Positions 1 to 64,000 of a stretch of DNA of 64,000 nucleotides are shown piece by piece. Positions within the stretch are counted from its first letter, which is position 1. Each line of letters starts with the position of its first letter. The DNA lies in contig NZ_VFPL01000001.1 of NCBI RefSeq assembly GCF_006716645.1, forward strand, positions 1,736,001 to 1,800,000. The letters are read 5' to 3'. The position numbers were made by a program, and so were the translations under genes. This DNA is from Arcticibacter tournemirensis (GTDB taxonomy: Bacteria; Bacteroidota; Bacteroidia; Sphingobacteriales; Sphingobacteriaceae). The notes below the pieces were generated by a model. The model saw nothing but the letters and a program-made list of their open reading frames with translations, was not told the origin of the DNA and made no database searches.

Positions 1-1
1 C

Positions 2-559
2 TTTGCGAACATATTTGTATATCTGGTTCGTTATGGTGTACTTGACTGGGCTCCAACGTATTTGAAAGAGGCCAAAGGCTTTTCTCTAAGCGAGTCAGGA
101 TGGGCATATTTTGCGTATGAATATGCGGGTATTCCGGGCACCATCATTTGTGGATGGCTTAGTGACAAAGTGTTCAAGGGGCGACGGGCTCCCGCAACCA
201 TTATATATATGGTTTTGGTGTTCATTGCTGTACTTGTGTACTGGAAGAATCCTCCGGGACATATTCTGATCGATAATATAGCCCTCATCACGATAGGATT
301 CCTGATCTACGGTCCGGTAATGCTCATCGGTGTTCAGGCGCTGGATCTGGTTCCCAAAAAGGCGGCAGGCACAGCCGCCGGGTTTACAGGACTATTTGGA
401 TACCTGGGTGGAGCCGTCTTTGCCAATATTGCCATAGGACATGTCGTAGATAAGTGGGGATGGGACGGCGGCTTTATCGTTTTGAGTTCAGCCTGCCTTC
501 TGGCAATCGTATTTACGGCTTTCACCTGGAAAAGAGAATTAAGTAGTATAAAGCAATAA
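2..559 (+). CDS. glpT: Glycerol-3-phosphate transporter GlpT, C-terminal part (5' end outside window)
   Basis: Inner-membrane MFS carrier of the organophosphate:phosphate antiporter family, expected to import sn-glycerol-3-phosphate in exchange for phosphate. The frame is open from base 2; the internal ATG at base 62 is not the start. The stretch [17 protein letters not shown] matches the signature of GlpT proteins, and several hydrophobic segments follow (residues [41 protein letters not shown]). About 185 residues are visible, roughly the last 40 percent of the family length. The susC start codon lies 15 bases after the stop, so the carrier heads or belongs to the same transcription unit as the outer-membrane uptake genes. 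UhpT or a phosphoglycerate carrier of the same superfamily is possible, but glpQ, glpR and glpD nearby favour GlpT. Confidence 0.88.
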
Positions 560-574
560 TCAAACTTAAATAAT

Positions 575-3500
575 ATGTCTCAAAATTTACATCATTTCAA
601 AGGGGGGGGCATTGGTATAAGAGTACTGGTGCTATCTTTTCTGCTTATAACGCTGGTCTCGCTAAGTTATGGCCAGCAACGCAAAAGTATAAGCGGGACA
701 GTAAAAAGTGCGTCAGATGGTTTGCCGGTTATTGGCGCCTCTGTGAAGGTGAAAGGGACTACCCGTGGTACCTCCACCAATGTGAATGGCCAGTATACCA
801 TTTCTGTAAGTAATAAAGAAACTCTGGTTTTTACTGCCATTGGATATAAAGCTAAAGAAGTGTTAGTAGGTGCACAAACAGTAGTTAACGTACAATTGGC
901 GGAGGATGCTGTTCAGCTAAAGGAAGCTGTGGTTACAACAGCTTTGGGGATAAAGAGGGAAGTGAAAGCACTTGGTTATTCTGCTACGTCGATACAAGGA
1001 GAACAGCTGACAGAGGCACTATCGAACAACTGGACAGATGCTTTGTCGGGTAAAATAGCAGGTGTCAACCTTGTACGATCTAATGCAGGGCCTACTGGCT
1101 CTAATAAGATCATTTTAAGAGGAGAAAATAACTTAACAGGAGAAAATGACGCCCTTATCGTGGTTGATGGAGTCGTGATCAACCATGGAAGTGGTCGTAC
1201 AACGGGCACAGGAAGCGGTGCTTATTTGAGTTCAAATGATAGTCCCGTAGATTATGGAAGTGGTCTCAATGATATTAATCCTGAAGATATTGAAAGTGTA
1301 ACCGTGCTGAAAGGTCCGGGAGCTTCTGCTCTCTATGGACAGAGAGGAGCAAATGGAGCTATTATCATAACAACGAAATCGGGAAGCAAGTCAAAATCAA
1401 AGGGGTTGGGAATTACTTTTAATTCGAATACTTCCATTGAAAGTGTTTCAAGATGGCCTGAATACCAGTACGAATACGGACAAGGAACAGAAGGTAGCGA
1501 TTATTATTCTTTCGGGACTACTACCGATGGTTCAAGTACAAGGAGTACCAGTTCTGCCTGGGGGCCTAAATTCAACGGGCAGTCGTTTTTTCAGTACGAT
1601 CCAGTTACTCATACTGGAGCAACCGTCAGAACTCCCTGGGTCGCTTATCCTGATAATAGAAAGGACTATTTTGAAACTGGAAAAACTTTTACGAATAGTG
1701 TCAGCTTAAACGGGGGAACAGATAAGACGTCGGTGCGTTTTTCATTTACTAATGTTGATAATAGCTGGATTATTCCCAACACGGGCTACAACAGGAATAC
1801 AATTGCTCTGTCCGCAAGTACGAAGGTAACCGATAAATTTACTCTTTCAACGAAAATTAATTACACGAGAAAGTGGAGTGACAACCTACCGTCGACGGGA
1901 TATAATAACCAGTCAATTATGTATTGGAATATTGCCTGGGTACCAAACGGAAATCTTGACTGGTTAACGGATTATTGGCTTCCGGGAAAAGAGAATGTTT
2001 CACAAAGTTACCCATATAGTAGTTATCCGGACAATCCATATCTCATAGCCTACGAGATGCTGAATAAGTCTAACAGAAATGGGATGACAGGGAACGTTCA
2101 GGCTACTTACAACTTTACCAAAGATTTAAGTCTGATGGTGAGAACGTCTTTAGATTTCTCATATGATCAGAGATCTCAGCAAAGACCGTTTGATACTGAG
2201 AATTTTAAAAGGGGAATGTACAGGACTCAGAATATTTATTCTCAGGAAATGAGCAGCGATTTCCTTTTGAAGTATGAAAAGAAAATTAATAAGGATATCG
2301 ATTTTTCAATTTCTGCGGGTGGGAGTCAGCTAAAGAATAATTATACTAAAGATGAGTTAAGGGCTGACTCTTTACTATATGCAGGCGTTTATAATCTCGG
2401 AAATAAAGCAGGAATCTTACAGCCATTACCATATAAGAGCGAGTACGCTATAAATAGCCTTTACGGACTTGCCACTATAAGTTACAAGGATTATCTCTTT
2501 GTGGATATTACCGGACGTAACGACTGGAACAGCGTTCTGGCTAATAAATATTCTACAGAAAATACATCGTTTTCCTACCCGTCTTTGAACGTCAGCGGGA
2601 TCCTTTCACAGATGTTTCGTTTACCGACCTTTATCTCATTCGCAAAGTTAAGGGGTTCTGTTGCAAGTGTCGGAAGTGGAGGACAAACCCCATATTCTAC
2701 ATCTTATACGTACCCTGCTACGAGTACTTTCCCCGGGGGGCAGGAAAATCCGACGACCCTTCCGAATCTTAACTTGAAACCTCTGCGAACTACGAGTTAT
2801 GAAGTCGGGACGGATTTGCGATTTTTAAAGGATAGAATCGGGTTTGACGTTACCCTTTATAAAAGCGATACAAGAGACCAGATATTGAGTGCTGTAATCG
2901 ACGCATCTTCGGGTTATAGAAATATGATCGTTAATGCAGGAAATATCCAAAATAAAGGGATCGAAATTCAGGCAAATAGCTCTGTTTTGAAAAAGAAAAA
3001 TGGGCTTAACTGGAATATAAATGCAACTTTTTCAGCAAATAAAAATACAGTAGTTTCCTTAAATGACACGGTACAAAGCCTGACATTACAGAATGGTCCG
3101 GGTAGCAGAGGGGCGGTTATCGCAAAAGTTGGAGGCAGTATAAGCGCGTTATATGGAAGGGGCTATGCTCGTTCAACTGGCGGTCAGATTATCTATTCAG
3201 GCGGTTATCCAGTAATTACCGACAGCATGCTTTATATGGGTGATACCAATCCGAAATGGAAAGCAAGTATAGGTAACAGAATTACTTATAAGCAATTCAC
3301 GTTTAGCTTCCTCGCAGACGCGCAATTCGGAGCTGTAGCTTATTCCTTAACTGCAGCTAACCTCGCAGAACAGGGCAAAACTAAAAACACACTGCCGGGG
3401 AGGTATAACGGAATTATCGGAAAGGGAGTAATACAGAACGCAGATGGATCGTACAGTCCTAACAATGTGACCGCAACCGATATTTGGTCGTATTACACGT

Positions 3501-3787
3501 TGCACTATGGCAAGGACAATGTGGAAGGAACAACTTACTCGACAGACTTTCTTAAATTGAGAGAAGCAAGACTTGATTACAGACTTAGTCCGAAGGCAAG
3601 TAAGCGTCTCGGCTTACAAAACGCTTCGATAGGTGTGTATGGCCGTGATTTATTTATGATTACAAAATGGCCAACATTTGATCCTGAATTTGGAACGCTC
3701 AATGATGGAGTGATTAATAAAGGATTTGAGTTGGGGCAGTTTCCTTCTACAAGAACCTTTGGAGTGAACTTAGTTATTGGAATTTAA
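575..3787 (+). CDS. SusC/RagA-family TonB-linked outer-membrane transporter
   Basis: Outer-membrane, TonB-dependent importer that pairs with the SusD lipoprotein encoded next. The 1070-residue product shows a signal peptide (about residues 1-33, ending SLSYG before QQ), a CarboxypepD_reg-like beta-sandwich (about 38-115, SGTVKSASDGLPVIGASVKVKG), a plug domain with the SusC hallmarks VVVDGVVIN and GPGASALYGQRGANGAIIITTK, and a long beta-barrel ending in a hydrophobic strand (NLVIGI). It lies between glpT (15-bp gap) and susD (10-bp gap). An uninterrupted run of eight G at 602-609 encodes the glycines just before the hydrophobic core of the signal peptide. Because its neighbours are phosphodiesterases and glp genes, its cargo is inferred to be a glycerophosphate-containing oligomer rather than a plain glycan. 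Confidence 0.95.
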   Translation: MSQNLHHFKGGGIGIRVLVLSFLLITLVSLSYGQQRKSISGTVKSASDGLPVIGASVKVKGTTRGTSTNVNGQYTISVSNKETLVFTAIGYKAKEVLVGAQTVVNVQLAEDAVQLKEAVVTTALGIKREVKALGYSATSIQGEQLTEALSNNWTDALSGKIAGVNLVRSNAGPTGSNKIILRGENNLTGENDALIVVDGVVINHGSGRTTGTGSGAYLSSNDSPVDYGSGLNDINPEDIESVTVLKGPGASALYGQRGANGAIIITTKSGSKSKSKGLGITFNSNTSIESVSRWPEYQYEYGQGTEGSDYYSFGTTTDGSSTRSTSSAWGPKFNGQSFFQYDPVTHTGATVRTPWVAYPDNRKDYFETGKTFTNSVSLNGGTDKTSVRFSFTNVDNSWIIPNTGYNRNTIALSASTKVTDKFTLSTKINYTRKWSDNLPSTGYNNQSIMYWNIAWVPNGNLDWLTDYWLPGKENVSQSYPYSSYPDNPYLIAYEMLNKSNRNGMTGNVQATYNFTKDLSLMVRTSLDFSYDQRSQQRPFDTENFKRGMYRTQNIYSQEMSSDFLLKYEKKINKDIDFSISAGGSQLKNNYTKDELRADSLLYAGVYNLGNKAGILQPLPYKSEYAINSLYGLATISYKDYLFVDITGRNDWNSVLANKYSTENTSFSYPSLNVSGILSQMFRLPTFISFAKLRGSVASVGSGGQTPYSTSYTYPATSTFPGGQENPTTLPNLNLKPLRTTSYEVGTDLRFLKDRIGFDVTLYKSDTRDQILSAVIDASSGYRNMIVNAGNIQNKGIEIQANSSVLKKKNGLNWNINATFSANKNTVVSLNDTVQSLTLQNGPGSRGAVIAKVGGSISALYGRGYARSTGGQIIYSGGYPVITDSMLYMGDTNPKWKASIGNRITYKQFTFSFLADAQFGAVAYSLTAANLAEQGKTKNTLPGRYNGIIGKGVIQNADGSYSPNNVTATDIWSYYTLHYGKDNVEGTTYSTDFLKLREARLDYRLSPKASKRLGLQNASIGVYGRDLFMITKWPTFDPEFGTLNDGVINKGFELGQFPSTRTFGVNLVIGI
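602..609 (+). repeat. Poly-G tract (G8) inside susC signal-peptide codons
   Basis: Eight consecutive G fall within codons 10-12 of susC (Gly-Gly-Gly). Slippage by one base would shift the frame before the transporter begins. No other G run of this length was noticed in the window. Whether its length varies is not visible in one sequence. Confidence 0.85.
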
Positions 3788-3797
3788 AACACAGACG

Positions 3798-5249
3798 ATG
3801 AAAAAATATATTTTATATACACTATTTTTCATATTAACAGTTTCTTCCTTTTCCTGTAAGGACGGGTTCAAGGATTTAAGTATTAATCCCAATACAAGTG
3901 AATTTGTTTTACCTCAAGCCCTGCTCGCTCCTGCTTTGGTAGACGTGGTCGCTGCTAACATGAACAGAAGCAGAAGGATCACAAACGAGCTTATGCAGGT
4001 CACTGTTGACATGGGCGACTCTGATGGAAAAATTTTCCGGTACGAAATCAGGAAATCGGAAGCCGATTATCTTTGGAATGCCTGGTATACTCAGTTGACA
4101 AACTTTAATGATATTTACACGGGCGGTAGAGATAATCTCAGTAATACTTATATGGGAATAGCCCGGATATGTCAGGCATGGATTTTTTCTATGCTTACTG
4201 ACACTTACGGAGATGTTCCCTATTTTAATGCCAACAAAGGCAGAGAAGGAAATATAACTCCTGCTTTTGACAGACAAAAGGATATCTATGAAGATATTTT
4301 TACCAAGTTAGAGGAAGCTAACCAACTGCTTGATGCTGCAGAGAAAGCGAAGGAAACAGTTTTGGCTTCAAGCGATCCAATATACGGCGGGTCTCCTACA
4401 AAATGGCGCAGGTTTGGTAATTCGCTCTACCTGAGGTTGCTATTACGTGTTTCAGGAAAGTCGGAAATAGATGCTGTTTCGAAAATTAAAGAAATAGTAC
4501 AAACAAATTCGGTGAATTATCCGATTATGGCGAGTAATGACGATTCTGCAATATTAAGATGGACAGGAGTGTCTCCTTTGGTAACACCTTTTGTTGATTT
4601 AAGGGACGCAGATTGGTATACTCCAAAGTCGGCCTCTTTTTTTGTGGATAATCTTGTGGAATGGGGAGATCCACGCATTTCAAGTTGGGTGACTATGTCC
4701 CGCGGTGAATACGTAGGTATTCAAAGTGGCTATCCGGTCGGTGAAGCCCCTGAAGGAAGATCGTCTCTTGTCACCGCATTAAAAAGCAGCCCGCTTCTTG
4801 GTAATATCATGAACTATTCTGAACTACAGTTTATTCTTGCAGAAGCAGCGACAAGGGGGTGGATCACTACTCAGACCGCTCAAAGCTTTTATGAGGCAGG
4901 TATTACAAGCGGCATTGCCATGTGGGGTGCAACAATGCCCGCGAATTATCTGCAGGGGGCGTCCATTATGTGGGATAACGATTTTTCGCTGGATAGTAAA
5001 TTGGAATTGATCCACGTTCAGAAGTACTATTCGTTGTTCTTTACTGACTTACAAAGTTGGTTTGAGTACCGTAGGACGGGACATCCAAATTTACCTATAG
5101 GTCCGGGCGTTGGAAACAATGGTGCTATGCCATCAAGGATAAGTTATCCAGTATATGTACAGTCAACGAATGGTGAAAATTATAAAGCCGCAGTAGCTTC
5201 ACAGGGACCGGATGACATCAGCACAAAAGTATGGTGGCAGAAACCTTAA
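3798..5249 (+). CDS. SusD/RagB-family nutrient-binding outer-membrane lipoprotein (SusD-like 2 type)
   Basis: Surface lipoprotein that caps the SusC channel and delivers ligand. The start was set at ATG 3798, not the upstream in-frame ATG at 3777 inside susC, because it gives a clean lipoprotein signal (MKKYILYTLFF then VSSFSC, Cys20) and leaves a 10-bp gap to susC. The 483-residue length, the NPNTSEFVLPQALLAPALVD opening, the motifs AWIFSMLTDTYGDVPYF and NSLYLRLLLRVSG, and the late ILAEAATRGW helix are those of the SusD/RagB subfamily. The ligand cannot be read from sequence; the locus suggests glycerol-phosphate oligomers. Confidence 0.93.
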   Translation: MKKYILYTLFFILTVSSFSCKDGFKDLSINPNTSEFVLPQALLAPALVDVVAANMNRSRRITNELMQVTVDMGDSDGKIFRYEIRKSEADYLWNAWYTQLTNFNDIYTGGRDNLSNTYMGIARICQAWIFSMLTDTYGDVPYFNANKGREGNITPAFDRQKDIYEDIFTKLEEANQLLDAAEKAKETVLASSDPIYGGSPTKWRRFGNSLYLRLLLRVSGKSEIDAVSKIKEIVQTNSVNYPIMASNDDSAILRWTGVSPLVTPFVDLRDADWYTPKSASFFVDNLVEWGDPRISSWVTMSRGEYVGIQSGYPVGEAPEGRSSLVTALKSSPLLGNIMNYSELQFILAEAATRGWITTQTAQSFYEAGITSGIAMWGATMPANYLQGASIMWDNDFSLDSKLELIHVQKYYSLFFTDLQSWFEYRRTGHPNLPIGPGVGNNGAMPSRISYPVYVQSTNGENYKAAVASQGPDDISTKVWWQKP

Positions 5250-5279
5250 TAAGAAGACGAATAATAAAATATAGTTATT

Positions 5280-6788
5280 ATGAAAAAGATATTTAAACTT
5301 ATTCTCGGGCTTGTAATTGTAGCGATGGGAATGTCGTGTGAGAAGCACGACTTCGCGGAAGGAGAGCTGAGCTCATTCATAAATATACAAAGAGTACGAC
5401 TATTATACCGAGATGCAGACCTTACTCTGACGCGAGAAAATCTTGACGGAGCCCAGATTACAGCAGGTACAGTTATTTCTGTTTTGGATTCAGGAAACGT
5501 GTCGCCGGGCATCGTTGTAATTCAAAGTGAACGGGGTGGTAAAATGCGCGGTATATCATTGGAGTTAGGCAGCGATGCAAGTAACTATCGCGCCGGAGAT
5601 TCCTTAAGCGTTAATATAATAGGGGGTATTTTGAAAAGGGTGGACGGCACCTTACGGATATCAGGCTTATCTCCTCAGTCAGTCGAAAAAGTAGATGAGA
5701 ATAAAAATGTAGTAATTAGGACCGCAACCGCAATTAATATTAATTCAAAGCCAGAAGAGTATGAAAGCACTGCTGTTAGAATATACGGGCTAAAGTTTAC
5801 TCCTGATTTAGGCATTGAAACGATAGGGGGGACTAAAGTATTTAATGATAATTCTGCTGACATGCAAATGCACGTGGAATCGTCGAGCGAACTTTCAAGT
5901 TCTCTTCTGCCTAAGACAGCAACTGTTACCGGGATTATCTTTCGTAATTCCGAGGGAGTGATGCAGGTCTGGCCAAGAGTGAAATCAGATTTTATCAGTA
6001 CCAGTATAATTGTTGATCCGCGTATCCCCTTAGGCAAATTTCCGGTTATTATTACAGGTTTCTTGTCAGATCCTACCGGAACCGATGCTAACTACGAGTA
6101 TATTCAGTTTATGGCTACACAAGATCTTGATTTTGAGAATACGCCATTTAGCGTAGTAACTTCTAATAATGCCGGTTCGGCAACTCCAACGGGTATGCCT
6201 GTTAATGGATGGGCTACTGGAGAGATGAGAACTTATAAGTTTAATCTCACTTCAGGGACTGTGGCAAAAGGTTCATTCTTTTATGTGGGCGGATATAAAC
6301 AAGTATGGGGCTCTTCTTCTGCAGATATCAGTTCTGCCAAATGGATTGCTAATATCCTTTACGCTTCAACACCTGGAAATGGTTTTGGAACGGTCACTAC
6401 AAATCTTCTAGCAAATAGCGGAAATGGGGCGGGAATTGCCGTATTTAAGGGTACAGATGTTACTGTTAATTCGGTGCCTGTAGATGTGATATTCTTTGGT
6501 GGGGACGGAAATCTATTTTCTGCTGGCCCCCCTGCAGTGGGATACCGAATTACTGACAATGACCTGTATTCAACCATGGAAGGTACCCAGCCTTTCTATA
6601 AGCAAGGCACGAATACTAAAAAGTTCTCCTTCCCTGCTGCCACAAATTTTGCCAAGCTCGGAGGTGTTTACAATGTTACTTCTCAGAGTTGGACTACGGC
6701 GCGGGTGAAAACAGACGTGCCCCTGGGGAATGGTTCTACAATAACTGTCTTAGAAGCAGGAAATGGCGTTACAAAATTAGAACAGTAA
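5280..6788 (+). CDS. DUF5689-domain surface lipoprotein (putative ligand-binding accessory protein)
   Basis: Exported lipoprotein of 502 residues with signal peptide and lipobox (VAMGMSC, Cys20). The N-terminal half (about residues 30-230) fits the DUF5689 family, an OB-like fold common in Bacteroidota utilisation loci directly after susCD. The second half (about 245-500) is beta-rich, with Gly-, Ser- and Thr-rich segments typical of surface binding modules. It is 30 bp after susD, the usual place of a surface substrate-binding protein, so binding of the same polymer as SusCD is inferred. No catalytic motif was seen. A long stem-loop follows the stop codon and may set the transcript ratio between the uptake genes and the downstream enzymes. 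Confidence 0.8.
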   Translation: MKKIFKLILGLVIVAMGMSCEKHDFAEGELSSFINIQRVRLLYRDADLTLTRENLDGAQITAGTVISVLDSGNVSPGIVVIQSERGGKMRGISLELGSDASNYRAGDSLSVNIIGGILKRVDGTLRISGLSPQSVEKVDENKNVVIRTATAININSKPEEYESTAVRIYGLKFTPDLGIETIGGTKVFNDNSADMQMHVESSSELSSSLLPKTATVTGIIFRNSEGVMQVWPRVKSDFISTSIIVDPRIPLGKFPVIITGFLSDPTGTDANYEYIQFMATQDLDFENTPFSVVTSNNAGSATPTGMPVNGWATGEMRTYKFNLTSGTVAKGSFFYVGGYKQVWGSSSADISSAKWIANILYASTPGNGFGTVTTNLLANSGNGAGIAVFKGTDVTVNSVPVDVIFFGGDGNLFSAGPPAVGYRITDNDLYSTMEGTQPFYKQGTNTKKFSFPAATNFAKLGGVYNVTSQSWTTARVKTDVPLGNGSTITVLEAGNGVTKLEQ

Positions 6789-6817
6789 TTCGTTGACTTC
6801 TTTCATTTCAAACCGGC

Positions 6818-6860
6818 AAGCCCTCTTTCGTATTTTTAATAAAATGCCGCAAGAGGGCTT
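6818..6860 (+). terminator. Intra-operon stem-loop after the DUF5689 gene
   Basis: AAGCCCTCTT (6818-6827) pairs perfectly with AAGAGGGCTT (6851-6860). Flanking AACC/GGTT can extend the stem, and an inner ATTTT/AAAAT lies in the loop. No U-run follows on the + strand, so it is more likely an attenuator or RNA-processing/stability element than a full terminator. It separates the binding and uptake genes from the enzyme genes. Confidence 0.6.
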
Positions 6861-6914
6861 TGGTTATAGCAAATGACGATTTTCGTTTATTCAAGAGACT
6901 TATTCCACTTAGTT

Positions 6915-8087
6915 ATGAAGAGACAACTTAATTATAGCTTGTTGATATTCCTCCTGCTTTTTGCAGGATGTAAAAAAGGGAATGATAAGGATGACAATGG
7001 ATCAGGAACGGCAACGATAGCCTTAAATTTGCCTGATGCCATCTTTACCGATCTAACAAAGGTATCTGTAGGGCAGGCCTCCCCTGTAATTATGGACAGG
7101 CTTATCGCCCTGATAGACGCCACTCCTGCCAATGCCACAATTCATTTGTCAATTTTTGGTTTCGACCATAGTGGCGTAATTAACGCACTAAAGAAAGCGA
7201 GTGAGCGAGGTGTTATTCTGCACATCATGATCGATATGAGTGTTGAGGATACTAAAGCTCAAAATCCCCCGACTATTAGTACGATCAGAGGATTTATCAA
7301 AGCTGGTTCTGAAGTGGTCGTAGTAACAAATGACGTAAATACCTCGTCAATCAATCACAATAAATTTGTTCTGTTCTCTGAGCTAAACACTGATAAGGGT
7401 AAGGTTTCAAACGTTGTTTTCCAAACTTCCCACAATTTTACTGTTGACGATTCTAAAAAAATACAGGATGCAGTAACTATGAGCCATGAAGGCCTCTACA
7501 ATGCGTATGTGACCTACTGGAACGATATCAAGGCTAAAGCTTCAAGCGGCATGAAGGATTTCTATTACAAGGAATACGTTAATGATGCCGATGGAATTAC
7601 GGCATTTTTCTTTCCTAAACGTCGTAATGGAATATCATATGGAGATGATACTATTATCGAAATTCTAAACAATATTACCGAGCCTTCTACAGCTACTGTT
7701 CGGGTAGGAATGTCGGATTGGGTGGTATCACGTATTAATGTGGCTAATAAGCTTAGCGAATTGGTGACTGCAGGTGCTAAAGTGGAAGTAGTTGTAAAGA
7801 ATAAGATAGATGATGAGGTGCAGGCTGTTTTGAGGGATATGCAAAGCAGAGGTGCCTTCGTAAAAATATATGATATTTCAAGAACGAATATCCACTCGAA
7901 GTTTCTGCTGATAGAAGGCAAATACAAGGGGCAGCAGTGTACCATTGTTGCTACCGGAAGTCATAACTATACTACAAATGCCTTGCGTAACAATAACGAA
8001 ACTTTACTGATGCTAAAGAATAGCAGCTTATATGCTAAATATATCAGCTACTACAACGAGATGAAAAAACTTCCTGGTATTAACTAA
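6915..8087 (+). CDS. Phospholipase-D-like (HKD) secreted lipoprotein
   Basis: Predicted phosphodiesterase of the PLD superfamily, exported as a lipoprotein. The start was moved from ATG 6873 to ATG 6915, which gives MKRQLNYSLLIFLLLFAGC with Cys19 as lipobox cysteine. Two PLD half-motifs are visible: His148 in INHNKFVLF with a downstream TSHN, and His327 in IHSKFLLIEG with a downstream GSHN. In both, the usual Asp of HxK(x4)D is changed (Ser in the first, Glu in the second) while the catalytic His and Lys remain. Such variants occur in secreted PLD-like proteins, so activity is still plausible. It is 19 bp upstream of the metallophosphoesterase gene and follows susCD, so the target is inferred to be phosphodiester bonds of the imported polymer. 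Nuclease or phospholipid-hydrolase activity are alternatives. Confidence 0.82.
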   Translation: MKRQLNYSLLIFLLLFAGCKKGNDKDDNGSGTATIALNLPDAIFTDLTKVSVGQASPVIMDRLIALIDATPANATIHLSIFGFDHSGVINALKKASERGVILHIMIDMSVEDTKAQNPPTISTIRGFIKAGSEVVVVTNDVNTSSINHNKFVLFSELNTDKGKVSNVVFQTSHNFTVDDSKKIQDAVTMSHEGLYNAYVTYWNDIKAKASSGMKDFYYKEYVNDADGITAFFFPKRRNGISYGDDTIIEILNNITEPSTATVRVGMSDWVVSRINVANKLSELVTAGAKVEVVVKNKIDDEVQAVLRDMQSRGAFVKIYDISRTNIHSKFLLIEGKYKGQQCTIVATGSHNYTTNALRNNNETLLMLKNSSLYAKYISYYNEMKKLPGIN

Positions 8088-8106
8088 TAAAAGTGCTGAA
8101 TAATAA

Positions 8107-9510
8107 ATGAACAGAAGATCGTTTATAAAAAAATCCGGCTTATTTGCCGGTACTCTTTTTATAAGTTTAAAATCCTATCCGTTTGACAGGAGAGAAAAGA
8201 AAATAACCGGAAGGGTTCACAGCCTAAAGAATGGACTGCAAGGTGTGGTTGTATCCGACGGATATAGCGTTGTAGTAACAGACAAGAACGGCTATTACAG
8301 CATCGAACCAAATGAAAATGCCAGATTCCTTTGGGTTAGTACACCGGCAGGTTATGAGTTCAATACCGAGAGCAACCTTGCGAGACATTACGAAGGTATT
8401 GGTAGCAGAAATCAGTATGACTTTCAGCTGAAGCCTTTGAACGTGGATGACAGCCGCCATAATTTTATTATATGGGCCGACCCCCAGGTAAAGGATAAAT
8501 CGGATGTTGTCCAGATGATGGAAACGGCAGTGCCTGACGTGAAGAAACTTGTCGGAGGTATGGGCGGAACTCTGGTTCATGGAATAGGCGTAGGCGATCT
8601 GGTTTGGGATAACCATACCTTGTTCGCTGATTATGAAAAGGCTGTTGCCGACATGGGGGTCCCATTCTTTCAGGCTCTTGGAAATCACGATCAGGACTAC
8701 CGCCGGGGAGGAGACGAAACGTCCGATGTTACTTTCAGTGAACATTTCGGGCCTACATATTACTCATTTAGCCGGGGCAAAGCACATTATGTGGTACTTG
8801 ACGACGTAAGATATCTGGGAGAGGACAGAAAGTATGATGGGTATGTTAATCAACAGCAACTCGACTGGCTTAAGAAGGATCTTCAGCTCATACCCAGGGA
8901 TAATCTTGTGATTGTTTGTCTGCATATTCCGGTATATTCACAAGTGAAGAATAATGGAGACCTGTATGCTCTGCTCAGGCCCTTCAAAAATGTGCATATC
9001 ATGTCGGGTCACACCCACTACAATATCAATAACATCCAAAATGATATTTTTGAGCATAATCATGGTACTGTGTGCGGAGCCTGGTGGACCGGACCGGTCT
9101 GTGGTGATGGAACTCCCCGTGGCTATGGCGTCTATGAAGTGAACGGTACTGATCTGAAATGGTATTATAAAGCGACAGGCAGGGAGAAAGAATACCAGCT
9201 CAGTGTCGATATTGAAACCCTGAATAATCAGAAACGGTTCATCGCCAATGTCTGGAACTGGGATCCCCAATGGAAAGTGGAGTGGTGGGCCGATGATAAA
9301 TATATGGGAGAGCCTGAGAATATAAAGGGTTTTGATCCTCTTACGATACGACTATATAAAGGAGATAATTTACCAGCCAAACGGCCCTTCGCAGAGCCTC
9401 ATAAAACCGATCATCTGTTTGTCGGCCACTTTGCACCTTCTGTAAAAAAGGTGAAGGTCGTTGCAACGGATCGCTTTGGTCAGAAGTTTACGGCTGAATT
9501 AAATGGATAA
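8107..9510 (+). CDS. Exported calcineurin-like metallophosphoesterase (MetallophosN / catalytic / MetallophosC)
   Basis: Binuclear-metal phosphoesterase of 467 residues. An RRSFIKK sequence at residues 3-9 ahead of a hydrophobic segment resembles a twin-arginine signal. The N-terminal beta domain (about 32-115, carboxypeptidase-regulatory-like) is followed by the catalytic domain with metal motifs ADPQ, GVGDLVWD, GNHD, CLHIP and SGHTH, and a C-terminal beta domain (about 330-465). The first motif has Gln where many calcineurin enzymes have His. This three-domain architecture is a known Bacteroidota family whose substrates are mostly unassigned. Its 3' end overlaps the longest reading of the glpQ gene, indicating tight co-translation. 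With the PLD-like and GlpQ proteins it makes three different phosphodiesterase folds in a row. Confidence 0.88.
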   Translation: MNRRSFIKKSGLFAGTLFISLKSYPFDRREKKITGRVHSLKNGLQGVVVSDGYSVVVTDKNGYYSIEPNENARFLWVSTPAGYEFNTESNLARHYEGIGSRNQYDFQLKPLNVDDSRHNFIIWADPQVKDKSDVVQMMETAVPDVKKLVGGMGGTLVHGIGVGDLVWDNHTLFADYEKAVADMGVPFFQALGNHDQDYRRGGDETSDVTFSEHFGPTYYSFSRGKAHYVVLDDVRYLGEDRKYDGYVNQQQLDWLKKDLQLIPRDNLVIVCLHIPVYSQVKNNGDLYALLRPFKNVHIMSGHTHYNINNIQNDIFEHNHGTVCGAWWTGPVCGDGTPRGYGVYEVNGTDLKWYYKATGREKEYQLSVDIETLNNQKRFIANVWNWDPQWKVEWWADDKYMGEPENIKGFDPLTIRLYKGDNLPAKRPFAEPHKTDHLFVGHFAPSVKKVKVVATDRFGQKFTAELNG

Positions 9511-9526
9511 ATTAACAAATGTTAGA

Positions 9527-10459
9527 ATGAGAAATAAAAGATTCGGTTTTTTGACGAAACTTAAGGGTATTACTTTTGTAGTAGCGGCCTCTTTGGCAAG
9601 CTGCAGTACAATGAAAAATACCAGCCAAACGGATGCTTCGTTTCCTGCCTTAAGCCTTGAGGCTCATCGTGGAGGGAGAGGCTTAATGCCTGAGAATACT
9701 ATCATCGCTATGATCAATGCGATGAAGATTGAGGGTATTACAACACTGGAGATGGATACTCATATAACAAAGGATCATGAGGTGGTAGTTACGCACGACG
9801 ATTACCTGAGCCCGGCGTTTATGCTAACGCCGGAAGGGAAGGAAATTCCGAGCTCTGACGCGAAAAAATATCCAATATATGGTCTTTCGTATGCTGAGCT
9901 GAGCAAGTTTGACATTGGTACAAAGTACTATAGCGCTTTTCCTCAACAGAGAAAAATTAAAACTTATATTCCTCGCCTGGAAGATTTGATCGACTCGGTT
10001 CAGGCGTATATCAAAGCGAACAACAAGAAGCAATATTTCTACAATATCGAGACTAAATGCAGTGAAAAGGGCGATAATATTCTGCATCCGGAACCCGGCA
10101 GGTTTGTTGAGTTGTTAATGAACGTGATTGAAAAGAAAAAAATAACTCCTTATGTTGTGATCCAGTCATTCGACAAACGAACGATTCAGATCATTCATAA
10201 GAAATATCCACAGGTAAAAACGTCTTATCTTGTGAATAATAAGAAAAGCTACGAAGAGAATATCGCGGACCTGGGCTTTAAGCCTTTTATTCTAAGTCCT
10301 GATTTTAAGATGGTTGATGCTGATCTGGTACAGAAGGCCCATCGCGATGGCGTGAAGATAGTGCCATGGACAGCAAACTCAAGTGAAGAGATTAATCGTC
10401 TTAAAGGGTTGAAGGTTGACGGTATCATTTCCGATTATCCTGATCTCCTGGTGAAGTAG
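9527..10459 (+). CDS. glpQ: Glycerophosphodiester phosphodiesterase, lipoprotein form
   Basis: GDPD-family enzyme that splits glycerophosphodiesters to sn-glycerol-3-phosphate plus an alcohol; family members also act exolytically on poly(glycerol-phosphate). Catalytic features are present: the EAHRGGRGLMPENT block (His47 in this numbering), the EMDTHIT acid residues, the THDD His and the metal-binding Glu in YNIETK. An in-frame ATG at 9503 overlaps the upstream gene by 8 bases. ATG 9527 was chosen because it gives a normal lipoprotein signal (hydrophobic stretch then SLASC), but either may be used. Its product, glycerol-3-phosphate, is the substrate of GlpT at the head of the operon and of GlpD downstream, which is the strongest functional link in the locus. 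Confidence 0.92.
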   Translation: MRNKRFGFLTKLKGITFVVAASLASCSTMKNTSQTDASFPALSLEAHRGGRGLMPENTIIAMINAMKIEGITTLEMDTHITKDHEVVVTHDDYLSPAFMLTPEGKEIPSSDAKKYPIYGLSYAELSKFDIGTKYYSAFPQQRKIKTYIPRLEDLIDSVQAYIKANNKKQYFYNIETKCSEKGDNILHPEPGRFVELLMNVIEKKKITPYVVIQSFDKRTIQIIHKKYPQVKTSYLVNNKKSYEENIADLGFKPFILSPDFKMVDADLVQKAHRDGVKIVPWTANSSEEINRLKGLKVDGIISDYPDLLVK

Positions 10460-10514
10460 GAGTGTCCATTTCTTGATGTAGTTTACACAGTGTTGTCAAT
10501 CTAAATTTATAAAG

Positions 10515-11207
10515 ATGAAATATTTATTAAGAAGAGCGCTTTTTCTATTGCTGGCGACTCTAATTTTAGGTTCTGCCCGCCTGTCGGCACAGGAAGCAAA
10601 ATGGGATAGCACCTACAGGCCTGGGAAATATGTCGCAAAAGTTACGGCTTTCAAGTCTGAGCCGAAGTCAAAGAAAGATATAATATTTTTAGGGAACAGT
10701 ATAACCGCAGGAACCGACTGGTCTAAACTACTAGACCTTCCGGCTGCGAAAAATCGAGGAATATCCGGGGATATAACCTTCGGTGTTTTAGAACGCCTGG
10801 ATGACGTAATTGCCGGGAAACCATCTAAAGTATTTATTCTGATTGGCATTAATGATATTTCAAGAAATATCCCTGACAGTATTATTCTCCGGAATTACCG
10901 GTCGATTATTAGCCGCATAGAAAAGGGCTCGAAGAAAACGAAGATTTATTTCTATACGCTTTTACCGGTAAACAGCTCATTTAACAAGTTTAAAAATCAT
11001 TATGGTAAAGACGAGCATATTCTGTGGCTTAATGAGGAGATAAAGAAACTTGCGGACAAGAAGGTTACGGTTATTGATCTCTATCCCCATTTTTTGGACG
11101 ATAACAAACACTTGAAAGCTGAGTATACTAAAGATGGCCTACATCTCAATGAGGCTGGCTACAAGGTGTGGGCTGACCTTCTGAAGAATGGAGGGTATTT
11201 AAAGTAG
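10515..11207 (+). CDS. Exported SGNH/GDSL-family hydrolase
   Basis: Small secreted esterase (230 residues) with a signal peptide (about 1-25, RLSAQ end). SGNH blocks are visible: GNSIT with catalytic Ser62, the Gly in NRGISGD, GIND for block III Asn, and DGLHLN with Asp207 and His210. It resembles the PAF-acetylhydrolase-like/acetylesterase branch. In this locus it could remove ester substituents (acetyl or D-alanyl) so that phosphodiesterases and the glycosidase can work; that is inference. It follows glpQ by 55 bp and precedes GH89 by 2 bp. Confidence 0.87.
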   Translation: MKYLLRRALFLLLATLILGSARLSAQEAKWDSTYRPGKYVAKVTAFKSEPKSKKDIIFLGNSITAGTDWSKLLDLPAAKNRGISGDITFGVLERLDDVIAGKPSKVFILIGINDISRNIPDSIILRNYRSIISRIEKGSKKTKIYFYTLLPVNSSFNKFKNHYGKDEHILWLNEEIKKLADKKVTVIDLYPHFLDDNKHLKAEYTKDGLHLNEAGYKVWADLLKNGGYLK

Positions 11208-11209
11208 GG

Positions 11210-13429
11210 ATGAAAAAAGAACTTTTTTTAATTACTTTCCTAGCTATCTTCATATCCTCTTATTCGGGTTACACACAGGAAGCTGGTTCCAGCCTTAATA
11301 AAAGTGCTGTTAGAAGCCTGATAAAAAGAATACTACCCTCTCACTCGCACTTTTTCGATGTAGCTTTTATTCCTCAGGAAAACGGAAAGGATGTTTTTCA
11401 GATTGAAACAAAAAATGGGCAGATACTATTGAGCGGACCGAATGGGGTTTCGGTAGCTAGCGCGCTGAATTATTACCTGAAGAACTTTGCAGGTTGCGAT
11501 ATTGGCTGGAACGGAACAAATTTGAATCTCCCTCCAAAGCTGCCTTTGCCGAAGGAGAAGATTCACAAGCAGACTCCATATACATATCGGTATAATTTAA
11601 ACTATTGTACTTTTAATTATACCATGAGCTGGTGGGATTGGGACCGTTGGGAATGGGAAATTGACTGGATGGCCCTCAATGGGATTAATATGCCGCTTGC
11701 TCTTACGGGGCAAAATTCAATCTGGGATCGCGTTTATAAAAGCCTGGGTTTTACAGACAAAGATCTTGCCGGATTCTTCAGCGGGCCAGCTTATTTTAAC
11801 TGGTTCTGGATGGGGAATCTGGATGGATGGGGCGGCCCGCTTCCGCAAAGTTTTATGGAAATGCATGAAGCGTTGCAGAAGAGGATCCTTTCACGGGAAA
11901 GAGAGCTGGGAATGACTCCAGTTCTGCCGGCCTTTACAGGTCATGTCCCTCCTTCGTTTAAAGATAGATATCCGCAGGCCAAGCTAAAGAAGACCTCATG
12001 GCAGGGATTCCCTGATGTGTATATCCTGGATCCTGATGATCCAATGTTCCTGGCGATAGGTAAAAAATTCATTGGGGAAGAAATAAAAACATTTGGTACG
12101 GATCATTTGTATTCTGCCGATACTTTCAATGAAAATACCCCTCCAACGAATGATTCGACATATTTAAACGATATCAGTCGAAAAGTTTACCAGTCTATGG
12201 CCGAAGCTGATAGTAAGGCTACATGGATAATGCAAGGGTGGATGTTTTCTTATTCAGCAAAGTTCTGGCAGCCTACGCAGATCAAAGCCCTGTTGAATGG
12301 AATTCCCAATGATAGAATGATCATCCTGGACTTATATAGTGAAAGTAAGCCAGTGTGGAACCGGACAGAAGCTTACTACGGCAAGCCCTGGATATGGTGT
12401 ATGCTCCACAACTTTGGTGGCAATATCAGTATGTATGGCCGTATGAACAATGTAGCTAATGATCCGGCCAACGCTCTTCACGATCCAAAGTCAGGTAACC
12501 TTGTAGGGATTGGTCTCACTCCGGAAGCTATAGAGCAGAATCCCGTGATGTACGAACTCATGCTTGAGCATGTTTGGAGGGATAAACCGATAGATCTGGC
12601 GACGTGGCTACCAGACTATTCCAGTCGCCGGTATGGCAAGAGGAATCAGAATGCAATAAAGGCATGGGAAGTATTAAGGAATACAGTATACAATGGAGCC
12701 ATTACTTCGGGTGGCCCGGAATCGATTATAACAGGAAGACCTACATTTAATAAAACTACACGCTGGACAAATACGAAAAAGGCCTATCATCCGAAAGATC
12801 TGCTGCCTGCCTGGAATTTGTTAATCACCGCATCGCCAGACTTGAAGAACAGCGACGGCTTTCAGTATGACCTGGTAGACCTGACCAGGCAAGTACTGGT
12901 AAACTATGCAGATACATTACAGCAGCGATTCGCCAAAGCTTACAAAGCAAAAGATGTGGCTAACTTCAAAAAGTACAGCAATGAGTTTTTAATGGTTATT
13001 GACGATGTGGATAAGCTGCTTTCTTCCAGAAAAGATTTTTTATTGGGCAGGTGGTTGAATGCAGCCCGAAAATGGGGGACTAGTGCTGAAGAGAAACGGC
13101 TTTATGAGATGAATGCCAGAAATCAAATAACTCTCTGGGGCGATGAGAACAGCGTTTTGAACGACTATGCCTGTAAACAATGGGCAGGACTACTTCATGA
13201 TTTTTATAAACCACGCTGGAAGCAGTTCTTTGAATACGTTATCCCGCTTATGGAAAATGACAAGGAGGTGAACCTGAAAGTATTTGAAAGTAAAATTAAA
13301 AGTTGGGAATGGAGCTGGGTACAGAAAACAAACTCATACAATGACATGCCGTCGGGCGATCCAGTTGGTTTCTCAAAGCAAATGTACCGGAAGTATGAAA
13401 AGTTGATAAAACAGGCTGATAAGGATTAA
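11210..13429 (+). CDS. GH89 alpha-N-acetylglucosaminidase (NAGLU-like), exported
   Basis: Exo-hydrolase that releases terminal alpha-linked GlcNAc. The 739-residue product has a signal peptide (to about residue 22, SGYTQ) and the three NAGLU regions: an N-terminal alpha/beta domain (about 30-115), the (beta/alpha)8 core (about 120-460) with RYNLNYCTFNYTMSWWDWDRW, LALTGQ, a conserved Glu in the ADTFNENTPP block and the CMLHNFGGNISMYG block, then a C-terminal helical domain with LTPEAIEQNPVMYELM. It is the only glycosidase of the locus and the last gene of the run; a strong hairpin follows. In a locus otherwise made of phosphodiesterases, a cap-removing role on alpha-GlcNAc side groups fits. 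Heparan-like or mucin-type substrates are known for other GH89 members and remain possible. Confidence 0.93.
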   Translation: MKKELFLITFLAIFISSYSGYTQEAGSSLNKSAVRSLIKRILPSHSHFFDVAFIPQENGKDVFQIETKNGQILLSGPNGVSVASALNYYLKNFAGCDIGWNGTNLNLPPKLPLPKEKIHKQTPYTYRYNLNYCTFNYTMSWWDWDRWEWEIDWMALNGINMPLALTGQNSIWDRVYKSLGFTDKDLAGFFSGPAYFNWFWMGNLDGWGGPLPQSFMEMHEALQKRILSRERELGMTPVLPAFTGHVPPSFKDRYPQAKLKKTSWQGFPDVYILDPDDPMFLAIGKKFIGEEIKTFGTDHLYSADTFNENTPPTNDSTYLNDISRKVYQSMAEADSKATWIMQGWMFSYSAKFWQPTQIKALLNGIPNDRMIILDLYSESKPVWNRTEAYYGKPWIWCMLHNFGGNISMYGRMNNVANDPANALHDPKSGNLVGIGLTPEAIEQNPVMYELMLEHVWRDKPIDLATWLPDYSSRRYGKRNQNAIKAWEVLRNTVYNGAITSGGPESIITGRPTFNKTTRWTNTKKAYHPKDLLPAWNLLITASPDLKNSDGFQYDLVDLTRQVLVNYADTLQQRFAKAYKAKDVANFKKYSNEFLMVIDDVDKLLSSRKDFLLGRWLNAARKWGTSAEEKRLYEMNARNQITLWGDENSVLNDYACKQWAGLLHDFYKPRWKQFFEYVIPLMENDKEVNLKVFESKIKSWEWSWVQKTNSYNDMPSGDPVGFSKQMYRKYEKLIKQADKD

Positions 13430-13433
13430 AAAA

Positions 13434-13467
13434 ATGTTTGCGGCTACTGTAGTTTAGCCGCAAACAT
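13434..13467. terminator. Bidirectional terminator between the GH89 gene and glpR
   Basis: ATGTTTGCGGCTA (13434-13446) and TAGCCGCAAACAT (13455-13467) form a perfect 13-bp stem with an 8-nt loop. A-rich sequence on the left and TAAATTTATT on the right give U-rich tails on both strands. It lies between the converging GH89 and regulator genes. Confidence 0.85.
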
Positions 13468-13471
13468 AAAT

Positions 13472-14239
13472 TTATTCTGCGATAGTAACTTTGATTCCGC
13501 TTTCTTCGAGAACAGATTTCATAGAGCCCGAAATTCCGCTGTCGGTTATAATATGCTGGATCTTATCAAGGCTGCAAATTTTCCCGAGGCCCCGTTTTCC
13601 GAACTTCGAACTGTCGGCCAGCACCACAGTTACCTGTGCTGCATCCATCATTTTTTGATTCAGGCGGGCTTCCATCAAACTGGTTGTTGTAAGTCCGGTT
13701 TCAGGGTCGATGCCATCAACCCCAAGGAACAGCACTCCGCAGGTAACATCCTTTAATAATTCTTCGGCATAAGGCCCAGCCACCGATGACGAATTTTGCC
13801 GCAGTTGTCCGCCTAATTGTAACACTTCGACGTTTGGCCGATGAGATAATTCAAGAGCAACATTCAGGGCTGAGGTAATAACAGTAAGGTGGCTTAACGG
13901 ATTTATGCACCGCGCAAGTGCAAGAACAGTTGTGCCTGAAGCAATAATGATCGAGTCGTTCTGGCCGATCATTTTGGCGGCTTCTTTTGCTATTCTCTGT
14001 TTTTCTTCCCTGTATAACTGTTCTTTCTCGTTTACAGGCCTGTCATTAGCATACGGATTTTTGACGGATCCGCCTCCGTGTGTTCTAAAAAGAAGGTTTT
14101 TATCTTCCAGTAACTTCAGGTCCTTTCTGATGGTAACATCAGACACGTCCATTTCTGAACTTAATTCCTGAACGCTTACATGTCCGTGTTCTTTAAGTTT
14201 TTGCAGAATTAGTTGGTGCCGGTCGGTAATACTTATCAT
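13472..14239 (-). CDS. glpR: DeoR-family transcriptional repressor, GlpR-like
   Basis: DeoR/GlpR-type regulator of 255 residues. The N-terminal winged helix (about 1-57) contains VSVQELSSEMDVSDVTIRKD, followed by the family hallmark LFRTHGGGS. The C-terminal sugar-phosphate-binding domain carries GTTVLALA, LGGQLR, LFLGVDGID and VVLADSSKFG. It is convergent with the phosphodiesterase operon and divergent from glpD. Known GlpR members release DNA on binding glycerol-3-phosphate, so derepression of this locus by its own end product is inferred. The gene name rests on context more than on diagnostic residues, since DeoR members for other sugar phosphates look alike. Confidence 0.85.
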   Translation of the reverse strand: MISITDRHQLILQKLKEHGHVSVQELSSEMDVSDVTIRKDLKLLEDKNLLFRTHGGGSVKNPYANDRPVNEKEQLYREEKQRIAKEAAKMIGQNDSIIIASGTTVLALARCINPLSHLTVITSALNVALELSHRPNVEVLQLGGQLRQNSSSVAGPYAEELLKDVTCGVLFLGVDGIDPETGLTTTSLMEARLNQKMMDAAQVTVVLADSSKFGKRGLGKICSLDKIQHIITDSGISGSMKSVLEESGIKVTIAE

Positions 14240-14593
14240 GTATGGATAGATTTAGTGCTTTTATGGGTATTGTCAATAATAAACCAAAAGTATAGAATAA
14301 ATTCTTAAACCTAAAATTACAATTTCGCTCCGATTATACATCATTATTTTATTGTTATTTTTCCTAATTTATAATAGCTTTTTCCTTGCGGGTGGTATCA
14401 ATTTAATGTATAAACCGATCATTTTACGAACATCTCTTTTGTTTGGGTTTTGTTTCCTTTCTAAACCGCCATATCTTAACAAAACAAGAAATAAGAAATT
14501 TCGACATATTATTTTTTATTTTTCTTTTATTTCGTTTTGTTATTTTTTACTTTTGGATATCTTTAAGTAGGATAACAGTAAAACCAATATAAA
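14240..14593. promoter_or_regulatory. glpR-glpD divergent intergenic region with candidate operators
   Basis: About 350 very AT-rich bases without a convincing gene. TTTCG occurs at 14323-14327, 14499-14503 and 14530-14534; the last two are 31 bp apart (about three helical turns), and the first two are followed by ATTAT-type sequence. CGAACAT at 14427-14433 resembles a half-site of the enterobacterial GlpR operator. These are candidate GlpR sites only. Confidence 0.4.
14548..14555 (+). promoter_or_regulatory. Putative -7 element for glpD
   Basis: TACTTTTG fits the Bacteroidota TAnnTTTG -7 consensus exactly and lies 38 bases before the glpD ATG. No good -33 TTG was seen at the usual spacing. 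A TTTCG candidate operator sits just upstream, where bound repressor would block it. Confidence 0.55.
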
Positions 14594-16195
14594 ATGAAAA
14601 ATATTAAGCGAAGCGAAATCATAAAAGGGATCTCAAATCCCGCTGACGTCTGGGATGTGATTGTAGTTGGAGGCGGGGCGACGGGATTAGGGGCTGCTTT
14701 AGATGCTGCAGCCCGGGGATTCAAAACAGTTTTATTTGAGCAGGCTGATTTTGCAAAAGGAACATCAAGCAGAAGTACGAAACTTGTCCATGGAGGCGTG
14801 CGATATCTGGCACAGGGTGACGTGGGACTGGTTAGAGAGGCATTGTATGAACGGGGTCTTCTTCTCCGTAATGCAGCACACCTGGTAAAAAACGAATCCT
14901 TTATTATTCCAAACTACGAATGGTGGGGTGGTGCTTTTTACACAATCGGATTAACCATGTACGATTTGCTTGCGGGTAAACTGAGCCTTGGACGTTCTAA
15001 ACATATTTCAAAGAAGGAGGTTATCCGGCGGATTCCTACAATCAGGCAGAAAGGGCTATACGGTGGCGTTGTTTACCACGACGGGCAGTTTGACGATTCG
15101 CGGCTTGCAGTAAATCTGGCTCAGACATGTCTTGAAAAGGGCGCTACCATTTTAAATTATTTCTGTGTTAAGAGCTTGCTGAAGCAGAATGGTAAAACAG
15201 CAGGAGTAATTGTGAATGATGAAGAAACAGGCAAAGTTTATAATATTAAAGGGAAGACTGTAATAAATGCTACCGGAGTTTTTGTTGACGACCTGTTAAG
15301 AATGGATGAGCCCGCGCGCAAGCCGCTGGTGAGACCAAGCCAGGGTGTCCATATTATTCTCGATAAGTCATTTATGAACGGTGACGACGCCCTTATGATT
15401 CCGAAAACAGATGACGGCCGCGTTCTTTTTGCTGTGCCATGGCATGACAAACTGGTTGTAGGAACAACTGATACGCCACTGAATGAACATAGTATGGAGC
15501 CTAAGGCCCTGGAAGAAGAAATTGAGTTTATTCTCAATACAGCGTCAAGATATCTGTCGAAGGCGCCTTCGCGGAAGGATGTTTTAAGTGTTTTTGCAGG
15601 TCTTCGTCCCCTGGCCGCACCCCAGGGTGATTCTGCTAAGACGAAAGAAATTTCGCGCAGTCACAAGATCATCGTATCAGATTCGGGACTTATTACAATA
15701 ACTGGAGGGAAATGGACTACATTCAGAAGAATGGGCGAGGATACCATCGACAAAGCAATAAAGGTGGGTAATTTAAAGGCATTGCCTTGTAAAACAAAGG
15801 ACCTACCTGTGCACGGGAGCAGGAAGACTGTCGATTTTACCGACCATCTGTATGTATATGGAACCGACCAGCAAGATCTGATGAAACTGGCTAAAGAGAA
15901 CCCCGAATGGCAGGAAAGGCTTCATTCTGATTTGCCTTTTACCAAAGTTGAGGTGGTATGGGCCGTTAGACACGAGATGGCCAGAACCGTAGAAGATGTA
16001 TTAGCGAGACGGGTAAGAGCTTTGTTTCTTGATGCTCAGGCAGCAATAGATATGGCACCCACGGTAGCAGCTTTACTCGCCGGCGAACTAGATAAAGATG
16101 CTGATTGGGAAAGAGAACAGGTCGACGCCTTTATTGATATCGCCAAAGGCTATTTATTAAAACCCTATAGAAAACCCGAAAGACTTGAAGTTTAA
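14594..16195 (+). CDS. glpD: Aerobic glycerol-3-phosphate dehydrogenase
   Basis: FAD enzyme that oxidises sn-glycerol-3-phosphate to dihydroxyacetone phosphate and passes electrons to quinone at the inner membrane. The 533-residue protein has the dinucleotide-binding motif VVGGGATGLGAALDAA near residue 25, the family block GTSSRSTKLVHGGVRYL, the substrate-domain motifs PSQGVHI, VGTTDTP and FAGLRPL, GGKWTTFRRM, and the C-terminal DAO_C helical domain with VRHEMARTVEDVLARR. It completes the route from external glycerophosphodiester to DHAP. No glycerol kinase gene is present in the window, and none is needed if phosphorylated glycerol enters through GlpT. Confidence 0.96.
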   Translation: MKNIKRSEIIKGISNPADVWDVIVVGGGATGLGAALDAAARGFKTVLFEQADFAKGTSSRSTKLVHGGVRYLAQGDVGLVREALYERGLLLRNAAHLVKNESFIIPNYEWWGGAFYTIGLTMYDLLAGKLSLGRSKHISKKEVIRRIPTIRQKGLYGGVVYHDGQFDDSRLAVNLAQTCLEKGATILNYFCVKSLLKQNGKTAGVIVNDEETGKVYNIKGKTVINATGVFVDDLLRMDEPARKPLVRPSQGVHIILDKSFMNGDDALMIPKTDDGRVLFAVPWHDKLVVGTTDTPLNEHSMEPKALEEEIEFILNTASRYLSKAPSRKDVLSVFAGLRPLAAPQGDSAKTKEISRSHKIIVSDSGLITITGGKWTTFRRMGEDTIDKAIKVGNLKALPCKTKDLPVHGSRKTVDFTDHLYVYGTDQQDLMKLAKENPEWQERLHSDLPFTKVEVVWAVRHEMARTVEDVLARRVRALFLDAQAAIDMAPTVAALLAGELDKDADWEREQVDAFIDIAKGYLLKPYRKPERLEV

Positions 16196-16210
16196 ATGAT
16201 TTGAAAAAAG

Positions 16211-16243
16211 GCACAGGGGCTCTGAGCCCTCAGAGCGCTGTGT
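16211..16243. terminator. Bidirectional terminator between glpD and the PEBP-family gene
   Basis: GCTCTGA (16219-16225), a GCCC loop and TCAGAGC (16230-16236) form the core; CACAG (16212-16216) with CTGTG (16238-16242) extends it. AAAAAA on the left and TCTTCTTTATTATT on the right serve as U-tracts for the two converging genes. Confidence 0.75.
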
Positions 16244-16254
16244 CTTCTTTATTA

Positions 16255-16716
16255 TTATTGTAGGTTTTCAGGGCGGGTACACCGTCCCAGCAATTCCGAT
16301 TTGCTAATAATATGCCCTTCCATAGCTTTTTCAACGTCCACTCTTTCGGAGGCCGCAGGCAAATCAAGCATACAGTCGAGCGCATAGAGCCTGAACCAGT
16401 AATGATGCGTTCCCTGGAAATATCTTGGGCATGGACCTTCATAACCGAAAGTATGGTTGTTGGCTAAGCCTTCTATACCACCCAGAGGTATAGTGCCTTC
16501 ATCAACCATTATACTTGACGGGGGGATATTAAATACCATCCAGTGTGTCCAGGCTTTTGGTGTTGCATCAACATCTTCAAAGATCAATACAAGACTTTCG
16601 GTGTTCTGGGGTAAGTCCTGAAATACCAAAGGGGGACTGGTGTTTAATCCAAGACAGGTATACGGCAGCGGAACTTCTTCACCGTGTTCAAAAACAGTCT
16701 TTATTCTCATTCGCAT
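16255..16716 (-). CDS. YbhB/YbcL (PEBP/Raf-kinase-inhibitor-like) protein
   Basis: Small cytoplasmic PEBP-family protein (153 residues). Family signatures are visible: TCLGLNTSPPLVFQDLPQNTESLVLIFEDVDA near the N-terminus, WTHWMVFNIPPS, the GYEGPCPR ligand-pocket block and HHYWFRLYALD. The bacterial family has no firmly assigned reaction. It is the last of three minus-strand genes (YajQ, GNAT, this one), but gaps of about 34 and 58 bp leave their co-transcription uncertain. Confidence 0.9.
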   Translation of the reverse strand: MRMRIKTVFEHGEEVPLPYTCLGLNTSPPLVFQDLPQNTESLVLIFEDVDATPKAWTHWMVFNIPPSSIMVDEGTIPLGGIEGLANNHTFGYEGPCPRYFQGTHHYWFRLYALDCMLDLPAASERVDVEKAMEGHIISKSELLGRCTRPENLQ

Positions 16717-16774
16717 TATTTGTTTTTCGGTTCAAGAACAAGCCCTGCAAATAAAAGTTTAAGCGAAAGAATAA

Positions 16775-17197
16775 TTATTGCTGATAAATATTAGGGACGC
16801 TTATTTCCATAAGTCGTTCCGGATGTGCCAATCCCGAAAAATCAAACTTTCTATATAGTCCATGGGCATCAGCAGTGCCCAGCATCCATCGTCTCAAACC
16901 CTGAAGAGCCGGATATTCCCTTATAAAAGCAAGCAGCTGTTTTGACAATCCCTTTTTACGGTATTCAGGTAAAACAAAAACATCAGCGAGGTAAGCAAAA
17001 GTGGCACAATCCGTAATAACCCTTGCAAAACCAACCTGCCTGCTTTCTGAATAAACACCAAAGCACAACGAGTTTTCAATCGAACGTTCAACTGTTTCAA
17101 GAGGGATGTTTTTTGCCCAATAAGATTGCTCACTAAGGTATCGATGGATCATAGGAATATCCAGCATAGATTTGTCGGCAGAAATAGCTATACTCAT
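16775..17197 (-). CDS. GNAT-family N-acetyltransferase
   Basis: Acetyl-CoA-dependent acetyltransferase (140 residues). The fold is recognisable from VGFARVITDCATFAYLADVFVLPEYRKKGLSKQLL, in which the RKKGLS segment is the acetyl-CoA pyrophosphate loop, and from the C-terminal MLGTADAHGLYRKFDFSGL strand-helix block. It matches the small bacterial group in which VFVLPEYR(K/G)KG is followed by a terminal FxG. The acceptor substrate is unknown. Confidence 0.87.
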   Translation of the reverse strand: MSIAISADKSMLDIPMIHRYLSEQSYWAKNIPLETVERSIENSLCFGVYSESRQVGFARVITDCATFAYLADVFVLPEYRKKGLSKQLLAFIREYPALQGLRRWMLGTADAHGLYRKFDFSGLAHPERLMEISVPNIYQQ

Positions 17198-17230
17198 ACT
17201 ATCAGTTGTAGTTTGTTGTGAACGGAGGAA

Positions 17231-17722
17231 TTAATTCCTCATGTTGATGTACTGCAAAGGCTGTCCAAAATCTTCAGACCGCAGGAGTGAGATAACAGAC
17301 TGAAGATCATCGATCTTCTTCCCCTGCACGCGGACTTGTTCATCCATAATCGATGCCTGAACCTTCAAGCCGCTGTCTTTGATTTTCTTTATGATCTTTT
17401 TGGATGTTTCTTTGTCTATACCTTCCTTGATCTTGATTTCTTTACGCAGCATATTTCCCGATGCGTATTGTTCTTTACCCATGTCGAGCGCATTGGGGTC
17501 AAGGTGTTGCTTTACCATCCTCGAAATAATGGAATCTTGTATCGCTTTCAGTCGCATATCGTTTTCAGTAACGATAGTGATCTCGTTGGTTTTTTTATCA
17601 AGCTCAACGCTGCTTTTTGAGTCGTTGAAGTCGTACCGGTTCAATATCTCTTTTTTTGCGTTGTTAATAGCGTTGTCAAGAGTTTGTCCGTCTATTTTGC
17701 TTACTATATCGAATGAAGGCAT
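17231..17722 (-). CDS. yajQ: YajQ-family nucleotide-binding protein
   Basis: Small (163 residues) two-domain protein of the YajQ/UPF0234 family; in some proteobacteria it binds cyclic di-GMP. The start was set at the ATG encoding MPSFDIVSKID, 22 codons inside the longest frame, because this is the family's usual N-terminus and gives the usual length. Conserved segments include ALNNAKKEI-like NAINNAKKEILNRYDF, ENDMRLKAIQDSI, and KIKDSGLKVQASIMDEQVRVQGKKIDDLQ. The target in Bacteroidota is not established. Confidence 0.92.
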   Translation of the reverse strand: MPSFDIVSKIDGQTLDNAINNAKKEILNRYDFNDSKSSVELDKKTNEITIVTENDMRLKAIQDSIISRMVKQHLDPNALDMGKEQYASGNMLRKEIKIKEGIDKETSKKIIKKIKDSGLKVQASIMDEQVRVQGKKIDDLQSVISLLRSEDFGQPLQYINMRN

Positions 17723-17944
17723 GCCTTTAATGTTGTTGAAAGAATGTTGGTTCGAAGGTAAAAATTTAACTTTAAAATTATTATACATTTAGCCTAACCG
17801 AAATGTATTGTTTAACAATTTATGAATTTATCGGTTTAGTATGAAGATGAAGAAAAGGAAATAATACCAGTATTTAATATTAAGTTAACAATAAATCAGC
17901 AGCTTTGCAATTGACGGTATTGAACCGGCTGCGTAAATATACTA

Positions 17945-20005
17945 ATGTCGAAGCAAAAGAGACCGCTTATTAATCGGGAAATCAGTTGGTTGTATTTCAA
18001 TGAAAGGGTGTTGCAGGAGGCGGCTGATAAGAGTGTGCCTTTGATTGAGAGATTGCGCTTTTTGTCCATTTTCTCTTCTAACCTTGATGAATTTTACCGT
18101 GTCAGAGTTCCTACTTTAAGCAGACTGGCGGATATCAATGCAAAGGCAAAAGAGCAGTTAGGATACAATCCCAAAAAGATATTAAAAGAGATAAAGGAGA
18201 TTGTCGTAAAACAGGAACGTAAATTTGACGATCTGTATGAGAACGACATCATTAAGGAGCTTGCCGAAGAAAAGATTTTTATCATTAACGAACACCAGCT
18301 GAATGTTGCGAGAGGAGAATTTCTAAGGAAATACTTCAGGGAAAAGCTCCTTTCAACGTTGGTTCCCCTGATGTTAAGCGACGATAAACCTTTCCCCGAA
18401 CTGAAAGACCGCGCGATTTACTTTTTCGTACGTCTTCGTAAGGAAGGAAAGGAAGAGAAAGCAAAGTACAGTTTGGTAGAGATTCCTGTTGAAAGCCTTG
18501 AGCGGTTCATCGTGCTCCCCGAAACCAACAATCTCCGCTTTGTTATCCTGCTCGACGACATTATCAGGTACTGTTTGAATGAGATATACTTTATTTTCGA
18601 TTATCCTACTGTAGAAGCATACTCAATACAGCTCACCAGGGATGCTGAACTTGAAATCGACAGAACTGTAAGCGAAAAATTTATCGATACTTTAACCAAG
18701 AGCCTTCAGAAACGGAAAAAGGGAAAGCCGATGAGGTTGCTCTATGATAATAGTATACCCCACGAGATGTTGAAATATCTCGTTGATAAGCTTCATCTGG
18801 ATGCTGACAGCCTGATCCCTGGAAACAGATACCATAATTTTAAAGATTTTATCGCTTTCCCTAATATCGGAAGAAAGGAGCTTGAGTATACAAAACCTGC
18901 CCCCCTCGAAGTGCCCGATCTCGATCTAAGTAAAAGTATCTTTAATCAGATTTCAGGCCGCGACTACCTGATAAATTTGCCATACCAGTCGTTTGATTAT
19001 ATAATCCATTTCTTAAGGGAGGCAGCCATTGATCCAAAAGTTACAGAAATCCATATTACACTGTATCGGCTTGCGGAGAATTCAAGAGTGATCAATGCCC
19101 TGATTAATGCGGCCCGGAATGGTAAGAAAGTGAACTGCCTTATAGAGCTGAAGGCGCGTTTTGATGAACAAAATAATATTTACTGGACTAACCGGCTCGA
19201 AGAAGAAGGTGTTTTCGTGAATTATGGTTTACTCGATTATAAAGTTCACTCCAAGATCTGTTTGATCACACGTATTGAAAAACGCAGGTCTGTTTACTAT
19301 GCGAATCTGGCAACAGGCAATTTTAATGAAAAGTCGGCAAAGCTGTATTGTGATCACAGCCTGTTTACCACTCACCAGGGGATTGCAAAAGAGCTCAAAA
19401 AGTTATTCAGGGGACTTGAAAAGAAGGTTTTTTACAATGATTACAAATATTTGATTGTTTCGCCTCTTGAAACGAGGAGGAAGATATACGCGCTGATCGA
19501 CAATGAAATCCGTAACCAGAAAGACGGCAAGCCGGCAGGAATGATTTTAAAGATGAACAGCCTTGCAGATGAAGAAATGATTGAAAAAATCTATGAAGCT
19601 GGGGCTGCCGGGGTGAAAGTGCAAATGATCATCAGGGGAATGTGCTGTTTGATACCCGGCGTACCGGGCCTTAGTGAAAATATTAAAGTGATCAGCATTA
19701 TCGATAAGTATCTTGAACATGCCCGGGTATGGATTTTTACCAATGGCGGTGATGAGAAAGTATTTTTATCATCGGCGGATTTTCTGACGAGGAACCTGGA
19801 TCGCCGTGTTGAAGTAAGCTTTCCTGTTCTGGATCCCCGTGTAAAGGAGGAGATTCGCGACATCATTTCTATCCAGTTGAAGGATAATACAAAAGCACGT
19901 GAGATAAACAGGCAGAATAATAACCGCTACAGAAAACCGGGAAGAGGAAAAAGATATAGGGCACAGAATGACATTTATATATACCTTAAAAATAAAAGAC
20001 AATAA
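17945..20005 (+). CDS. ppk: Polyphosphate kinase 1
   Basis: Reversible polymerisation of ATP gamma-phosphate into inorganic polyphosphate. The 686-residue protein has the N-terminal domain opening INREISWLYFNERVLQEAAD, the SSNLDEFYRVRV block, and the two phospholipase-D-like catalytic domains; His435 in DYKVHSKICLI is the expected phosphohistidine, and ATGNFNEKSAKLY with DHSLFT follows. The C-terminal tail is basic (RKPGRGKRYR). The stop codon TAA directly abuts the TTG start of the exopolyphosphatase gene, so the two opposing enzymes are co-expressed. Confidence 0.97.
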   Translation: MSKQKRPLINREISWLYFNERVLQEAADKSVPLIERLRFLSIFSSNLDEFYRVRVPTLSRLADINAKAKEQLGYNPKKILKEIKEIVVKQERKFDDLYENDIIKELAEEKIFIINEHQLNVARGEFLRKYFREKLLSTLVPLMLSDDKPFPELKDRAIYFFVRLRKEGKEEKAKYSLVEIPVESLERFIVLPETNNLRFVILLDDIIRYCLNEIYFIFDYPTVEAYSIQLTRDAELEIDRTVSEKFIDTLTKSLQKRKKGKPMRLLYDNSIPHEMLKYLVDKLHLDADSLIPGNRYHNFKDFIAFPNIGRKELEYTKPAPLEVPDLDLSKSIFNQISGRDYLINLPYQSFDYIIHFLREAAIDPKVTEIHITLYRLAENSRVINALINAARNGKKVNCLIELKARFDEQNNIYWTNRLEEEGVFVNYGLLDYKVHSKICLITRIEKRRSVYYANLATGNFNEKSAKLYCDHSLFTTHQGIAKELKKLFRGLEKKVFYNDYKYLIVSPLETRRKIYALIDNEIRNQKDGKPAGMILKMNSLADEEMIEKIYEAGAAGVKVQMIIRGMCCLIPGVPGLSENIKVISIIDKYLEHARVWIFTNGGDEKVFLSSADFLTRNLDRRVEVSFPVLDPRVKEEIRDIISIQLKDNTKAREINRQNNNRYRKPGRGKRYRAQNDIYIYLKNKRQ

Positions 20006-20887
20006 TTGAGATACGGAGCTATAGATATCGGATCAAACGCCGTGCGTTTGCTGATAGCAGACATTATTCAAAAAGGGAAAGACACGGGATTTAAAAAAAA
20101 TACACTCATCCGGGTTCCGTTGCGACTTGGTGATGACGCCTTTCTGGATAAAAAAATATCTCCGGCAAAGGCCAGGGATCTTATTAAAACGATGACCGCA
20201 TTCAGGCAGCTGATGGATGTGTATAAAGTGGAAGACTATATGGCTTGTGCCACTTCTGCCATGCGTGAAGCGCGGAACGGAGCCGACATTGTATCCATGG
20301 TGAAGAGTGAGGCGGGCATAGAGCTTGAAATCGTTGAAGGGCAGAAGGAGGCAAATATTATCTATTCGACCCACATCGCAGAAAACCTTGATCTGAATAA
20401 AAACTACCTCTACATAGATGTAGGCGGGGGTAGTACAGAGCTGTCGGTATTTTCGGGAGGCAGAATAGCGTTCGCTCGTTCATTTCCGATCGGTACTGTG
20501 CGGATGCTTGATAACGCCGATGCCCCCGAGACCTGGGAGGAAATGAAGCAATGGATCAAGGAAAATACGCGCAAGTATAAGAACCTCTCCGGAATAGGTA
20601 CTGGCGGGAATATCAACAAACTTTTCAGAATATCCGAAGAGAAAGACGGCAAGCCTCTCAGTATTAATAAACTCAATGATATTTATCTGCATCTGAGGTC
20701 ACACTCTTTAAAGGAAAGAATAAGCGTACTTGGTTTGAATCAGGACCGGGCTGACGTTATTATTCCAGCCTGCGAAATTTACCTGACTGTAATGAAATGG
20801 GCGTCGGTAAGACATATGTACGTTCCCCGGGTTGGATTGGTAGATGGCATCATTCAAACACTGATAGATAAAAACATAAAAAGCTAA
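20006..20887 (+). CDS. ppx: Exopolyphosphatase / guanosine pentaphosphatase (Ppx/GppA family)
   Basis: Hydrolyses terminal phosphate from polyphosphate or pppGpp. The ASKHA-fold motifs are AIDIGSNAVRLLI at the N-terminus, CATSAMREARNG, and the second phosphate-binding loop YIDVGGGSTELSVF; SFPIGTVRML and GTGGNINKL follow. At 293 residues it is the short two-domain form lacking a C-terminal HD domain. The only start that fits the N-terminal motif is TTG at 20006, immediately after the ppk stop, a layout that suggests translational coupling. A strong terminator follows. Confidence 0.94.
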   Translation: MRYGAIDIGSNAVRLLIADIIQKGKDTGFKKNTLIRVPLRLGDDAFLDKKISPAKARDLIKTMTAFRQLMDVYKVEDYMACATSAMREARNGADIVSMVKSEAGIELEIVEGQKEANIIYSTHIAENLDLNKNYLYIDVGGGSTELSVFSGGRIAFARSFPIGTVRMLDNADAPETWEEMKQWIKENTRKYKNLSGIGTGGNINKLFRISEEKDGKPLSINKLNDIYLHLRSHSLKERISVLGLNQDRADVIIPACEIYLTVMKWASVRHMYVPRVGLVDGIIQTLIDKNIKS

Positions 20888-20909
20888 ACATCCTGCTTAT
20901 TCGTCATTT

Positions 20910-20941
20910 AAAGGCTTCCTGCAAAGCAGTGAAGCCTTTTT
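20910..20941 (+). terminator. Rho-independent terminator of the ppk-ppx operon
   Basis: AAAGGCTTC then CTGC, loop AAA, GCAG, a bulged T, and GAAGCCTTT followed by TT. It lies 23 bases after the ppx stop codon. Confidence 0.88.
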
Positions 20942-21045
20942 ACCTATAAGAAACGCTTGTTTCTACCTTAAATCACATTTTTCGCCTGTCTATAAAAAAC
21001 TGTTCTTGTAAGAAAGTGTTAATCATAAGTATCCTTGAAAAACTC

Positions 21046-22058
21046 ATGCTACAACAACAGTCTATAACTGGCGGTAATACACGCCTGAAAATTATTACAT
21101 GGCACATACATGGTAGTTATCTTTACTATCTGTCGCAAGGTAATTATGATTTATATATACCTGTAAAGGATGATAGGTCAGAAGGCTATTACGGGCGCGG
21201 AGAAACTTTCCTTTCGGCCCAAATGTCCATGTCGTTCCCGCTGATAAAGTCAGGGAGCTGGATTTTGATTGTATCCTTTTTCAGTCAGCCAGGAATTATC
21301 TGACCGATCAGTTCGAGATATTAAGTGCTGAACAAAGAGAATTGCCCAAAATTTATCTTGAGCATGATCCTCCACGTCAAACACCTACCGACACAAAGCA
21401 CATAGTTGACGATCCCGAAGTGCTGCTTGTTCATGTTACCCATTTCAATCAGCTGATGTGGGATAATAACCGCTGCCCTACTCATGTAATAGATCACGGA
21501 GTTTTAGTTCCCCAGGTAGAATACTCCGGGGAGCTCGACCGCGGCATTGTTGTGATCAATAATATTCAAAAAAGGGGCAGACGCCTCGGATTGGATGTGT
21601 TTCTTGAACTCAGGAAACATGTTCCGCTTGACCTCATAGGTATGGGGTCGGAGGAACTCGGACTTGGTGAAGTGAAACATGGAGACTTGCCGGCATTTAT
21701 AAGCAAGTACCGCTTTTTCTTTAATCCTATCAGGTACACAAGTCTCGGACTATCCATTCTCGAAACGATGATGATTGGGATACCTGTTGTTGGCCTGGCA
21801 ACTACAGAGCTGGTTACCGTAATTCAGAACGGAGTATCAGGTTACATACACACAGATACTAATTACCTCGCCGAAAGGATGACGGAACTGATAAGAGATC
21901 CTGAGATGGCCACAAAACTAGGCAGGGAGGGACAAAAAGTAGTTCAGGAACGATTTAATATAAACCGTTTCGCAAGGGACTGGGAGAGTACTTTCAACAT
22001 TGTGATAAAAGAAGCACGCTCTAAGAAAAGCGCTATCAGACTTGGGGCAAACGTATAG
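21046..22058 (+). pseudogene. Glycosyltransferase (GT4-like) interrupted by a single-base frameshift
   Basis: Two adjacent frames together encode one glycosyltransferase. The first (from ATG 21046, or GTG 21016) reads LKIITWHIHGSYLYYLSQGNYDLYIPVKDD up to RGETF. The second carries the rest, ending in a GT4-type donor domain (SLGLSILETMMIGIPVVGLATTELV). Reading the second frame back from its apparent ATG gives PFGPNVHVVPADKVRELDFD and FQSARNYLTDQFEILSAEQ, which continues exactly from RGETF. The shift lies at about 21207-21212 (ACTTTCCTTTCGG) and is consistent with loss of one base. No homopolymer or classical slippery site is there. It is either a recent pseudogene or an assembly error. The next gene is a second, intact glycosyltransferase. 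Confidence 0.88.
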
Positions 22059-22083
22059 AGTAACAGAATAATACATCCTACTT

Positions 22084-23388
22084 ATGAATTTCATGAACAA
22101 AAAAATAGCTTTCATCAGCGAGCATGCATCCCCATTGGCTGCTCTAGGGGGAGTTGACAGCGGTGGACAAAATGTATATGTAGCCGAACTTGCTAAATTT
22201 CTGGCCCGTACAGGATTCCATATTGATGTCTTTACAAGGTGGGATGATGCGAATTTACCAAAGGTAGTAAATTGGTTGCCGGGAGTAAGGGTGGTCCATG
22301 TAAAGGCGGGCCCGGTTTGTTTTGTGCCAAAGGAAGAACTTTTGCCGTACATGCCCGAGCTCAGAGACAGCATGCTATCCTTTATTGCGAAGGAGCAGAT
22401 TCAGTACGACCTGGTTCACGCTAATTTCTTTATGTCAGCAAAGGTAGCGGCCGAGCTGAAGGAGGCTTTAGATATCCCTTTCGTAGTAACATTCCATGCG
22501 CTGGGTCATGTCAGGAGGGTTCATCAGAAGGAGCAGGACAAGTTTCCTGCCGAACGGCTGCTAATTGAAGAGGACACTATCAGCAAAGCGGATAAGATCA
22601 TCGCGGAGTGTCCGCAAGACAGAGAAGATTTAATAGAATACTATAACGCCTCTGCAGGTAAAATTACCGTTATTCCATGTGGCTTTAGTCCTGAAGAATT
22701 TCATCCGATGGATAAGCAGGAAGCGAGAGCATTGTTAAATCTGAATGACAACGAGCATATTCTGCTTCAGCTCGGCAGGATGGTTCCACGAAAGGGCGTT
22801 GACAACGTAATAAAATGTCTTGAATTTTTAAAGGAGGCGGAAAAGCCGCTAAGGTTAGTCATTGTTGGTGGCGAAACCGATATTCCGGATCCAGCGACCT
22901 GCCCTGAAATTGCGCGTCTTCAGAATATAGCTGTTGAAAAAGGCGTCTCGGCATCTGTAACATTTTTAGGCCGTAAGAATCGCGATTCATTAAAATACTA
23001 TTACGCAGCTGCAGACATCTTTATAACGACTCCCTGGTATGAGCCATTTGGTATTACACCTTTGGAAGCTATGGCATGTGGTACTCCGGTGATCGGATCG
23101 AACGTAGGAGGAATAAAATACAGTATCATCGACGGAGAAACAGGGTTTCTTGTTCCGCCTAACAACCCTGAAGCGCTTGCCGGAAAGGTATCTCAGTTAA
23201 TTTCAGATCAAGCGCTTCTGTCTAAAATGAGCCGTGAGTCGTTGAAACGCGTAAACTCTATGTTCACATGGCAAAATGTGGCAAAAATGACTGGCAATCT
23301 GTACGAACGTGTTTTGATGTCGACTTACCGATCGTCACTCGAACTACGACCTCAGATTAAGATTAATAAGAAGAGTCAGGCGGCTTAG
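22084..23388 (+). CDS. GT4-family glycosyltransferase (sucrose-synthase-like GT-B fold)
   Basis: Cytoplasmic retaining glycosyltransferase of 434 residues. The N-terminal Rossmann half begins KIAFISEHASPLAALGGVDSGGQNVYVAELA; GGVDSGGQNVYV resembles the opening loop of sucrose-phosphate-synthase-like enzymes. The donor half has LLQLGRMVPRKGVDNVIKCLEF, the TPWYEPFGITPLEAMACGTPVIGSNVGG block with the EPFGITPLE sugar-nucleotide motif, and GFLVPPNNPEALA. It follows the frameshifted GT by 25 bp and heads a set with an SDR, a GmhB-like phosphatase and a GT9, suggesting assembly of a surface or storage glycan. Donor and acceptor cannot be told. Confidence 0.92.
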   Translation: MNFMNKKIAFISEHASPLAALGGVDSGGQNVYVAELAKFLARTGFHIDVFTRWDDANLPKVVNWLPGVRVVHVKAGPVCFVPKEELLPYMPELRDSMLSFIAKEQIQYDLVHANFFMSAKVAAELKEALDIPFVVTFHALGHVRRVHQKEQDKFPAERLLIEEDTISKADKIIAECPQDREDLIEYYNASAGKITVIPCGFSPEEFHPMDKQEARALLNLNDNEHILLQLGRMVPRKGVDNVIKCLEFLKEAEKPLRLVIVGGETDIPDPATCPEIARLQNIAVEKGVSASVTFLGRKNRDSLKYYYAAADIFITTPWYEPFGITPLEAMACGTPVIGSNVGGIKYSIIDGETGFLVPPNNPEALAGKVSQLISDQALLSKMSRESLKRVNSMFTWQNVAKMTGNLYERVLMSTYRSSLELRPQIKINKKSQAA

Positions 23389-23434
23389 CAATGGACAATG
23401 GACAATTGAGAATGGACAGGGGACAATGGACAGC
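23388..23434. repeat. Degenerate ATGGACA-word repeat
   Basis: Tandem-like variants of CAATGGACAATGGACA just after the GT4 stop codon. The same words recur at 24931-25033, after the HAD gene. No coding potential was seen. Confidence 0.8.
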
Positions 23435-23604
23435 CGGTATTCAGGTCCGAAAAAAATGTGAAGGGCTGATACTGTCAGCTTATCTGCTCAAATGTAGAAC
23501 AGGGGACTGGTAAGTAAAAGTATCAGATAACTATTAATAATTAATGCAGGAAGCTTGACAGCCGTTGGCTAATAATGCAGCGCATGTTGCTGAACGCCGA
23601 TCAA

Positions 23605-23641
23605 AAAGCTAATAGCCAATAGCTAACAGCTAATAGTCAAA
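23605..23641. repeat. Degenerate AGCTAATAG-word repeat
   Basis: Successive variants AAGCTAATAGCCAATAGC, TAACAGC and TAATAG lie directly before the SDR start. AGCTAACAGC-like words recur, in relaxed form, at 39200-39247 and 46252-46290. Confidence 0.7.
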
Positions 23642-23647
23642 ATAAAA

Positions 23648-24373
23648 ATGGAAAACTTAAACGGAAAAGTAATTTTAGTAACCGGAGGAGCGCAGGGACT
23701 CGGTAAAGCAATTTGTGAAACTTTAGCGGAAGCTGGGGCGACCGTAATTATTGGAGATATTCAGCAGGGAAAGGCGGAAGAGACAGCCGGGGAGATTCAA
23801 AGCAGGAATTTGAAAGCAGTATTCAAACGTCTTGACCTCAGCGAAGAGAAGAGCGTTGAGGACGTAATTGCTTCGATTAAAAGTGAGTACGGAAGTCTGG
23901 ATGTTCTTATCAATAATGCCGGTATAGATTTTACAAAGCCTATCACTGAGCTTTCTGTGTCAGAATGGGACAGCGCCATGAAAGTTAATCTGCGTGGACC
24001 ATTTCTCACAGCCAAGTTCGGGCTGGCTGTAATGGCAGAACAGCAAAGCGGATATATCATTAACATTATATCCACTGCCGCATTGAGGGCCTGGACTGAA
24101 GCCTCGGTGTATCATGCAAGTAAATGGGGCTTACGTGGATTTACTCAGGCGCTGTTTACAGAAGCGCGTAAATCGAACGTAAAAGTAACCGGTTTAATCG
24201 CTGGCGGAATGAGAACGCCTTTTCTCCTGGATCGTTTCCCTGATATTGATCCGTCTGTTTTACAGGATCCAGCCAATGTAGCTGCCCAAATCAAACACTT
24301 GCTGTTAAACGATACGGATACCATTATTCCGGAATTAATGGTGATCCCTTTTAAAGAAACTTCGTGGCCATAA
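23648..24373 (+). CDS. Short-chain dehydrogenase/reductase in the glycosyltransferase cluster
   Basis: NAD(P)-dependent oxidoreductase of the classical SDR family (241 residues). The cofactor loop is VTGGAQGLGKAI, the stabilising motif is INNAG, and the catalytic residues are Ser in NIISTAAL and Tyr-Lys in VYHASKWG. Unlike the typical beta-ketoacyl-ACP reductase, the C-terminus is short and ends in KETSWP. It sits between a GT4 and a GmhB-like phosphatase, so a role in making or modifying a sugar precursor or lipid carrier is inferred. The next gene starts 6 bases after its stop. Confidence 0.9.
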   Translation: MENLNGKVILVTGGAQGLGKAICETLAEAGATVIIGDIQQGKAEETAGEIQSRNLKAVFKRLDLSEEKSVEDVIASIKSEYGSLDVLINNAGIDFTKPITELSVSEWDSAMKVNLRGPFLTAKFGLAVMAEQQSGYIINIISTAALRAWTEASVYHASKWGLRGFTQALFTEARKSNVKVTGLIAGGMRTPFLLDRFPDIDPSVLQDPANVAAQIKHLLLNDTDTIIPELMVIPFKETSWP

Positions 24374-24379
24374 CATTTG

Positions 24380-24934
24380 ATGAACAAGGCTGTATTTATA
24401 GATAAGGACGGCACCCTTATTCCCGACATTCCGTACAATACTGATCCGGACTTGATAACGCTGCAGGAAAATGCGGTTGAAGGTCTCAGGCGACTTAGCC
24501 ATAATGGATACCTGATCATTATCATATCCAATCAATCGGGGGTTGCCAGAGGCCTTTTTAAGGAAGAAGCACTGAACGGAGTCAGGTCCAGAATTCAGGA
24601 CCTGCTGGGAGAGGAACAGGTGACGCTCAATGGATTTTACTACTGCCCGCATCATCCCCTGGGAAATGTTGAGGAATACTGTATAGAGTGCGATTGCCGT
24701 AAACCAGAGCCGGGAATGTTTTTTAAGGCCTCCACCGACTTCAATATAGATCTCTCCTCCTCCTGGATGATAGGAGATATCCTTAATGACGTTGAAGCAG
24801 GAAAAAAGGCAGGTTGCCGGTCTATATTAATTAACAATGGGAACGAAACAGAGTGGCATCTTAAAGAAAGCCGGATTCCTGATTATTTAGTGAAGAACAT
24901 TAATGAAGCTGCATTGCTCATTTTAAACAGGTGA
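24380..24934 (+). CDS. HAD-IIIA phosphatase, GmhB-like (heptose bisphosphate phosphatase family)
   Basis: HAD-superfamily phosphatase of 184 residues. Motif I is FIDKDGTLI with the two catalytic Asp, motif II is ISNQSGVARG, motif III Lys is in CRKPEPGM, and motif IV is MIGDILNDVEAG. The zinc-binding insert C-P-H-H-P with a later C-I-E-C-D-C is diagnostic for the GmhB/HisB-N branch. ATG 24380 is preferred over TTG 24377. GmhB removes the 7-phosphate of glycero-manno-heptose bisphosphate; with a GT9 (heptosyltransferase family) two genes on, heptose-containing glycan synthesis is likely. The related HisB-N activity is not supported by context. Confidence 0.88.
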   Translation: MNKAVFIDKDGTLIPDIPYNTDPDLITLQENAVEGLRRLSHNGYLIIIISNQSGVARGLFKEEALNGVRSRIQDLLGEEQVTLNGFYYCPHHPLGNVEEYCIECDCRKPEPGMFFKASTDFNIDLSSSWMIGDILNDVEAGKKAGCRSILINNGNETEWHLKESRIPDYLVKNINEAALLILNR

Positions 24935-25033
24935 CAATGGACAGGTGACAATGGACAGGGGACAGTTGACAATGGACAATGGAAAAGTGGACAGTTGAAG
25001 CTTACAACGTTGTCGTATAACTTACAACTTACA
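24931..25033. repeat. Degenerate ACAATGGACA/ACAGTTGACA repeat plus ACTTACAAC words
   Basis: At least eight variants of GACAATGGACA(GG) run from the HAD stop to about 25000, then CTTACAACGTTGTCGTATAA and CTTACAACTTACAATG lead into the GT9 start codon. The first word family matches 23388-23434. An in-frame TTG inside it would lengthen the GT9 but is not a credible start. Confidence 0.82.
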
Positions 25034-26137
25034 ATGTTAAGAGAAGACTGGAGAAACTGTAAAGATATACTTTGTATCCGTCCGGATAATATGGGCGATC
25101 TGTTAATGTCGGTTCCGGCGATCAGGGCTTTAAAGGAAAGCAGCGGTGCAAAGATCACTGTTCTTACGTCATCTATGGCGGCTGGGATAGCGCGAATGAT
25201 TCCTGAAGTAGATGAAGTAATTGTTTTCGATCTGCCCTGGGTGAAGGCAAAGGCTCCCCTTGCGCCCGATTCATTGAATAAAGTGATCAAAGAGATACAG
25301 GAAAGGGATTTTGATGCAGCTGTGGTTTTTACAGTCTACAGTCAGAATCCCCTGCCTACCGTTATGCTGGCTTATCTGGCCGGGATTCCTAGACGTTTAG
25401 GCTATTGCAGAGAGAATCCCTACGAGCTTCTTACTGATTGGGTCCCAGATAAAGAGCCTTATTCACAGATAAAGCATCAGGTAAGAAGAGACCTTGATCT
25501 GGTCGCCGGGGTGGGAGCGCTAACTTCAAATGAAAAACTATTTATAGAGGTTGATGAAAGTCGATGGACTACACTTTCAGCTAAATTACAGACTTTACAT
25601 ATTGCTACGGAAAGACCCTGGATAATCCTGCATCCCGGAGTGAGCGAACAAAAGCGCGAGTATCCCCTGGAGTTATGGATAGAAGCAGGGATAGCCCTCG
25701 CCAATGACTATCAGCTGCTTATTACAGGCGGGCCTTCGGAAAAATGCTTAACCGATAAGCTGAAAAATGGTATAGGCGAGCGCGCCTTTTCGCTGGCCGG
25801 AGAGCTGGAGCTTCTTGAATTTATTCTCCTGGTAAAAAAAGCTCCGCTCGTTATTTCTGTAAATACCGGAACGATACACCTTGCGGCGGCTACACAAACG
25901 CCAGTCGTAGTACTCTATGCCCTTACAAACCCACAGCATTTTCCCTGGAAAACAACTGGAAAAGTATTGACCTTTGACGTACCCGAAGAGATGCGAAGCA
26001 GGAATGAAATAATAAACTTTGTGAACGAAAAGTACTTCTCTGTTCCGGCTCCGATGGTGAAACCACAGGAAATAGTTGATGCAGTGCGTACCATTCTTTC
26101 CGGCGACGGGGAGTTGATACCAGAGCTGCCAATCTAA
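25034..26137 (+). CDS. GT9 glycosyltransferase (ADP-heptose:LPS heptosyltransferase family)
   Basis: GT-B-fold transferase of 367 residues. ATG 25034 was chosen because the longer frame starts at TTG inside repeat DNA. The N-terminus DILCIRPDNMGDLLMSVPAIRALK is the GT9 signature; the C-terminal donor half has WIILHPGVSEQKREYPLELW, LLITGGPSEKCL, FSLAGELELLEFILLVKKAPLVISVNTGTIHLAAATQTPVV-type sequence with the D/N-T/S-G-xxH block and VLYALTNPQHFPW. It likely adds a heptose or similar residue to a surface glycan on the cytoplasmic side, together with the upstream GmhB-like enzyme. Exact donor unknown. Confidence 0.9.
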   Translation: MLREDWRNCKDILCIRPDNMGDLLMSVPAIRALKESSGAKITVLTSSMAAGIARMIPEVDEVIVFDLPWVKAKAPLAPDSLNKVIKEIQERDFDAAVVFTVYSQNPLPTVMLAYLAGIPRRLGYCRENPYELLTDWVPDKEPYSQIKHQVRRDLDLVAGVGALTSNEKLFIEVDESRWTTLSAKLQTLHIATERPWIILHPGVSEQKREYPLELWIEAGIALANDYQLLITGGPSEKCLTDKLKNGIGERAFSLAGELELLEFILLVKKAPLVISVNTGTIHLAAATQTPVVVLYALTNPQHFPWKTTGKVLTFDVPEEMRSRNEIINFVNEKYFSVPAPMVKPQEIVDAVRTILSGDGELIPELPI

Positions 26138-26188
26138 TCGCAATGCCACTTTAGGCAAATTATCCTTCTGTTTCCTTTATGATTTCCC

Positions 26189-26196
26189 TAAGTTTG
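26189..26196 (+). promoter_or_regulatory. Putative -7 element for the TauE/SafE gene
   Basis: TAAGTTTG matches TAnnTTTG exactly and ends 13 bases before the ATG at 26210. No clear -33 element was seen. Confidence 0.5.
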
Positions 26197-26209
26197 CGGC
26201 TATTTCGTT

Positions 26210-27046
26210 ATGTCGATACTCCTGTTTACACTCATTTTACTTGCCGGAGCCTTTGTCGCAGGGCTGCTTGGTTCGCTAACCGGTCTCGGCGGTGGTGTAG
26301 TACTGATACCGCTTCTGACTTTGGTTTTTGACGTCGACATCAGATACGCCATTGGCAGTGCCCTCGTAGCTTCAATTGCCACATCTTCGGGATCTGCCGC
26401 AGCGTACATTAAAGAAGGTATAACGAATATAAGGATTGGGATGTTCCTTGAAATTGCAACCACGACCGGTGCAATAATCGGAGCGCTTATTGCCATATAT
26501 ACGGCTACCCATATCGTTGCTATCATTTTCGGTATTGTACTTCTATTCTCGGCGATGATGTCGATGCGCAAAAAGAATGAAGTGGCAGAAACTGAAGAAA
26601 AAAGCTTACTGGCCCGTCGTCTGAAATTAAATGGCAGCTATCCCTCTAAAGAGGGGATCGTTGAATATAAGGTACAACGGGTTGCCGGAGGATATGCTCT
26701 TATGACACTTGCCGGCGTAATTTCCGGATTGTTAGGCATCGGGTCAGGCGCATTGAAAGTGTTGGCCATGGATACCGTTATGCGTGTGCCTTTTAAAGTA
26801 AGTACAACCACCAGCAACTTTATGATAGGAGTAACAGCTGCCGCCAGTGCCGTAGTTTACCTCCAGCGCGGTTATATCGATCCGGGGTTGGCTATGCCTG
26901 TGGTAATAGGCGTATTGGGAGGAGCATTTGCCGGGTCCAGGATACTTGTTGGCGCCAGTACTAAAAAGCTTCGCATTTTGTTTAGCATCGTCATAAGCTT
27001 TCTTGCTCTGGAAATGATATATAATGGTTTAATGGGCAATCTATGA
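26210..27046 (+). CDS. TauE/SafE-family (TSUP) membrane exporter
   Basis: Inner-membrane protein of 278 residues with about eight hydrophobic segments in two homologous halves. The TSUP signatures GLLGSLTGLGGGVVLIPLL (first half) and GVISGLLGIGSGALKVLAM (second half) are clear. Family members export sulfite, sulfoacetate or related anions. Its stop overlaps the start of the DUF1634 gene (ATGA), a pairing that recurs in other bacteria, so the two proteins probably form one system. Confidence 0.93.
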   Translation: MSILLFTLILLAGAFVAGLLGSLTGLGGGVVLIPLLTLVFDVDIRYAIGSALVASIATSSGSAAAYIKEGITNIRIGMFLEIATTTGAIIGALIAIYTATHIVAIIFGIVLLFSAMMSMRKKNEVAETEEKSLLARRLKLNGSYPSKEGIVEYKVQRVAGGYALMTLAGVISGLLGIGSGALKVLAMDTVMRVPFKVSTTTSNFMIGVTAAASAVVYLQRGYIDPGLAMPVVIGVLGGAFAGSRILVGASTKKLRILFSIVISFLALEMIYNGLMGNL

Positions 27047-27438
27047 AGAATATTATTAAATCATTCCGTAACGATAGCGATGTCGCCTCATTCGTCGGAC
27101 GGCTTTTAAGAACAGGTGTTTTTACAGCCAGCGCCGTGGCTCTGCTGGGAGGAATCATTTACCTCGTGCGTCATGGTTCAGAAGTTCCTGATTACCGCAT
27201 TTTTAAAGGAGCACCCGATGAGCTTCGTCATCTGCCGGGTATTTTTAAAGGCGTTTGGTCTTTTAGCGGCTCTGCTATTATTCAGCTGGGCGTAGTTGTT
27301 TTACTCGCAACGCCGATCCTGCGGATATTTTTCTCAGCTGTTGCTTTTGCCATTGAAAAGGACTATTTGTATGTTCTTATCACTCTCATTGTACTTGGTA
27401 TTATTATATTTGGAATGCTTGGAGGCTTGGGAGGATAA
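27043..27438 (+). CDS. DUF1634 small membrane protein, partner of the TSUP exporter
   Basis: 131-residue membrane protein with three hydrophobic helices (about 23-42, 80-105, 107-128). GVFTASAVALLGGIIYL, FSGSAIIQLGVVVLLATPILRI and YVLITLIVLGIIIFG fit DUF1634. The start codon overlaps the upstream stop by four bases, so translation is coupled. The function is unknown; an accessory subunit of the exporter is inferred from the overlap. Confidence 0.87.
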   Translation: MKNIIKSFRNDSDVASFVGRLLRTGVFTASAVALLGGIIYLVRHGSEVPDYRIFKGAPDELRHLPGIFKGVWSFSGSAIIQLGVVVLLATPILRIFFSAVAFAIEKDYLYVLITLIVLGIIIFGMLGGLGG

Positions 27439-27440
27439 AC

Positions 27441-28268
27441 ATGACAACAAAAGCTGCACCAATAGGAATATTTGATTCAGGTTATGGTGGCCTGACCGTT
27501 TTTAAGGAGATAGTAAAACAACTGCCCGGATATGATTACATTTATTTAGGCGATAATGCACGTGTTCCCTATGGTACACGGTCTTTCGAAACGGTATACC
27601 GTTATACTCTTGAATGTGTTGAGCAACTGTTTGGTATGGGCTGTCGTCTGGTGATCCTTGCCTGCAATACGGCGTCGGCAAAAGCACTTCGCAGCATTCA
27701 GCAAAATGACTTGCCCAGGTCGAAAGAGCTTCGGCGGGTACTGGGCGTGATCAGGCCTACTGCTGAAATCGTAGGTTCCTATACCAGATCCGGAAAAGTC
27801 GGAATTCTCGCTACTCCGGGTACTGTCTCTTCCGGGTCCTACGTGATCGAAATTGAAAAGTTTTTCCCGACTATTGAAGTGTTCCAGGAAGCCTGCCCGA
27901 TGTGGGTACCACTTGTGGAGAATAATGAGTTTAATTCACCCGGAGCTGATTATTTTATTCAGAAGAATTTAAATAACCTTCTGGGCAAATGCCCCGGGAT
28001 AGACACAGTCGTTCTTGCGTGCACGCATTACCCTCTCCTTATCTCTAAGATACGTCAATTTCTTCCTCCTCATATCCAGATCGTGTCTCAGGGAAAACTC
28101 GTGGCTCAGAGTCTTCAGGACTATCTGAACAGACATGCTGAGATCGAAGCCCTCTGTTCAGATGGAGGTACAATTCGCTATTTCACGACGGAATCGTGCG
28201 GCAATTTCAATGATAAAGCTGCTATATTTCTGGAGTATCCGGTAGAATCCGAACATATTGAAATCTAA
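27441..28268 (+). CDS. murI: Glutamate racemase
   Basis: Interconverts L- and D-glutamate for peptidoglycan precursors. The 275-residue protein has the opening IGIFDSGYGGLTVFKEI, the YLGDNARVPYG loop, and the two catalytic cysteines in VILACNTASA and VVLACTHYPLL. It starts two bases after the DUF1634 stop, and its last four bases overlap the end of the convergent TVP38 gene. Confidence 0.96.
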   Translation: MTTKAAPIGIFDSGYGGLTVFKEIVKQLPGYDYIYLGDNARVPYGTRSFETVYRYTLECVEQLFGMGCRLVILACNTASAKALRSIQQNDLPRSKELRRVLGVIRPTAEIVGSYTRSGKVGILATPGTVSSGSYVIEIEKFFPTIEVFQEACPMWVPLVENNEFNSPGADYFIQKNLNNLLGKCPGIDTVVLACTHYPLLISKIRQFLPPHIQIVSQGKLVAQSLQDYLNRHAEIEALCSDGGTIRYFTTESCGNFNDKAAIFLEYPVESEHIEI

Positions 28269-29023
28269 CGGGATACGTTATTTTGATCGTTTTCATAACC
28301 CGTTAGGCGCATAGTCTGTCTCTTTCGTTTCCTGATTATAAAATCTACCAATACATAAATCAGGAAGAGGATCGTGCTGATAACCGATATCCAAAGTATC
28401 GCTTTGTCCATACTCTCTTCCCCTGTGAAAACAGCAATCAGAATTACGAGCGGAAGCGTGCCGGCAACAGTAGCGAGTATATACCTTAAAAAACCCATCC
28501 TCAGTAAGCCGGCAACAAAATGGAGGGCGTCATTCGGAAGAATAGGCGAAGTCCGGATAACAGCCACGACGCCTATCCCATAGCGATGGACCCAGCTCTG
28601 GATACTCTTCTGTGTTTTTTCTCCGATCAGCTTTTTCAGGGCGTATGGACCCAGGTATATTCCCGTGTAATAACCGGCAGTAGAGGCGCCGAGCACTGCG
28701 AAGATCGAGATAAGACTTCCCCACCAGGGGCCATAGCATATTACTGCTACTATCATCAGCAGAAAGTTCGGGATAAAGAGTAAAAAGGCCTGTAAGGTCA
28801 TGGTAATTATAATGATTGCAGGTCCCCATAATCCAAACTGTTTTACCCAGGCTTCAGCTCGTTGTTTGTCTTTACTCATCAAAACCTGGAACCCTTCATT
28901 TACCTGCTGATGAAATGACGGAATGATAAAGTAGGATCCAACCAGAAGTATAATTATTGCCAATGAAATCCACAGGGGAAGGTTTTTGTGTTTCTTTACT
29001 ATTTCTTTAATATTGTCAGGCAT
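28265..29023 (-). CDS. TVP38/TMEM64-family membrane protein
   Basis: Inner-membrane protein of the DedA-related SNARE-associated/VTT fold. ATG 29023 (MPDNIKEIVKKHKNLPLW) was preferred to the upstream in-frame ATG at 29098, since the extra 25 residues look non-conserved. The hallmark VTT segment is visible: GASTAGYYTGIYLGP and RTSPILPNDALHFVAGLLRM. About six hydrophobic segments are present. Homologues are linked to lipid scrambling or membrane homeostasis; the exact role is unknown. Confidence 0.9.
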   Translation of the reverse strand: MPDNIKEIVKKHKNLPLWISLAIIILLVGSYFIIPSFHQQVNEGFQVLMSKDKQRAEAWVKQFGLWGPAIIIITMTLQAFLLFIPNFLLMIVAVICYGPWWGSLISIFAVLGASTAGYYTGIYLGPYALKKLIGEKTQKSIQSWVHRYGIGVVAVIRTSPILPNDALHFVAGLLRMGFLRYILATVAGTLPLVILIAVFTGEESMDKAILWISVISTILFLIYVLVDFIIRKRKRQTMRLTGYENDQNNVSR

Positions 29024-29134
29024 AGATGTTATCGTGTTTATTTCGTATAACAAAAAAAATACAAACTTGCTTGAGTGTAATGCTATCCTGAAGCTCAATG
29101 TGCAGCCAGCAACGGAAATCTGATCTTAAAAAGC

Positions 29135-29142
29135 TATTTTTG
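29135..29142 (+). promoter_or_regulatory. Putative -7 element for valS
   Basis: TATTTTTG matches TAnnTTTG exactly and lies 28 bases before the valS ATG. No -33 TTG at the standard spacing. Confidence 0.5.
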
Positions 29143-29170
29143 CGCATTATTTGATTTCATCCCCAAGAAA

Positions 29171-31843
29171 ATGAGTATTTCTAAAATATACGACCCTAAA
29201 GAAGCCGAAGATAAGTGGTATAGTTACTGGCTGGAAAAAAAGTTTTTTCATTCGGAACCTGATGAGCGTGAGCCCTATACTATCGTAATTCCTCCGCCGA
29301 ATGTGACGGGCGTCCTCCATATGGGGCATATGTTGAACAATACCATTCAGGATGTTCTCATTCGCAAAGCAAGGATGCAGGGAAAAAATGCCTGCTGGGT
29401 GCCAGGTACCGACCACGCTTCTATCGCTACCGAAGCAAAGGTAGTGGCTATGCTTAAAGAAAGAGGAATAGAGAAGAAGGATATAAGCCGCGAGGAATTT
29501 CTGAAATACGCATGGGAGTGGAAAGAAAAATACGGCGGTATCATTCTCAAGCAACTCGAAAAGCTGGGTGCTTCCTGCGACTGGGACCGCACCCGGTTCA
29601 CAATGGATGAGGCTCTTTCGGAAGCTGTTAAGGATACTTTTATTCATCTTTATAAAAAAGGCCTGATCTACCGCGGGATACGGATGGTAAACTGGGATCC
29701 TAAGGGAATGACTGCCGTTTCGGATGAGGAAGTGATCCGTAAAGAGGTAAATCAGAAACTGTATTACATCAGATATCAGATTGCGGGTTCGGGCCTGCAA
29801 CCTGCAACTCACAACCAGCAATCCGAAATTCCCGGCTATATTGTCATTGCCACGACCCGGCCGGAAACAATAATGGCGGATACAGCAATTTGTATCAATC
29901 CTAATGATGAACGGTATCGCTTTTTAAAAGGAAAGAAGGTGCTTGTTCCTTTGATCAACCGCGAGATCCCCGTAATTGAAGATGAGTATGTTGAAATGGA
30001 GTTCGGTACGGGCTGCTTGAAAGTTACCCCTGCACATGACTTGAACGACTACGAACTGGGTGTTAAACACCACCTGCCTGTAATTGATATCCTGAACGAC
30101 GACGGTACCTTAAACGAAAAGGCCGAAATACTTGTAGGGGAGGAGCGTTTTGTTGCGCGCAAGAAAATTGCCCGTATGCTCGAAGAGGCAGGTATGCTTG
30201 AAAAGGTTGAAGATTATAAATCACAGATTGGTTTTTCTGAGCGTACCGACGCGGCGATAGAGCCTAAATTATCTCTGCAATGGTTTTGCAGGATGGAAGA
30301 GATGGCAAAACCTGCCCTCGAATACGTTCTGAAGGGGGATATTAAATTGATTCCTGATAAATTTATGAATACCTACCGCCACTGGATGGAGAATGTGAAG
30401 GACTGGTGTATCAGTCGCCAGCTGTGGTGGGGCCAGCGGATTCCTGCATGGTATAACGAAAGAGGCGAATGGGTTGTTGCCAGCGATCTTGCAGCCGCAG
30501 AGCAGGAATTCCGGAATGCCAACATCAGTTTTCAGAGCATCCGTCAGGACGAAGATGTGGTAGATACATGGTTCTCTTCCTGGCTCTGGCCAATGTCGGT
30601 GTTCGATCCGAAAGTATGCGGCCATCCCGAGGAAAAAGGAAATGCCGACATCAACTATTACTATCCAACGAACGACCTTGTAACAGCGCCCGAAATCCTT
30701 TTCTTCTGGGTTGCCAGGATGATTATGGCTGGTAATGAGTTCAGGGGAGAAGTGCCGTTCAGGAATGTTTATCTTACAGGTATAGTGAGAGATAAGCTTG
30801 GCCGGAAGATGTCGAAGTCGTTGGGTAATTCTCCCGACCCGATTGAGCTGATCGAAACCTATGGCGCTGACGGCGTTCGGGTAGGGATGCTGCTTTGTTC
30901 ACCTGCAGGAAACGACCTGATGTTCGACGAATCTTACTGCGAACAGGGTCGTAATTTTGCTAACAAGATCTGGAACGCGTTCCGGCTTGTTAAAGGATGG
31001 ACCGTAACCGAAGCTTCCGAAGCAGGTAAAGAAAATATTGCTGCGATAAACTGGTTTGAGAGCCGCTTTAACGAGGCCTTAATAGAAATAGAAAATCATT
31101 TCAAACAGTACCGTCTTTCTGAAGCCCTGATGGCGATATATAAACTGGTATGGGATGATTTCTGTGCATGGTACCTGGAAATGATAAAACCGGGATATCA
31201 GCTTCCTATCGACAGCCGAACCTTTGATGCTACCAAAGCGTTCTTTGAGAGTATTCTGAAATTGCTCCATCCTTTTATGCCATTTCTTACCGAGGAGCTA
31301 TGGCACGACGAAATATTTGCTGAAAGAGGTGCAATGGAATGTTGTATTGTTGCTCCTTATCCTGTATCGGGGGAAATAAATGGAAAGCTTCTGAGAGAAA
31401 TAGATATAGTGAAACAAGTTATTTCGGAAGTTCGTAATATTCGCAACAGTAAGCAGATTTCTCCAAAGGAAGCCCTGCCCCTGGCTATCAATGCCAACTC
31501 CGATATTGAGTATTCTGAATATCTGCCGATCATTCATAAACTGGCAAATATCACCGAAGTATCCTTTGTAGAAGAAAAGCCTGCCGGAGCCGCTGCGTTT
31601 ATAGCGGGCCGCGATGAGTTCTTTGTAAGCCTTGAAGGGAATATAGATGCAGAGGCCGAGCGCGAGCGTATAACAAAGGAACTGGACTATCTCAAAGGAT
31701 TTCTTAAGGCAGTAAACGGAAAACTTTCTAATGAGCGGTTTGTTCAGAATGCAAAGCCCGACATAGTTGAGAACGAACGTAAAAAGAAGGCGGATGCAGA
31801 GGCCAAAATTATAATCCTTGAAGAAGGTCTGAAACTGTTTTAA
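29171..31843 (+). CDS. valS: Valyl-tRNA synthetase
   Basis: Class Ia aminoacyl-tRNA synthetase of 890 residues charging tRNA-Val. The ATP-binding HIGH motif appears as VTGVLHMGHMLN and the KMSKS motif as KLGRKMSKSLGN. The CP1 editing domain contains ATTRPETIMADTAICINP and GTGCLKVTPAHD. The C-terminus has the anticodon-binding helical domain and a ValS-specific coiled-coil arm (about 825-885, rich in Glu and Lys). Length fits the family. A short linker (SGLQPATHNQQSE) interrupts the region before the editing domain and looks like a lineage-specific insertion. Confidence 0.97.
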   Translation: MSISKIYDPKEAEDKWYSYWLEKKFFHSEPDEREPYTIVIPPPNVTGVLHMGHMLNNTIQDVLIRKARMQGKNACWVPGTDHASIATEAKVVAMLKERGIEKKDISREEFLKYAWEWKEKYGGIILKQLEKLGASCDWDRTRFTMDEALSEAVKDTFIHLYKKGLIYRGIRMVNWDPKGMTAVSDEEVIRKEVNQKLYYIRYQIAGSGLQPATHNQQSEIPGYIVIATTRPETIMADTAICINPNDERYRFLKGKKVLVPLINREIPVIEDEYVEMEFGTGCLKVTPAHDLNDYELGVKHHLPVIDILNDDGTLNEKAEILVGEERFVARKKIARMLEEAGMLEKVEDYKSQIGFSERTDAAIEPKLSLQWFCRMEEMAKPALEYVLKGDIKLIPDKFMNTYRHWMENVKDWCISRQLWWGQRIPAWYNERGEWVVASDLAAAEQEFRNANISFQSIRQDEDVVDTWFSSWLWPMSVFDPKVCGHPEEKGNADINYYYPTNDLVTAPEILFFWVARMIMAGNEFRGEVPFRNVYLTGIVRDKLGRKMSKSLGNSPDPIELIETYGADGVRVGMLLCSPAGNDLMFDESYCEQGRNFANKIWNAFRLVKGWTVTEASEAGKENIAAINWFESRFNEALIEIENHFKQYRLSEALMAIYKLVWDDFCAWYLEMIKPGYQLPIDSRTFDATKAFFESILKLLHPFMPFLTEELWHDEIFAERGAMECCIVAPYPVSGEINGKLLREIDIVKQVISEVRNIRNSKQISPKEALPLAINANSDIEYSEYLPIIHKLANITEVSFVEEKPAGAAAFIAGRDEFFVSLEGNIDAEAERERITKELDYLKGFLKAVNGKLSNERFVQNAKPDIVENERKKKADAEAKIIILEEGLKLF

Positions 31844-31893
31844 GCAGGAAGACCGATGCAGGATTGACATTTGTAATACCCTAAAACTTAAAT

Positions 31894-32535
31894 ATGAGAA
31901 AAACTTTTTTATTCATTTTCTTAGTCTCTCTTTTTGCCTGTCAGCAGCCGTCAAAAAAGAAGAAGGTAGTCGAAAAACCACAGGTTGACGCTAAAATTCT
32001 TGTATCCTGCGAAGGCATAGGAGATGTGAAACTTACAGATACCTATCCGGAACTCAAAAAGAAATTTGGCCGCGACGCTATCACCGAACATGAGAACAAT
32101 GTGGAGGGGAAGTTCCTTAGCCTTTGGGAAGGTAAACCTAAGCAGGTAAACATTATTTTTCAGCACGAAAAGGATGCCCCCTTTAAGCGGATAAAATATA
32201 TCGAGACCGGTGCTTCTGACTCTCCGTATATGACGAGCGACAGTTTGAGGGTTGGGTTATCACTCAAAGATCTGGTCAGAAGAAACGGCTTTATGCCTCT
32301 TACCTTTAATAATTTTTATGGCGAGGTAGAGAGTGGCCTCATTATCAGCTTCAATAACGGTGATCTCTCGCGTACAAACTCTTGTTTTGGCGGAAAGCTG
32401 GAATGGGTGAGCCAGGAGAATATCTATAAAGATGCATATGATGCTTTTAAAAAGAGGAAAGTAGTAGAGTCTTCCGACGATATTTTTAACAGGATGGAAG
32501 TTATGTTGGGAAGCATCCGGGTTACAGCAAAATAA
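31894..32535 (+). CDS. Lipoprotein of unknown function (tandem paralogue 1)
   Basis: 213 residues with a lipoprotein signal (FLVSLFAC, Cys16) and a Lys-rich linker (KKKKVVEKPQ). The rest is a globular domain with ILVSCEGIGDVKLTDTYPELKKKFG, LWEGKPKQVNIIF, SPYMTSDSLRVGLSLKDLVRRNG and ISFNNGDLSRTNSCFGGKLEW. The next gene encodes a clear paralogue with the same order of motifs (CxGIGD, LWxGxPK, SPY, G-x-L-K-x-x-x-x-x-NG, ISFNxGxL, CFGG), and only 30 bp separate them. I do not recognise a named family. The pair probably acts at the periplasmic face of a membrane. Confidence 0.83.
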   Translation: MRKTFLFIFLVSLFACQQPSKKKKVVEKPQVDAKILVSCEGIGDVKLTDTYPELKKKFGRDAITEHENNVEGKFLSLWEGKPKQVNIIFQHEKDAPFKRIKYIETGASDSPYMTSDSLRVGLSLKDLVRRNGFMPLTFNNFYGEVESGLIISFNNGDLSRTNSCFGGKLEWVSQENIYKDAYDAFKKRKVVESSDDIFNRMEVMLGSIRVTAK

Positions 32536-32565
32536 TAAGCCTTTAACATACATAATTCAATAACT

Positions 32566-33219
32566 ATGCGCGTTTTTCTTTTTCTAAGTATACTGCTCTT
32601 CGCTGCATGCAATAATTCATCCGATAAGGGCGACAAAGCAGCTAAAAAGATACAATCTATAGACACTGCGAGTGAAGGAGGAAGCGAAATTACCTGCTGG
32701 GGGATTGGTGATATAGATCTGGATAATGATATGCAGTCGCTTACAGGGAAGGTGGGTAAAGCGAATGTTACTCAAGACTCCCTTTTTAAGGAAGGTTCAT
32801 TTGAAGGCTTCGTAACAACCCTTTGGAAAGGATCTCCGAAGGAGATCATTGTGCACTGGAAGGAAAAGAAGGAACCCTATCAAACGATCGATCACCTTGA
32901 GATCACCAGTCCTGAATCGCCCTACCACTTTGTGAACGGAATAAAGATCGGCACTACGCTGAAGGAGATGGAAAAGCTCAATGGCGGAACAACCATAAGT
33001 CTTTATGGTTTCGGATGGGACTACGGAGGCACCTTTATTAGCTTTAATAAAGGAAAGCTTGCCGGTGACATTCCTTGCTTTGGTGGTGTGTTTGCCCTTC
33101 CTGAAAATGCGGAGACCAGTGACACGAAAGATGTCATGGGCGACTCGAAGATCAGCTCTTCTCATGCGGCTTTTACGAAATACGACCCGAAGCTGGTTAC
33201 GATCAGGGTAAAGAGTTAA
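32566..33219 (+). CDS. Lipoprotein of unknown function (tandem paralogue 2)
   Basis: 217 residues with lipobox (ILLFAAC, Cys15), then a low-complexity linker and the same domain as the preceding gene: ITCWGIGDIDL, TLWKGSPKEIIVHW, SPYHFVNGIKIGTTLKEMEKLNG, TFISFNKGKLAG and PCFGGVF. Two cysteines (CWGIGD and PCFGG) are shared with paralogue 1 and could form a disulfide. The repeated G-T/S-L-K-E/D spacing resembles a ligand-binding beta-alpha unit, but no function can be assigned. It ends 3 bases before the end of the convergent HsdR_N-like gene. Confidence 0.83.
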   Translation: MRVFLFLSILLFAACNNSSDKGDKAAKKIQSIDTASEGGSEITCWGIGDIDLDNDMQSLTGKVGKANVTQDSLFKEGSFEGFVTTLWKGSPKEIIVHWKEKKEPYQTIDHLEITSPESPYHFVNGIKIGTTLKEMEKLNGGTTISLYGFGWDYGGTFISFNKGKLAGDIPCFGGVFALPENAETSDTKDVMGDSKISSSHAAFTKYDPKLVTIRVKS

Positions 33220-33222
33220 TGC

Positions 33223-33675
33223 TCACTTGTAGTCAGGCAGCGATTCGATGAATTTATAACTTTTTGTTTCGAAGTCGATGGTGCAGTAATAATGCTGCAA
33301 TCCGTTACTCACAGCCAGAAGCGGTATCTTGTGGACTATATTATACCGTGCAATCTGATCAAATACTTTTTGATTTATGGCGACGGAGGGGGCTTTACAT
33401 TCTATCATTAATATTTTTTCGCCCTGCGAATTGAAGACCACGATATCGGTCCGTTTTTGCAGTGAATGCAATTTTAAGCCACCTTCAAGCTTGATCAGCG
33501 TTTTAGGGTATTTCTTCTCCTGAATGATAAACTGAACGAAGTGTTGCCTTACCCACTCTTCGGGTGTTAATACAAGGAACTTCTTGCGGATATCATCAAA
33601 AATGAAATTTACATCCCCTTCCTGTTTTATTTTAAAAGGATACGCAGGAAGATTTAACGGTACTGGCTCAAACAT
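33223..33675 (-). CDS. HsdR_N-like (PD-(D/E)xK fold) protein
   Basis: 150-residue protein of the type I restriction HsdR N-terminal-like family found alone in many Bacteroidota. Nuclease-fold residues are visible: KRTDIVVFNSQGEKILMIECKAPSVAIN (Asp ... Glu-x-Lys) and FDQIARYNIVHKIPLLAVSNG. The N-terminal EEWVRQHFVQFI helix is also typical. No helicase or methylase genes are near, so it is not part of a restriction system here. It is divergent from holA, an arrangement I recall from related genomes. A DNA-linked role is possible but unproven. Confidence 0.83.
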   Translation of the reverse strand: MFEPVPLNLPAYPFKIKQEGDVNFIFDDIRKKFLVLTPEEWVRQHFVQFIIQEKKYPKTLIKLEGGLKLHSLQKRTDIVVFNSQGEKILMIECKAPSVAINQKVFDQIARYNIVHKIPLLAVSNGLQHYYCTIDFETKSYKFIESLPDYK

Positions 33676-33731
33676 CAGCGCGAAAATCGGGAAAAAAAAT
33701 CAAATATGATTTTCTTACCTTAGCATCAGAA

Positions 33732-34760
33732 ATGACTGTTGCTGCATTATTGAACGACCTCAAGGCCCGGAAATTCAAGCCGGTTTACCTGTTTCACGGC
33801 GAAGAGCCTTTTTATATCGACCTGTTTAGTGATTATATTGAGAAAAATCTTCTTACCGATGCAGAAAAGGGCTTCAATCAAACGGTACTATATGGCCGGG
33901 ATACCGATATTATGACCGTTTTAAATTCTGCCAAACGCTTTCCGATGATGAGTGATTACCAGTTGGTATTAATCAAGGAAGCGCAGGACATGAAATGGGG
34001 GAAGGAAACGGAAGATAAGAAGTCGATCGATCCTTTTCTTACTTACCTCGAAAAACCCCTTGCCAGTACCATTCTTGTATTTTGCTATAAACACGGAAAA
34101 TTCGATAAACGGAAGAAGACCTATAAAGCAATAGAGAAGAATGGCGTCGTTTTTGAATCGGCCGTTATTTACGAAAACAAAGTTCCTGCCTGGGTAGAAG
34201 ACTTTGTAAGGGAAAAAGCCTATCGCATCAATCCCCGGGCGGCTGCTCTTATCGCCGAATATCTCGGAAACGACCTCTCAAAGATCTCAAATGAACTGGA
34301 GAAGCTGATGTTAAACATTCCGAAAGGCAATGAGATATCAGTAGACGATGTGCAGAATAACATTGGTATAAGTAAGGAATACAATGTTTTTGAACTACAG
34401 GATGCTTTGGCTAAGCGCGATATTTTGAAGGCGAACCGTATTATTAACTATTTTGGCTCAAACACAAAAGCGAATCCAATACAGATGGTATTGGGAGCGT
34501 TAAATACCTGGTTTACCAAGATATTGAAATACCATTATATAGCAGACCGGAGCCCTCAGACGCTTGCAAAGGAATTGGGGGTAAATCCCTACTTTATTAA
34601 AGATTACCATCTGGCGGCGAAGAGTTTCAATTTATCCCGCACGTTTGAAGTGATCAGCTACCTACGCGAATATGACCTTAAAACAAAGGGAGTGGACTCG
34701 ACAGGAAATACCGAAGATGGCGACTTACTAAAAGAGCTCATATTTAAGATCCTGCACTGA
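33732..34760 (+). CDS. holA: DNA polymerase III delta subunit
   Basis: Clamp-loader subunit that opens the beta clamp (342 residues). Family features: YLFHGEEPFYIDLFSDYIE at the N-terminus (degenerate nucleotide-binding fold), FPMMSDYQLVLIKEAQDM, STILVFCYKHGKFDKRKK, then LIAEYLGNDLSKISNELEKLML and the C-terminal helical collar. Shorter frames in this span on the other strand are shadows. A near-match of the -7 element (TACCTTAG) lies about 14 bases upstream. Confidence 0.92.
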   Translation: MTVAALLNDLKARKFKPVYLFHGEEPFYIDLFSDYIEKNLLTDAEKGFNQTVLYGRDTDIMTVLNSAKRFPMMSDYQLVLIKEAQDMKWGKETEDKKSIDPFLTYLEKPLASTILVFCYKHGKFDKRKKTYKAIEKNGVVFESAVIYENKVPAWVEDFVREKAYRINPRAAALIAEYLGNDLSKISNELEKLMLNIPKGNEISVDDVQNNIGISKEYNVFELQDALAKRDILKANRIINYFGSNTKANPIQMVLGALNTWFTKILKYHYIADRSPQTLAKELGVNPYFIKDYHLAAKSFNLSRTFEVISYLREYDLKTKGVDSTGNTEDGDLLKELIFKILH

Positions 34761-35253
34761 TTGAGTTTACGTCATAAGTATAAGTGACTTATAATCTTTG
34801 TTATAGAAACAACAAGTCTTACCTGGCTTTACAGTCCCTCTAAAGTACTCCAAAATGTTTCCTGCCGCAGAATAACGTCTCTGCTTTCCTGCATTACAGG
34901 AATAGAGAAATCACAGATAAGAATTTACGGAAACAGATAGTTTTCTTGTATAATGAGGCCAGAATTGTATGACAATCGTTCGGGACTTGTTCTGGAACTA
35001 TTCGGGGTGAGTGCAGGGTGAGAGCACAGTGAGTGCACGGTGAGTGCACCTTTTCCCGGAAAAACGTGCACTCACCGTGCACTCACCCTGCACTCACTGT
35101 GCTGACAACCCGAAGAATTCTCCTGTCTCATTACAACGAGGGCCATACAAATCTACACCTTCTCTTATTCTTTATCTACATAAAAGAATGATTGATGGCA
35201 GATGCCGCTATTTCAACACATTTGCTTGCTTCTGGTTGAGCCTGTGCGATGTT
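34761..35253. other. Gene-free interval between holA and the dihydroorotase gene
   Basis: About 490 bases between two converging genes. It contains the large 11-bp-unit inverted repeat (separate entry). The remainder (34761-35000 and 35110-35253) shows no convincing gene, RNA or repeat; short frames here either translate repeat DNA or lack family features. Confidence 0.75.
35008..35104. repeat. Giant hairpin built of inverted 11-bp tandem repeats
   Basis: Four head-to-tail units of GGTGAGTGCAC (with variants GGTGAGTGCAG, GGTGAGAGCAC, AGTGAGTGCAC) on the left face inverted copies (GTGCACTCACC, GTGCACTCACC, CTGCACTCACT, GTGCT) on the right. The inner 21-bp arms at 35029-35049 and 35066-35086 are perfectly complementary around the loop CTTTTCCCGGAAAAAC, itself partly paired. 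Outer TTCGGG (35001-35006) and CCCGAA (35109-35114) also match. It sits between convergent genes, so it could end both transcripts, but it is far longer than an ordinary terminator. Confidence 0.92.
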
Positions 35254-36594
35254 TTAATGATTGGAATGGAACATTAGCCTTTCCCCCGGCTTACTATCAT
35301 TAAATTGCCCATTTTCGTAAGCCAGATGGCCCGAGACAATAGTATGAGTGATCCTTGAATCAAAGGTATAGCCCTCGAATGGACTCCAGCGACATTTGGA
35401 GAGGATATTTTCCTTCGATACTTTTACCTGTTGATTAAGATCGGCGAGAACAATATCGGCATAATAACCTTCCCGGATGAACCCTCTTTGCTTCAGTTTA
35501 AAGCATATCGAAGGGTTGTGTGCCATCTTTTCAACGATCTGCTGCAGGCTGAGCTTTTCCTGATGGTAAAACTGCAGCATAGCTAACAGGGCATGCTGTA
35601 CAAGAGGGCCTCCCGACGGTGCCTGAAGGTATGATTTCGACTTTTCTTCTATGGTGTGTGGTGCATGGTCCGTGGCTATTACATCGATTGATCCGTTAAT
35701 GACGGCCTTGAGAATCGCATCTCTGTCAGCCGCTGTTTTAACAGCAGGGTTCCATTTAATCCAGTTACCCTTTTCCTGGTAATCCTCGTCAGAGAACCAA
35801 AGATGATGTATACAGGCTTCAGCCGTGATCCTTTTATCCTGCAAGGGGATCGTATTCGTAAACAGTTCCGTCTCTTTTCCGGTTGAGATATGCAGAATAT
35901 GAAGACGGGTATTATGCTTTTTTGCCAATTCAACCGCAAACGAAGAAGATTTATAACAGGCTTCGGTACTTCTGATCAAAGGGTGCATTTCGGGACTGAT
36001 ATTCTCAACATATCTTTCTTTGAATATCTCCATATTCCGCCGGATGGTTTCCTCATCTTCGCAATGGGTTGCAATCAGCATCGGCGTTTTGGAAAAGATG
36101 GATTCGAGGGTCTTTTCATTGTCAACCAGCATATTTCCGGTTGACGATCCCATGAATATTTTAATTCCGCATACGCGTTCCGGATCAGTCTTCAGCACCT
36201 CTTCAAGATTGTCATTTGTTGCCCCCATGAAGAACGAATAATTTGCCAGCGACTTCTTTGCGGCAATGCTGTACTTTTCTTCGAGAAGTTCCTGTGTTAC
36301 CGTATTGGGGACGGTATTCGGCATTTCCATAAACGAGGTGATCCCGCCTGCAACTGCAGCCCTGCTTTCACTTTGGATATCAGCCTTATGCGTTAAACCC
36401 GGCTCCCTGAAATGGACCTGATCATCTATACAACCAGGCAGCAGATGCAGCCCCTCTGCATTTATCTCCTTGTCTGCTTTTAGGTTAAGCGATGGCGCGA
36501 TTTGTTCGATAAATCCGTCTTTAATAAAGACATCCGAGGCAAAGATCCTGCCCTCATTAACTATTGTAGCGGCTTTTATAAGAATGGACGACAT
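35254..36594 (-). CDS. pyrC: Dihydroorotase (Bacteroidota type)
   Basis: Amidohydrolase-superfamily enzyme (446 residues) that cyclises N-carbamoyl-aspartate to dihydroorotate in pyrimidine synthesis. Motifs: LLPGCIDDQVHFREPGLTHK, GGITSFMEMPNT, GIKIFMGSSTGNML (with the Lys expected to be carboxylated), IATHCEDE, HILHISTGKE and IATDHAPHT. The first metal motif is D-x-Q-x-H rather than the classical HxH: the first His is Gln. I recall this variant from other Bacteroidota dihydroorotases, so the protein is probably active. A hydantoinase or allantoinase is less likely given the REPG block. The gene ends next to the hairpin-bearing interval. Confidence 0.9.
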   Translation of the reverse strand: MSSILIKAATIVNEGRIFASDVFIKDGFIEQIAPSLNLKADKEINAEGLHLLPGCIDDQVHFREPGLTHKADIQSESRAAVAGGITSFMEMPNTVPNTVTQELLEEKYSIAAKKSLANYSFFMGATNDNLEEVLKTDPERVCGIKIFMGSSTGNMLVDNEKTLESIFSKTPMLIATHCEDEETIRRNMEIFKERYVENISPEMHPLIRSTEACYKSSSFAVELAKKHNTRLHILHISTGKETELFTNTIPLQDKRITAEACIHHLWFSDEDYQEKGNWIKWNPAVKTAADRDAILKAVINGSIDVIATDHAPHTIEEKSKSYLQAPSGGPLVQHALLAMLQFYHQEKLSLQQIVEKMAHNPSICFKLKQRGFIREGYYADIVLADLNQQVKVSKENILSKCRWSPFEGYTFDSRITHTIVSGHLAYENGQFNDSKPGERLMFHSNH

Positions 36595-36724
36595 AGCGAT
36601 AAAATAAGGACGAAGTTAAGCATTTATCATTATTGTGTCTTTTCTACGAAATTCAATAACTCTTTTGTTTTCTGCCTTGTTACTAAATGGGTGCATAGAA
36701 CATATAAATGCAGCCTAAAATGTT

Positions 36725-37528
36725 ATGAAGATTGATTTGAGTAGTAAAACCGCGTTGGTAACCGGCGGAAGTAAAGGTATAGGCAAGGGTGTAGCCCGTT
36801 CTCTCTCCGAAACCGGAGCAAAGGTGTTTATCTGTGCGCGCGAACTGAATGAGCTTGAAGAAACGGTCGCGGAAATATCCTATGATACCGGAACTCCTGT
36901 AAAGGCAATTCAGGCGGATATCACAAGTCAGGATGAAGTCGACAGCTTAATGGAAACCATCAGAAATCATTCAGGCGGCGTCGATATTCTGGTTAACAAT
37001 GTTGGTGGAATAGGGCGTCAAGCCCCTTTTGAGGAAATCGATGCGGAAGAGTATTTGTCGCTTTACGATCTTAACGTAGTAACAATGATCAGGCTGGTAA
37101 AGGCTGTCGCGCCGGGCATGATTGCCAGGCGTTGGGGCCGGATCATTAATATGTCGTCGGAAAATGGCTTGCAGCCCTATCCCGATATGATCCCTTACAA
37201 CTTAACTAAGGCTGCCATTATTAATCTAAGCAAGGGCTTGTCGAAGCTTTACGGAAAGCACAATATCCTGGTCAATACTGTTTCTCCCGCTTTTATTTAT
37301 ACGCCTCTGGTCGACAGCATGCTTCGTGCTCAAGCTGCCGACAGGGGGATCTCTAAGGAAGAGGCACAGCATCAGTTTCTTGAGCAGAACCGGCCCGGTA
37401 TAGAGCTTGGACGCCCCGGCACCATCGAAGAAGTAGGTGCTGCTGTTGCGTTTCTTGCCTCGGAACAAGCGTCGTTTATAACGGGAGCTAATCTGCGGGT
37501 AGACGGTGGTTCGGTTTCGACCATATAA
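36725..37528 (+). CDS. Short-chain dehydrogenase/reductase (SDR)
   Basis: Classical SDR of 267 residues. Cofactor loop VTGGSKGIGKGVA, NNVGG in place of NNAG, catalytic Ser in NMSSENG, and Tyr-Lys in IPYNLTKAA. The C-terminal FITGANLRVDGGS is the usual end block. The long substrate loop (YTPLVDSMLRAQAADRGISKEEAQHQFLEQ) resembles SDRs annotated as 3-oxoacyl-ACP-reductase-like, but fatty-acid synthesis is not implied. It is divergent from the dihydroorotase gene and is followed after 29 bp by the DEAD-box gene, which has its own promoter. Confidence 0.9.
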   Translation: MKIDLSSKTALVTGGSKGIGKGVARSLSETGAKVFICARELNELEETVAEISYDTGTPVKAIQADITSQDEVDSLMETIRNHSGGVDILVNNVGGIGRQAPFEEIDAEEYLSLYDLNVVTMIRLVKAVAPGMIARRWGRIINMSSENGLQPYPDMIPYNLTKAAIINLSKGLSKLYGKHNILVNTVSPAFIYTPLVDSMLRAQAADRGISKEEAQHQFLEQNRPGIELGRPGTIEEVGAAVAFLASEQASFITGANLRVDGGSVSTI

Positions 37529-37544
37529 GAACCAACCAAAACAC

Positions 37545-37552
37545 TATCTTTG
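37545..37552 (+). promoter_or_regulatory. Putative -7 element abutting the DEAD-box helicase start codon
   Basis: TATCTTTG matches TAnnTTTG and is only five bases before the ATG at 37558. Transcription would begin at or near the A of ATG, giving a leaderless or near-leaderless mRNA. The same TATCTTTG-N5-ATG layout precedes ccmB. Confidence 0.6.
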
Positions 37553-37557
37553 CAGCT

Positions 37558-38937
37558 ATGCCTTCTTTTGAAGATTTTAAATTAAACCGTCAGATTCTGA
37601 ATGCGGTAGCTGATGCAGGTTATACTGTACCAACACCTATTCAGCAAAAAGCTATAAGTCCTATCCTTTCAGGACAGGATATTATGGGTATAGCGCAAAC
37701 CGGCACCGGGAAGACGGCAGCTTATGTACTTCCTATGCTGATGAAGCTGAAGTACGCTCAGGGAACCGACATCAGGGCGCTTATTCTGGCTCCTACCCGG
37801 GAGCTGGCAATGCAGATCGAAGAGAATATTAAGGTTTTTACTAAGTATACCGATCTTCGTTCGCTGGTGATTTACGGCGGCTTAGGCCCTAAAACACAGA
37901 TTGAACAGCTTAAGAAGGGGCTCGACATTCTCGTGGCCACACCAGGTCGTTTTCTGGATCTTTATCTCGAAGGACATATTCCGGTTAAGTCCTTGCAGTT
38001 CCTGGTAATTGACGAAGCAGATAAAATGATGGATATGGGCTTCATTGGATCCATCCACCGCATTCTTGAAGTCGTTCCCCGCAAGCGCCAGAACTTACTT
38101 TTCTCGGCAACGATGAGTGAGCTCGTCCATAAAATAGCGGGCGACTTTCTGAAATTCCCTACAGTAATAGAAGTAGACCCGCAGGCTACACCAGCTGCAA
38201 CTGTACAACAGGCACTCTATTACGTTCCTAACATAAAAACGAAGATTAACCTTCTTCAGTACCTTCTTCAGAGGGACGAAGAGTTAAACCGCCTGATCAT
38301 CTTTTGCAAAACCAAAGAGGTCGCCGATAATATTTACAAATATCTTGAAAGAAAATATGGCCAGGATCAGGTGAAAGTGATCCATGCCAATAAAGGGCAA
38401 AATACCCGGATCAACTCAATTAATGCATTTAAAGACGGGGAGGTAAGGATCCTTGTGGCCACAGATGTTGCTTCGCGCGGGATCGATGTGCTGAACGTCA
38501 GCCATGTGATCAATTTTGACGTTCCAATCATTATTGAAGACTATGTTCACCGGATAGGACGTACTGGAAGAGCGTTTAATACGGGAGACGCGATTACATT
38601 CTGCAACCCTGCCGAAGAATATTACGTACGTAAAATAGAGAAACTCATCAGGCAGCAGATTCCTGTTGCAGATATTCCCTCTGATGTTTTCGTAGAGGAA
38701 ACACCGTATGAGGAGAGGCAGGCCATTGCAAGAGAAATTGACATGCAAAAGAGAAAAGAAGATCCTGAATTTAAGGGTGCTTTTCATGAAAAGAAGTATG
38801 CAAATTCGGTAAAGAAGACTTCAAAGCCGGGAAGCGGCAAGACGAGCGCTTTTAGTAGAAAAAAAGGATCAGCGCCCTCAGGTAGAAAAGCTGGAAATTC
38901 AAAGGCAGGTTTTTCGAGAGGCAGAAAAAAAGGATGA
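37558..38937 (+). CDS. DEAD-box ATP-dependent RNA helicase
   Basis: 459-residue RNA helicase. Motifs in order: Q motif (PTPIQQKAI), motif I GIAQTGTGKTAA, Ia PTRELAMQ, Ib TPGR, II VIDEADKMMD, III SAT, IV LIIFCKTKE, V ATDVASRGIDV and VI HRIGRTGRA. The C-terminal tail (about 400-459) is Lys/Arg/Gly/Ser-rich, an RNA-binding extension typical of RhlE/CsdA-type helicases. Roles in ribosome assembly or RNA decay at low temperature are typical for the family. The small membrane-protein gene overlaps its stop codon (ATGA). Confidence 0.95.
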   Translation: MPSFEDFKLNRQILNAVADAGYTVPTPIQQKAISPILSGQDIMGIAQTGTGKTAAYVLPMLMKLKYAQGTDIRALILAPTRELAMQIEENIKVFTKYTDLRSLVIYGGLGPKTQIEQLKKGLDILVATPGRFLDLYLEGHIPVKSLQFLVIDEADKMMDMGFIGSIHRILEVVPRKRQNLLFSATMSELVHKIAGDFLKFPTVIEVDPQATPAATVQQALYYVPNIKTKINLLQYLLQRDEELNRLIIFCKTKEVADNIYKYLERKYGQDQVKVIHANKGQNTRINSINAFKDGEVRILVATDVASRGIDVLNVSHVINFDVPIIIEDYVHRIGRTGRAFNTGDAITFCNPAEEYYVRKIEKLIRQQIPVADIPSDVFVEETPYEERQAIAREIDMQKRKEDPEFKGAFHEKKYANSVKKTSKPGSGKTSAFSRKKGSAPSGRKAGNSKAGFSRGRKKG

Positions 38938-39191
38938 AAACCAGATTGACCCCTTTAAATGTCGTTTCGGCGGCTCTTCTGGTCGCTTTATTGTATCCTC
39001 TGGTGCACGCCGGCAGTTCGGAAAAACTTTTAAGCACCGTTTTGCTGCTCATACTTGTAATCATTTGTGCTGTTGCTGATATTGTTTTCAGGGGTTTTTT
39101 GCGTGATTTAAAACGTATTTGGATTGTTGAAACGATATTTGTCATCTTTGTAGCGATTTTGCTGCTGATATTCAGAGCGGCGGGCAGCTGA
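38934..39191 (+). CDS. Small two- to three-helix membrane protein
   Basis: 85 residues, nearly all hydrophobic: helices at about 9-25 (VVSAALLVALLYPLVHA), 33-52 (LLSTVLLLILVIICAVADIVF) and 63-82 (WIVETIFVIFVAILLLIF). The start overlaps the helicase stop codon by four bases, so it is probably translated from the same mRNA. No named family recognised and no function assigned. The overlap and clean membrane topology argue for a real gene. Confidence 0.72.
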   Translation: MKTRLTPLNVVSAALLVALLYPLVHAGSSEKLLSTVLLLILVIICAVADIVFRGFLRDLKRIWIVETIFVIFVAILLLIFRAAGS

Positions 39192-39199
39192 CCCAGTGC

Positions 39200-39247
39200 C
39201 TTCAGTAATTAGCTGTCAGCAAATGCTATCAGCTGTCGGCAGTTGGG
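39200..39247. repeat. Degenerate AGCTGTCAGC-word repeat
   Basis: TTAGCTGTCAGCAAATGCTATCAGCTGTCGGCAG-type sequence in the gap before gldC, related in words to 46252-46290 and 49240-49262. Confidence 0.65.
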
Positions 39248-39330
39248 TTGATCCGTCAATCGCCAGGCACCTGTATATTATCAAATAATAATCATCAAAT
39301 AGTAATCTGTGTAATCATCAATCAATAATA

Positions 39331-39666
39331 ATGAAGAAAGCCGAAATAAAACTGACAATAGAACTGGACGATAATAATGTTCCTGAGAATATTAAATGGG
39401 AGTCAACGGATTCGGAAAACAAAGAACAACTCGCAACAAAAGCCATGATACTAGCCCTGTGGGATCATAACTATAAAAATTCGTTGAGGATAGACTTGTG
39501 GACCAAAGATATGCCCGTAGATGAAATGAAACGATTTTTCTACGAAACCCTTCAGACGATGGGCGACAGTTTTCTGAGGGCAACAGGCGAGAAAAATATA
39601 GTAGAGGATCTCAGAGACTATTGCGCACATTTTGCTGAGAAAATGGAGATTAAGCAGGGCCAGTAA
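39331..39666 (+). CDS. gldC: Gliding-motility protein GldC
   Basis: Small cytoplasmic protein of 111 residues matching GldC: AEIKLTIELDDNNVPENIKWESTDS, KAMILALWDHNYKNSLRIDLWTKDMPVDEMKRFFYETL and FLRATGEKN are family-typical. GldC supports gliding and type IX secretion in flavobacteria, where its mechanism is not settled, and it is also found in non-gliding Bacteroidota. No other gld gene is in the window. The gene lies alone after a repeat-containing gap. Confidence 0.93.
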   Translation: MKKAEIKLTIELDDNNVPENIKWESTDSENKEQLATKAMILALWDHNYKNSLRIDLWTKDMPVDEMKRFFYETLQTMGDSFLRATGEKNIVEDLRDYCAHFAEKMEIKQGQ

Positions 39667-39718
39667 AGTTTTATTATCTAACTTAGTACGTAAAACTGAA
39701 CACTTACAACTCAAAAAG

Positions 39719-40156
39719 GTGAAAATTAAAAATTATTTAGGCCTGTGCGGCGCCTTATTGATAATAGGCGGAGGCCTTAGTCCCATGGTTCACTTGCCCA
39801 TTATTGGAAACTGGAATTATTGGGACCTTCATTCAGGCATTGCTTCCATCGTTTATGTACTTGCAGCTTTAGCTATCATCGCGGCATTTACAGGAAAATC
39901 AGGCTTGCTGAAGTTTTGCGGATGGGCTGAGCTGCTGTTAATTCTCCTGACGCTTGTTGCTGTGCACTTCAAAGTAAATGATTCATTTAGTTTTATTCCA
40001 TTCAAGAAGCTTGCCCGTGCCGCTGCCGGCATTGTGCATTATCGTTGGTCTGGGTGGATATTGCTTTTGCTTGGCGCCGTAGTTATGATTATCGCAGGCA
40101 GAAGAAAACGCACTGAACGTGCTCAGTCTCTGAGCAATCAGTTGCGCGGGGAATAA
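39719..40156 (+). CDS. Four-helix membrane protein of unknown function
   Basis: 145 residues from GTG 39719; the longer frame from 39632 overlaps gldC and adds an unlikely basic leader. Helices: YLGLCGALLIIGGGLSPMV, GIASIVYVLAALAIIAAFTG, LKFCGWAELLLILLTLVAVHF and YRWSGWILLLLGAVVMIIAG. The PMVHLPIIGNWNYWDLH loop looks conserved and polar-aromatic. It is 52 bp downstream of gldC on the same strand. I do not recognise the family with confidence; it resembles small uncharacterised membrane proteins of Bacteroidota. Confidence 0.72.
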   Translation: MKIKNYLGLCGALLIIGGGLSPMVHLPIIGNWNYWDLHSGIASIVYVLAALAIIAAFTGKSGLLKFCGWAELLLILLTLVAVHFKVNDSFSFIPFKKLARAAAGIVHYRWSGWILLLLGAVVMIIAGRRKRTERAQSLSNQLRGE

Positions 40157-40189
40157 TATCGGAGGGACGGAGCCGGGGCGGTCATACTA

Positions 40190-40672
40190 TCACAACAGGT
40201 TGAGCTGACCAATCTGCATCATCCGGGCTTCGTGCTCAAGAAGCCATTTTTTTCGCCAGAGCCCTCCGGCATAGCCGACGAGCGTTCCCGAGCTGCCAAT
40301 AACACGGTGGCAAGGGACAACTATCATCAGGTTGTTTCTTCCGTTCGCTGCTGCTATCGCGCGGATAGCCAGGGGCGTTCCCATCCGGCGGGAAAGTGCC
40401 GCATAGCTGATGGGGTAGCCCGGCGGGATGTTTAACAGTTCCTGCCAGACGCTCTGCTGAAAGTCTGTGCCCTGCTGTGCTATCGGAAAATCAAAAGAGC
40501 TTCGTCTCCCCTCAAAATATTCATTTAACTGTTTTGCTGCTAAATCAGTAAGCGCCGAGGAGGAGGGGAATTCCTCCGGTTCCTGTTCCTTGCAGCTGAT
40601 GCAATAAACATACTCTTCATCTGCCTTAATACTGATGACTCCAATGGGGCTCTGAATAGATGATGAAAACAT
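40190..40672 (-). CDS. ogt: Methylated-DNA--protein-cysteine methyltransferase (Ogt type)
   Basis: Suicide repair protein that takes alkyl groups from O6-methylguanine. The active-site block is VVPCHRVIGSSGTLVGYAGGLWRKKWLLEHE with the acceptor Cys in PCHRV. The helix-turn-helix entry FQQSVWQELLNIPPGYPISYAALSRRMG precedes it. ATG 40672 (MFSSSIQSPIG) fits the usual N-terminus better than the in-frame ATG at 40702, giving 160 residues. No Ada regulatory domain is present. Confidence 0.93.
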   Translation of the reverse strand: MFSSSIQSPIGVISIKADEEYVYCISCKEQEPEEFPSSSALTDLAAKQLNEYFEGRRSSFDFPIAQQGTDFQQSVWQELLNIPPGYPISYAALSRRMGTPLAIRAIAAANGRNNLMIVVPCHRVIGSSGTLVGYAGGLWRKKWLLEHEARMMQIGQLNLL

Positions 40673-40716
40673 GTTTAAAGATAATAATTTTGTTACGCTC
40701 AAATATCTGCCCGCTC

Positions 40717-40745
40717 TTGTTTCTTACCGCTATCCATTATCTTTG
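40717..40745 (+). promoter_or_regulatory. Putative promoter of ccmB (-33 TTG and -7 TATCTTTG)
   Basis: TTG at 40717-40719 is separated by 18 bases from TATCTTTG at 40738-40745, a good match to the Bacteroidota promoter. The ATG at 40751 is five bases further on, so the message would be leaderless or nearly so. Confidence 0.62.
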
Positions 40746-40750
40746 TGGCA

Positions 40751-41410
40751 ATGGATTTACTGGGACAGGTGAGATACCTTATAAAGAAAGAGATTGTGCT
40801 TGAATGGCGGTCGAAGTATGCTTTAAACGGAATCCTGCTGTATGTGGTGTCAACTATCTTTGTATGTTACCTGTCGTTTAAGCAGATAAACCCTGTAACC
40901 TGGAATGCTCTTTTCTGGATAATCATGCTTTTTGCTTCGGTCAATGCCATAGCTAAAAGTTTTCTTCAGGAGAATAAAGGGCGGCAATTGTACTACTACA
41001 GCATCGCCAGCGCCCGCGCCATTATCATTTCAAAAATAGTTTACAACATCCTGTTAATGCTGTTGCTGTCGGTGATTGCTATAGCTTTCTACTCACTGGT
41101 GTTCAATAATCCAATTGGCGACCCGCTTTTCTACTTGCTTTCTGTACTTGCCGGTAGTATCAGCTTTGCTTCCGTATTTACCATGATTTCCGGCATCGCA
41201 TCAAAAGCAAATAATAGCGGAGCGCTGATGGCGATCCTTAGCTTTCCGGTAATTATACCTCTGCTTATCGTGCTGATAAAGTTTTCAAAGAATGCGATGG
41301 ACGGACTTGACAGAAGTGTCAGCCTCGACGAAATAGGGGTCCTCCTGGCCATTAATATTATTGTTATAACCATCTCGCTGCTGCTGTTCCCGTTTCTCTG
41401 GAGGGATTGA
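40751..41410 (+). CDS. ccmB: Heme-exporter protein CcmB
   Basis: Membrane subunit (219 residues, about six helices) of the CcmABCD ABC system for cytochrome c maturation. Family segments: LIKKEIVLEWRSKYALNGILLYVVSTIFVCY, FWIIMLFASVNAIAKSFLQENKGR, YYYSIASARAIIISKIVYN and ISGIASKANNSGALMAILSFPVIIPLL. ATG 40751 was chosen over GTG 40745, which overlaps the promoter element. The ATPase and CcmC genes are not in the window; separation of ccmB from ccmA is known in Bacteroidota. Confidence 0.92.
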   Translation: MDLLGQVRYLIKKEIVLEWRSKYALNGILLYVVSTIFVCYLSFKQINPVTWNALFWIIMLFASVNAIAKSFLQENKGRQLYYYSIASARAIIISKIVYNILLMLLLSVIAIAFYSLVFNNPIGDPLFYLLSVLAGSISFASVFTMISGIASKANNSGALMAILSFPVIIPLLIVLIKFSKNAMDGLDRSVSLDEIGVLLAINIIVITISLLLFPFLWRD

Positions 41411-41411
41411 C

Positions 41412-41541
41412 GATTAGCTTTCAGCAATCAGCTTTCACCTCTTCTTTAAGCTTTCACCTTTCTGCTTTCCGCTCTACTTTAAACTTATCCTTTCAACTTT
41501 CAACACTCAACTTTCAACACTCAACTTTCAACTCCTCCGCC
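41412..41541. repeat. Degenerate TTTCAAC/CTTTCACC pyrimidine-rich repeat
   Basis: Runs of AGCTTTCA, CTTTCACC, TTTCAACTTTCAACACTCAAC and close variants fill the ccmB - L,D-transpeptidase gap. The same words reappear at 43752-43893. No protein or RNA structure is apparent. Confidence 0.82.
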
Positions 41542-41595
41542 ATGGCATGATTTTTTCTTATTAACTAATAAGAAACACACACTAAGGACTGTTAT

Positions 41596-43266
41596 ATGAT
41601 AAATAAACCCCTGTTAATGCCAAATAAGACGTTTTTTAAAGGTATTTTTTTAAATCTCTTTATTTTTTTAATCCTGTTTTCGTTAAGCAATTGCAGCAAA
41701 AGGAAGTCAGGAGAGCAACCTGTACTGGACAGTGCTTATGTAACGCAGTACATGAATTCGAAGCCTGCATTTAAAGATGACCTTTATTGGGCCATGCAGT
41801 TTTATAAAGCAAGAGAATATAAGCTTGGCTGGTTTAAAGATCACGAAGTGGTTCCTGAAGCTGAAAAAATGCTTCAGGCTGTAAGCAAGGCTGAAGAAGA
41901 AGGGCTTGATCCAGCGAGGTATAATATAGTAGATTTTAAAAAGCTGTTTAAAGACCTGAAAGGCATAAAGAGGGATCTTGATAAACGTGATGCTCTGGAA
42001 CAGGAAATAGATGCAGCGCTCTCCGCGACTTATTTAAACTGGGCCTCAGATTATTACAGGGGATTGCTGGAGCCTCGTGAGGCCAGGAAAGCGGATTGGG
42101 ATGTGAAAAGAAACAGGATGAAGCTTGACCTTGCGCTGCAGACGGTATTGGGAGAAAGGGAAGATAAGCTGCCGTTTGCCAGCTTTCAGCCGATGCACCC
42201 TCAGTATGCTAACCTCAAGAAAGCTCTGGCAAACTACCGTCAGATTAAGGAAGACGGGGGATGGCCAAAGATTCCGCCCGGAGCAAAGCTGAAAGTCGGG
42301 CAGCGCTCTGAACTCGTTCCGCTGCTGCGCAAGCGTCTTTCTGCTTTTATAGCCAGGGATAGCGTCTCAGAACAAGGTGTTAATAATACGTTCAGTAAAG
42401 ATCTTTCGGTTGCACTGAAACGCTTTCAGGATCAGAACGGGCTCACTGCAAATGGAGTGCTCACCCCTGAGACTATTAACTTTATGAATATCCCGGTTGA
42501 GGACCGCATCCGGCAGGTAATTATCAATATGGAAAGATGGCGCTGGATACCTCAAAGCTTTGAACCAAACTATCTCATCGTCAATATCCCTGAATATAAG
42601 CTTAGGGTTTACGAAAATGGTAAGGAAAAAATGGGCATGAAAGTGATTGTCGGCAAGGAGCTCAATTCTACCCCTATATTCAGCGACAAAATGGAGCATG
42701 TTGTAATATCTCCTTATTGGAATATTCCACCCGGTATTCTTAAGGAAGAAATAGCACCTAAGGCTGCCTCTAATTCGGGTTTCCTTGAGGCGATGGATAT
42801 GGAAGTCATTACAAAGGACGGAGGTACAGTAGATCCTTCTACAGTCGACTGGTCGGCTGCTGGTACCTCTGGCTTTCAGTACATTGTACGCAGAAAACCC
42901 GGACCTAAAAATGATTTAGGAAGGGTGAAGTTTATATTTCCGAACTCCATGAACATATACCTTCACGATACGCCTTCTACTCAATTATTCAGTCAGTCGA
43001 AGCGCGACTTTAGTCATGGTTGCGTTCGCGTTGAAAAACCGATAGAACTCGCAGCATATTTGCTACGCAATGCGGGATGGGACCGATCAAAAATATTGGA
43101 CCAGGTGAGTACGCGTGAAGAGAAGTATGTGCCATTAAAAGAAAAGCTTCCTGTCTACATTGTTTATTTTACTGCTGCTGCAGATGAGAACGGCAGAGTA
43201 AGGTTTTATGATGATGTTTATGAGCACGACCGCAAGCTAAAGGCGATGTATTTTAGTAAACTGTAG
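41596..43266 (+). CDS. Murein L,D-transpeptidase (YcbB-like), lipoprotein
   Basis: Periplasmic peptidoglycan cross-linking enzyme of 556 residues. The signal ends in a lipobox (FSLSNC). Next come a scaffold region (about 50-210) and a PG_binding_1 domain (VPLLRKRLSAFIARD to LKRFQDQNGLTANGVLTPETINFMN). The YkuD catalytic domain follows, with IVNIPEYKLRVYENGKE and the active-site block HDTPSTQLFSQSKRDFSHGCVRVEKP, whose Cys is in SHGCVR. The order matches YcbB-type transpeptidases that make 3-3 cross-links. An alternative in-frame ATG at 41617 would shorten the leader by seven residues. Confidence 0.93.
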   Translation: MINKPLLMPNKTFFKGIFLNLFIFLILFSLSNCSKRKSGEQPVLDSAYVTQYMNSKPAFKDDLYWAMQFYKAREYKLGWFKDHEVVPEAEKMLQAVSKAEEEGLDPARYNIVDFKKLFKDLKGIKRDLDKRDALEQEIDAALSATYLNWASDYYRGLLEPREARKADWDVKRNRMKLDLALQTVLGEREDKLPFASFQPMHPQYANLKKALANYRQIKEDGGWPKIPPGAKLKVGQRSELVPLLRKRLSAFIARDSVSEQGVNNTFSKDLSVALKRFQDQNGLTANGVLTPETINFMNIPVEDRIRQVIINMERWRWIPQSFEPNYLIVNIPEYKLRVYENGKEKMGMKVIVGKELNSTPIFSDKMEHVVISPYWNIPPGILKEEIAPKAASNSGFLEAMDMEVITKDGGTVDPSTVDWSAAGTSGFQYIVRRKPGPKNDLGRVKFIFPNSMNIYLHDTPSTQLFSQSKRDFSHGCVRVEKPIELAAYLLRNAGWDRSKILDQVSTREEKYVPLKEKLPVYIVYFTAAADENGRVRFYDDVYEHDRKLKAMYFSKL

Positions 43267-43279
43267 CTTAGTATGGGGT

Positions 43280-43390
43280 AGCAAGTAGCAAGATGCAAGT
43301 ATCAGGTAGCAAGATGCAAGTATCAGGCAGCAAGATGCAGGTTGCAGGAATCAGGTATCAAGATGTAGGGTGCAAGTATCAGGCAGCAAA
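43280..43390. repeat. Tandem repeat of about 21 bp (AGCAAGATGCAAGTATCAGG)
   Basis: Five or so degenerate copies of AGCAAGATGCAAGTATCAGG(T/C) follow the L,D-transpeptidase stop. Copy divergence and unit length suggest a decaying minisatellite. It is followed at once by a near-perfect palindrome. Confidence 0.85.
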
Positions 43391-43395
43391 CCGCG

Positions 43396-43429
43396 ATAGG
43401 TTGTATGTTTAATTAAACGTACAACCTAT
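43396..43429. repeat. 34-bp near-perfect palindrome
   Basis: ATAGGTTGTA / TACAACCTAT arms enclose GTTTAA / TTAAAC with a single T-G mismatch between them. The words just after it (TTACTTAAAACTTATAACTT) resemble those of the 50.6-kb inverted repeat. It may act as terminator of the L,D-transpeptidase gene or as a protein-binding site. Confidence 0.85.
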
Positions 43430-43454
43430 TACTTAAAACTTATAACTTTATCCC

Positions 43455-43715
43455 ATGAACCCCGAAATACTTCAGCAGATAGTGACAATGAAAATGCCGT
43501 TTGGCAAATATACCGGGACTTTGATTTGCAACCTTCCTGAGTCGTACCTCGTTTGGTTTTCGCAAAAGGGATTTCCTCAGGGTAAACTTGGCATGATGCT
43601 GCAAACGATGTACGAGATCAGGCTAAACGGTCTTGAATATTTGCTGACACCGCTTAAAAACAAGACAATGGGCAATGTGAATATCGAAACTTTTAAAGGC
43701 CCTTACAAAAAGTAA
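43455..43715 (+). CDS. DUF3820-family protein
   Basis: 86-residue protein of the DUF3820 family. The signature KMPFGKYTGTLICNLPESYLVWFSQKGFPQGKLGMMLQTMYEIRLNGLE is complete apart from lineage differences. A fold related to the DNA-polymerase/exonuclease accessory domain has been proposed for the family, and a Pseudomonas member was called a quorum-regulated virulence factor; neither assigns a function here. It is flanked on both sides by repeat DNA. Confidence 0.88.
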   Translation: MNPEILQQIVTMKMPFGKYTGTLICNLPESYLVWFSQKGFPQGKLGMMLQTMYEIRLNGLEYLLTPLKNKTMGNVNIETFKGPYKK

Positions 43716-43751
43716 CTGGTAAAGCAATGAGGGTGTCGACGCCACTACTCA

Positions 43752-43893
43752 ACCCCAATTCAGCTTTCGGCATTCCATTTTCAGTATTTCACTTTCTCTT
43801 TGAACATTCAACTTTGAACATTCAACGTTCAACTTTCAGCCCTCGCCTTTCGGCTTTCACCTCTCAACCTTGAACTTTCAACCTTCAACTCTC
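43752..43893. repeat. Degenerate TTCAACTTTGAACATTCAAC repeat
   Basis: AACATTCAAC, TTTGAACATTCAACG, TTTCAACCTTCAAC and CTTTCGGCTTTCACC words run up to and slightly into the end of the AI-2E gene. The words match 41412-41541. Confidence 0.8.
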
Positions 43894-45036
43894 CGCTTTA
43901 TCGGTAGGCTGTATGTCGTTTTCTACTTCAAGCTTTTGTTGTACTTTATCACTTTTTGATCGCAATTGCCGGTTTTTCATCGGACTCTCACCCGGGTTTT
44001 CATCTCCCAGAAGTACTCCCCAGGGCTTGAACATTTCAGAACGGTCGAAAATTATCTTCATGACCGCAATGATCGGCAAGGAAAGGAACATACCTGAAAT
44101 TCCCGAAATTGCCCCTCCTATGAGGACGCCGACTATCGCTCCGAGTGCATTGATCCTCACCTTTGACCCTACTATGCGTGGCATAAGGATATTATTATCG
44201 AGGAATTGGACGAAAGCGATCGTACATAGCACAATCAACACCGGAGTCAGGGACTGCGAGGAACTAAGTGTTAAAATTACCCCTATGATATTGCCAATAA
44301 GCGCACCCACGTAAGGGATCAGATTAAGAAGGGCGAATAACACGCCGATCAACAAAGCATGTTTGATGCCAAACAGAAGTAATAAGCCCCCTACGAGAAC
44401 ACTCATATAGGTGATTTGGATTAGCAAGCCAATAAGATAGCTCTTGATGATTGATTCGCTTTCGCCTAATACTTCTTCTACTTTTTCGTGTTGATCGGGC
44501 TTGAACCACATGAAAATGAAGCGCAGAAGCAGATTCTTATAAGAAAGTATCAGGAATACATAGATTGGTAAAAGTCCGAGGAATATGAAAGCAGAAGATA
44601 CAGAACCTGCAGCTCCGCCCAGTATGGAAGCCGAATAATTTAGCAGCTTGCTGCTTTGTTCATCAATGAATTTTAACTGCTCCGTGGTAGAGAAGTGGCT
44701 GATGTCATTGATCCATTTACTCAGAGAACTGAGATGTAGACTGACGTTTTTCTGAATCTGGGGGAAGTCGGCTATCATGCGACCCATCTGCGAAGAAAAA
44801 AACCATCCGATTAATGAAACAATGGTTAGCATCAGCAGGATTGGAATCAGGATGGCCAGAAAATCAGGAAATCTTTTCTTTCGGAAGAACCGGTACAACG
44901 GCAGCAGAACGATGCTGATAAAGAATGCCATGATAAGAGGCATAATGATATTATTTCCAAGCACCAGAAGTGCCCCGAGTAAGAACAGGCCAAGCAGCTC
45001 TATGGACCGCTTTACTGTTACAGGAATTTCTTTCAT
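43885..45036 (-). CDS. AI-2E-family (PerM/TqsA-like) transporter
   Basis: Inner-membrane carrier of the AI-2E family (383 residues from ATG 45036, the longer frame having an unlikely leader). About eight hydrophobic segments are present, with LIPYVGALIGNIIGVIL, the PRIVGSKVRINALGAIVGVLIGGAISGISGMFLSLPIIAVMKI block and a polar C-terminal tail (about 350-383). Members export diverse small molecules or act as Na+/H+ antiporters; the family name does not prove autoinducer export. The last nine codons overlap the repeat tract, which may explain the low-complexity tail. Confidence 0.92.
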   Translation of the reverse strand: MKEIPVTVKRSIELLGLFLLGALLVLGNNIIMPLIMAFFISIVLLPLYRFFRKKRFPDFLAILIPILLMLTIVSLIGWFFSSQMGRMIADFPQIQKNVSLHLSSLSKWINDISHFSTTEQLKFIDEQSSKLLNYSASILGGAAGSVSSAFIFLGLLPIYVFLILSYKNLLLRFIFMWFKPDQHEKVEEVLGESESIIKSYLIGLLIQITYMSVLVGGLLLLFGIKHALLIGVLFALLNLIPYVGALIGNIIGVILTLSSSQSLTPVLIVLCTIAFVQFLDNNILMPRIVGSKVRINALGAIVGVLIGGAISGISGMFLSLPIIAVMKIIFDRSEMFKPWGVLLGDENPGESPMKNRQLRSKSDKVQQKLEVENDIQPTDKAES

Positions 45037-45114
45037 ATATATGTGTGAGATTAAAGTTATAACAAAGAAAGAACAAATAGGTTGCGGATACAATCTCCAT
45101 TCAGAAGAAATATA

Positions 45115-46251
45115 TTACTCTTCCTGCCTTATACGGGTGATCATAAAAGATATGGAACATCCGAGCAGCGCCATCAGGGCGAAGGCCCATCTGAGGCCGG
45201 CGGTGTGAGATATATAACCGATGAGTGGTGGTACGAGTAAGAATCCAAAATACCCGACTGTAGATATAGCGGCAACTGCAGGGCCAGTACCCATAGCTTT
45301 CGATTTACCGGCCATGCTGAAGATCAAAGGTACTACGCAGGACACACCAAGACCGATGAGCATAAATCCGAAACCTGCAGTAAGAGGGAATGGAAACAGT
45401 GCGGCCATAGAAAGACCAGAAAAGATCATAATGCCGCTATATTTCAGCATCGATCTTACGCCGAAGCGACCAACGAGCCTGTCGCCTGTAAATCTTCCCG
45501 CAGCCATAGCTACCATATATACTACATACCCAAGGGTTACCACGTCTTTAGAAGCGTGTACCACCTTCTGAAAATAAATCCCACTCCAGTCGTACATAGT
45601 GCCCTCACAAGCCATTGAAACAAAGGATATCAGTCCAAATTTCAATAGTGATTTATCGGGGAGGATAAAACTGGCTTTTCCTCCGCTCTGCGATGGCGGC
45701 TGAGGAAGCGTGCCGGGAAATGCAAAGAAACTAAGTATTACGAGCAGTATTCCCGAAATAAGTAAATGGTAGGAGGGTGGGACGTCTGTGGAGACCATAA
45801 AGGATCCCACGGCTGCTCCTGCAAAGCCAGCAATGCTCCAGATGCCGTGGAAAGTGGTGATGATTGAACGGTTATATAAAGCCTGTACCCCGATTGACTG
45901 GGCATTCATGGAAATGTTTAAAAAGTTGCGGGAAGAGCCGAACAGGAAAAGCACCACTACAAGCTGCCAGGTAGATGTTGCAAAGCCTATCAGGCTCAGC
46001 ATAAAGTTAAACAGCACAGCTCCGGTCAACATGATCAACCGGCTGCTGAATCGTTGCAGCAGAAAGCCTGTAACTGGTAGTGTAAGCATCAGTCCAAGCG
46101 GAAGGGCAAATAGTACAGATCCAAGCTCCGCGTCGCTCAAATCAAGCTTTTGTTGTATGGCAGGGATCCTCGAAGCCCAGGTTGAGAATCCGAAACCGGA
46201 GACAAAGAAAAATAATGTGATGGCAACGCGTGCCTTTGTGGGAGAATTCAT
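45115..46251 (-). CDS. MFS transporter (YbjJ-like)
   Basis: Twelve-helix major-facilitator carrier of 378 residues. FFFVSGFGFSTWASRIPAIQQKLDLSDAELGSVLFALPLGLMLTLPVTG is typical of the YbjJ-like branch, and FGVRSMLKYSG with GDRLVGRFG marks the central MFS loop motif. The substrate is unknown. It is divergent from the MutS-like gene, with a short AGCTGTCAGC-type repeat at its start. Confidence 0.88.
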   Translation of the reverse strand: MNSPTKARVAITLFFFVSGFGFSTWASRIPAIQQKLDLSDAELGSVLFALPLGLMLTLPVTGFLLQRFSSRLIMLTGAVLFNFMLSLIGFATSTWQLVVVLFLFGSSRNFLNISMNAQSIGVQALYNRSIITTFHGIWSIAGFAGAAVGSFMVSTDVPPSYHLLISGILLVILSFFAFPGTLPQPPSQSGGKASFILPDKSLLKFGLISFVSMACEGTMYDWSGIYFQKVVHASKDVVTLGYVVYMVAMAAGRFTGDRLVGRFGVRSMLKYSGIMIFSGLSMAALFPFPLTAGFGFMLIGLGVSCVVPLIFSMAGKSKAMGTGPAVAAISTVGYFGFLLVPPLIGYISHTAGLRWAFALMALLGCSISFMITRIRQEE

Positions 46252-46290
46252 CTTAAGCTGTCAGCTTCCGGCTTATGGCAGTCAGCCTTC
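46252..46290. repeat. Degenerate AAGCTGTCAGC-word repeat
   Basis: TTAAGCTGTCAGCTTCCGGC and TTATGGCAGTCAGCC directly upstream of the MFS start. It shares words with 39200-39247 and with TTAGCCGTCAGCAAAG near 49240. Confidence 0.6.
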
Positions 46291-46365
46291 TATTTGCCGT
46301 TTTGTTGAAATTTCTGCGAAAGTATGAAAAATGTAGAGTAATCAGCAAATCCTTATCTTTAGAGC

Positions 46366-48186
46366 ATGAATCATTCAGTAATTAGCCGCTATCAGGAGAT
46401 GATCGGCTTGTCGGACAATGAAATCACGAGATACAGTCGTTTAGCCAACAGATACTCTCTGCTTCGTTTGTTTGCTCTCGTTCTGGGTGGTGTGATTATC
46501 TGGCAAACATTTGAATACGAGAAAATCTGGCTTACAGAGCTGGCGTTTTTCCTGTTGATCGTTGTCTTTGCATGGCTGGTGAGCCGGCAAAGCCGATATG
46601 ATAAAAAGAAGCAATTTTATATATCGTTAAAGAAAGTGAACGAGAATGAAATCAGCAGCATCAATACCCAGGAGAATATATATCCCGATGGCTCGCTGTT
46701 TGCTGAAGAACAACATCCTTATTCATCCGATCTGGATATTTTCGGCAAAGCATCGCTGTTTAAGCTGCTGAATCGCTCTGCCACTTTCCCGGGTAATCAA
46801 AAGCTCGCCGGCTGGCTGCTGCAACCTGCAGGAAATGCAGAAATAAGAGAAAGACAGGCTGCCGCAAAAGAGCTATCATCGAAACTGGACTGGAAAATGA
46901 AGTTTCAGTCGGTATTGCTGTTTGCAAATAACAACACGGGAAATAGCGATGTACAGGGGCTGATTAAATATCTTGAACTTATTCACGACAAAAGAAAAAG
47001 CTGGATCAAGGTGTACATAAAGGCGGTACCCTGGGTGTTTCTGACTGCAACGGTCCTGGCTTATTTTTATCCCCCCCTGCTCTTATTTCTTTTTATTCCG
47101 GGACTCATAAATATTGCGCTTGTTTTAAGCAGGCAGCCAGACGTAAACAGAGTTGAAAGGACCATTGGAAAGGCTGGAAACACTTTGGCATTCTATTCAG
47201 ATGCATTTAAGATGCTGGAAGAAGAGCAGTGGTCTTCGCCCCTATGTCAGAAGCTTCAGGATGAGCTGAAAAGCTCAGATAACAAGAGGCTATCTGAGCA
47301 GGTAAAAGGCCTTTCGGTACTGCTTAACCGTTTGGAATACAGGTTGAATGTATTTATAGGGCCGGTGCTCAATGTGACGATGGCATGGGACGTCAGGCAA
47401 CTGCTTGCAATTGAAACGTGGAAATCAGAAAACAGGTTATTGGTTGCAAAGGCCTTTGATGTACTGGCTACGGTGGAGTCGCTGATAAGCATCGCCGGGA
47501 TTCATATAAATTATCCGGAATGGTGCTTCCCCGAATTAGTGGACCATGACCATTATACCCTCTGTGTTAAATCGGCCGGTCATCCCCTTATTCCTGTTGA
47601 TAAACGTATTGAGAACGACTTCTATCTGGAGAATAACCATAATATTGATATCATTACAGGTTCTAATATGGCGGGTAAAAGCACCTTCCTCCGCACTCTG
47701 GGCATCAATGCTGTGCTTGCGTTCTGCGGAGCCCCCGTTTGCGCCGTGGAAATGAGGATTACAAACATGAAGATCTTTACCTATATGCGGATTAAAGACT
47801 CTCTTAATGAAAGCATATCGACTTTTAAAGCAGAACTAAACCGATTACAACAATTGCTGGATGCACTTCGTACAGGCGATAAAGTATATTTTCTGATTGA
47901 TGAGATGCTCAGGGGAACAAACTCTGCAGATAAGTACCGGGGATCTAAAGCTATCATTGAAAAGCTTATAGGTCAAAAAGCCGTAGGAATTGTAGCAACT
48001 CACGACTTGCAGATCGCGGAGCTGGAAGAGAAATATCCTGAATATATCAGGAATTTTTATTTTGATATACAAGTACAGGGTAGTGAGATGCATTTCGATT
48101 ACAAGCTGAAACACGGAGCCTGTAAAACGTTTAATGCATCGTTGTTATTGAGGCAATTAGGAATTGAAATCCCAGGAGACCACTGA
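46366..48186 (+). CDS. Membrane-anchored MutS-like ATPase
   Basis: 606-residue protein with a C-terminal MutS domain V ATPase: Walker A TGSNMAGKSTFLRTLG, the STFKAELNRL signature loop, Walker B YFLIDEMLRGTNS and switch ATHDLQIAELE. The mismatch-recognition domain of true MutS is absent. Four hydrophobic segments are visible: two near the N-terminus (LLRLFALVLGGVIIW; LTELAFFLLIVVFAWLV) and two mid-protein (VPWVFLTATVLAYF; PPLLLFLFIPGLINIALVL). It therefore looks membrane-anchored, which is unusual for this ATPase fold. Similar proteins occur in Bacteroidota as 'MutS-related', of unknown function. A TATCTTTA near-match to the -7 element lies four bases before the ATG. Confidence 0.87.
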   Translation: MNHSVISRYQEMIGLSDNEITRYSRLANRYSLLRLFALVLGGVIIWQTFEYEKIWLTELAFFLLIVVFAWLVSRQSRYDKKKQFYISLKKVNENEISSINTQENIYPDGSLFAEEQHPYSSDLDIFGKASLFKLLNRSATFPGNQKLAGWLLQPAGNAEIRERQAAAKELSSKLDWKMKFQSVLLFANNNTGNSDVQGLIKYLELIHDKRKSWIKVYIKAVPWVFLTATVLAYFYPPLLLFLFIPGLINIALVLSRQPDVNRVERTIGKAGNTLAFYSDAFKMLEEEQWSSPLCQKLQDELKSSDNKRLSEQVKGLSVLLNRLEYRLNVFIGPVLNVTMAWDVRQLLAIETWKSENRLLVAKAFDVLATVESLISIAGIHINYPEWCFPELVDHDHYTLCVKSAGHPLIPVDKRIENDFYLENNHNIDIITGSNMAGKSTFLRTLGINAVLAFCGAPVCAVEMRITNMKIFTYMRIKDSLNESISTFKAELNRLQQLLDALRTGDKVYFLIDEMLRGTNSADKYRGSKAIIEKLIGQKAVGIVATHDLQIAELEEKYPEYIRNFYFDIQVQGSEMHFDYKLKHGACKTFNASLLLRQLGIEIPGDH

Positions 48187-48295
48187 ATTAATTGAGTGGT
48201 CTGTTAAAGGTAAATCGACTTATTGGCTTTCTGTAAAAGCGAAGACTATTAGTCCATTTAGCCTGGAACTTACGATGTATACATATAACTTAACA

Positions 48296-49228
48296 CTAAT
48301 CCTGAAGTCGGTATCCTCTTAGAAATTCTTCAGCGGTCATTTTCTTTTTGCCTTCCAGCTGAAGTTCCTTTATGTCAATAAACCCGTCGCGACAGGCAAA
48401 GCGTAAAAAGGATTTTCCATCGCTTTCATGCTGTCCGGGGACAATTCCAGGTTTCTCAGCTAATAATGAAGATTTGTAAATCTTTAAAGTTTTATCGTTC
48501 AAAAGGGTGTAAGCAGCAGGGTAGGGGCTCAATCCTCTGATATGATTGTAAATCTTTACGGCTGGTTGATCCCAGTTTATCAGGCAGTCTTCTTTAAAGA
48601 TCTTAGGTGCATGCTTTACATCTGCTGTCCCGCTTCCTTTAAGCAGCTCTCTCTGGGGCGTTTCCTTATAGTCGCCTTTTTCAATAGCTTTTACAGTTTT
48701 AACCAGTAGTCCGGCGCCTGTATGCATTAACTTATCATGTACTTCTCCGGCGGTTTCATTTTCACCAATATCCACCGCTTCAGAGAACAGGATATCCCCT
48801 GTGTCAATCTCGTGCTGAAGAAAAAATGTAGTTACCCCGGTTTGTTTTTCGCCATTAATTACCGCCCAGTTGATGGGCGCTGCGCCCCTGTAATCGGGCA
48901 GCAGAGAGGCGTGCAGGTTAATAGTACCTTTTGGCGGCATGTTCCAGACTATCTCAGGCAACATACGAAAAGCAACTACCACCTGAAGATCTGCGTTAAA
49001 AGATCTTAATTGCTCTATAAACCCAGGGTCTTTGAGCTTTTCAGGCTGTAAGACACTGATATTGTTTGCCGCTGCATATTTCTTTACTGCAGATTCGCTC
49101 AGTTTCTGTCCTCTGCCGGCGGGCTTGTCGGGGGCTGTAACTACAGCCACTACATTAAATCCTGCGCCAAGCAGTGCATCCAGCGACGCAACAGCAAATT
49201 CAGGCGTTCCCATGAAAATAATTCTCAT
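48296..49228 (-). CDS. fmt: Methionyl-tRNA formyltransferase
   Basis: Formylates initiator Met-tRNA with 10-formyl-tetrahydrofolate (310 residues). IIFMGTPEFAVASLDALL opens the Rossmann domain; the catalytic block INLHASLLPDYRGAAPINWAVINGEKQTGVTTF and ETAGEVHDKL follow; the C-terminal OB domain begins near INWDQPAVKIYNHIRGLSPYPAAYTLL. Length fits the family. It stands alone between two intergenic gaps of about 110 and 160 bp. Confidence 0.96.
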   Translation of the reverse strand: MRIIFMGTPEFAVASLDALLGAGFNVVAVVTAPDKPAGRGQKLSESAVKKYAAANNISVLQPEKLKDPGFIEQLRSFNADLQVVVAFRMLPEIVWNMPPKGTINLHASLLPDYRGAAPINWAVINGEKQTGVTTFFLQHEIDTGDILFSEAVDIGENETAGEVHDKLMHTGAGLLVKTVKAIEKGDYKETPQRELLKGSGTADVKHAPKIFKEDCLINWDQPAVKIYNHIRGLSPYPAAYTLLNDKTLKIYKSSLLAEKPGIVPGQHESDGKSFLRFACRDGFIDIKELQLEGKKKMTAEEFLRGYRLQD

Positions 49229-49388
49229 CCTCGTTCCTTTGATTGTTAGCCGTCAGCAAAGTTCTTAAAAAAGTTCATTCAGTTAGAAATATCTTTATGT
49301 AAAGAGGGATATTTAAATAAAGAGCCCTTCAGCTGATAAAACAAAAGGTAGAATTTGCATATTTGCTAAAAGTACAAAATCTGCAGAG

Positions 49389-50609
49389 TTGAATCTTTCA
49401 GCCTTTATAGCAAAAAGAATAACGTTAAAATCACAACGGACATTTTCGAAACTGAGTGTAAGAATTGCTATTGCCGGTATCATGCTTAGCCTGGCTGTGA
49501 TGATACTGTCTGTAGCCGTAATGAGGGGTTTTAAATCTGAAATAAGAGAGAAGGCGCGTGGCTTTTCGGGGGATATCATCGTAATGAAGTATGATCTTAA
49601 TGCTTCTTACGAGAATTCACCTTTTTCCGTTGGCGCAGATACCATCGCAAAACTTGCCAGGCTCCCCGGCATTACCTACGCTCAGCCTTATGCGTTGAAG
49701 CCTGGAATTATTAACGCCAATAATGAGATTGAGGGCGTTGTATTAAAGGGCGTTGATAAAAACTATCATTGGGACTACTTTAAAAGAATTATGGTCGCCG
49801 GGAAAGTGATCGATTTTACAGATAGTCTTAAAGCCCGTACCCAGGTTATTATTTCAAAGTATATCGCCGACCGCCTGCATTTGAAAACCGGCGACGACTT
49901 TCTGATGTATTTTGTTCAGGAGCCTTTAAGGAAACGAAAATTCGTTATATCCGGTATTTATGATCTCGGCGTGGAAGAGGTGGATAAGACATATGTACTG
50001 GGGGACCTATCTCTGATTAGAAGACTAAATAACTGGAAAGATAATGAAGTTGGAGGATACGAATTACGCGTAGATGATTTCAGCAAGCTTGATGAAACGG
50101 CAACAAATGTTTACTACGAGCTGCCTGTTAAACTAAAATCCTGGTCGGTAAAGGAATATTATCCCGCCATTTTTCAGTGGCTGTCGCTGCTCGACGTCAA
50201 TACCCAGGTGATATTGGTTCTGATGCTTGCTGTTGCTATCATTAACATGGTTTCAGCCCTTCTAATCATTATTCTGGAACGTACGAGCATGATCGGAATA
50301 TTGAAAGCCCTTGGCAGTACGAACTGGATGATTCAGAAAATATTTTTAACAAACGCCTTCTACCTGATTGGCTTTGGAATGGTGTTAGGAAATGTACTCG
50401 GCATAGGACTGGGTCTTTTTCAGACGCATACTCACTTCTTTCAATTAGATCAGGCCTCTTATTATGTCTCCTTTGTTCCTGTCGAACTCAATATTACGGA
50501 TATACTTCTGCTCAACGCTGGTACTCTCGTAATCTGTTTGATTATTCTTATTATTCCTTCCACTATGGTAACAAAGATTGCTCCGGTTAAGGCAATAGGG
50601 TTTAAGTGA
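49389..50609 (+). CDS. LolC/LolE-type ABC transporter permease (FtsX family)
   Basis: Inner-membrane permease of 406 residues. One N-terminal helix (LSVRIAIAGIMLSLAVMILSVAVMRGFKSEI), a large periplasmic MacB_PCD domain (about 55-270) and three C-terminal helices with ALLIIILERTSMIGILKALGSTNWMIQKIFL form the FtsX-like fold. TTG 49389 is the only start that fits the MNLSAFIAKRI N-terminus seen in related proteins. Probably part of lipoprotein release to the outer membrane; the LolD ATPase gene is not adjacent. Confidence 0.9.
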   Translation: MNLSAFIAKRITLKSQRTFSKLSVRIAIAGIMLSLAVMILSVAVMRGFKSEIREKARGFSGDIIVMKYDLNASYENSPFSVGADTIAKLARLPGITYAQPYALKPGIINANNEIEGVVLKGVDKNYHWDYFKRIMVAGKVIDFTDSLKARTQVIISKYIADRLHLKTGDDFLMYFVQEPLRKRKFVISGIYDLGVEEVDKTYVLGDLSLIRRLNNWKDNEVGGYELRVDDFSKLDETATNVYYELPVKLKSWSVKEYYPAIFQWLSLLDVNTQVILVLMLAVAIINMVSALLIIILERTSMIGILKALGSTNWMIQKIFLTNAFYLIGFGMVLGNVLGIGLGLFQTHTHFFQLDQASYYVSFVPVELNITDILLLNAGTLVICLIILIIPSTMVTKIAPVKAIGFK

Positions 50610-50614
50610 GTTAT

Positions 50615-50718
50615 AAGTAGTAAGTTTTAAGTTATACGTAATAAGTGGTAAACATCAGGTCTTTTTTACCTTTAACATACCTTAAAACTTATTACTTACT
50701 ACTTGAAACTTACTACTT
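50615..50718. repeat. Long imperfect inverted repeat (AAGTAGTAAGTTT arms)
   Basis: AAGTAGTAAGTTT (50615-50627) pairs with AAACTTACTACTT (50706-50718), extended inward by five more pairs including one G-U. Inside, GTAATAAGT (50638-50646) pairs with ACTTATTAC (50687-50695), and AGGT/ACCT closes the loop around CTTTTTT. It lies between convergent lolC/E-type and GH3 genes and probably ends both transcripts. Confidence 0.88.
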
Positions 50719-50729
50719 ACAAGGTATCA

Positions 50730-52967
50730 CTAATTTAACCTGAAGGCTGTTTTAGTACGGATATCCGAGGACGAAGCGCCGATGATGGCTTCAAAGTCTC
50801 CTGGTTCGGCTACCCATTCGTGTTTTGCAGCATCAAAGAAACTTAGCGCAGACTTGTCTATCGTGAAAGACACTGTTTTTTGCTCGCCTGGTTTGAGAGA
50901 TACTTTTTCGAATCCTTTTAGTTCTTTTACCGGACGGGCAACACTTGCTTTAACATCGTTGATATAAAGCTGAACTATTTCTTCGCCTGCTCTTGATCCG
51001 GTATTTTTTACATCAACCGTGAATGTGATTTTATCAGAAGGAGAGATAACGCTCTTGTCGGCTTTTACCTTGCCATACTGGAACGTTGTATAGCTCAAAC
51101 CATGTCCGAATGCAAATAATGGCTTTATCTTTTTCGCTTCAGCCCAGCGGTACCCAACGAAAATGCCCTCTTTATAAGTAATTTCCTTGTTGCCAGGGAA
51201 CTCACCTGCATTATGGGCTCCGTTGTCGGTTAGCTTCACAGGAAATGTAAATGGCAGTTTTCCGGAAGGGTTTACATCGCCGGTCAGCACCGACGCTATC
51301 GCATTCCCGGTTTCAGATCCGAGGAACCAGCCCTGAAGGATAGCAGGAACTTTGTCAACCCATGGCATGGCCACAGCGTTCCCCGATATGTTGATTACTA
51401 CCAGGTTCTTGTTCGCCTTTGCCAGTTCACTGATCACGCCATCCTGATTGTAAGGTAATTCCAACTGCTTGCGGTCATTTCCTTCAGAATCCTGGTGATC
51501 GCTTTTGTTGAGGCCACCGAAGAACAACACAAGATCAGCGTTTTTAGCTGCTGCAATCGCTTCAGCTAGAATTTCAGAGGCCGGACGTTTATCTGCCAGA
51601 TTTTGTCCGGTAGCTACCCCGTTATAGTTGCCGGTTGTATCCCCAACATAGCCCCTGGCGTAGGTGACTTCAGCATGGCTACCTATTCTGTTCTTTAACC
51701 CTTCCAGCGGTGAAATCTCGTACCTGGCTTTCAACGAAGAACTTCCTCCTCCTACAGTCATCATCTTAATGGCGTTTTCACCAATAACCGCAATCTTTTT
51801 CACCTTACTGAAGTTGATGGGGAGCAGATTTCCTTTGTTCTTCAGCAGAACGATCCCTTCGCTAGCGATGCGGCGTGCGGCAAGCGCATGCTCTTCAGTC
51901 GCAAAAGATCCGTGAGGGCGGTTTTTATTCATCGTTGTCAGAAATGACAAACGAAGAACACGGCGCACCTTGTCGTCCAGTTCTTTTGTGCCTACCTGGC
52001 CCGACTGGATCAGCTTCAGGTAAGGGTCGGCCATGTAATAATTGTCATAAGCACTGCTTTTTCCTTGAGACAGCCCGTTTGTCCATGAACCGAATTCCAG
52101 GTCGAGCCCGTTGGTTATCGCCTGCCTTGTATCATGAACGCCACCCCAGTCGGATACTACCACGCCTTTAAATCCCCATTCTTTCTTCAGAATGTCGTTC
52201 AGCAGGTACTGATTGGTACAGCAATGCTGCCCTTTATACAAATTGTAAGATCCCATAATTGCCCAGGCGTCGCCTTCCTGCACAGCAGCCTTAAACGCGG
52301 GCAGATAAATTTCATAAAGGGTGCGGTCATCTACGTTTACATTATATCCATGCCGGTTTGTTTCCTGGTTGTTCAGCGCATAATGCTTCACACAGGCTGC
52401 CACTCCGTTTTGCTGTACTCCTTTAACATAAGGCACTACCATTTTTGCTGCCAGGAAAGGATCTTCTCCCATATATTCAAAATTACGGCCATTAAGAGGC
52501 GTGCGGTAAATGTTGACACCGGGGCCCAGCAGAATATTCTTGTTGCGGTATCTGGCTTCGGCACCTATGGATGTTCCATACAGGGCCGCCATGTCCTTAC
52601 TCCAGGTTGCTGCCAGGCAGGTAAGTGCCGGAAACGCTGTACATGAGTCGTTGGTCCAGCCCGCCTGCGACCATTCATCCCACAGTACTTCCGGACGGAT
52701 TCCGTGGGGGCCATCCGTTGTCCAGTTTTCTGGTATTCCTAATCGGGGTACTCCGGGGGAGCTGAATTTCGATTGAGCGTGGATGATAGCGATCTTTTCC
52801 TTGAGTGTCATTTTACTCAATGCATCTTCAACACGGGCCTCGATCGGTTTGGCGTCATCAAGATAAACAGGCAGCTCATTCTGTGCTTCGGCCTGCTTGA
52901 AACTTAGTGTTAGTGTTACGACAAGGATGCTGCAGATGGTGCAGACCCTGGCGTACATTCTTTTCAT
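50730..52967 (-). CDS. GH3 beta-glycosidase (beta-glucosidase-like), exported
   Basis: Family 3 glycoside hydrolase of 745 residues with signal peptide (to about 29, KQAEAQ). The order is GH3 N-terminal barrel, GH3 C-terminal domain (about 390-610) and Fn3-like domain (about 650-735). The nucleophile Asp lies in GVVVSDWGGVH; KHYALNNQETNRH and ATWSKDMAALYG are conserved barrel blocks. ATG 52967 was chosen for the signal peptide. It is the last gene of the second utilisation locus, 148 bp after the DUF6377 regulator gene on the same strand, and would cleave oligosaccharides in the periplasm. Beta-glucosidase is likely, beta-xylosidase possible. Confidence 0.92.
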   Translation of the reverse strand: MKRMYARVCTICSILVVTLTLSFKQAEAQNELPVYLDDAKPIEARVEDALSKMTLKEKIAIIHAQSKFSSPGVPRLGIPENWTTDGPHGIRPEVLWDEWSQAGWTNDSCTAFPALTCLAATWSKDMAALYGTSIGAEARYRNKNILLGPGVNIYRTPLNGRNFEYMGEDPFLAAKMVVPYVKGVQQNGVAACVKHYALNNQETNRHGYNVNVDDRTLYEIYLPAFKAAVQEGDAWAIMGSYNLYKGQHCCTNQYLLNDILKKEWGFKGVVVSDWGGVHDTRQAITNGLDLEFGSWTNGLSQGKSSAYDNYYMADPYLKLIQSGQVGTKELDDKVRRVLRLSFLTTMNKNRPHGSFATEEHALAARRIASEGIVLLKNKGNLLPINFSKVKKIAVIGENAIKMMTVGGGSSSLKARYEISPLEGLKNRIGSHAEVTYARGYVGDTTGNYNGVATGQNLADKRPASEILAEAIAAAKNADLVLFFGGLNKSDHQDSEGNDRKQLELPYNQDGVISELAKANKNLVVINISGNAVAMPWVDKVPAILQGWFLGSETGNAIASVLTGDVNPSGKLPFTFPVKLTDNGAHNAGEFPGNKEITYKEGIFVGYRWAEAKKIKPLFAFGHGLSYTTFQYGKVKADKSVISPSDKITFTVDVKNTGSRAGEEIVQLYINDVKASVARPVKELKGFEKVSLKPGEQKTVSFTIDKSALSFFDAAKHEWVAEPGDFEAIIGASSSDIRTKTAFRLN

Positions 52968-53115
52968 AATTGAACAGTACATGATTATAGATTTACAGAT
53001 TTGGTCGGCTAAAAAACTGGCCGGTTAAACTTCAGCATGTAAAGTTAACAGCAGATGAATACTATGAAAGATGAGGTTCAAAAAAAGTAGTGTCTTTTTG
53101 TTTTATATTGTTGTC

Positions 53116-54816
53116 TTACAGTTGTTTATTGCTCTGGTTTTCCTCAAAAAAAGTAGTGGTTGTAGTGCCGGAATTTGCCGGAGGTAAGGTGCCGCCGATG
53201 GTCATAACCAGTTTTTCAAAGTCTTCCCGGGCTACCCGCGCTTTATTACGGGCTTTCGTTCTGTAATTGTAAATGGTGCTCAGGGAATAACGAAGAAACG
53301 CCGCTATTTTAACGCTGTCGGTAATGCCGAGCCTGACAAGGGCGAAAACGCGAAGCTCGGTATTAAGCAATTCGCCATGTTTCAGCGTTACCTGCTCATT
53401 GGGAAGCAGCAGCTCATTGAATTCATGGATAAATTGAGGGTAGAGGTTTAAGAATATGTTGTCAAATACTTTGTAGAGCTCCTCAATTTCATTCTCCACT
53501 ACAGCATTTGATCGCAGCATTTTAAAAAGAGCGTCGATCCGTTTTTCAGTTGCTACCTTATTCAGGTTTTTCCGGTAGTCTTCAAGCTTATTGATGTAGG
53601 TAGAGCAAAGGTCGAAAAACTGCGCAATATATACTTCTTTCACGTGGTTCGATTCGAATAGTTGGGCGTTTACCTCGCTCAGATGAAAATTAGTTTTGCT
53701 CAGCTGCTGGTTGAGTCCGGCCAGTTGCTGACCGGTGATGTGTAACTCTTCTTTTATTCTTGATACCTTCTTCATCTGAAGATAGACGTATATAATTGCA
53801 GCAGTGAGGATAACCGAGAGTATGCTGATTAGCAGAAGGTAGAGCTGAAGCTGGTTCTTTTGTTTTGCCTCCTTTTCGAGATATGCCGTATTAATGATAG
53901 AATACAGTTCTGACATTCGTAATGTGCGGAACTTCACATCACAAAATATAGCATCGTCAATGGCCGACCGTGTATAGGTGTAGGCCCGGTCAATTTCACC
54001 ATCGTAATAAAACACAATAGCAAGATTTTGCAGGGAAGCGTGGTCTTTAATAGCGTTTTTGATATCGGTGATGGCAGACAGCGCATAATAGTGAATAGCC
54101 TGGTCCATTCTTCCCTGTGAATGATATACGGTTGCCAGAAGATAGGTCCCCATGGCATAATCTGCATAGTTTCTTTTCGCTTCTCCCAGCAGTTTTAAGA
54201 GATGGCTCTGAGCCTCTTTTAGCTTACCGTCATAGATATATTTTTGTGCTCTGTTTAGCTTGAACTTTACAGAACTTGGGTTCAGTTCGTTTAATAGGGA
54301 ATCACGGTATTTACTTATCTGAGCAACATAGGCCTTATTATAAGTATTGGTGGTGTAGTGCTCCAGGAAGAGGATCTGTGATTCGTAATACCTTATCCAA
54401 AGCGGCTTTGAAAGAGATTCCCTTTTAACACTTTTCAGGATGTTCTGCGATTCGAGGAACTTGCCAGTGGAAGAATATAAATTTGACAACTGGAGGAGGC
54501 TGGCCGTGATCAGGTCGTCTCTTTTCAGGGAACGTGCAATCTGAAGACACCGGTCGGCATACGAAATTGCAATAGTGATTTTATACTTCTGATATTCCCC
54601 GCATAAGCGCTTGTTGATATTGTATTGCCCCAGGGGCGACCGGTTGCCTGACAGAACTTCTTTGAGCCTGGCGATCCTCTTCTCTTTTTTTTGAGAATAT
54701 GTTTCTTTATTCCGGATAGCCGCGTTCAGCTCTGTGATAACTGCCTGCGTATCTTCAGCAAAAGTTATTTTGCCCGAAAAAAGTAAGAGAATAAGCAGGA
54801 ATCTGACGGTCTTCAC
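53116..54816 (-). CDS. DUF6377 membrane-bound TPR regulator
   Basis: 566 residues: signal peptide, periplasmic TPR-like helical repeats (about 80-320, for example DYAMGTYLLATVYHSQGRMDQAIHYYALSA), one transmembrane helix (about 327-348, LYLLLISILSVILTAAIIYVYL), a coiled-coil (about 350-400), and a cytoplasmic DUF6377 region whose C-terminal part (RVFALVRLGITDSVKIAAFLRYSLSTIYNYRTKARNKA) reads as a LuxR-like helix-turn-helix. Such proteins are thought to couple envelope signals to utilisation-locus transcription. The start is GTG 54816; no ATG is in frame nearby. It has its own -7 element and is separated from the upstream genes by a terminator. Confidence 0.88.
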   Translation of the reverse strand: MKTVRFLLILLLFSGKITFAEDTQAVITELNAAIRNKETYSQKKEKRIARLKEVLSGNRSPLGQYNINKRLCGEYQKYKITIAISYADRCLQIARSLKRDDLITASLLQLSNLYSSTGKFLESQNILKSVKRESLSKPLWIRYYESQILFLEHYTTNTYNKAYVAQISKYRDSLLNELNPSSVKFKLNRAQKYIYDGKLKEAQSHLLKLLGEAKRNYADYAMGTYLLATVYHSQGRMDQAIHYYALSAITDIKNAIKDHASLQNLAIVFYYDGEIDRAYTYTRSAIDDAIFCDVKFRTLRMSELYSIINTAYLEKEAKQKNQLQLYLLLISILSVILTAAIIYVYLQMKKVSRIKEELHITGQQLAGLNQQLSKTNFHLSEVNAQLFESNHVKEVYIAQFFDLCSTYINKLEDYRKNLNKVATEKRIDALFKMLRSNAVVENEIEELYKVFDNIFLNLYPQFIHEFNELLLPNEQVTLKHGELLNTELRVFALVRLGITDSVKIAAFLRYSLSTIYNYRTKARNKARVAREDFEKLVMTIGGTLPPANSGTTTTTFFEENQSNKQL

Positions 54817-54838
54817 TATTCATCATTCAGGTGGAAGG

Positions 54839-54846
54839 CAAAGATA
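54839..54846 (-). promoter_or_regulatory. Putative -7 element for the DUF6377 regulator gene
   Basis: On the minus strand this reads TATCTTTG, an exact TAnnTTTG match, 22 bases before the GTG start and directly downstream of the terminator hairpin. Confidence 0.55.
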
Positions 54847-54858
54847 GTAATTTACAGA

Positions 54859-54903
54859 TAAGCCGGCAGTACAGCACGATGATTGCTGTAAGCTGCCGGC
54901 TTA
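54859..54903 (-). terminator. Terminator after the SusCD-DUF1735 operon
   Basis: TAAGCCGGCAG and CTGCCGGCTTA enclose TACAGCA / TGCTGTA with loop CGATGAT and a two-base bulge: an 18-bp stem. It lies between the DUF1735 gene stop and the regulator promoter. Confidence 0.85.
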
Positions 54904-54920
54904 ATGGAACATAGTTCTGG

Positions 54921-56393
54921 TTAATCTACTCTTCTGAAGTCAATATCCGATATTGTGATGCCACCGGTTCCCAGGTTCCCACCACCGCCTCTGATCACGA
55001 TATAGACTTTGCCGCTTGTGTTAAACTTCACAATGTTACCGCTTCCGGAGCATTTAATGGTCGACAGCAGCCCGTTAAAAGGTGTATTGCCGCAGCCCGA
55101 CCATGTGTTTAGTCCCATCCGGTTTCCTCCGTCGCCGTAGTCAGAACCCTGTGAAGGAACTGCCGTACCTACATATACTTCAAGCCAGGTATCGGAGGCG
55201 CCGTTGCCCGCTACTTTCATATCGATTTTATAGTTCTTGTTCGCTTTTACCTGTATGGGCTGGAAGACGCCTTCATGTCCCCAGTTTCCTCCTTCGGCAA
55301 GGATACTGCCGTTGGGGTTGACCGTGAAGGTGACTCCGGCTGATATCCGCAAAACCTGCCAGGCCGAATGAACCAGCAGATTAGTGGGAGGAACAACCTC
55401 ATCCAGTAAAGAATCTACATCGAAATAAACCACTGCTTTCTCCTTTGTTGGGTCAACAGAAAATTGGGAAGGATTGGCCAGCTTTAGTCCTATTGCAGCT
55501 TTTTTTCCTGAATATTGATTTAGTCGTGCAATCTTTATTTTGGGGAAGGCATTACCCGTTATTACGTTTCCGGTTTTGGATAAGGAAACCTTTGTTTCAA
55601 GGCTGTAATCGTCTGGTGTCAGCGTTACTGTGCCGGCAGGGAGTTTACCTGCCTGTATCAGGTTGGCTACTGCATTGTTATCGGCAAGTACATCTACTGT
55701 AAAAGCGCCTAGATCGGCAGTGCCTTCGCGCTCAACCGCCACGGGTAACTCAACCGTATTAGTCGTTCTGTTTAATGTATATCCTGCCGAAACCAGATTG
55801 ATCTTACCATTGTTGGAAGCGGCCGATGGGAAGCCAATCAGGCCAGCTACCGAATTAACATTAAAATAAAGGACCACCCTGTTCATGTCATCACTCACCG
55901 AGTATCGCGAAGTTCCGGTTATTTTTAGCCCCACAGCTACGTTTTTGCCGGCATATTGTCCCAGGCTTCGGATCTTAACCTTCGGAACCGCATTCCCTTT
56001 CATCATATCATGCTCCACCTGCAGTGTGTCTGTTGCGACTAATGTAAAGCTGGCAGGGTCGAGGACAACTGTATTTGCAGGTAAGTCGCCCGATAGTATA
56101 AGAGCGGGAATGGCGCTGTTATCAACGGCTATATCCACCGTAAACGGCTCCGACCCGGCCTGCCCTCCGCGGAATATAGGGATAGGAAAATTTGCTGTTT
56201 GGGTTTTAACATCTATTTCCATTTTTGTGTCCTGAATCCCGTTAATAATTCCTTTATCTTTCCCATTAAGGAAATACACTTTAAAGGGCTCATTTCCTGT
56301 TGCATTGATTCCTTCAATCGTTTCCTGTTTACAAGCTGAGCTGAACATCAGCAGGCAGGCGAACAGTGTTGATATAGATTTATGAAATTTCAT
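54921..56393 (-). CDS. DUF1735-repeat surface lipoprotein with C-terminal binding-like domain
   Basis: 490-residue lipoprotein (lipobox FSSAC, start at ATG 56393). Two beta-sandwich repeats of the DUF1735 type are visible (about 30-170 and 185-325): each has (F)(P)IP(I)FRGG or ELPVAVEREG, then VDxAVDNSAIPALI/VDVLADNNAVANLI, LPAxTVxLxPxxF/Y and IGLK(I/L). The C-terminal region (about 335-490) is Gly/Trp-rich (EGGNWGHEGVFQPIQVKANKNY) and ends in IRGGGGNLGTGGITISDIDF, resembling a carbohydrate-binding jelly roll. It follows susD by about 30 bp and is expected to bind the glycan at the cell surface. Confidence 0.82.
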   Translation of the reverse strand: MKFHKSISTLFACLLMFSSACKQETIEGINATGNEPFKVYFLNGKDKGIINGIQDTKMEIDVKTQTANFPIPIFRGGQAGSEPFTVDIAVDNSAIPALILSGDLPANTVVLDPASFTLVATDTLQVEHDMMKGNAVPKVKIRSLGQYAGKNVAVGLKITGTSRYSVSDDMNRVVLYFNVNSVAGLIGFPSAASNNGKINLVSAGYTLNRTTNTVELPVAVEREGTADLGAFTVDVLADNNAVANLIQAGKLPAGTVTLTPDDYSLETKVSLSKTGNVITGNAFPKIKIARLNQYSGKKAAIGLKLANPSQFSVDPTKEKAVVYFDVDSLLDEVVPPTNLLVHSAWQVLRISAGVTFTVNPNGSILAEGGNWGHEGVFQPIQVKANKNYKIDMKVAGNGASDTWLEVYVGTAVPSQGSDYGDGGNRMGLNTWSGCGNTPFNGLLSTIKCSGSGNIVKFNTSGKVYIVIRGGGGNLGTGGITISDIDFRRVD

Positions 56394-56423
56394 ATCTGTA
56401 ATCATTTTATGGTCTGAATTATA

Positions 56424-58127
56424 TTACCAACCGGTATTTTGTGCCCATCCGGTCTTGTTGACCTCTGCCTGGGGAATTGGATACCAGTTCATTTTCCCGT
56501 CAAAAGCTCTGTCCTCCAGTTTCTTCACAGAGTAGGTGAATGTCGCCGTACTTCCCGAGCCATTTTTTGTAATGTCAACGCGGTTCAGTGGAGCTTTAAA
56601 GTAATCAGTCGCCTTATTCCAGCGGCGGACATCCCAAAAGCGGTGGTTTTCAAAACTCAGTTCAACGTTTCTTTCCCTTTCGATTGCAGCCTGATTTAGT
56701 TGAGCTGCAGTTAGCGGCGGCATGCCAGACCTGTTTCTCACCTGATTGATGGCCTGAAGGGCTGTCATTCCGAAACTTCCCGGATCAGATTCTGCTCCAT
56801 AAGCATTGAACATCGCTTCAGCATAATTTAACAATACCTCAGCATAACGGAAGTAAATCCAGTTATGATCGGAAGTGGTGTTGGTGACAAGGTTGAGCGC
56901 AGGATTACTCCATTTAGAAAGATAATAACCTGTTTTGGTAGCGTTCAGTTTAGGAAGACCGCTGTTTCCGCCATAGAATGTCTCTATTGTTGTGGAATTG
57001 AACATCGAATTATTGGTGATCACTGTTGCCGCCAGTCTGGGATCCCTGTTCTGATACGGATTGCCCGTATGGGCAGGATTACTCCAGTTGAAGGGAACCG
57101 AACCAGTTACCGTGCCTGCGCCATCCTTTTCCAGCACTTCGAATGCATCCACAAAATTCTGTGAAGGTGTTACACTCTGGCCATTGCTATTTTCAAATAC
57201 AATGGGGAAGTTGTTTTTTTCAATCCAGTTCATCGCACCATATCGCCTGTAGAAGATCAGTTCGGCTGTGCCGGCATTGTCTTTACTGAATATCTTCGCA
57301 TACGAGGCGTCGAGGCTATACTTCGCAAGCTGGATCACTTCGTTGGCTGCGCTTGCTGCCTGTGCCCAGGTTATGGTCGATCCGTTTGCTTTATACAAGG
57401 GACTCGCTCCATACAGTAATACTCTCGCTTTAAGTGCTCTGACAGCCCCATGTCTCACTCGCCCGTCGTCGTACCACGACGCAGTAAGATTTGCGGGGAT
57501 AATTGCAGCGGATTTATCACACAGTGAAACAATATATTTCAGGGACTCGTCCAGTGTACTCCTTTGGACATTTTTCCATGTTGATGCATCTGCAGGGTCG
57601 AGCGGTTCGTCTAAAAGCGGAACCCCGCCGTATCTTTTTACCAGCTCGAAGTAAAAGAATGCCTTCAGAAACAGGGCTTCGCCTTCCATGTACTTTACAT
57701 TGTCACGGGCGTTGAAGTAGTTGGAAGAGTCGACACCCACTACGCCGTTCTTAATATAGGCGATGTCAATTGTTCCTTTGTTTTTGAGGAATAGATTCGC
57801 ATTCCTGATCCCTTCAAAGTTATTGTTCCATGACGCATCAGGGTTGGTGTACTGATTCCATATCCCCAGGTTAAATGTCTGCGAGGTGGCATCAACACTT
57901 GTGCTTTCTGCATTATCCGTCGCTGCTTCCATATTTAAGTTTGCGAAGCCATCGGGAAGGTAACTGTAAATATTCCAAAGCGCCGACTGGGCGTAGGGGT
58001 AATTGCTGTATAACTGTTCTACAGATATGTTGGCGTCAATCTTTCTGACATCTAAATAGTCATCCTTACAAGCGCACAAAGCCGAGGCTAATGTCAACAA
58101 GGAGATTATATAATGATTTCTTTTCAT
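56424..58127 (-). CDS. SusD/RagB-family lipoprotein (locus 2, pair 1)
   Basis: 567 residues with lipoprotein signal (LASALCAC). SusD architecture: RNANLFLKN-type helix, YMEGEALFLKAFFYFELVKRYGGVPLLDEPLD, KARVLLYGASPLY, FRYAEVLLNYAEAMF, INQVRNRSGMPPLT and the C-terminal ELSFENHRFWDVRRW block. It lies 23 bp downstream of its SusC partner gene. The ligand is unknown; the downstream GH3 suggests a beta-linked glycan. Confidence 0.94.
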   Translation of the reverse strand: MKRNHYIISLLTLASALCACKDDYLDVRKIDANISVEQLYSNYPYAQSALWNIYSYLPDGFANLNMEAATDNAESTSVDATSQTFNLGIWNQYTNPDASWNNNFEGIRNANLFLKNKGTIDIAYIKNGVVGVDSSNYFNARDNVKYMEGEALFLKAFFYFELVKRYGGVPLLDEPLDPADASTWKNVQRSTLDESLKYIVSLCDKSAAIIPANLTASWYDDGRVRHGAVRALKARVLLYGASPLYKANGSTITWAQAASAANEVIQLAKYSLDASYAKIFSKDNAGTAELIFYRRYGAMNWIEKNNFPIVFENSNGQSVTPSQNFVDAFEVLEKDGAGTVTGSVPFNWSNPAHTGNPYQNRDPRLAATVITNNSMFNSTTIETFYGGNSGLPKLNATKTGYYLSKWSNPALNLVTNTTSDHNWIYFRYAEVLLNYAEAMFNAYGAESDPGSFGMTALQAINQVRNRSGMPPLTAAQLNQAAIERERNVELSFENHRFWDVRRWNKATDYFKAPLNRVDITKNGSGSTATFTYSVKKLEDRAFDGKMNWYPIPQAEVNKTGWAQNTGW

Positions 58128-58150
58128 TGTCTATGCTTTACAGATTATTA

Positions 58151-60955
58151 TTAAAACCGCGCTTTCATTCCGAAGGTCACCGCCTTCATCAGCGGATAGC
58201 CCATCGACAACCGCTCTGCTTCAAGGTCTTCCAGTTTATCCAATGTAAACAGGTTCGTACCGTTCAGGAATACCCGGATGTTTTCGATCCTTTTAACCGA
58301 CTTGATCTTAGGGATTGTATACCCCAGCTCAACACTTCTCAGCTTAAAGAAATTTCCATTGCGCAGCCAGAAGTCTGATTGCTGGTCGTTGTTTTTATTG
58401 CTGAGCGTAGACAACCTCGGGTAGTCGGCTGTCGCCGCATTCTCGGGAGTCCAGTTATTCAGCGAGAAAGCGGTCATATTGTTATTGTTTACAAACGGGT
58501 GTGTATAGATGTAGGTATCGTTCAGCAGGCTTACTGTGCGGTTTAGTACTCCTTGCATGTATGCATCGAAATCAAACCCTTTAAACCTGAATCCCAGGTT
58601 AAAACCTAATGTTACTTCCGGCAATTTTGCATAGTCGAAAGGAACCATGTCATAGTTGTTGATCACTCCGTTATTGTCCTGGTCTTTGAATTTCAGATCA
58701 CCGGGCTTAACGGTTGCATATGAAGACGTTACAACACCTTGCTTTGGAAGGCCGTTCGCATCAAAGTCCCCTTCCTGGTAGAATCCTTCGAAAGCCAGAC
58801 CTTTAAACTGATCAAGTCGGTATCCTCTGGCGTAGAGGTAATCGAAAGGCTGGGCCTCTTCAGATTTTTTTGTGATCTCGTTCCTTGCAAATGCAGCGGA
58901 GCCTCTCAGGTAGTATTTAAAGTTATGATCGTTGTTGTCAAATGAAAGAGATGCTTCAAATCCGTGATTTTTTACCTCTCCTGTGTTCATATACTGAAGA
59001 GAAAACCCTGTAAAGGCAGGAATGTCGGCATTGGGTATTTCCAGAATGCCCGACCTCTTTTCGCTGAATACATCAATGTTGGCCGTCAGCTTTTTAAATA
59101 ACTGGAGGTCAACGCCAATGTTCAGTGTGGTTTTTTCTTCCCATGTTGCATCCGGATTGGCGATCGATCCTTCCTTTCTGCCGTCTTTCGTCGAGTTGCC
59201 GGTACCCAGTTTCCAGCTGCCAGCCCCTGTTGCCCACTGCTGATAAAGGAAGCGGCGGTCTTCGTTCGTGTTTCCTACTTTTCCATAGGTGGCACGAAGT
59301 TTTAGGTAGCTAATCGCGGTGCTGTTGTTTAGAAAATCTTCGTTAGATAGTACCCATCCCAGCCCAGCTGCAGGGAAGAATCCATACCGTTTCCCGGGAG
59401 CAAAATCGGTAGATCCGATGTATGATGCGACGAAATCAAATAGATAGGTCTTATTATAGTCGTAAGATACGTTTCCGGATAGACCCTGATTCCTCAGTTC
59501 GTACACAAGCCCGTTTTTAGAGTAGTTTTGCCTTTTTGCCAAAACGCTTCCTGACCAGGTATTTTTACCGAAGGTCCTGCTGTATTCTAGTCCGATCTGC
59601 CCGGTAGTTCTGTTCCAGTGACTGGTTTCGCCTTCATTGATGTTTTCGCTTACACTACCCCTCTGGATGTAAATCACCTCGCCGTTCGCGTTTAAAAGTG
59701 GCTCATCATTTGCCCCCTTGCTGATTTCGTAGGCTGGCTGGCCAAATTGCTTTTGATAGAAGCCCACATATTGGTTGCTGAATGAAAGGCCTCCTTTTAA
59801 TGCCAGTCCTTTTGTTATAGCATCGAGCTTTTCGGTAAAGGAGACATTGGTTTGAAGGTTACGTGTATGAGAGTTCCAGATACCGAAGCGCTGCAGTCTT
59901 TGCACGGGATTAAAATTATAGGCCGAACTCGTACCCCAGGTACCGTTAGGATTATGAACAGGGAAGGCTGCAGCAGGAATCCTTAACAGATTGTCGAATA
60001 ATTCAGTTGCGGTAAATCCCGCCGGAGTATTTTTGTCTTCCGTGATTGCCGAGATATTGGCGGTAACAGAAAGACTTTTGCTTAACTGCAGATCGACGTT
60101 ACCTCTTAAGTTGATCTTGTTATAACGCGCATTCGTGCCGAAGTCCTTGTCGATAGCGTCAGCATTTTTATAGAGACCTGTGAAGTCGGTATAATTCATC
60201 AGTACGAAATACCGCGTCTTGGGACTTCCTCCTCTGAAAGAAACGTTATAGTCCTGGATCTTTGATGTGTTCTTCAGAGCCTCCTTATACCAGTCCACAT
60301 TTGGATGAAAAGGGTCGTCTGTCGCCTTATAAAGTTCCGGATTATTATACTTCAGTGGTAGTCCGTCATTGGCCAGCGCTTTGTTATAGTTGCTTGTGAA
60401 ATCAAAGGCATTCACCACGGAGGGCAACTCTATCGCACTCTGAATGCCATAGCGGGCGTTCGCCGAAATCTTCACTTTGTCATTGCTGCCAGACAATGTC
60501 TTAATCCAGAGGACACCTGCGCCTCCCTGAAGTCCGAATGGAGCCAGGGCGAGGGCATCTTTAAGCAGTGTGACAGATTCAATCTCGTAGGCCGACAGAG
60601 AACTGATTGCATTCATGTCAACCTCGTATCCGTCAAGGTAAATAAGTACTTTATTTCCGCCGATATTCCAGCTGCTTTGTCCTCTTAAATAAAGGGTGGG
60701 ATTGTCGTATCCCGGTTCACCAGAGCCTGTCTCTACGGTCAGTCCGGGGATCCTTCCCTGAAGGGTATTCAGGAGGTTCCCCACCATCATTCTTTGGATC
60801 TCTTCTCCGCTTAATGTGAAGGTTGATCCTGTCCTGTGCTTAACTACAGACACCGAAGAGGTGTCTGAGCTGGTTTGAGCCCGGGCAGTCAGAAAGCAGA
60901 AGAATGAAAAAATACAGGCAAAAAGTTTAATATATTCTTTTCTTATTTGTTTCAT
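58151..60955 (-). CDS. SusC/RagA-family transporter lacking the CarboxypepD domain (locus 2, pair 1)
   Basis: 934-residue TonB-dependent transporter. The signal peptide (to about 26, LTARAQ) is followed within about 25 residues by the plug (TFTLSGEEIQRMMVGNLLNTLQGRIPGLTVETGSGEPG), so the usual N-terminal CarboxypepD_reg-like domain is missing. The plug carries LYLRGQSSWN and VLIYLDGYEVDMNAIS in place of the common VVDGV. Barrel motifs such as NPDATWEEKTTLNIGVDLQLF and the FGMKARF terminus are normal. It follows the SusD of pair 2 with a 67-bp gap containing a stem-loop. Confidence 0.93.
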   Translation of the reverse strand: MKQIRKEYIKLFACIFSFFCFLTARAQTSSDTSSVSVVKHRTGSTFTLSGEEIQRMMVGNLLNTLQGRIPGLTVETGSGEPGYDNPTLYLRGQSSWNIGGNKVLIYLDGYEVDMNAISSLSAYEIESVTLLKDALALAPFGLQGGAGVLWIKTLSGSNDKVKISANARYGIQSAIELPSVVNAFDFTSNYNKALANDGLPLKYNNPELYKATDDPFHPNVDWYKEALKNTSKIQDYNVSFRGGSPKTRYFVLMNYTDFTGLYKNADAIDKDFGTNARYNKINLRGNVDLQLSKSLSVTANISAITEDKNTPAGFTATELFDNLLRIPAAAFPVHNPNGTWGTSSAYNFNPVQRLQRFGIWNSHTRNLQTNVSFTEKLDAITKGLALKGGLSFSNQYVGFYQKQFGQPAYEISKGANDEPLLNANGEVIYIQRGSVSENINEGETSHWNRTTGQIGLEYSRTFGKNTWSGSVLAKRQNYSKNGLVYELRNQGLSGNVSYDYNKTYLFDFVASYIGSTDFAPGKRYGFFPAAGLGWVLSNEDFLNNSTAISYLKLRATYGKVGNTNEDRRFLYQQWATGAGSWKLGTGNSTKDGRKEGSIANPDATWEEKTTLNIGVDLQLFKKLTANIDVFSEKRSGILEIPNADIPAFTGFSLQYMNTGEVKNHGFEASLSFDNNDHNFKYYLRGSAAFARNEITKKSEEAQPFDYLYARGYRLDQFKGLAFEGFYQEGDFDANGLPKQGVVTSSYATVKPGDLKFKDQDNNGVINNYDMVPFDYAKLPEVTLGFNLGFRFKGFDFDAYMQGVLNRTVSLLNDTYIYTHPFVNNNNMTAFSLNNWTPENAATADYPRLSTLSNKNNDQQSDFWLRNGNFFKLRSVELGYTIPKIKSVKRIENIRVFLNGTNLFTLDKLEDLEAERLSMGYPLMKAVTFGMKARF

Positions 60956-60972
60956 TTGAATAAATATTGGTC

Positions 60973-61008
60973 AGTGTGCCTTTAGTCAAAGGCGTCAGCG
61001 AGCACACT
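60973..61008 (-). promoter_or_regulatory. Intercistronic stem-loop between susD (pair 2) and susC (pair 1)
   Basis: AGTGTGC (60973-60979) pairs with GCACACT (61002-61008), and an alternative inner stem GCCTTT/AAAGGC (60978-60993) overlaps it by two bases. It sits in the gap between the two pairs and could modulate processing or partial termination. No U-run supports full termination. Confidence 0.5.
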
Positions 61009-61022
61009 TTGTTTATAAATGA

Positions 61023-62924
61023 TTACCAGCCCGGGTTTTGCCCATTCCATGATACACCGTCTCCCAGGTATTTCTTGCTCACCTCAGAAGAAATGAAAGG
61101 GAGGTAGTAATACTTAACCGGGAACACCTGGGTCATAAAAGGAACGATTCCCCACGATCTCTTCAGACTGCCGTCTGCACCTTTTCTTGCAGTTGTTGCG
61201 ATTCCCCGCAGCTCGGTGTTCAGTACGATATGAGCCTTCATCCATCTTAGGAGGTCGTTGTAACGATGTCCTTCGTAAGCCAGTTCAATGGTTCTTTCGT
61301 TTTGTACTGCGGCCTGAAAGCCCTGGTAATCCAACCCTGATTTATCGGGCATGCCGGCTCTTTTTCTTATTTCATTCAGATACTTGTAAGCATCGGCGTT
61401 AGGCCCGTTGTTGTATTCATTCAATGCTTCAGCATAGCTTAAATAGAATTCTGCCAGCCGGAATACCGGCCACGCAAAATGGTCCCAGCTCCCGTTGTCA
61501 ACCCTCGCTACAAACTTGTAAACGTCCAGCGCATATCCATCCGGCCCTACGTCGCTTTTAGAAAGCGCTCCTTCAGTAAAGCCATCGCCTGCCTTATAAA
61601 ACGGAATGGTGCCGTATTTACCGCCGCTGGCTGATCTATAGAACATTCCGTCATAAGCTACTGTCTGGTAAAAACGGGGATCAAGATTGAAGTTTCGGAT
61701 ATCGACCGGCAGGTCGTTGCCTGAAGCGGGGAGAGTGAACTTAGTTCCGTCCCTTTTCTCATAGAGTTGCATGAACTCTATAGGCATGTTGTTTTTTGCT
61801 CCCCACTCCCAGGCGCCCACTTTCGAAGAAAGATATTTTCCCCAGGCAGTTAGATTTGCGCCCCAGTCCCAACCGTCCTGGTTACGTGTGCTCACTAATA
61901 TTAGTTCATTGTTTGCATATACATTCCAGACAGCCTCATAGTCTCCAAGCCCGGCATAGTTGTCGGTGCCGATATCAGTGTCTGGTTTGTTGGTGTTATA
62001 GATGGCAACTCCCGCAGCATTTGAATTCTGAATAACGTCCCAGGCTGCTTCATACGCCTTTTTCCATCTTTCCTTGTCGTATGTTGGGTAGCACAAAACG
62101 GTATCTCTCTGATCGCCATATCTGGCAGCCGATATTACCGATTTCATATTATCGGGGGTGTTATAAAGCGGACTGGCCGCATATAATAACATCCTTGATT
62201 TAAGAGCAAGAGCTGCAAGCCTGGTAATCATTCCATACTCAGAGCTCGGGCGGGTAGCTGGCAACAAACCGGCAGCCTGATCACACCATTTAACCACACT
62301 GTCTACTACGGACTCAACAGACCTTCTTGGAATGTTGATATTGCCGTCGCCGGCTAATGCTGTCAATAAAATAGGAATGCCGCCGTAATGACGAAACAGC
62401 TCATAATGCTGTAGTGCCCTGCAGAATATGGCCTGGCCCTTTACGTCGTCTTTCCATCCCTGATCAGCATCTACTACCATGTCGATGTTTTTAAACACCA
62501 GGTTAGCTTGTCTAATCCCTTTATAATGCCAGCCAAAGGCTCCGCCGGTCACTTCACCATCGCGTCCGGCACCCCATCCATAATCCACATTGCTGTTGGC
62601 TCCCATGTTTCCCTTCTTAAAACTCGGAGCATTAATGCCGGCGTTGGTCCAGTCATATCCAGGAGTGATTATATAAAGGGCATCAGTAAGGATTTCTGGT
62701 CTTGGCACGTCGGTTGATCCCTGCGGAAGATAACTTCTTACACACCAGGAATACATCCTGGCTACAGCGAACCGCGCCTGGTCTTTTGTGTGAAATATGG
62801 TGTCGACAGTAACGGCGCCTCCTTTAGGCTTTTGCAAAAAATCCTTTGTACAGCCAGTTGCCATTACCAAAAACAGCAAGCCTGCCAAGAGCGAAATATT
62901 TAAGTTTGATCTCTTCATCTCCAT
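61023..62924 (-). CDS. SusD/RagB-family lipoprotein (locus 2, pair 2)
   Basis: 633 residues with lipobox (LVMATGC) and family blocks GIRQANLVFKNIDMV, QAIFCRALQHYELFRHYGGIPILLTAL, LALKSRMLLYAASPLYN, FRLAEFYLSYAEALNEYNNG, YLNEIRKRAGMPD and TIELAYEGHRYNDLLRWM. It is longer than the pair-1 SusD because of inserted loops around residues 250-420 (many Trp/Tyr). An alternative ATG two codons later is possible. It starts 13 bp after the partner SusC stop. Confidence 0.94.
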   Translation of the reverse strand: MEMKRSNLNISLLAGLLFLVMATGCTKDFLQKPKGGAVTVDTIFHTKDQARFAVARMYSWCVRSYLPQGSTDVPRPEILTDALYIITPGYDWTNAGINAPSFKKGNMGANSNVDYGWGAGRDGEVTGGAFGWHYKGIRQANLVFKNIDMVVDADQGWKDDVKGQAIFCRALQHYELFRHYGGIPILLTALAGDGNINIPRRSVESVVDSVVKWCDQAAGLLPATRPSSEYGMITRLAALALKSRMLLYAASPLYNTPDNMKSVISAARYGDQRDTVLCYPTYDKERWKKAYEAAWDVIQNSNAAGVAIYNTNKPDTDIGTDNYAGLGDYEAVWNVYANNELILVSTRNQDGWDWGANLTAWGKYLSSKVGAWEWGAKNNMPIEFMQLYEKRDGTKFTLPASGNDLPVDIRNFNLDPRFYQTVAYDGMFYRSASGGKYGTIPFYKAGDGFTEGALSKSDVGPDGYALDVYKFVARVDNGSWDHFAWPVFRLAEFYLSYAEALNEYNNGPNADAYKYLNEIRKRAGMPDKSGLDYQGFQAAVQNERTIELAYEGHRYNDLLRWMKAHIVLNTELRGIATTARKGADGSLKRSWGIVPFMTQVFPVKYYYLPFISSEVSKKYLGDGVSWNGQNPGW

Positions 62925-62936
62925 AACAATATCAGG

Positions 62937-64000
62937 TTAGAAATTAATATTGAGGCCGAGGTTATAGGTCCTTGTCAGAGGATATCCTATGTAGGCCAGG
63001 TTCTCAGGGTCTCCCCATATTTCATTAGGCGACCACGTAGTCAGATTATTTCCGTTCGCATACACCCGTGCTGATCGTATGCCTACTCGTTTGAGGAACT
63101 CTGGTTTCACCGTATAGCCAATCTCCAGGTTCTTTAACCGCATATAGGAGGTGTTTTTTAAGAAATAAGTATTATTAGCACCTGTGTGATCATATGCCGC
63201 GAGGGGGAAATCTATTTTTTCGCCGTTATTGTAACGTTCGAGCGTGAAGCGGTTAAGATCCACTTCAAATAACGACTCCTGTTTGTTAAAATGCCGTTGA
63301 CTCATGGCAAATTTAGCGACGCCGCCAACACCCTGCAGCAACGTTGAGAAGTCAAATCCCTTCCAGTTAAACCCAAAGGAAATACCGTAGGTGATTTTAG
63401 GTATTGTAGTATTTCCGGTCCTCACCAGGTCCTTTTCGTTTACAACCCCATCTTCATTGACATCCTTCAGTCGTACTTCGCCAGGTTGTAATGCAACGCC
63501 ACCATAGCCCAGGTCCTTTTGGTAAACAGGCGCACCCTGTGCATTTGTATATGGTTGTCCGTCCTGGTTGAGTGCCCTTACTGGTTCTGTGAGGACGGGG
63601 TCACCATTGGTATCTATATTATAAAGATCGGCCCATGAGGTGTATAATCCATCCGCTTGCAGGTATAATCCTTGTCCGATCGGTCTGCCTGTTGTGGCCT
63701 GGTATTCCAGTCCGTCGGATATTGCTTCATCCCGGAAAATGATCTTATTCCGGTTATTGGCAATATTCGCCTTTACCCAGTAATCAAATTTTCCTGCTCT
63801 GGTCCGGAAGTTTATCTCCAGTTCGTTCCCCCAGTTCTTTACTTCTCCCAGATTATAAGGAGGAAGGCTTGCTTGCACGATGGCAGGCACAGTCCCCCTG
63901 TAAGATAATATGTCGATACGTTTTTCACTGAAATGATCGTAGGTGATAGACAGCTTATCTCTAAAGAAATGCGCTTCAAAACCAATGTTTGCCTTGGTCG
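62937..64000 (-). CDS. SusC/RagA-family transporter, C-terminal part (locus 2, pair 2; 5' end outside window)
   Basis: The reading frame is open through the window edge. The GTG that could be read as a start at 63890 is internal, because upstream codons give ANIGFEAHFFRDKLSITYDHFSEKRIDILSYRGT-type sequence characteristic of SusC barrels. Downstream blocks include LGEVKNWGNELEINFRT, YGISFGFNWKGFDFSTLLQGVGG, NTSYMRLKNLEIGYTV and the C-terminal YNLGLNINF. About 355 residues are visible of an expected 1000 or so. It is the most upstream gene of the second locus seen here. Confidence 0.93.
   Translation of the reverse strand, partial: TKANIGFEAHFFRDKLSITYDHFSEKRIDILSYRGTVPAIVQASLPPYNLGEVKNWGNELEINFRTRAGKFDYWVKANIANNRNKIIFRDEAISDGLEYQATTGRPIGQGLYLQADGLYTSWADLYNIDTNGDPVLTEPVRALNQDGQPYTNAQGAPVYQKDLGYGGVALQPGEVRLKDVNEDGVVNEKDLVRTGNTTIPKITYGISFGFNWKGFDFSTLLQGVGGVAKFAMSQRHFNKQESLFEVDLNRFTLERYNNGEKIDFPLAAYDHTGANNTYFLKNTSYMRLKNLEIGYTVKPEFLKRVGIRSARVYANGNNLTTWSPNEIWGDPENLAYIGYPLTRTYNLGLNINF

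Follow-up and report, generated by a model that had tools for sequence, protein, structure and literature searches.

The window analysed here, a stretch of 64,000 nucleotides from Arcticibacter tournemirensis (contig NZ_VFPL01000001.1, positions 1,736,001 to 1,800,000), begins inside one tight operon of nine genes, glpT-susC-susD-DUF5689-PLD-metallophosphoesterase-GDPD-SGNH-GH89, with intergenic gaps of at most 84 bp (Table 1). The GH89 gene is followed by a hairpin, which separates it from a DeoR-type regulator gene on the minus strand, and then by glpD on the plus strand. Profile searches recovered every gene named in an earlier reading of the letters alone (the sequence-only reading), in the same order and on the same strands. 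The window edge truncates glpT; the complete gene occupies G000:C1:1735222-1736559, its start codon lies 779 bases beyond the window, and its end is 15 bp from the start of susC. As the overall hairpin scan barely exceeded the shuffled sequences (17 found vs 15.0), only the strong hairpin of 13 pairs was used. A GH36 gene was located upstream of glpT, outside the close-spaced run, in which GH89 is the only CAZyme. A glycerol kinase and facilitator pair (glpK/glpF) is present elsewhere in the genome (1399713-1401955). A ppk gene follows glpD at a distance of about 1.75 kb.

Table 1. Features of the operon and its 3' flank, with positions in the window
Feature	Position	Strand	Evidence
glpT, 3' part (glycerol-3-phosphate:phosphate antiporter; operon gene 1)	1..559	+	whole protein passes TIGR00712
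susC-type TonB-dependent transporter	575..3787	+	TIGR04056, 1e-168
susD-type surface lipoprotein, PF12771 subfamily	3777..5249	+	4e-105; family alignment
DUF5689 lipoprotein (PF18942), probably surface binding	5280..6788	+	profile match; predicted structure
PLD-like phosphodiesterase lipoprotein (PF13091)	6873..8087	+	profiles; NucT 6ehi, 5e-5; lipobox
calcineurin-like phosphoesterase (PF16371/PF00149/PF16370), twin-arginine-type signal	8107..9510	+	profiles
GDPD (GlpQ-type) lipoprotein, PF03009; glycerol-3-phosphate release expected	9503..10459	+	3ch0, 1e-60
secreted SGNH esterase, PF13472	10515..11207	+	profile; closest solved structures
secreted GH89 alpha-N-acetylglucosaminidase (NAGLU N, barrel and C domains)	11210..13429	+	human NAGLU 4xwh, 7e-182
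terminator-like hairpin, two-way, operon end	13434..13467	.	13 pairs
DeoR-family regulator, probable GlpR	13472..14239	-	profiles
DeoR-type operator-like box TTTCGTTTTGTTAT, 5' of glpD	14530..14543	+	shared-word core; similar boxes before glpT and glpK fitted post hoc
glpD	14594..16195	+	glycerol-3-phosphate dehydrogenase models; single genome match at E <= 1e-20

The whole GlpT protein passed TIGR00712 (730 bits against a cut-off of 632.55) and fell just below NF008433 (738.5 against 748). GlpD was closest to the glycerol-3-phosphate dehydrogenase models, but its 303.8 bits fell short of their cut-offs (360). The best match of the regulator was NCBIfam AgaR at 239 bits, under the cut-off of 260, and it is therefore called a DeoR-family protein; its identity as GlpR, the label of the sequence-only reading, is suggested by its position. 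SusD matched PF12771 with 352 bits and PF14322 with 25.1, below the cut-off of 27, and its relatives of solved structure indicated no single ligand. The locus contains the adjacent susC/susD pair of a PUL, together with the linked CAZymes GH89 and GH36.

The GH89 protein contained the full NAGLU domain set, and the two glutamates that we take to be catalytic both aligned with those of human NAGLU (4xwh). The PF03009 domain spanned the whole length of the GDPD protein, and the nearest solved structures of the SGNH protein were sialate O-acetylesterase and lysophospholipase L1. In the PLD-like lipoprotein two HxK motifs were seen by eye, with the usual D replaced. Comparison of the calcineurin-type phosphoesterase with solved structures returned only two marginal acid phosphatases. 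The DUF5689 model (pLDDT 88.7, pTM 0.56) had OB-fold-like domains predicted in its N-terminal half; as the OB-type matches of this half in the PDB were weak (TM by query ~0.2), no function was drawn from the fold.

We consider it fairly likely (probability about 0.7) that the locus encodes SusCD-type uptake of glycosylated glycerophosphodiesters and their breakdown to glycerol-3-phosphate. Gene content, operon structure, conservation, and the GH89 clade described below were read from the sequence; from them we infer protein locations, for which signal peptides were judged by eye, as well as cleavage order, substrate, and regulation. The surface lipoproteins SusD, DUF5689, and PLD would bind the substrate and probably trim it, and SusC would import it. 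Within the periplasm, alpha-GlcNAc and ester groups may be stripped off by GH89 and the SGNH esterase, and the phosphodiesters would be cut by the calcineurin-type esterase and GDPD, the latter releasing sn-glycerol-3-phosphate. GlpT would carry this product into the cell, where GlpD would oxidise it to DHAP.

For the analysis of conservation, the 80 nearest SusD loci were taken with up to 10 kb on each side (nine stretches were shorter than 21 kb), and 74 of them were scored after L061, L067, L093, L100, L119, and L120 had been dropped because the SusD frame was missing at the expected place. DUF5689 was within the susD run in 73 of the 74 loci. A phosphoesterase was found within the stretch in 62 loci, leaving 12/74 with no recognised one, and the calcineurin-like type was the commonest enzyme adjoining this SusCD family (50/74). 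Genes for GlpD occurred in 19 loci from several genera and were absent from 55, some of the matches being partial (lowest coverage 0.26); a DeoR-family regulator occurred in 18/74 and GlpT in 12/74. GDPD accompanied GlpT in 11 of 12 loci, compared with 20 of the 62 loci without GlpT (Fisher 1.7e-4). SGNH was present in 10/19 GlpD loci and in none of the 55 others under stricter labels (1.3e-7), or in 2/55 others under looser ones (6e-6). The loci with SGNH but no glpD under the looser labels were L065, L069, and L120, the last being among the six dropped from scoring. The chance of finding glpD beside SusD in at least 19 of 74 loci was ~8e-23 by a simple binomial that ignores relatedness; since the compared loci are related to one another, these P values are guides.

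Related operons thus occur in several genera, and the neighbourhood is more than chance. The recurrent linkage supports the central claim of the sequence-only reading, a SusCD system centred on phosphodiesters and glycerol-3-phosphate. In the same check of synteny across relatives, the link of SusCD with phosphoesterase and glp genes stood, whereas GH89 dropped out as a general part of the module, being found in 0/80 of the nearest SusD loci within stretches of up to 10 kb on each side. The alpha-GlcNAc step therefore looks like a lineage-specific addition, and PLD is likewise accessory, as relatives at E <= 1e-60 were found in just 14 of 251 genomes. Among the glycosidases that were looked for in the 74 loci, GH36 occurred in two, once in the run of L098. 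With 12/74 loci lacking a phosphoesterase and 55/74 lacking glpD, the SusCD family is broader than a glycerophosphodiester function.

The GH89 relatives were approached from the other side, in a tree whose rows covered 37 of 87 places (ranks 1-30, 32, 33, 35, 36, 40, 66, and 75) and two tandem copies, with gene-neighbourhood labels assigned before the tree was made. The four best-scoring relatives (68-71% identity) all adjoin glp genes and a susC with a SusD-like gene, and three of them also GDPD. Together with the window GH89 they formed one clade of five (support 98/91); the glp-neighbour label needed a single change on the tree, a value as low as this being reached in none of 500 shuffles. 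SusCD, GDPD, GlpT, GlpD, SGNH, and GH89 stand together in L124 and L125, so the case that would have counted against the sequence-only reading, GH89/SusCD never beside phosphodiesterases, did not arise. In L126, GH89 is on the opposite strand, beyond the regulator, with no GDPD within the stretch; L127, where GH89 adjoins glp genes, was the only locus in which a GH125 alpha-mannosidase was seen. The fifth relative, L128, scored 1186.6 bits against 1187.7 for the fourth, and adjoins Exo_endo_phos enzymes without glp genes. Such enzymes also adjoin the neighbouring GH89 branch, with a similarity to PGAP2IP just above the cut-off (28.0 and 36.5 bits vs 27). DeoR-type regulators labelled GlpR were also seen in two GH89 stretches without other glp genes (L158 and L159), and in L131 an MFS gene labelled GlpT lies ~7 kb past its GH89 genes.

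For regulation, a direct box core found via shared words, TTTCGTTT, was present in 12 of 15 glpR-glpD intergenic regions compared with 9 of 417 control promoters. It was rare where susC or glpT leads (glpD-susC 1/5, glpF-susC 0/4, FecR-susC 0/3, and glpT 0/4), and the glpT promoter of the window had one-mismatch forms only and no exact core. Operator-like forms before glpT (G000:C1:1735084) and glpK (1399543) were fitted after the fact, and the pattern joining the glpD, glpT, and glpK boxes, made after the sites had been seen, gave 4 control hits vs 7. A palindrome search across the loci returned nothing widely shared, at most four loci having one in common. The shared DeoR-type box hints that the regulator may couple the operon with glpD and glpKF, weakly so for the operon itself.

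Among known systems, the enteric glp regulon (glpT, glpQ, glpD, and glpR) takes glycerophosphodiesters to DHAP by identical metabolic steps, whereas the window adds outer-membrane SusCD import, a Tat-type phosphoesterase, an esterase, and GH89, with a regulator closest to AgaR. Bacteroidota utilisation loci with GH89 have mucin or heparin-type targets; they share SusCD and GH89 with the window, in which phosphodiesterases and glp genes are linked instead of further glycosidases. To our knowledge, GlpQ/PhoD turnover in Bacillus subtilis involves neither SusCD nor GH89. According to Walter et al. 2020 (PMC7086022), GlpQ attacks unmodified wall teichoic acid exolytically to release Gro3P, glycosyl or alanyl groups stop it, and PhoD is the endo-acting partner. 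The window would resemble that system in pairing an exo GDPD with an endo phosphodiesterase on a glycerol-phosphate polymer to give glycerol-3-phosphate, whereas the latter is described there as Gram-positive self-turnover under phosphate starvation.

Narrowly, our first guess for the substrate is wall teichoic acid of the poly(glycerol phosphate) type bearing alpha-GlcNAc, a chemically apt target. That the locus uses such poly(Gro3P), capped with alpha-GlcNAc and ester groups, from dead Gram-positive cells is possible rather than probable. The enzyme set mirrors the needs reported in PMC7086022, namely exo GlpQ, an endo phosphodiesterase, and removal of glycosyl or alanyl caps; the operon would supply de-capping enzymes along with an exo activity and possibly an endo one, and GH36 (alpha-galactosidase), located upstream here and within the L098 run, would match caps carrying other alpha-glycosyl groups. 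However, the GlcNAc-substituted glycerol polymer described there is lipoteichoic acid, made of Gro1P and GlpQ-resistant when intact, and it is not obvious what GH125 of L127 would do on teichoic acid. A search of the open-access literature found neither Bacteroidota growth on teichoic acid nor a described Bacteroidota system consuming wall teichoic acid; it also found no described locus of the glpT-susCD-DUF5689-PLD-metallophosphoesterase-GDPD-SGNH-GH89 composition, as the sequence-only reading had supposed. A possible reading is a dedicated locus, with variants in several Bacteroidota genera, by which a Gram-negative would import the glycosylated poly(glycerol phosphate) of Gram-positives via SusCD and de-cap it, gaining carbon and phosphorus as glycerol-3-phosphate. 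Wall teichoic acid is phosphate-rich and accounts for about half of the dry weight of the Gram-positive wall, according to the same source. Even on a weaker reading, a SusCD family that recurs is linked with the catabolism of glycerol-3-phosphate, which offers a testable function for DUF5689 and for hitherto unassigned susCD pairs of Pedobacter, Sphingobacterium, Pontibacter, Chitinophagaceae, and other groups.

GH125 in L127 and the Exo_endo_phos neighbours, PGAP2IP-like as noted, are also compatible with a glycosylated phospholipid or a substrate of the GPI type. Phospholipid head groups or GPI/phosphatidylinositol-type glycans might be deacylated by SGNH, which is closest to lysophospholipase L1/O-acetylesterase, and trimmed by glycosidases before GDPD yields glycerol-3-phosphate; we hold this as a serious but tentative alternative. 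GPI contains GlcN rather than the GlcNAc of GH89, the glycosidases looked for were sparse in the 74 loci (GH89 in none, GH36 in two), and GH125 comes from one locus only. Phospholipid head groups are also GlpQ substrates according to PMC7086022.

Phosphorus rather than carbon as the target is unlikely. Lidbury et al. (PMC8115612) describe PUSI/PUSII of Flavobacterium johnsoniae, in which SusCD is co-localised with phosphodiesterases (periplasmic there, with organic-phosphorus import predicted) and induced by low phosphate, and ppk downstream of glpD would suit such scavenging. PusD1/PusD2 are PF07980/PF14322 in that paper, whereas the window SusD is PF12771, a weak argument since PusD is called polyphyletic there; the text of PMC8115612 has no GDPD, glycerol, or glpT, 'glycerophospho' appearing only in a reference title. 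The linked glpR, glpD, glpK, and glpF point instead to glycerol carbon, an argument qualified by the weak glp-type box at the operon.

Uptake of DNA or RNA as the phosphodiester polymer, suggested by the NucT-like PLD and the resemblance of DUF5689 to nucleic-acid-binding OB folds, is very improbable, as GDPD, GlpT, and GlpD would be idle and GH89 would have no role, and the OB matches are weak. Least credible of all are unrelated chance neighbours of a general glycerol regulon: the sole glpD copy must serve all glycerol use, yet the operon structure and the linkage in several genera speak against it, and the locus counts and the GH89 clade contradict it.

Domain profile searches of the window recovered all the frames and domains listed in the sequence-only reading, and its claim of phosphodiester and glycerol-3-phosphate utilisation is well supported. 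The run from glpT to GH89 comprises nine plus-strand genes spaced by -11 to 84 bases and ends at a strong hairpin (Table). The start of glpT lies beyond the window edge, and the complete GlpT protein clears model TIGR00712. The DeoR-family regulator follows on the minus strand, with glpD 354 bases on. In the source genome (5.66 Mb, two contigs), glpD gave a single match at E <= 1e-20, glycerol kinase and facilitator are represented by one gene each, paired and away from the operon, and one more GDPD was found besides the operon's own. Taken together, sequence comparisons indicate that the locus is probably (about 70%) a SusCD system for glycosylated glycerophosphodiesters. Close upstream of glpT lies a GH36 alpha-galactosidase, the sole GH36 above the cut-off in the genome; the homologous run of Flavisolibacter (L098) also includes a GH36.

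Signal peptides were assigned by eye plus simple motif expressions. SusD, DUF5689, PLD and GDPD appear to be lipoproteins, the lipobox expression matching PLD and GDPD only (among labelled relatives, it matched 13 of 39 GDPD and 51 of 105 DUF5689 proteins). A twin-arginine motif is present in the metallophosphoesterase (MPE) and in 61 of its 70 labelled relatives. The twin-arginine expression also matched SGNH; we take the signals of SGNH and GH89 for ordinary export signals. SusD, DUF5689 and PLD are probably located at the cell surface. The structure model of DUF5689 predicts an N-terminal half with OB-fold-like domains and a separate, beta-rich C-terminal half that has no Pfam match.

A SusD profile from 11 relatives was run against the species genomes; at least 570 related stretches were confirmed, and the best 80 were retained, nine of which were shorter than 21 kb because of a contig end. 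They came from Pedobacter, Mucilaginibacter, Sphingobacterium, Chitinophaga and relatives, Hymenobacter, Pontibacter, Rufibacter and others. Genes were labelled with profiles built for this analysis and counted anywhere in the stretch for the 74 scorable loci. DUF5689 was present in 73 and some phosphoesterase in 62. Counted singly, metallophosphoesterase was present in 50, GDPD in 31, SGNH in 10, PLD in four, and two kinds of NAGPA-type phosphodiester glycosidase in two and four, respectively. GlpD occurred in 19, GlpR in 18, GlpT in 12 and GH36 in two, and GlpK and GlpF stood in the same-strand run in 15 and 14, with equal whole-stretch counts. Two or more glp genes were found in 19 loci, including those of Pedobacter, Sphingobacterium, Daejeonella, Chitinophagaceae members, Flavisolibacter, Niabella, Pontibacter and Rufibacter. 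GDPD accompanied GlpT (11/12 GlpT loci versus 20/62 others), and SGNH accompanied GlpD (10/19 versus 0/55, or 2/55 under looser labels); Fisher values for such pairings serve as guides only, since the rows are related. With 12 loci lacking a recognised phosphoesterase and 55 lacking glpD, the SusCD family is broader than the glycerol-phosphate pathway. Relatives L083, L090, L092 and L137, which bear PF09992 (NAGPA) glycosidases, belong to the same SusCD family with a different phosphodiester chemistry; the glycosidases are paired in L083 (Pfam) and L137 (our own profiles), with NHL-type or PLD proteins alongside.

GH89 was found in none of the 74 scorable loci among the best 80 SusD stretches and is outside the general SusCD module. 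Across 251 genomes of the family, GH89 was detected in 65 (E <= 1e-200), SusD in 131 (E <= 1e-115) and PLD in 14 (E <= 1e-60). We inspected 37 of the 87 GH89 neighbourhoods. The four top-scoring relatives of the window GH89 lie in L124 to L127 (Table), and together with the window GH89 they form a single clade (support 98/91) with one label change on the tree. GH89 has thus become tied to glycerol-phosphate chemistry within one lineage, the outcome that a functional role predicts. The fifth relative, L128, scores nearly the same as L127, and its neighbours are Exo_endo_phos enzymes without glp genes. Eleven GH89 rows carried the Exo_endo_phos label, and most branch beside the glp clade, at forks short of full support (85/75, 83/69). 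The other 23 rows had neither glp nor Exo_endo_phos labels, except for DeoR-type regulators in L158 and L159. GH89 adjoins Exo_endo_phos enzymes in L031 (a second SusCD-DUF5689 locus of the source genome), L033, L128-L132, L146 and L156, with SusC in all except L130; L131 includes a glycerate kinase, and L128 a similar ORF by eye. These loci appear to form a second class devoted to phosphodiester glycans.

Table. Features of the window, the source genome and related loci
Feature	Location	Strand	Content
DUF5689 protein	window 5280-6788		
Hairpin ending the nine-gene run	window 13434-13467		
Polyphosphate kinase and the gene after it	window 17945-20887		second gene Ppx/GppA-like by eye; near the operon and glpD
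Separate region	window 50730-63998	minus	two SusD genes, TonB-receptor plug protein, DUF6377 protein, GH3
GH36	L003 6746-8905 (G000:C1:1732746-1734905)		
PF09992 glycosidases	L083 14136-15978		
GH89 locus	L124		glpD-susC-susD-DUF5689-x-MPE-sulfatase-GDPD-glpT-SGNH-GH89
GH89 locus	L125	all one strand	GH89, SGNH, glpT, GDPD, DUF5689, susD, susC, glpD
GH89 locus	L126	GH89 opposite	glpD-x-glpT-susCD-DUF5689; GH89 past regulator; no GDPD seen in stretch
GH89 locus	L127		more distant susC and SusD-like gene (labelled in one of two passes only), GH89, DUF2961, GDPD, glpD, glpK, glpF, GH125, glpT

A candidate operator core, TTTCGTTT, was present in 12 of 15 glpR-glpD intergenic regions. It occurred in 16 of 45 glp/susC-class promoters; of the 417 remaining promoters in these loci, 9 had it (shuffles averaged 1.5). 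Fifteen of the 16 precede glpD; the core lay upstream of susC in one of 13 cases and of glpT in none of four promoters. This weaker occurrence at susC and glpT slightly reduced our confidence in the glycerophosphodiester reading. Ahead of long glpD-glpK-glpF-susCD runs, the box may serve the entire run. The looser pattern TTTYRTTTTGTTWT gave seven matches in the source genome versus four for a reversed control, three of the seven being upstream of glpK, glpT and glpD; as it was built after the sites were seen, it is a hint of co-regulation, not proof. The pattern resembles the AgaR-type operator.

Teichoic acid is a plausible candidate substrate. According to the available text of Walter et al. 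(PMC7086022), GlpQ works exolytically on bare wall teichoic acid, freeing Gro3P until glycosylated or alanylated units halt it, which gives a rationale for a de-capping glycosidase and an esterase next to GDPD. In B. subtilis, according to the same paper, lipoteichoic acid bearing GlcNAc is Gro1P and resists GlpQ unless first cut.

No prior description of such a locus was apparent among the open-access papers found; DUF5689 came up in one of them, which deals with Riemerella natural transformation. The closest published kind is the Flavobacterium Pus systems, which, in the available text (PMC8115612), combine SusCD with phosphodiesterases and are induced by low phosphate; however, the present family has another SusD class and is set apart by its glp genes, GDPD and GH89.
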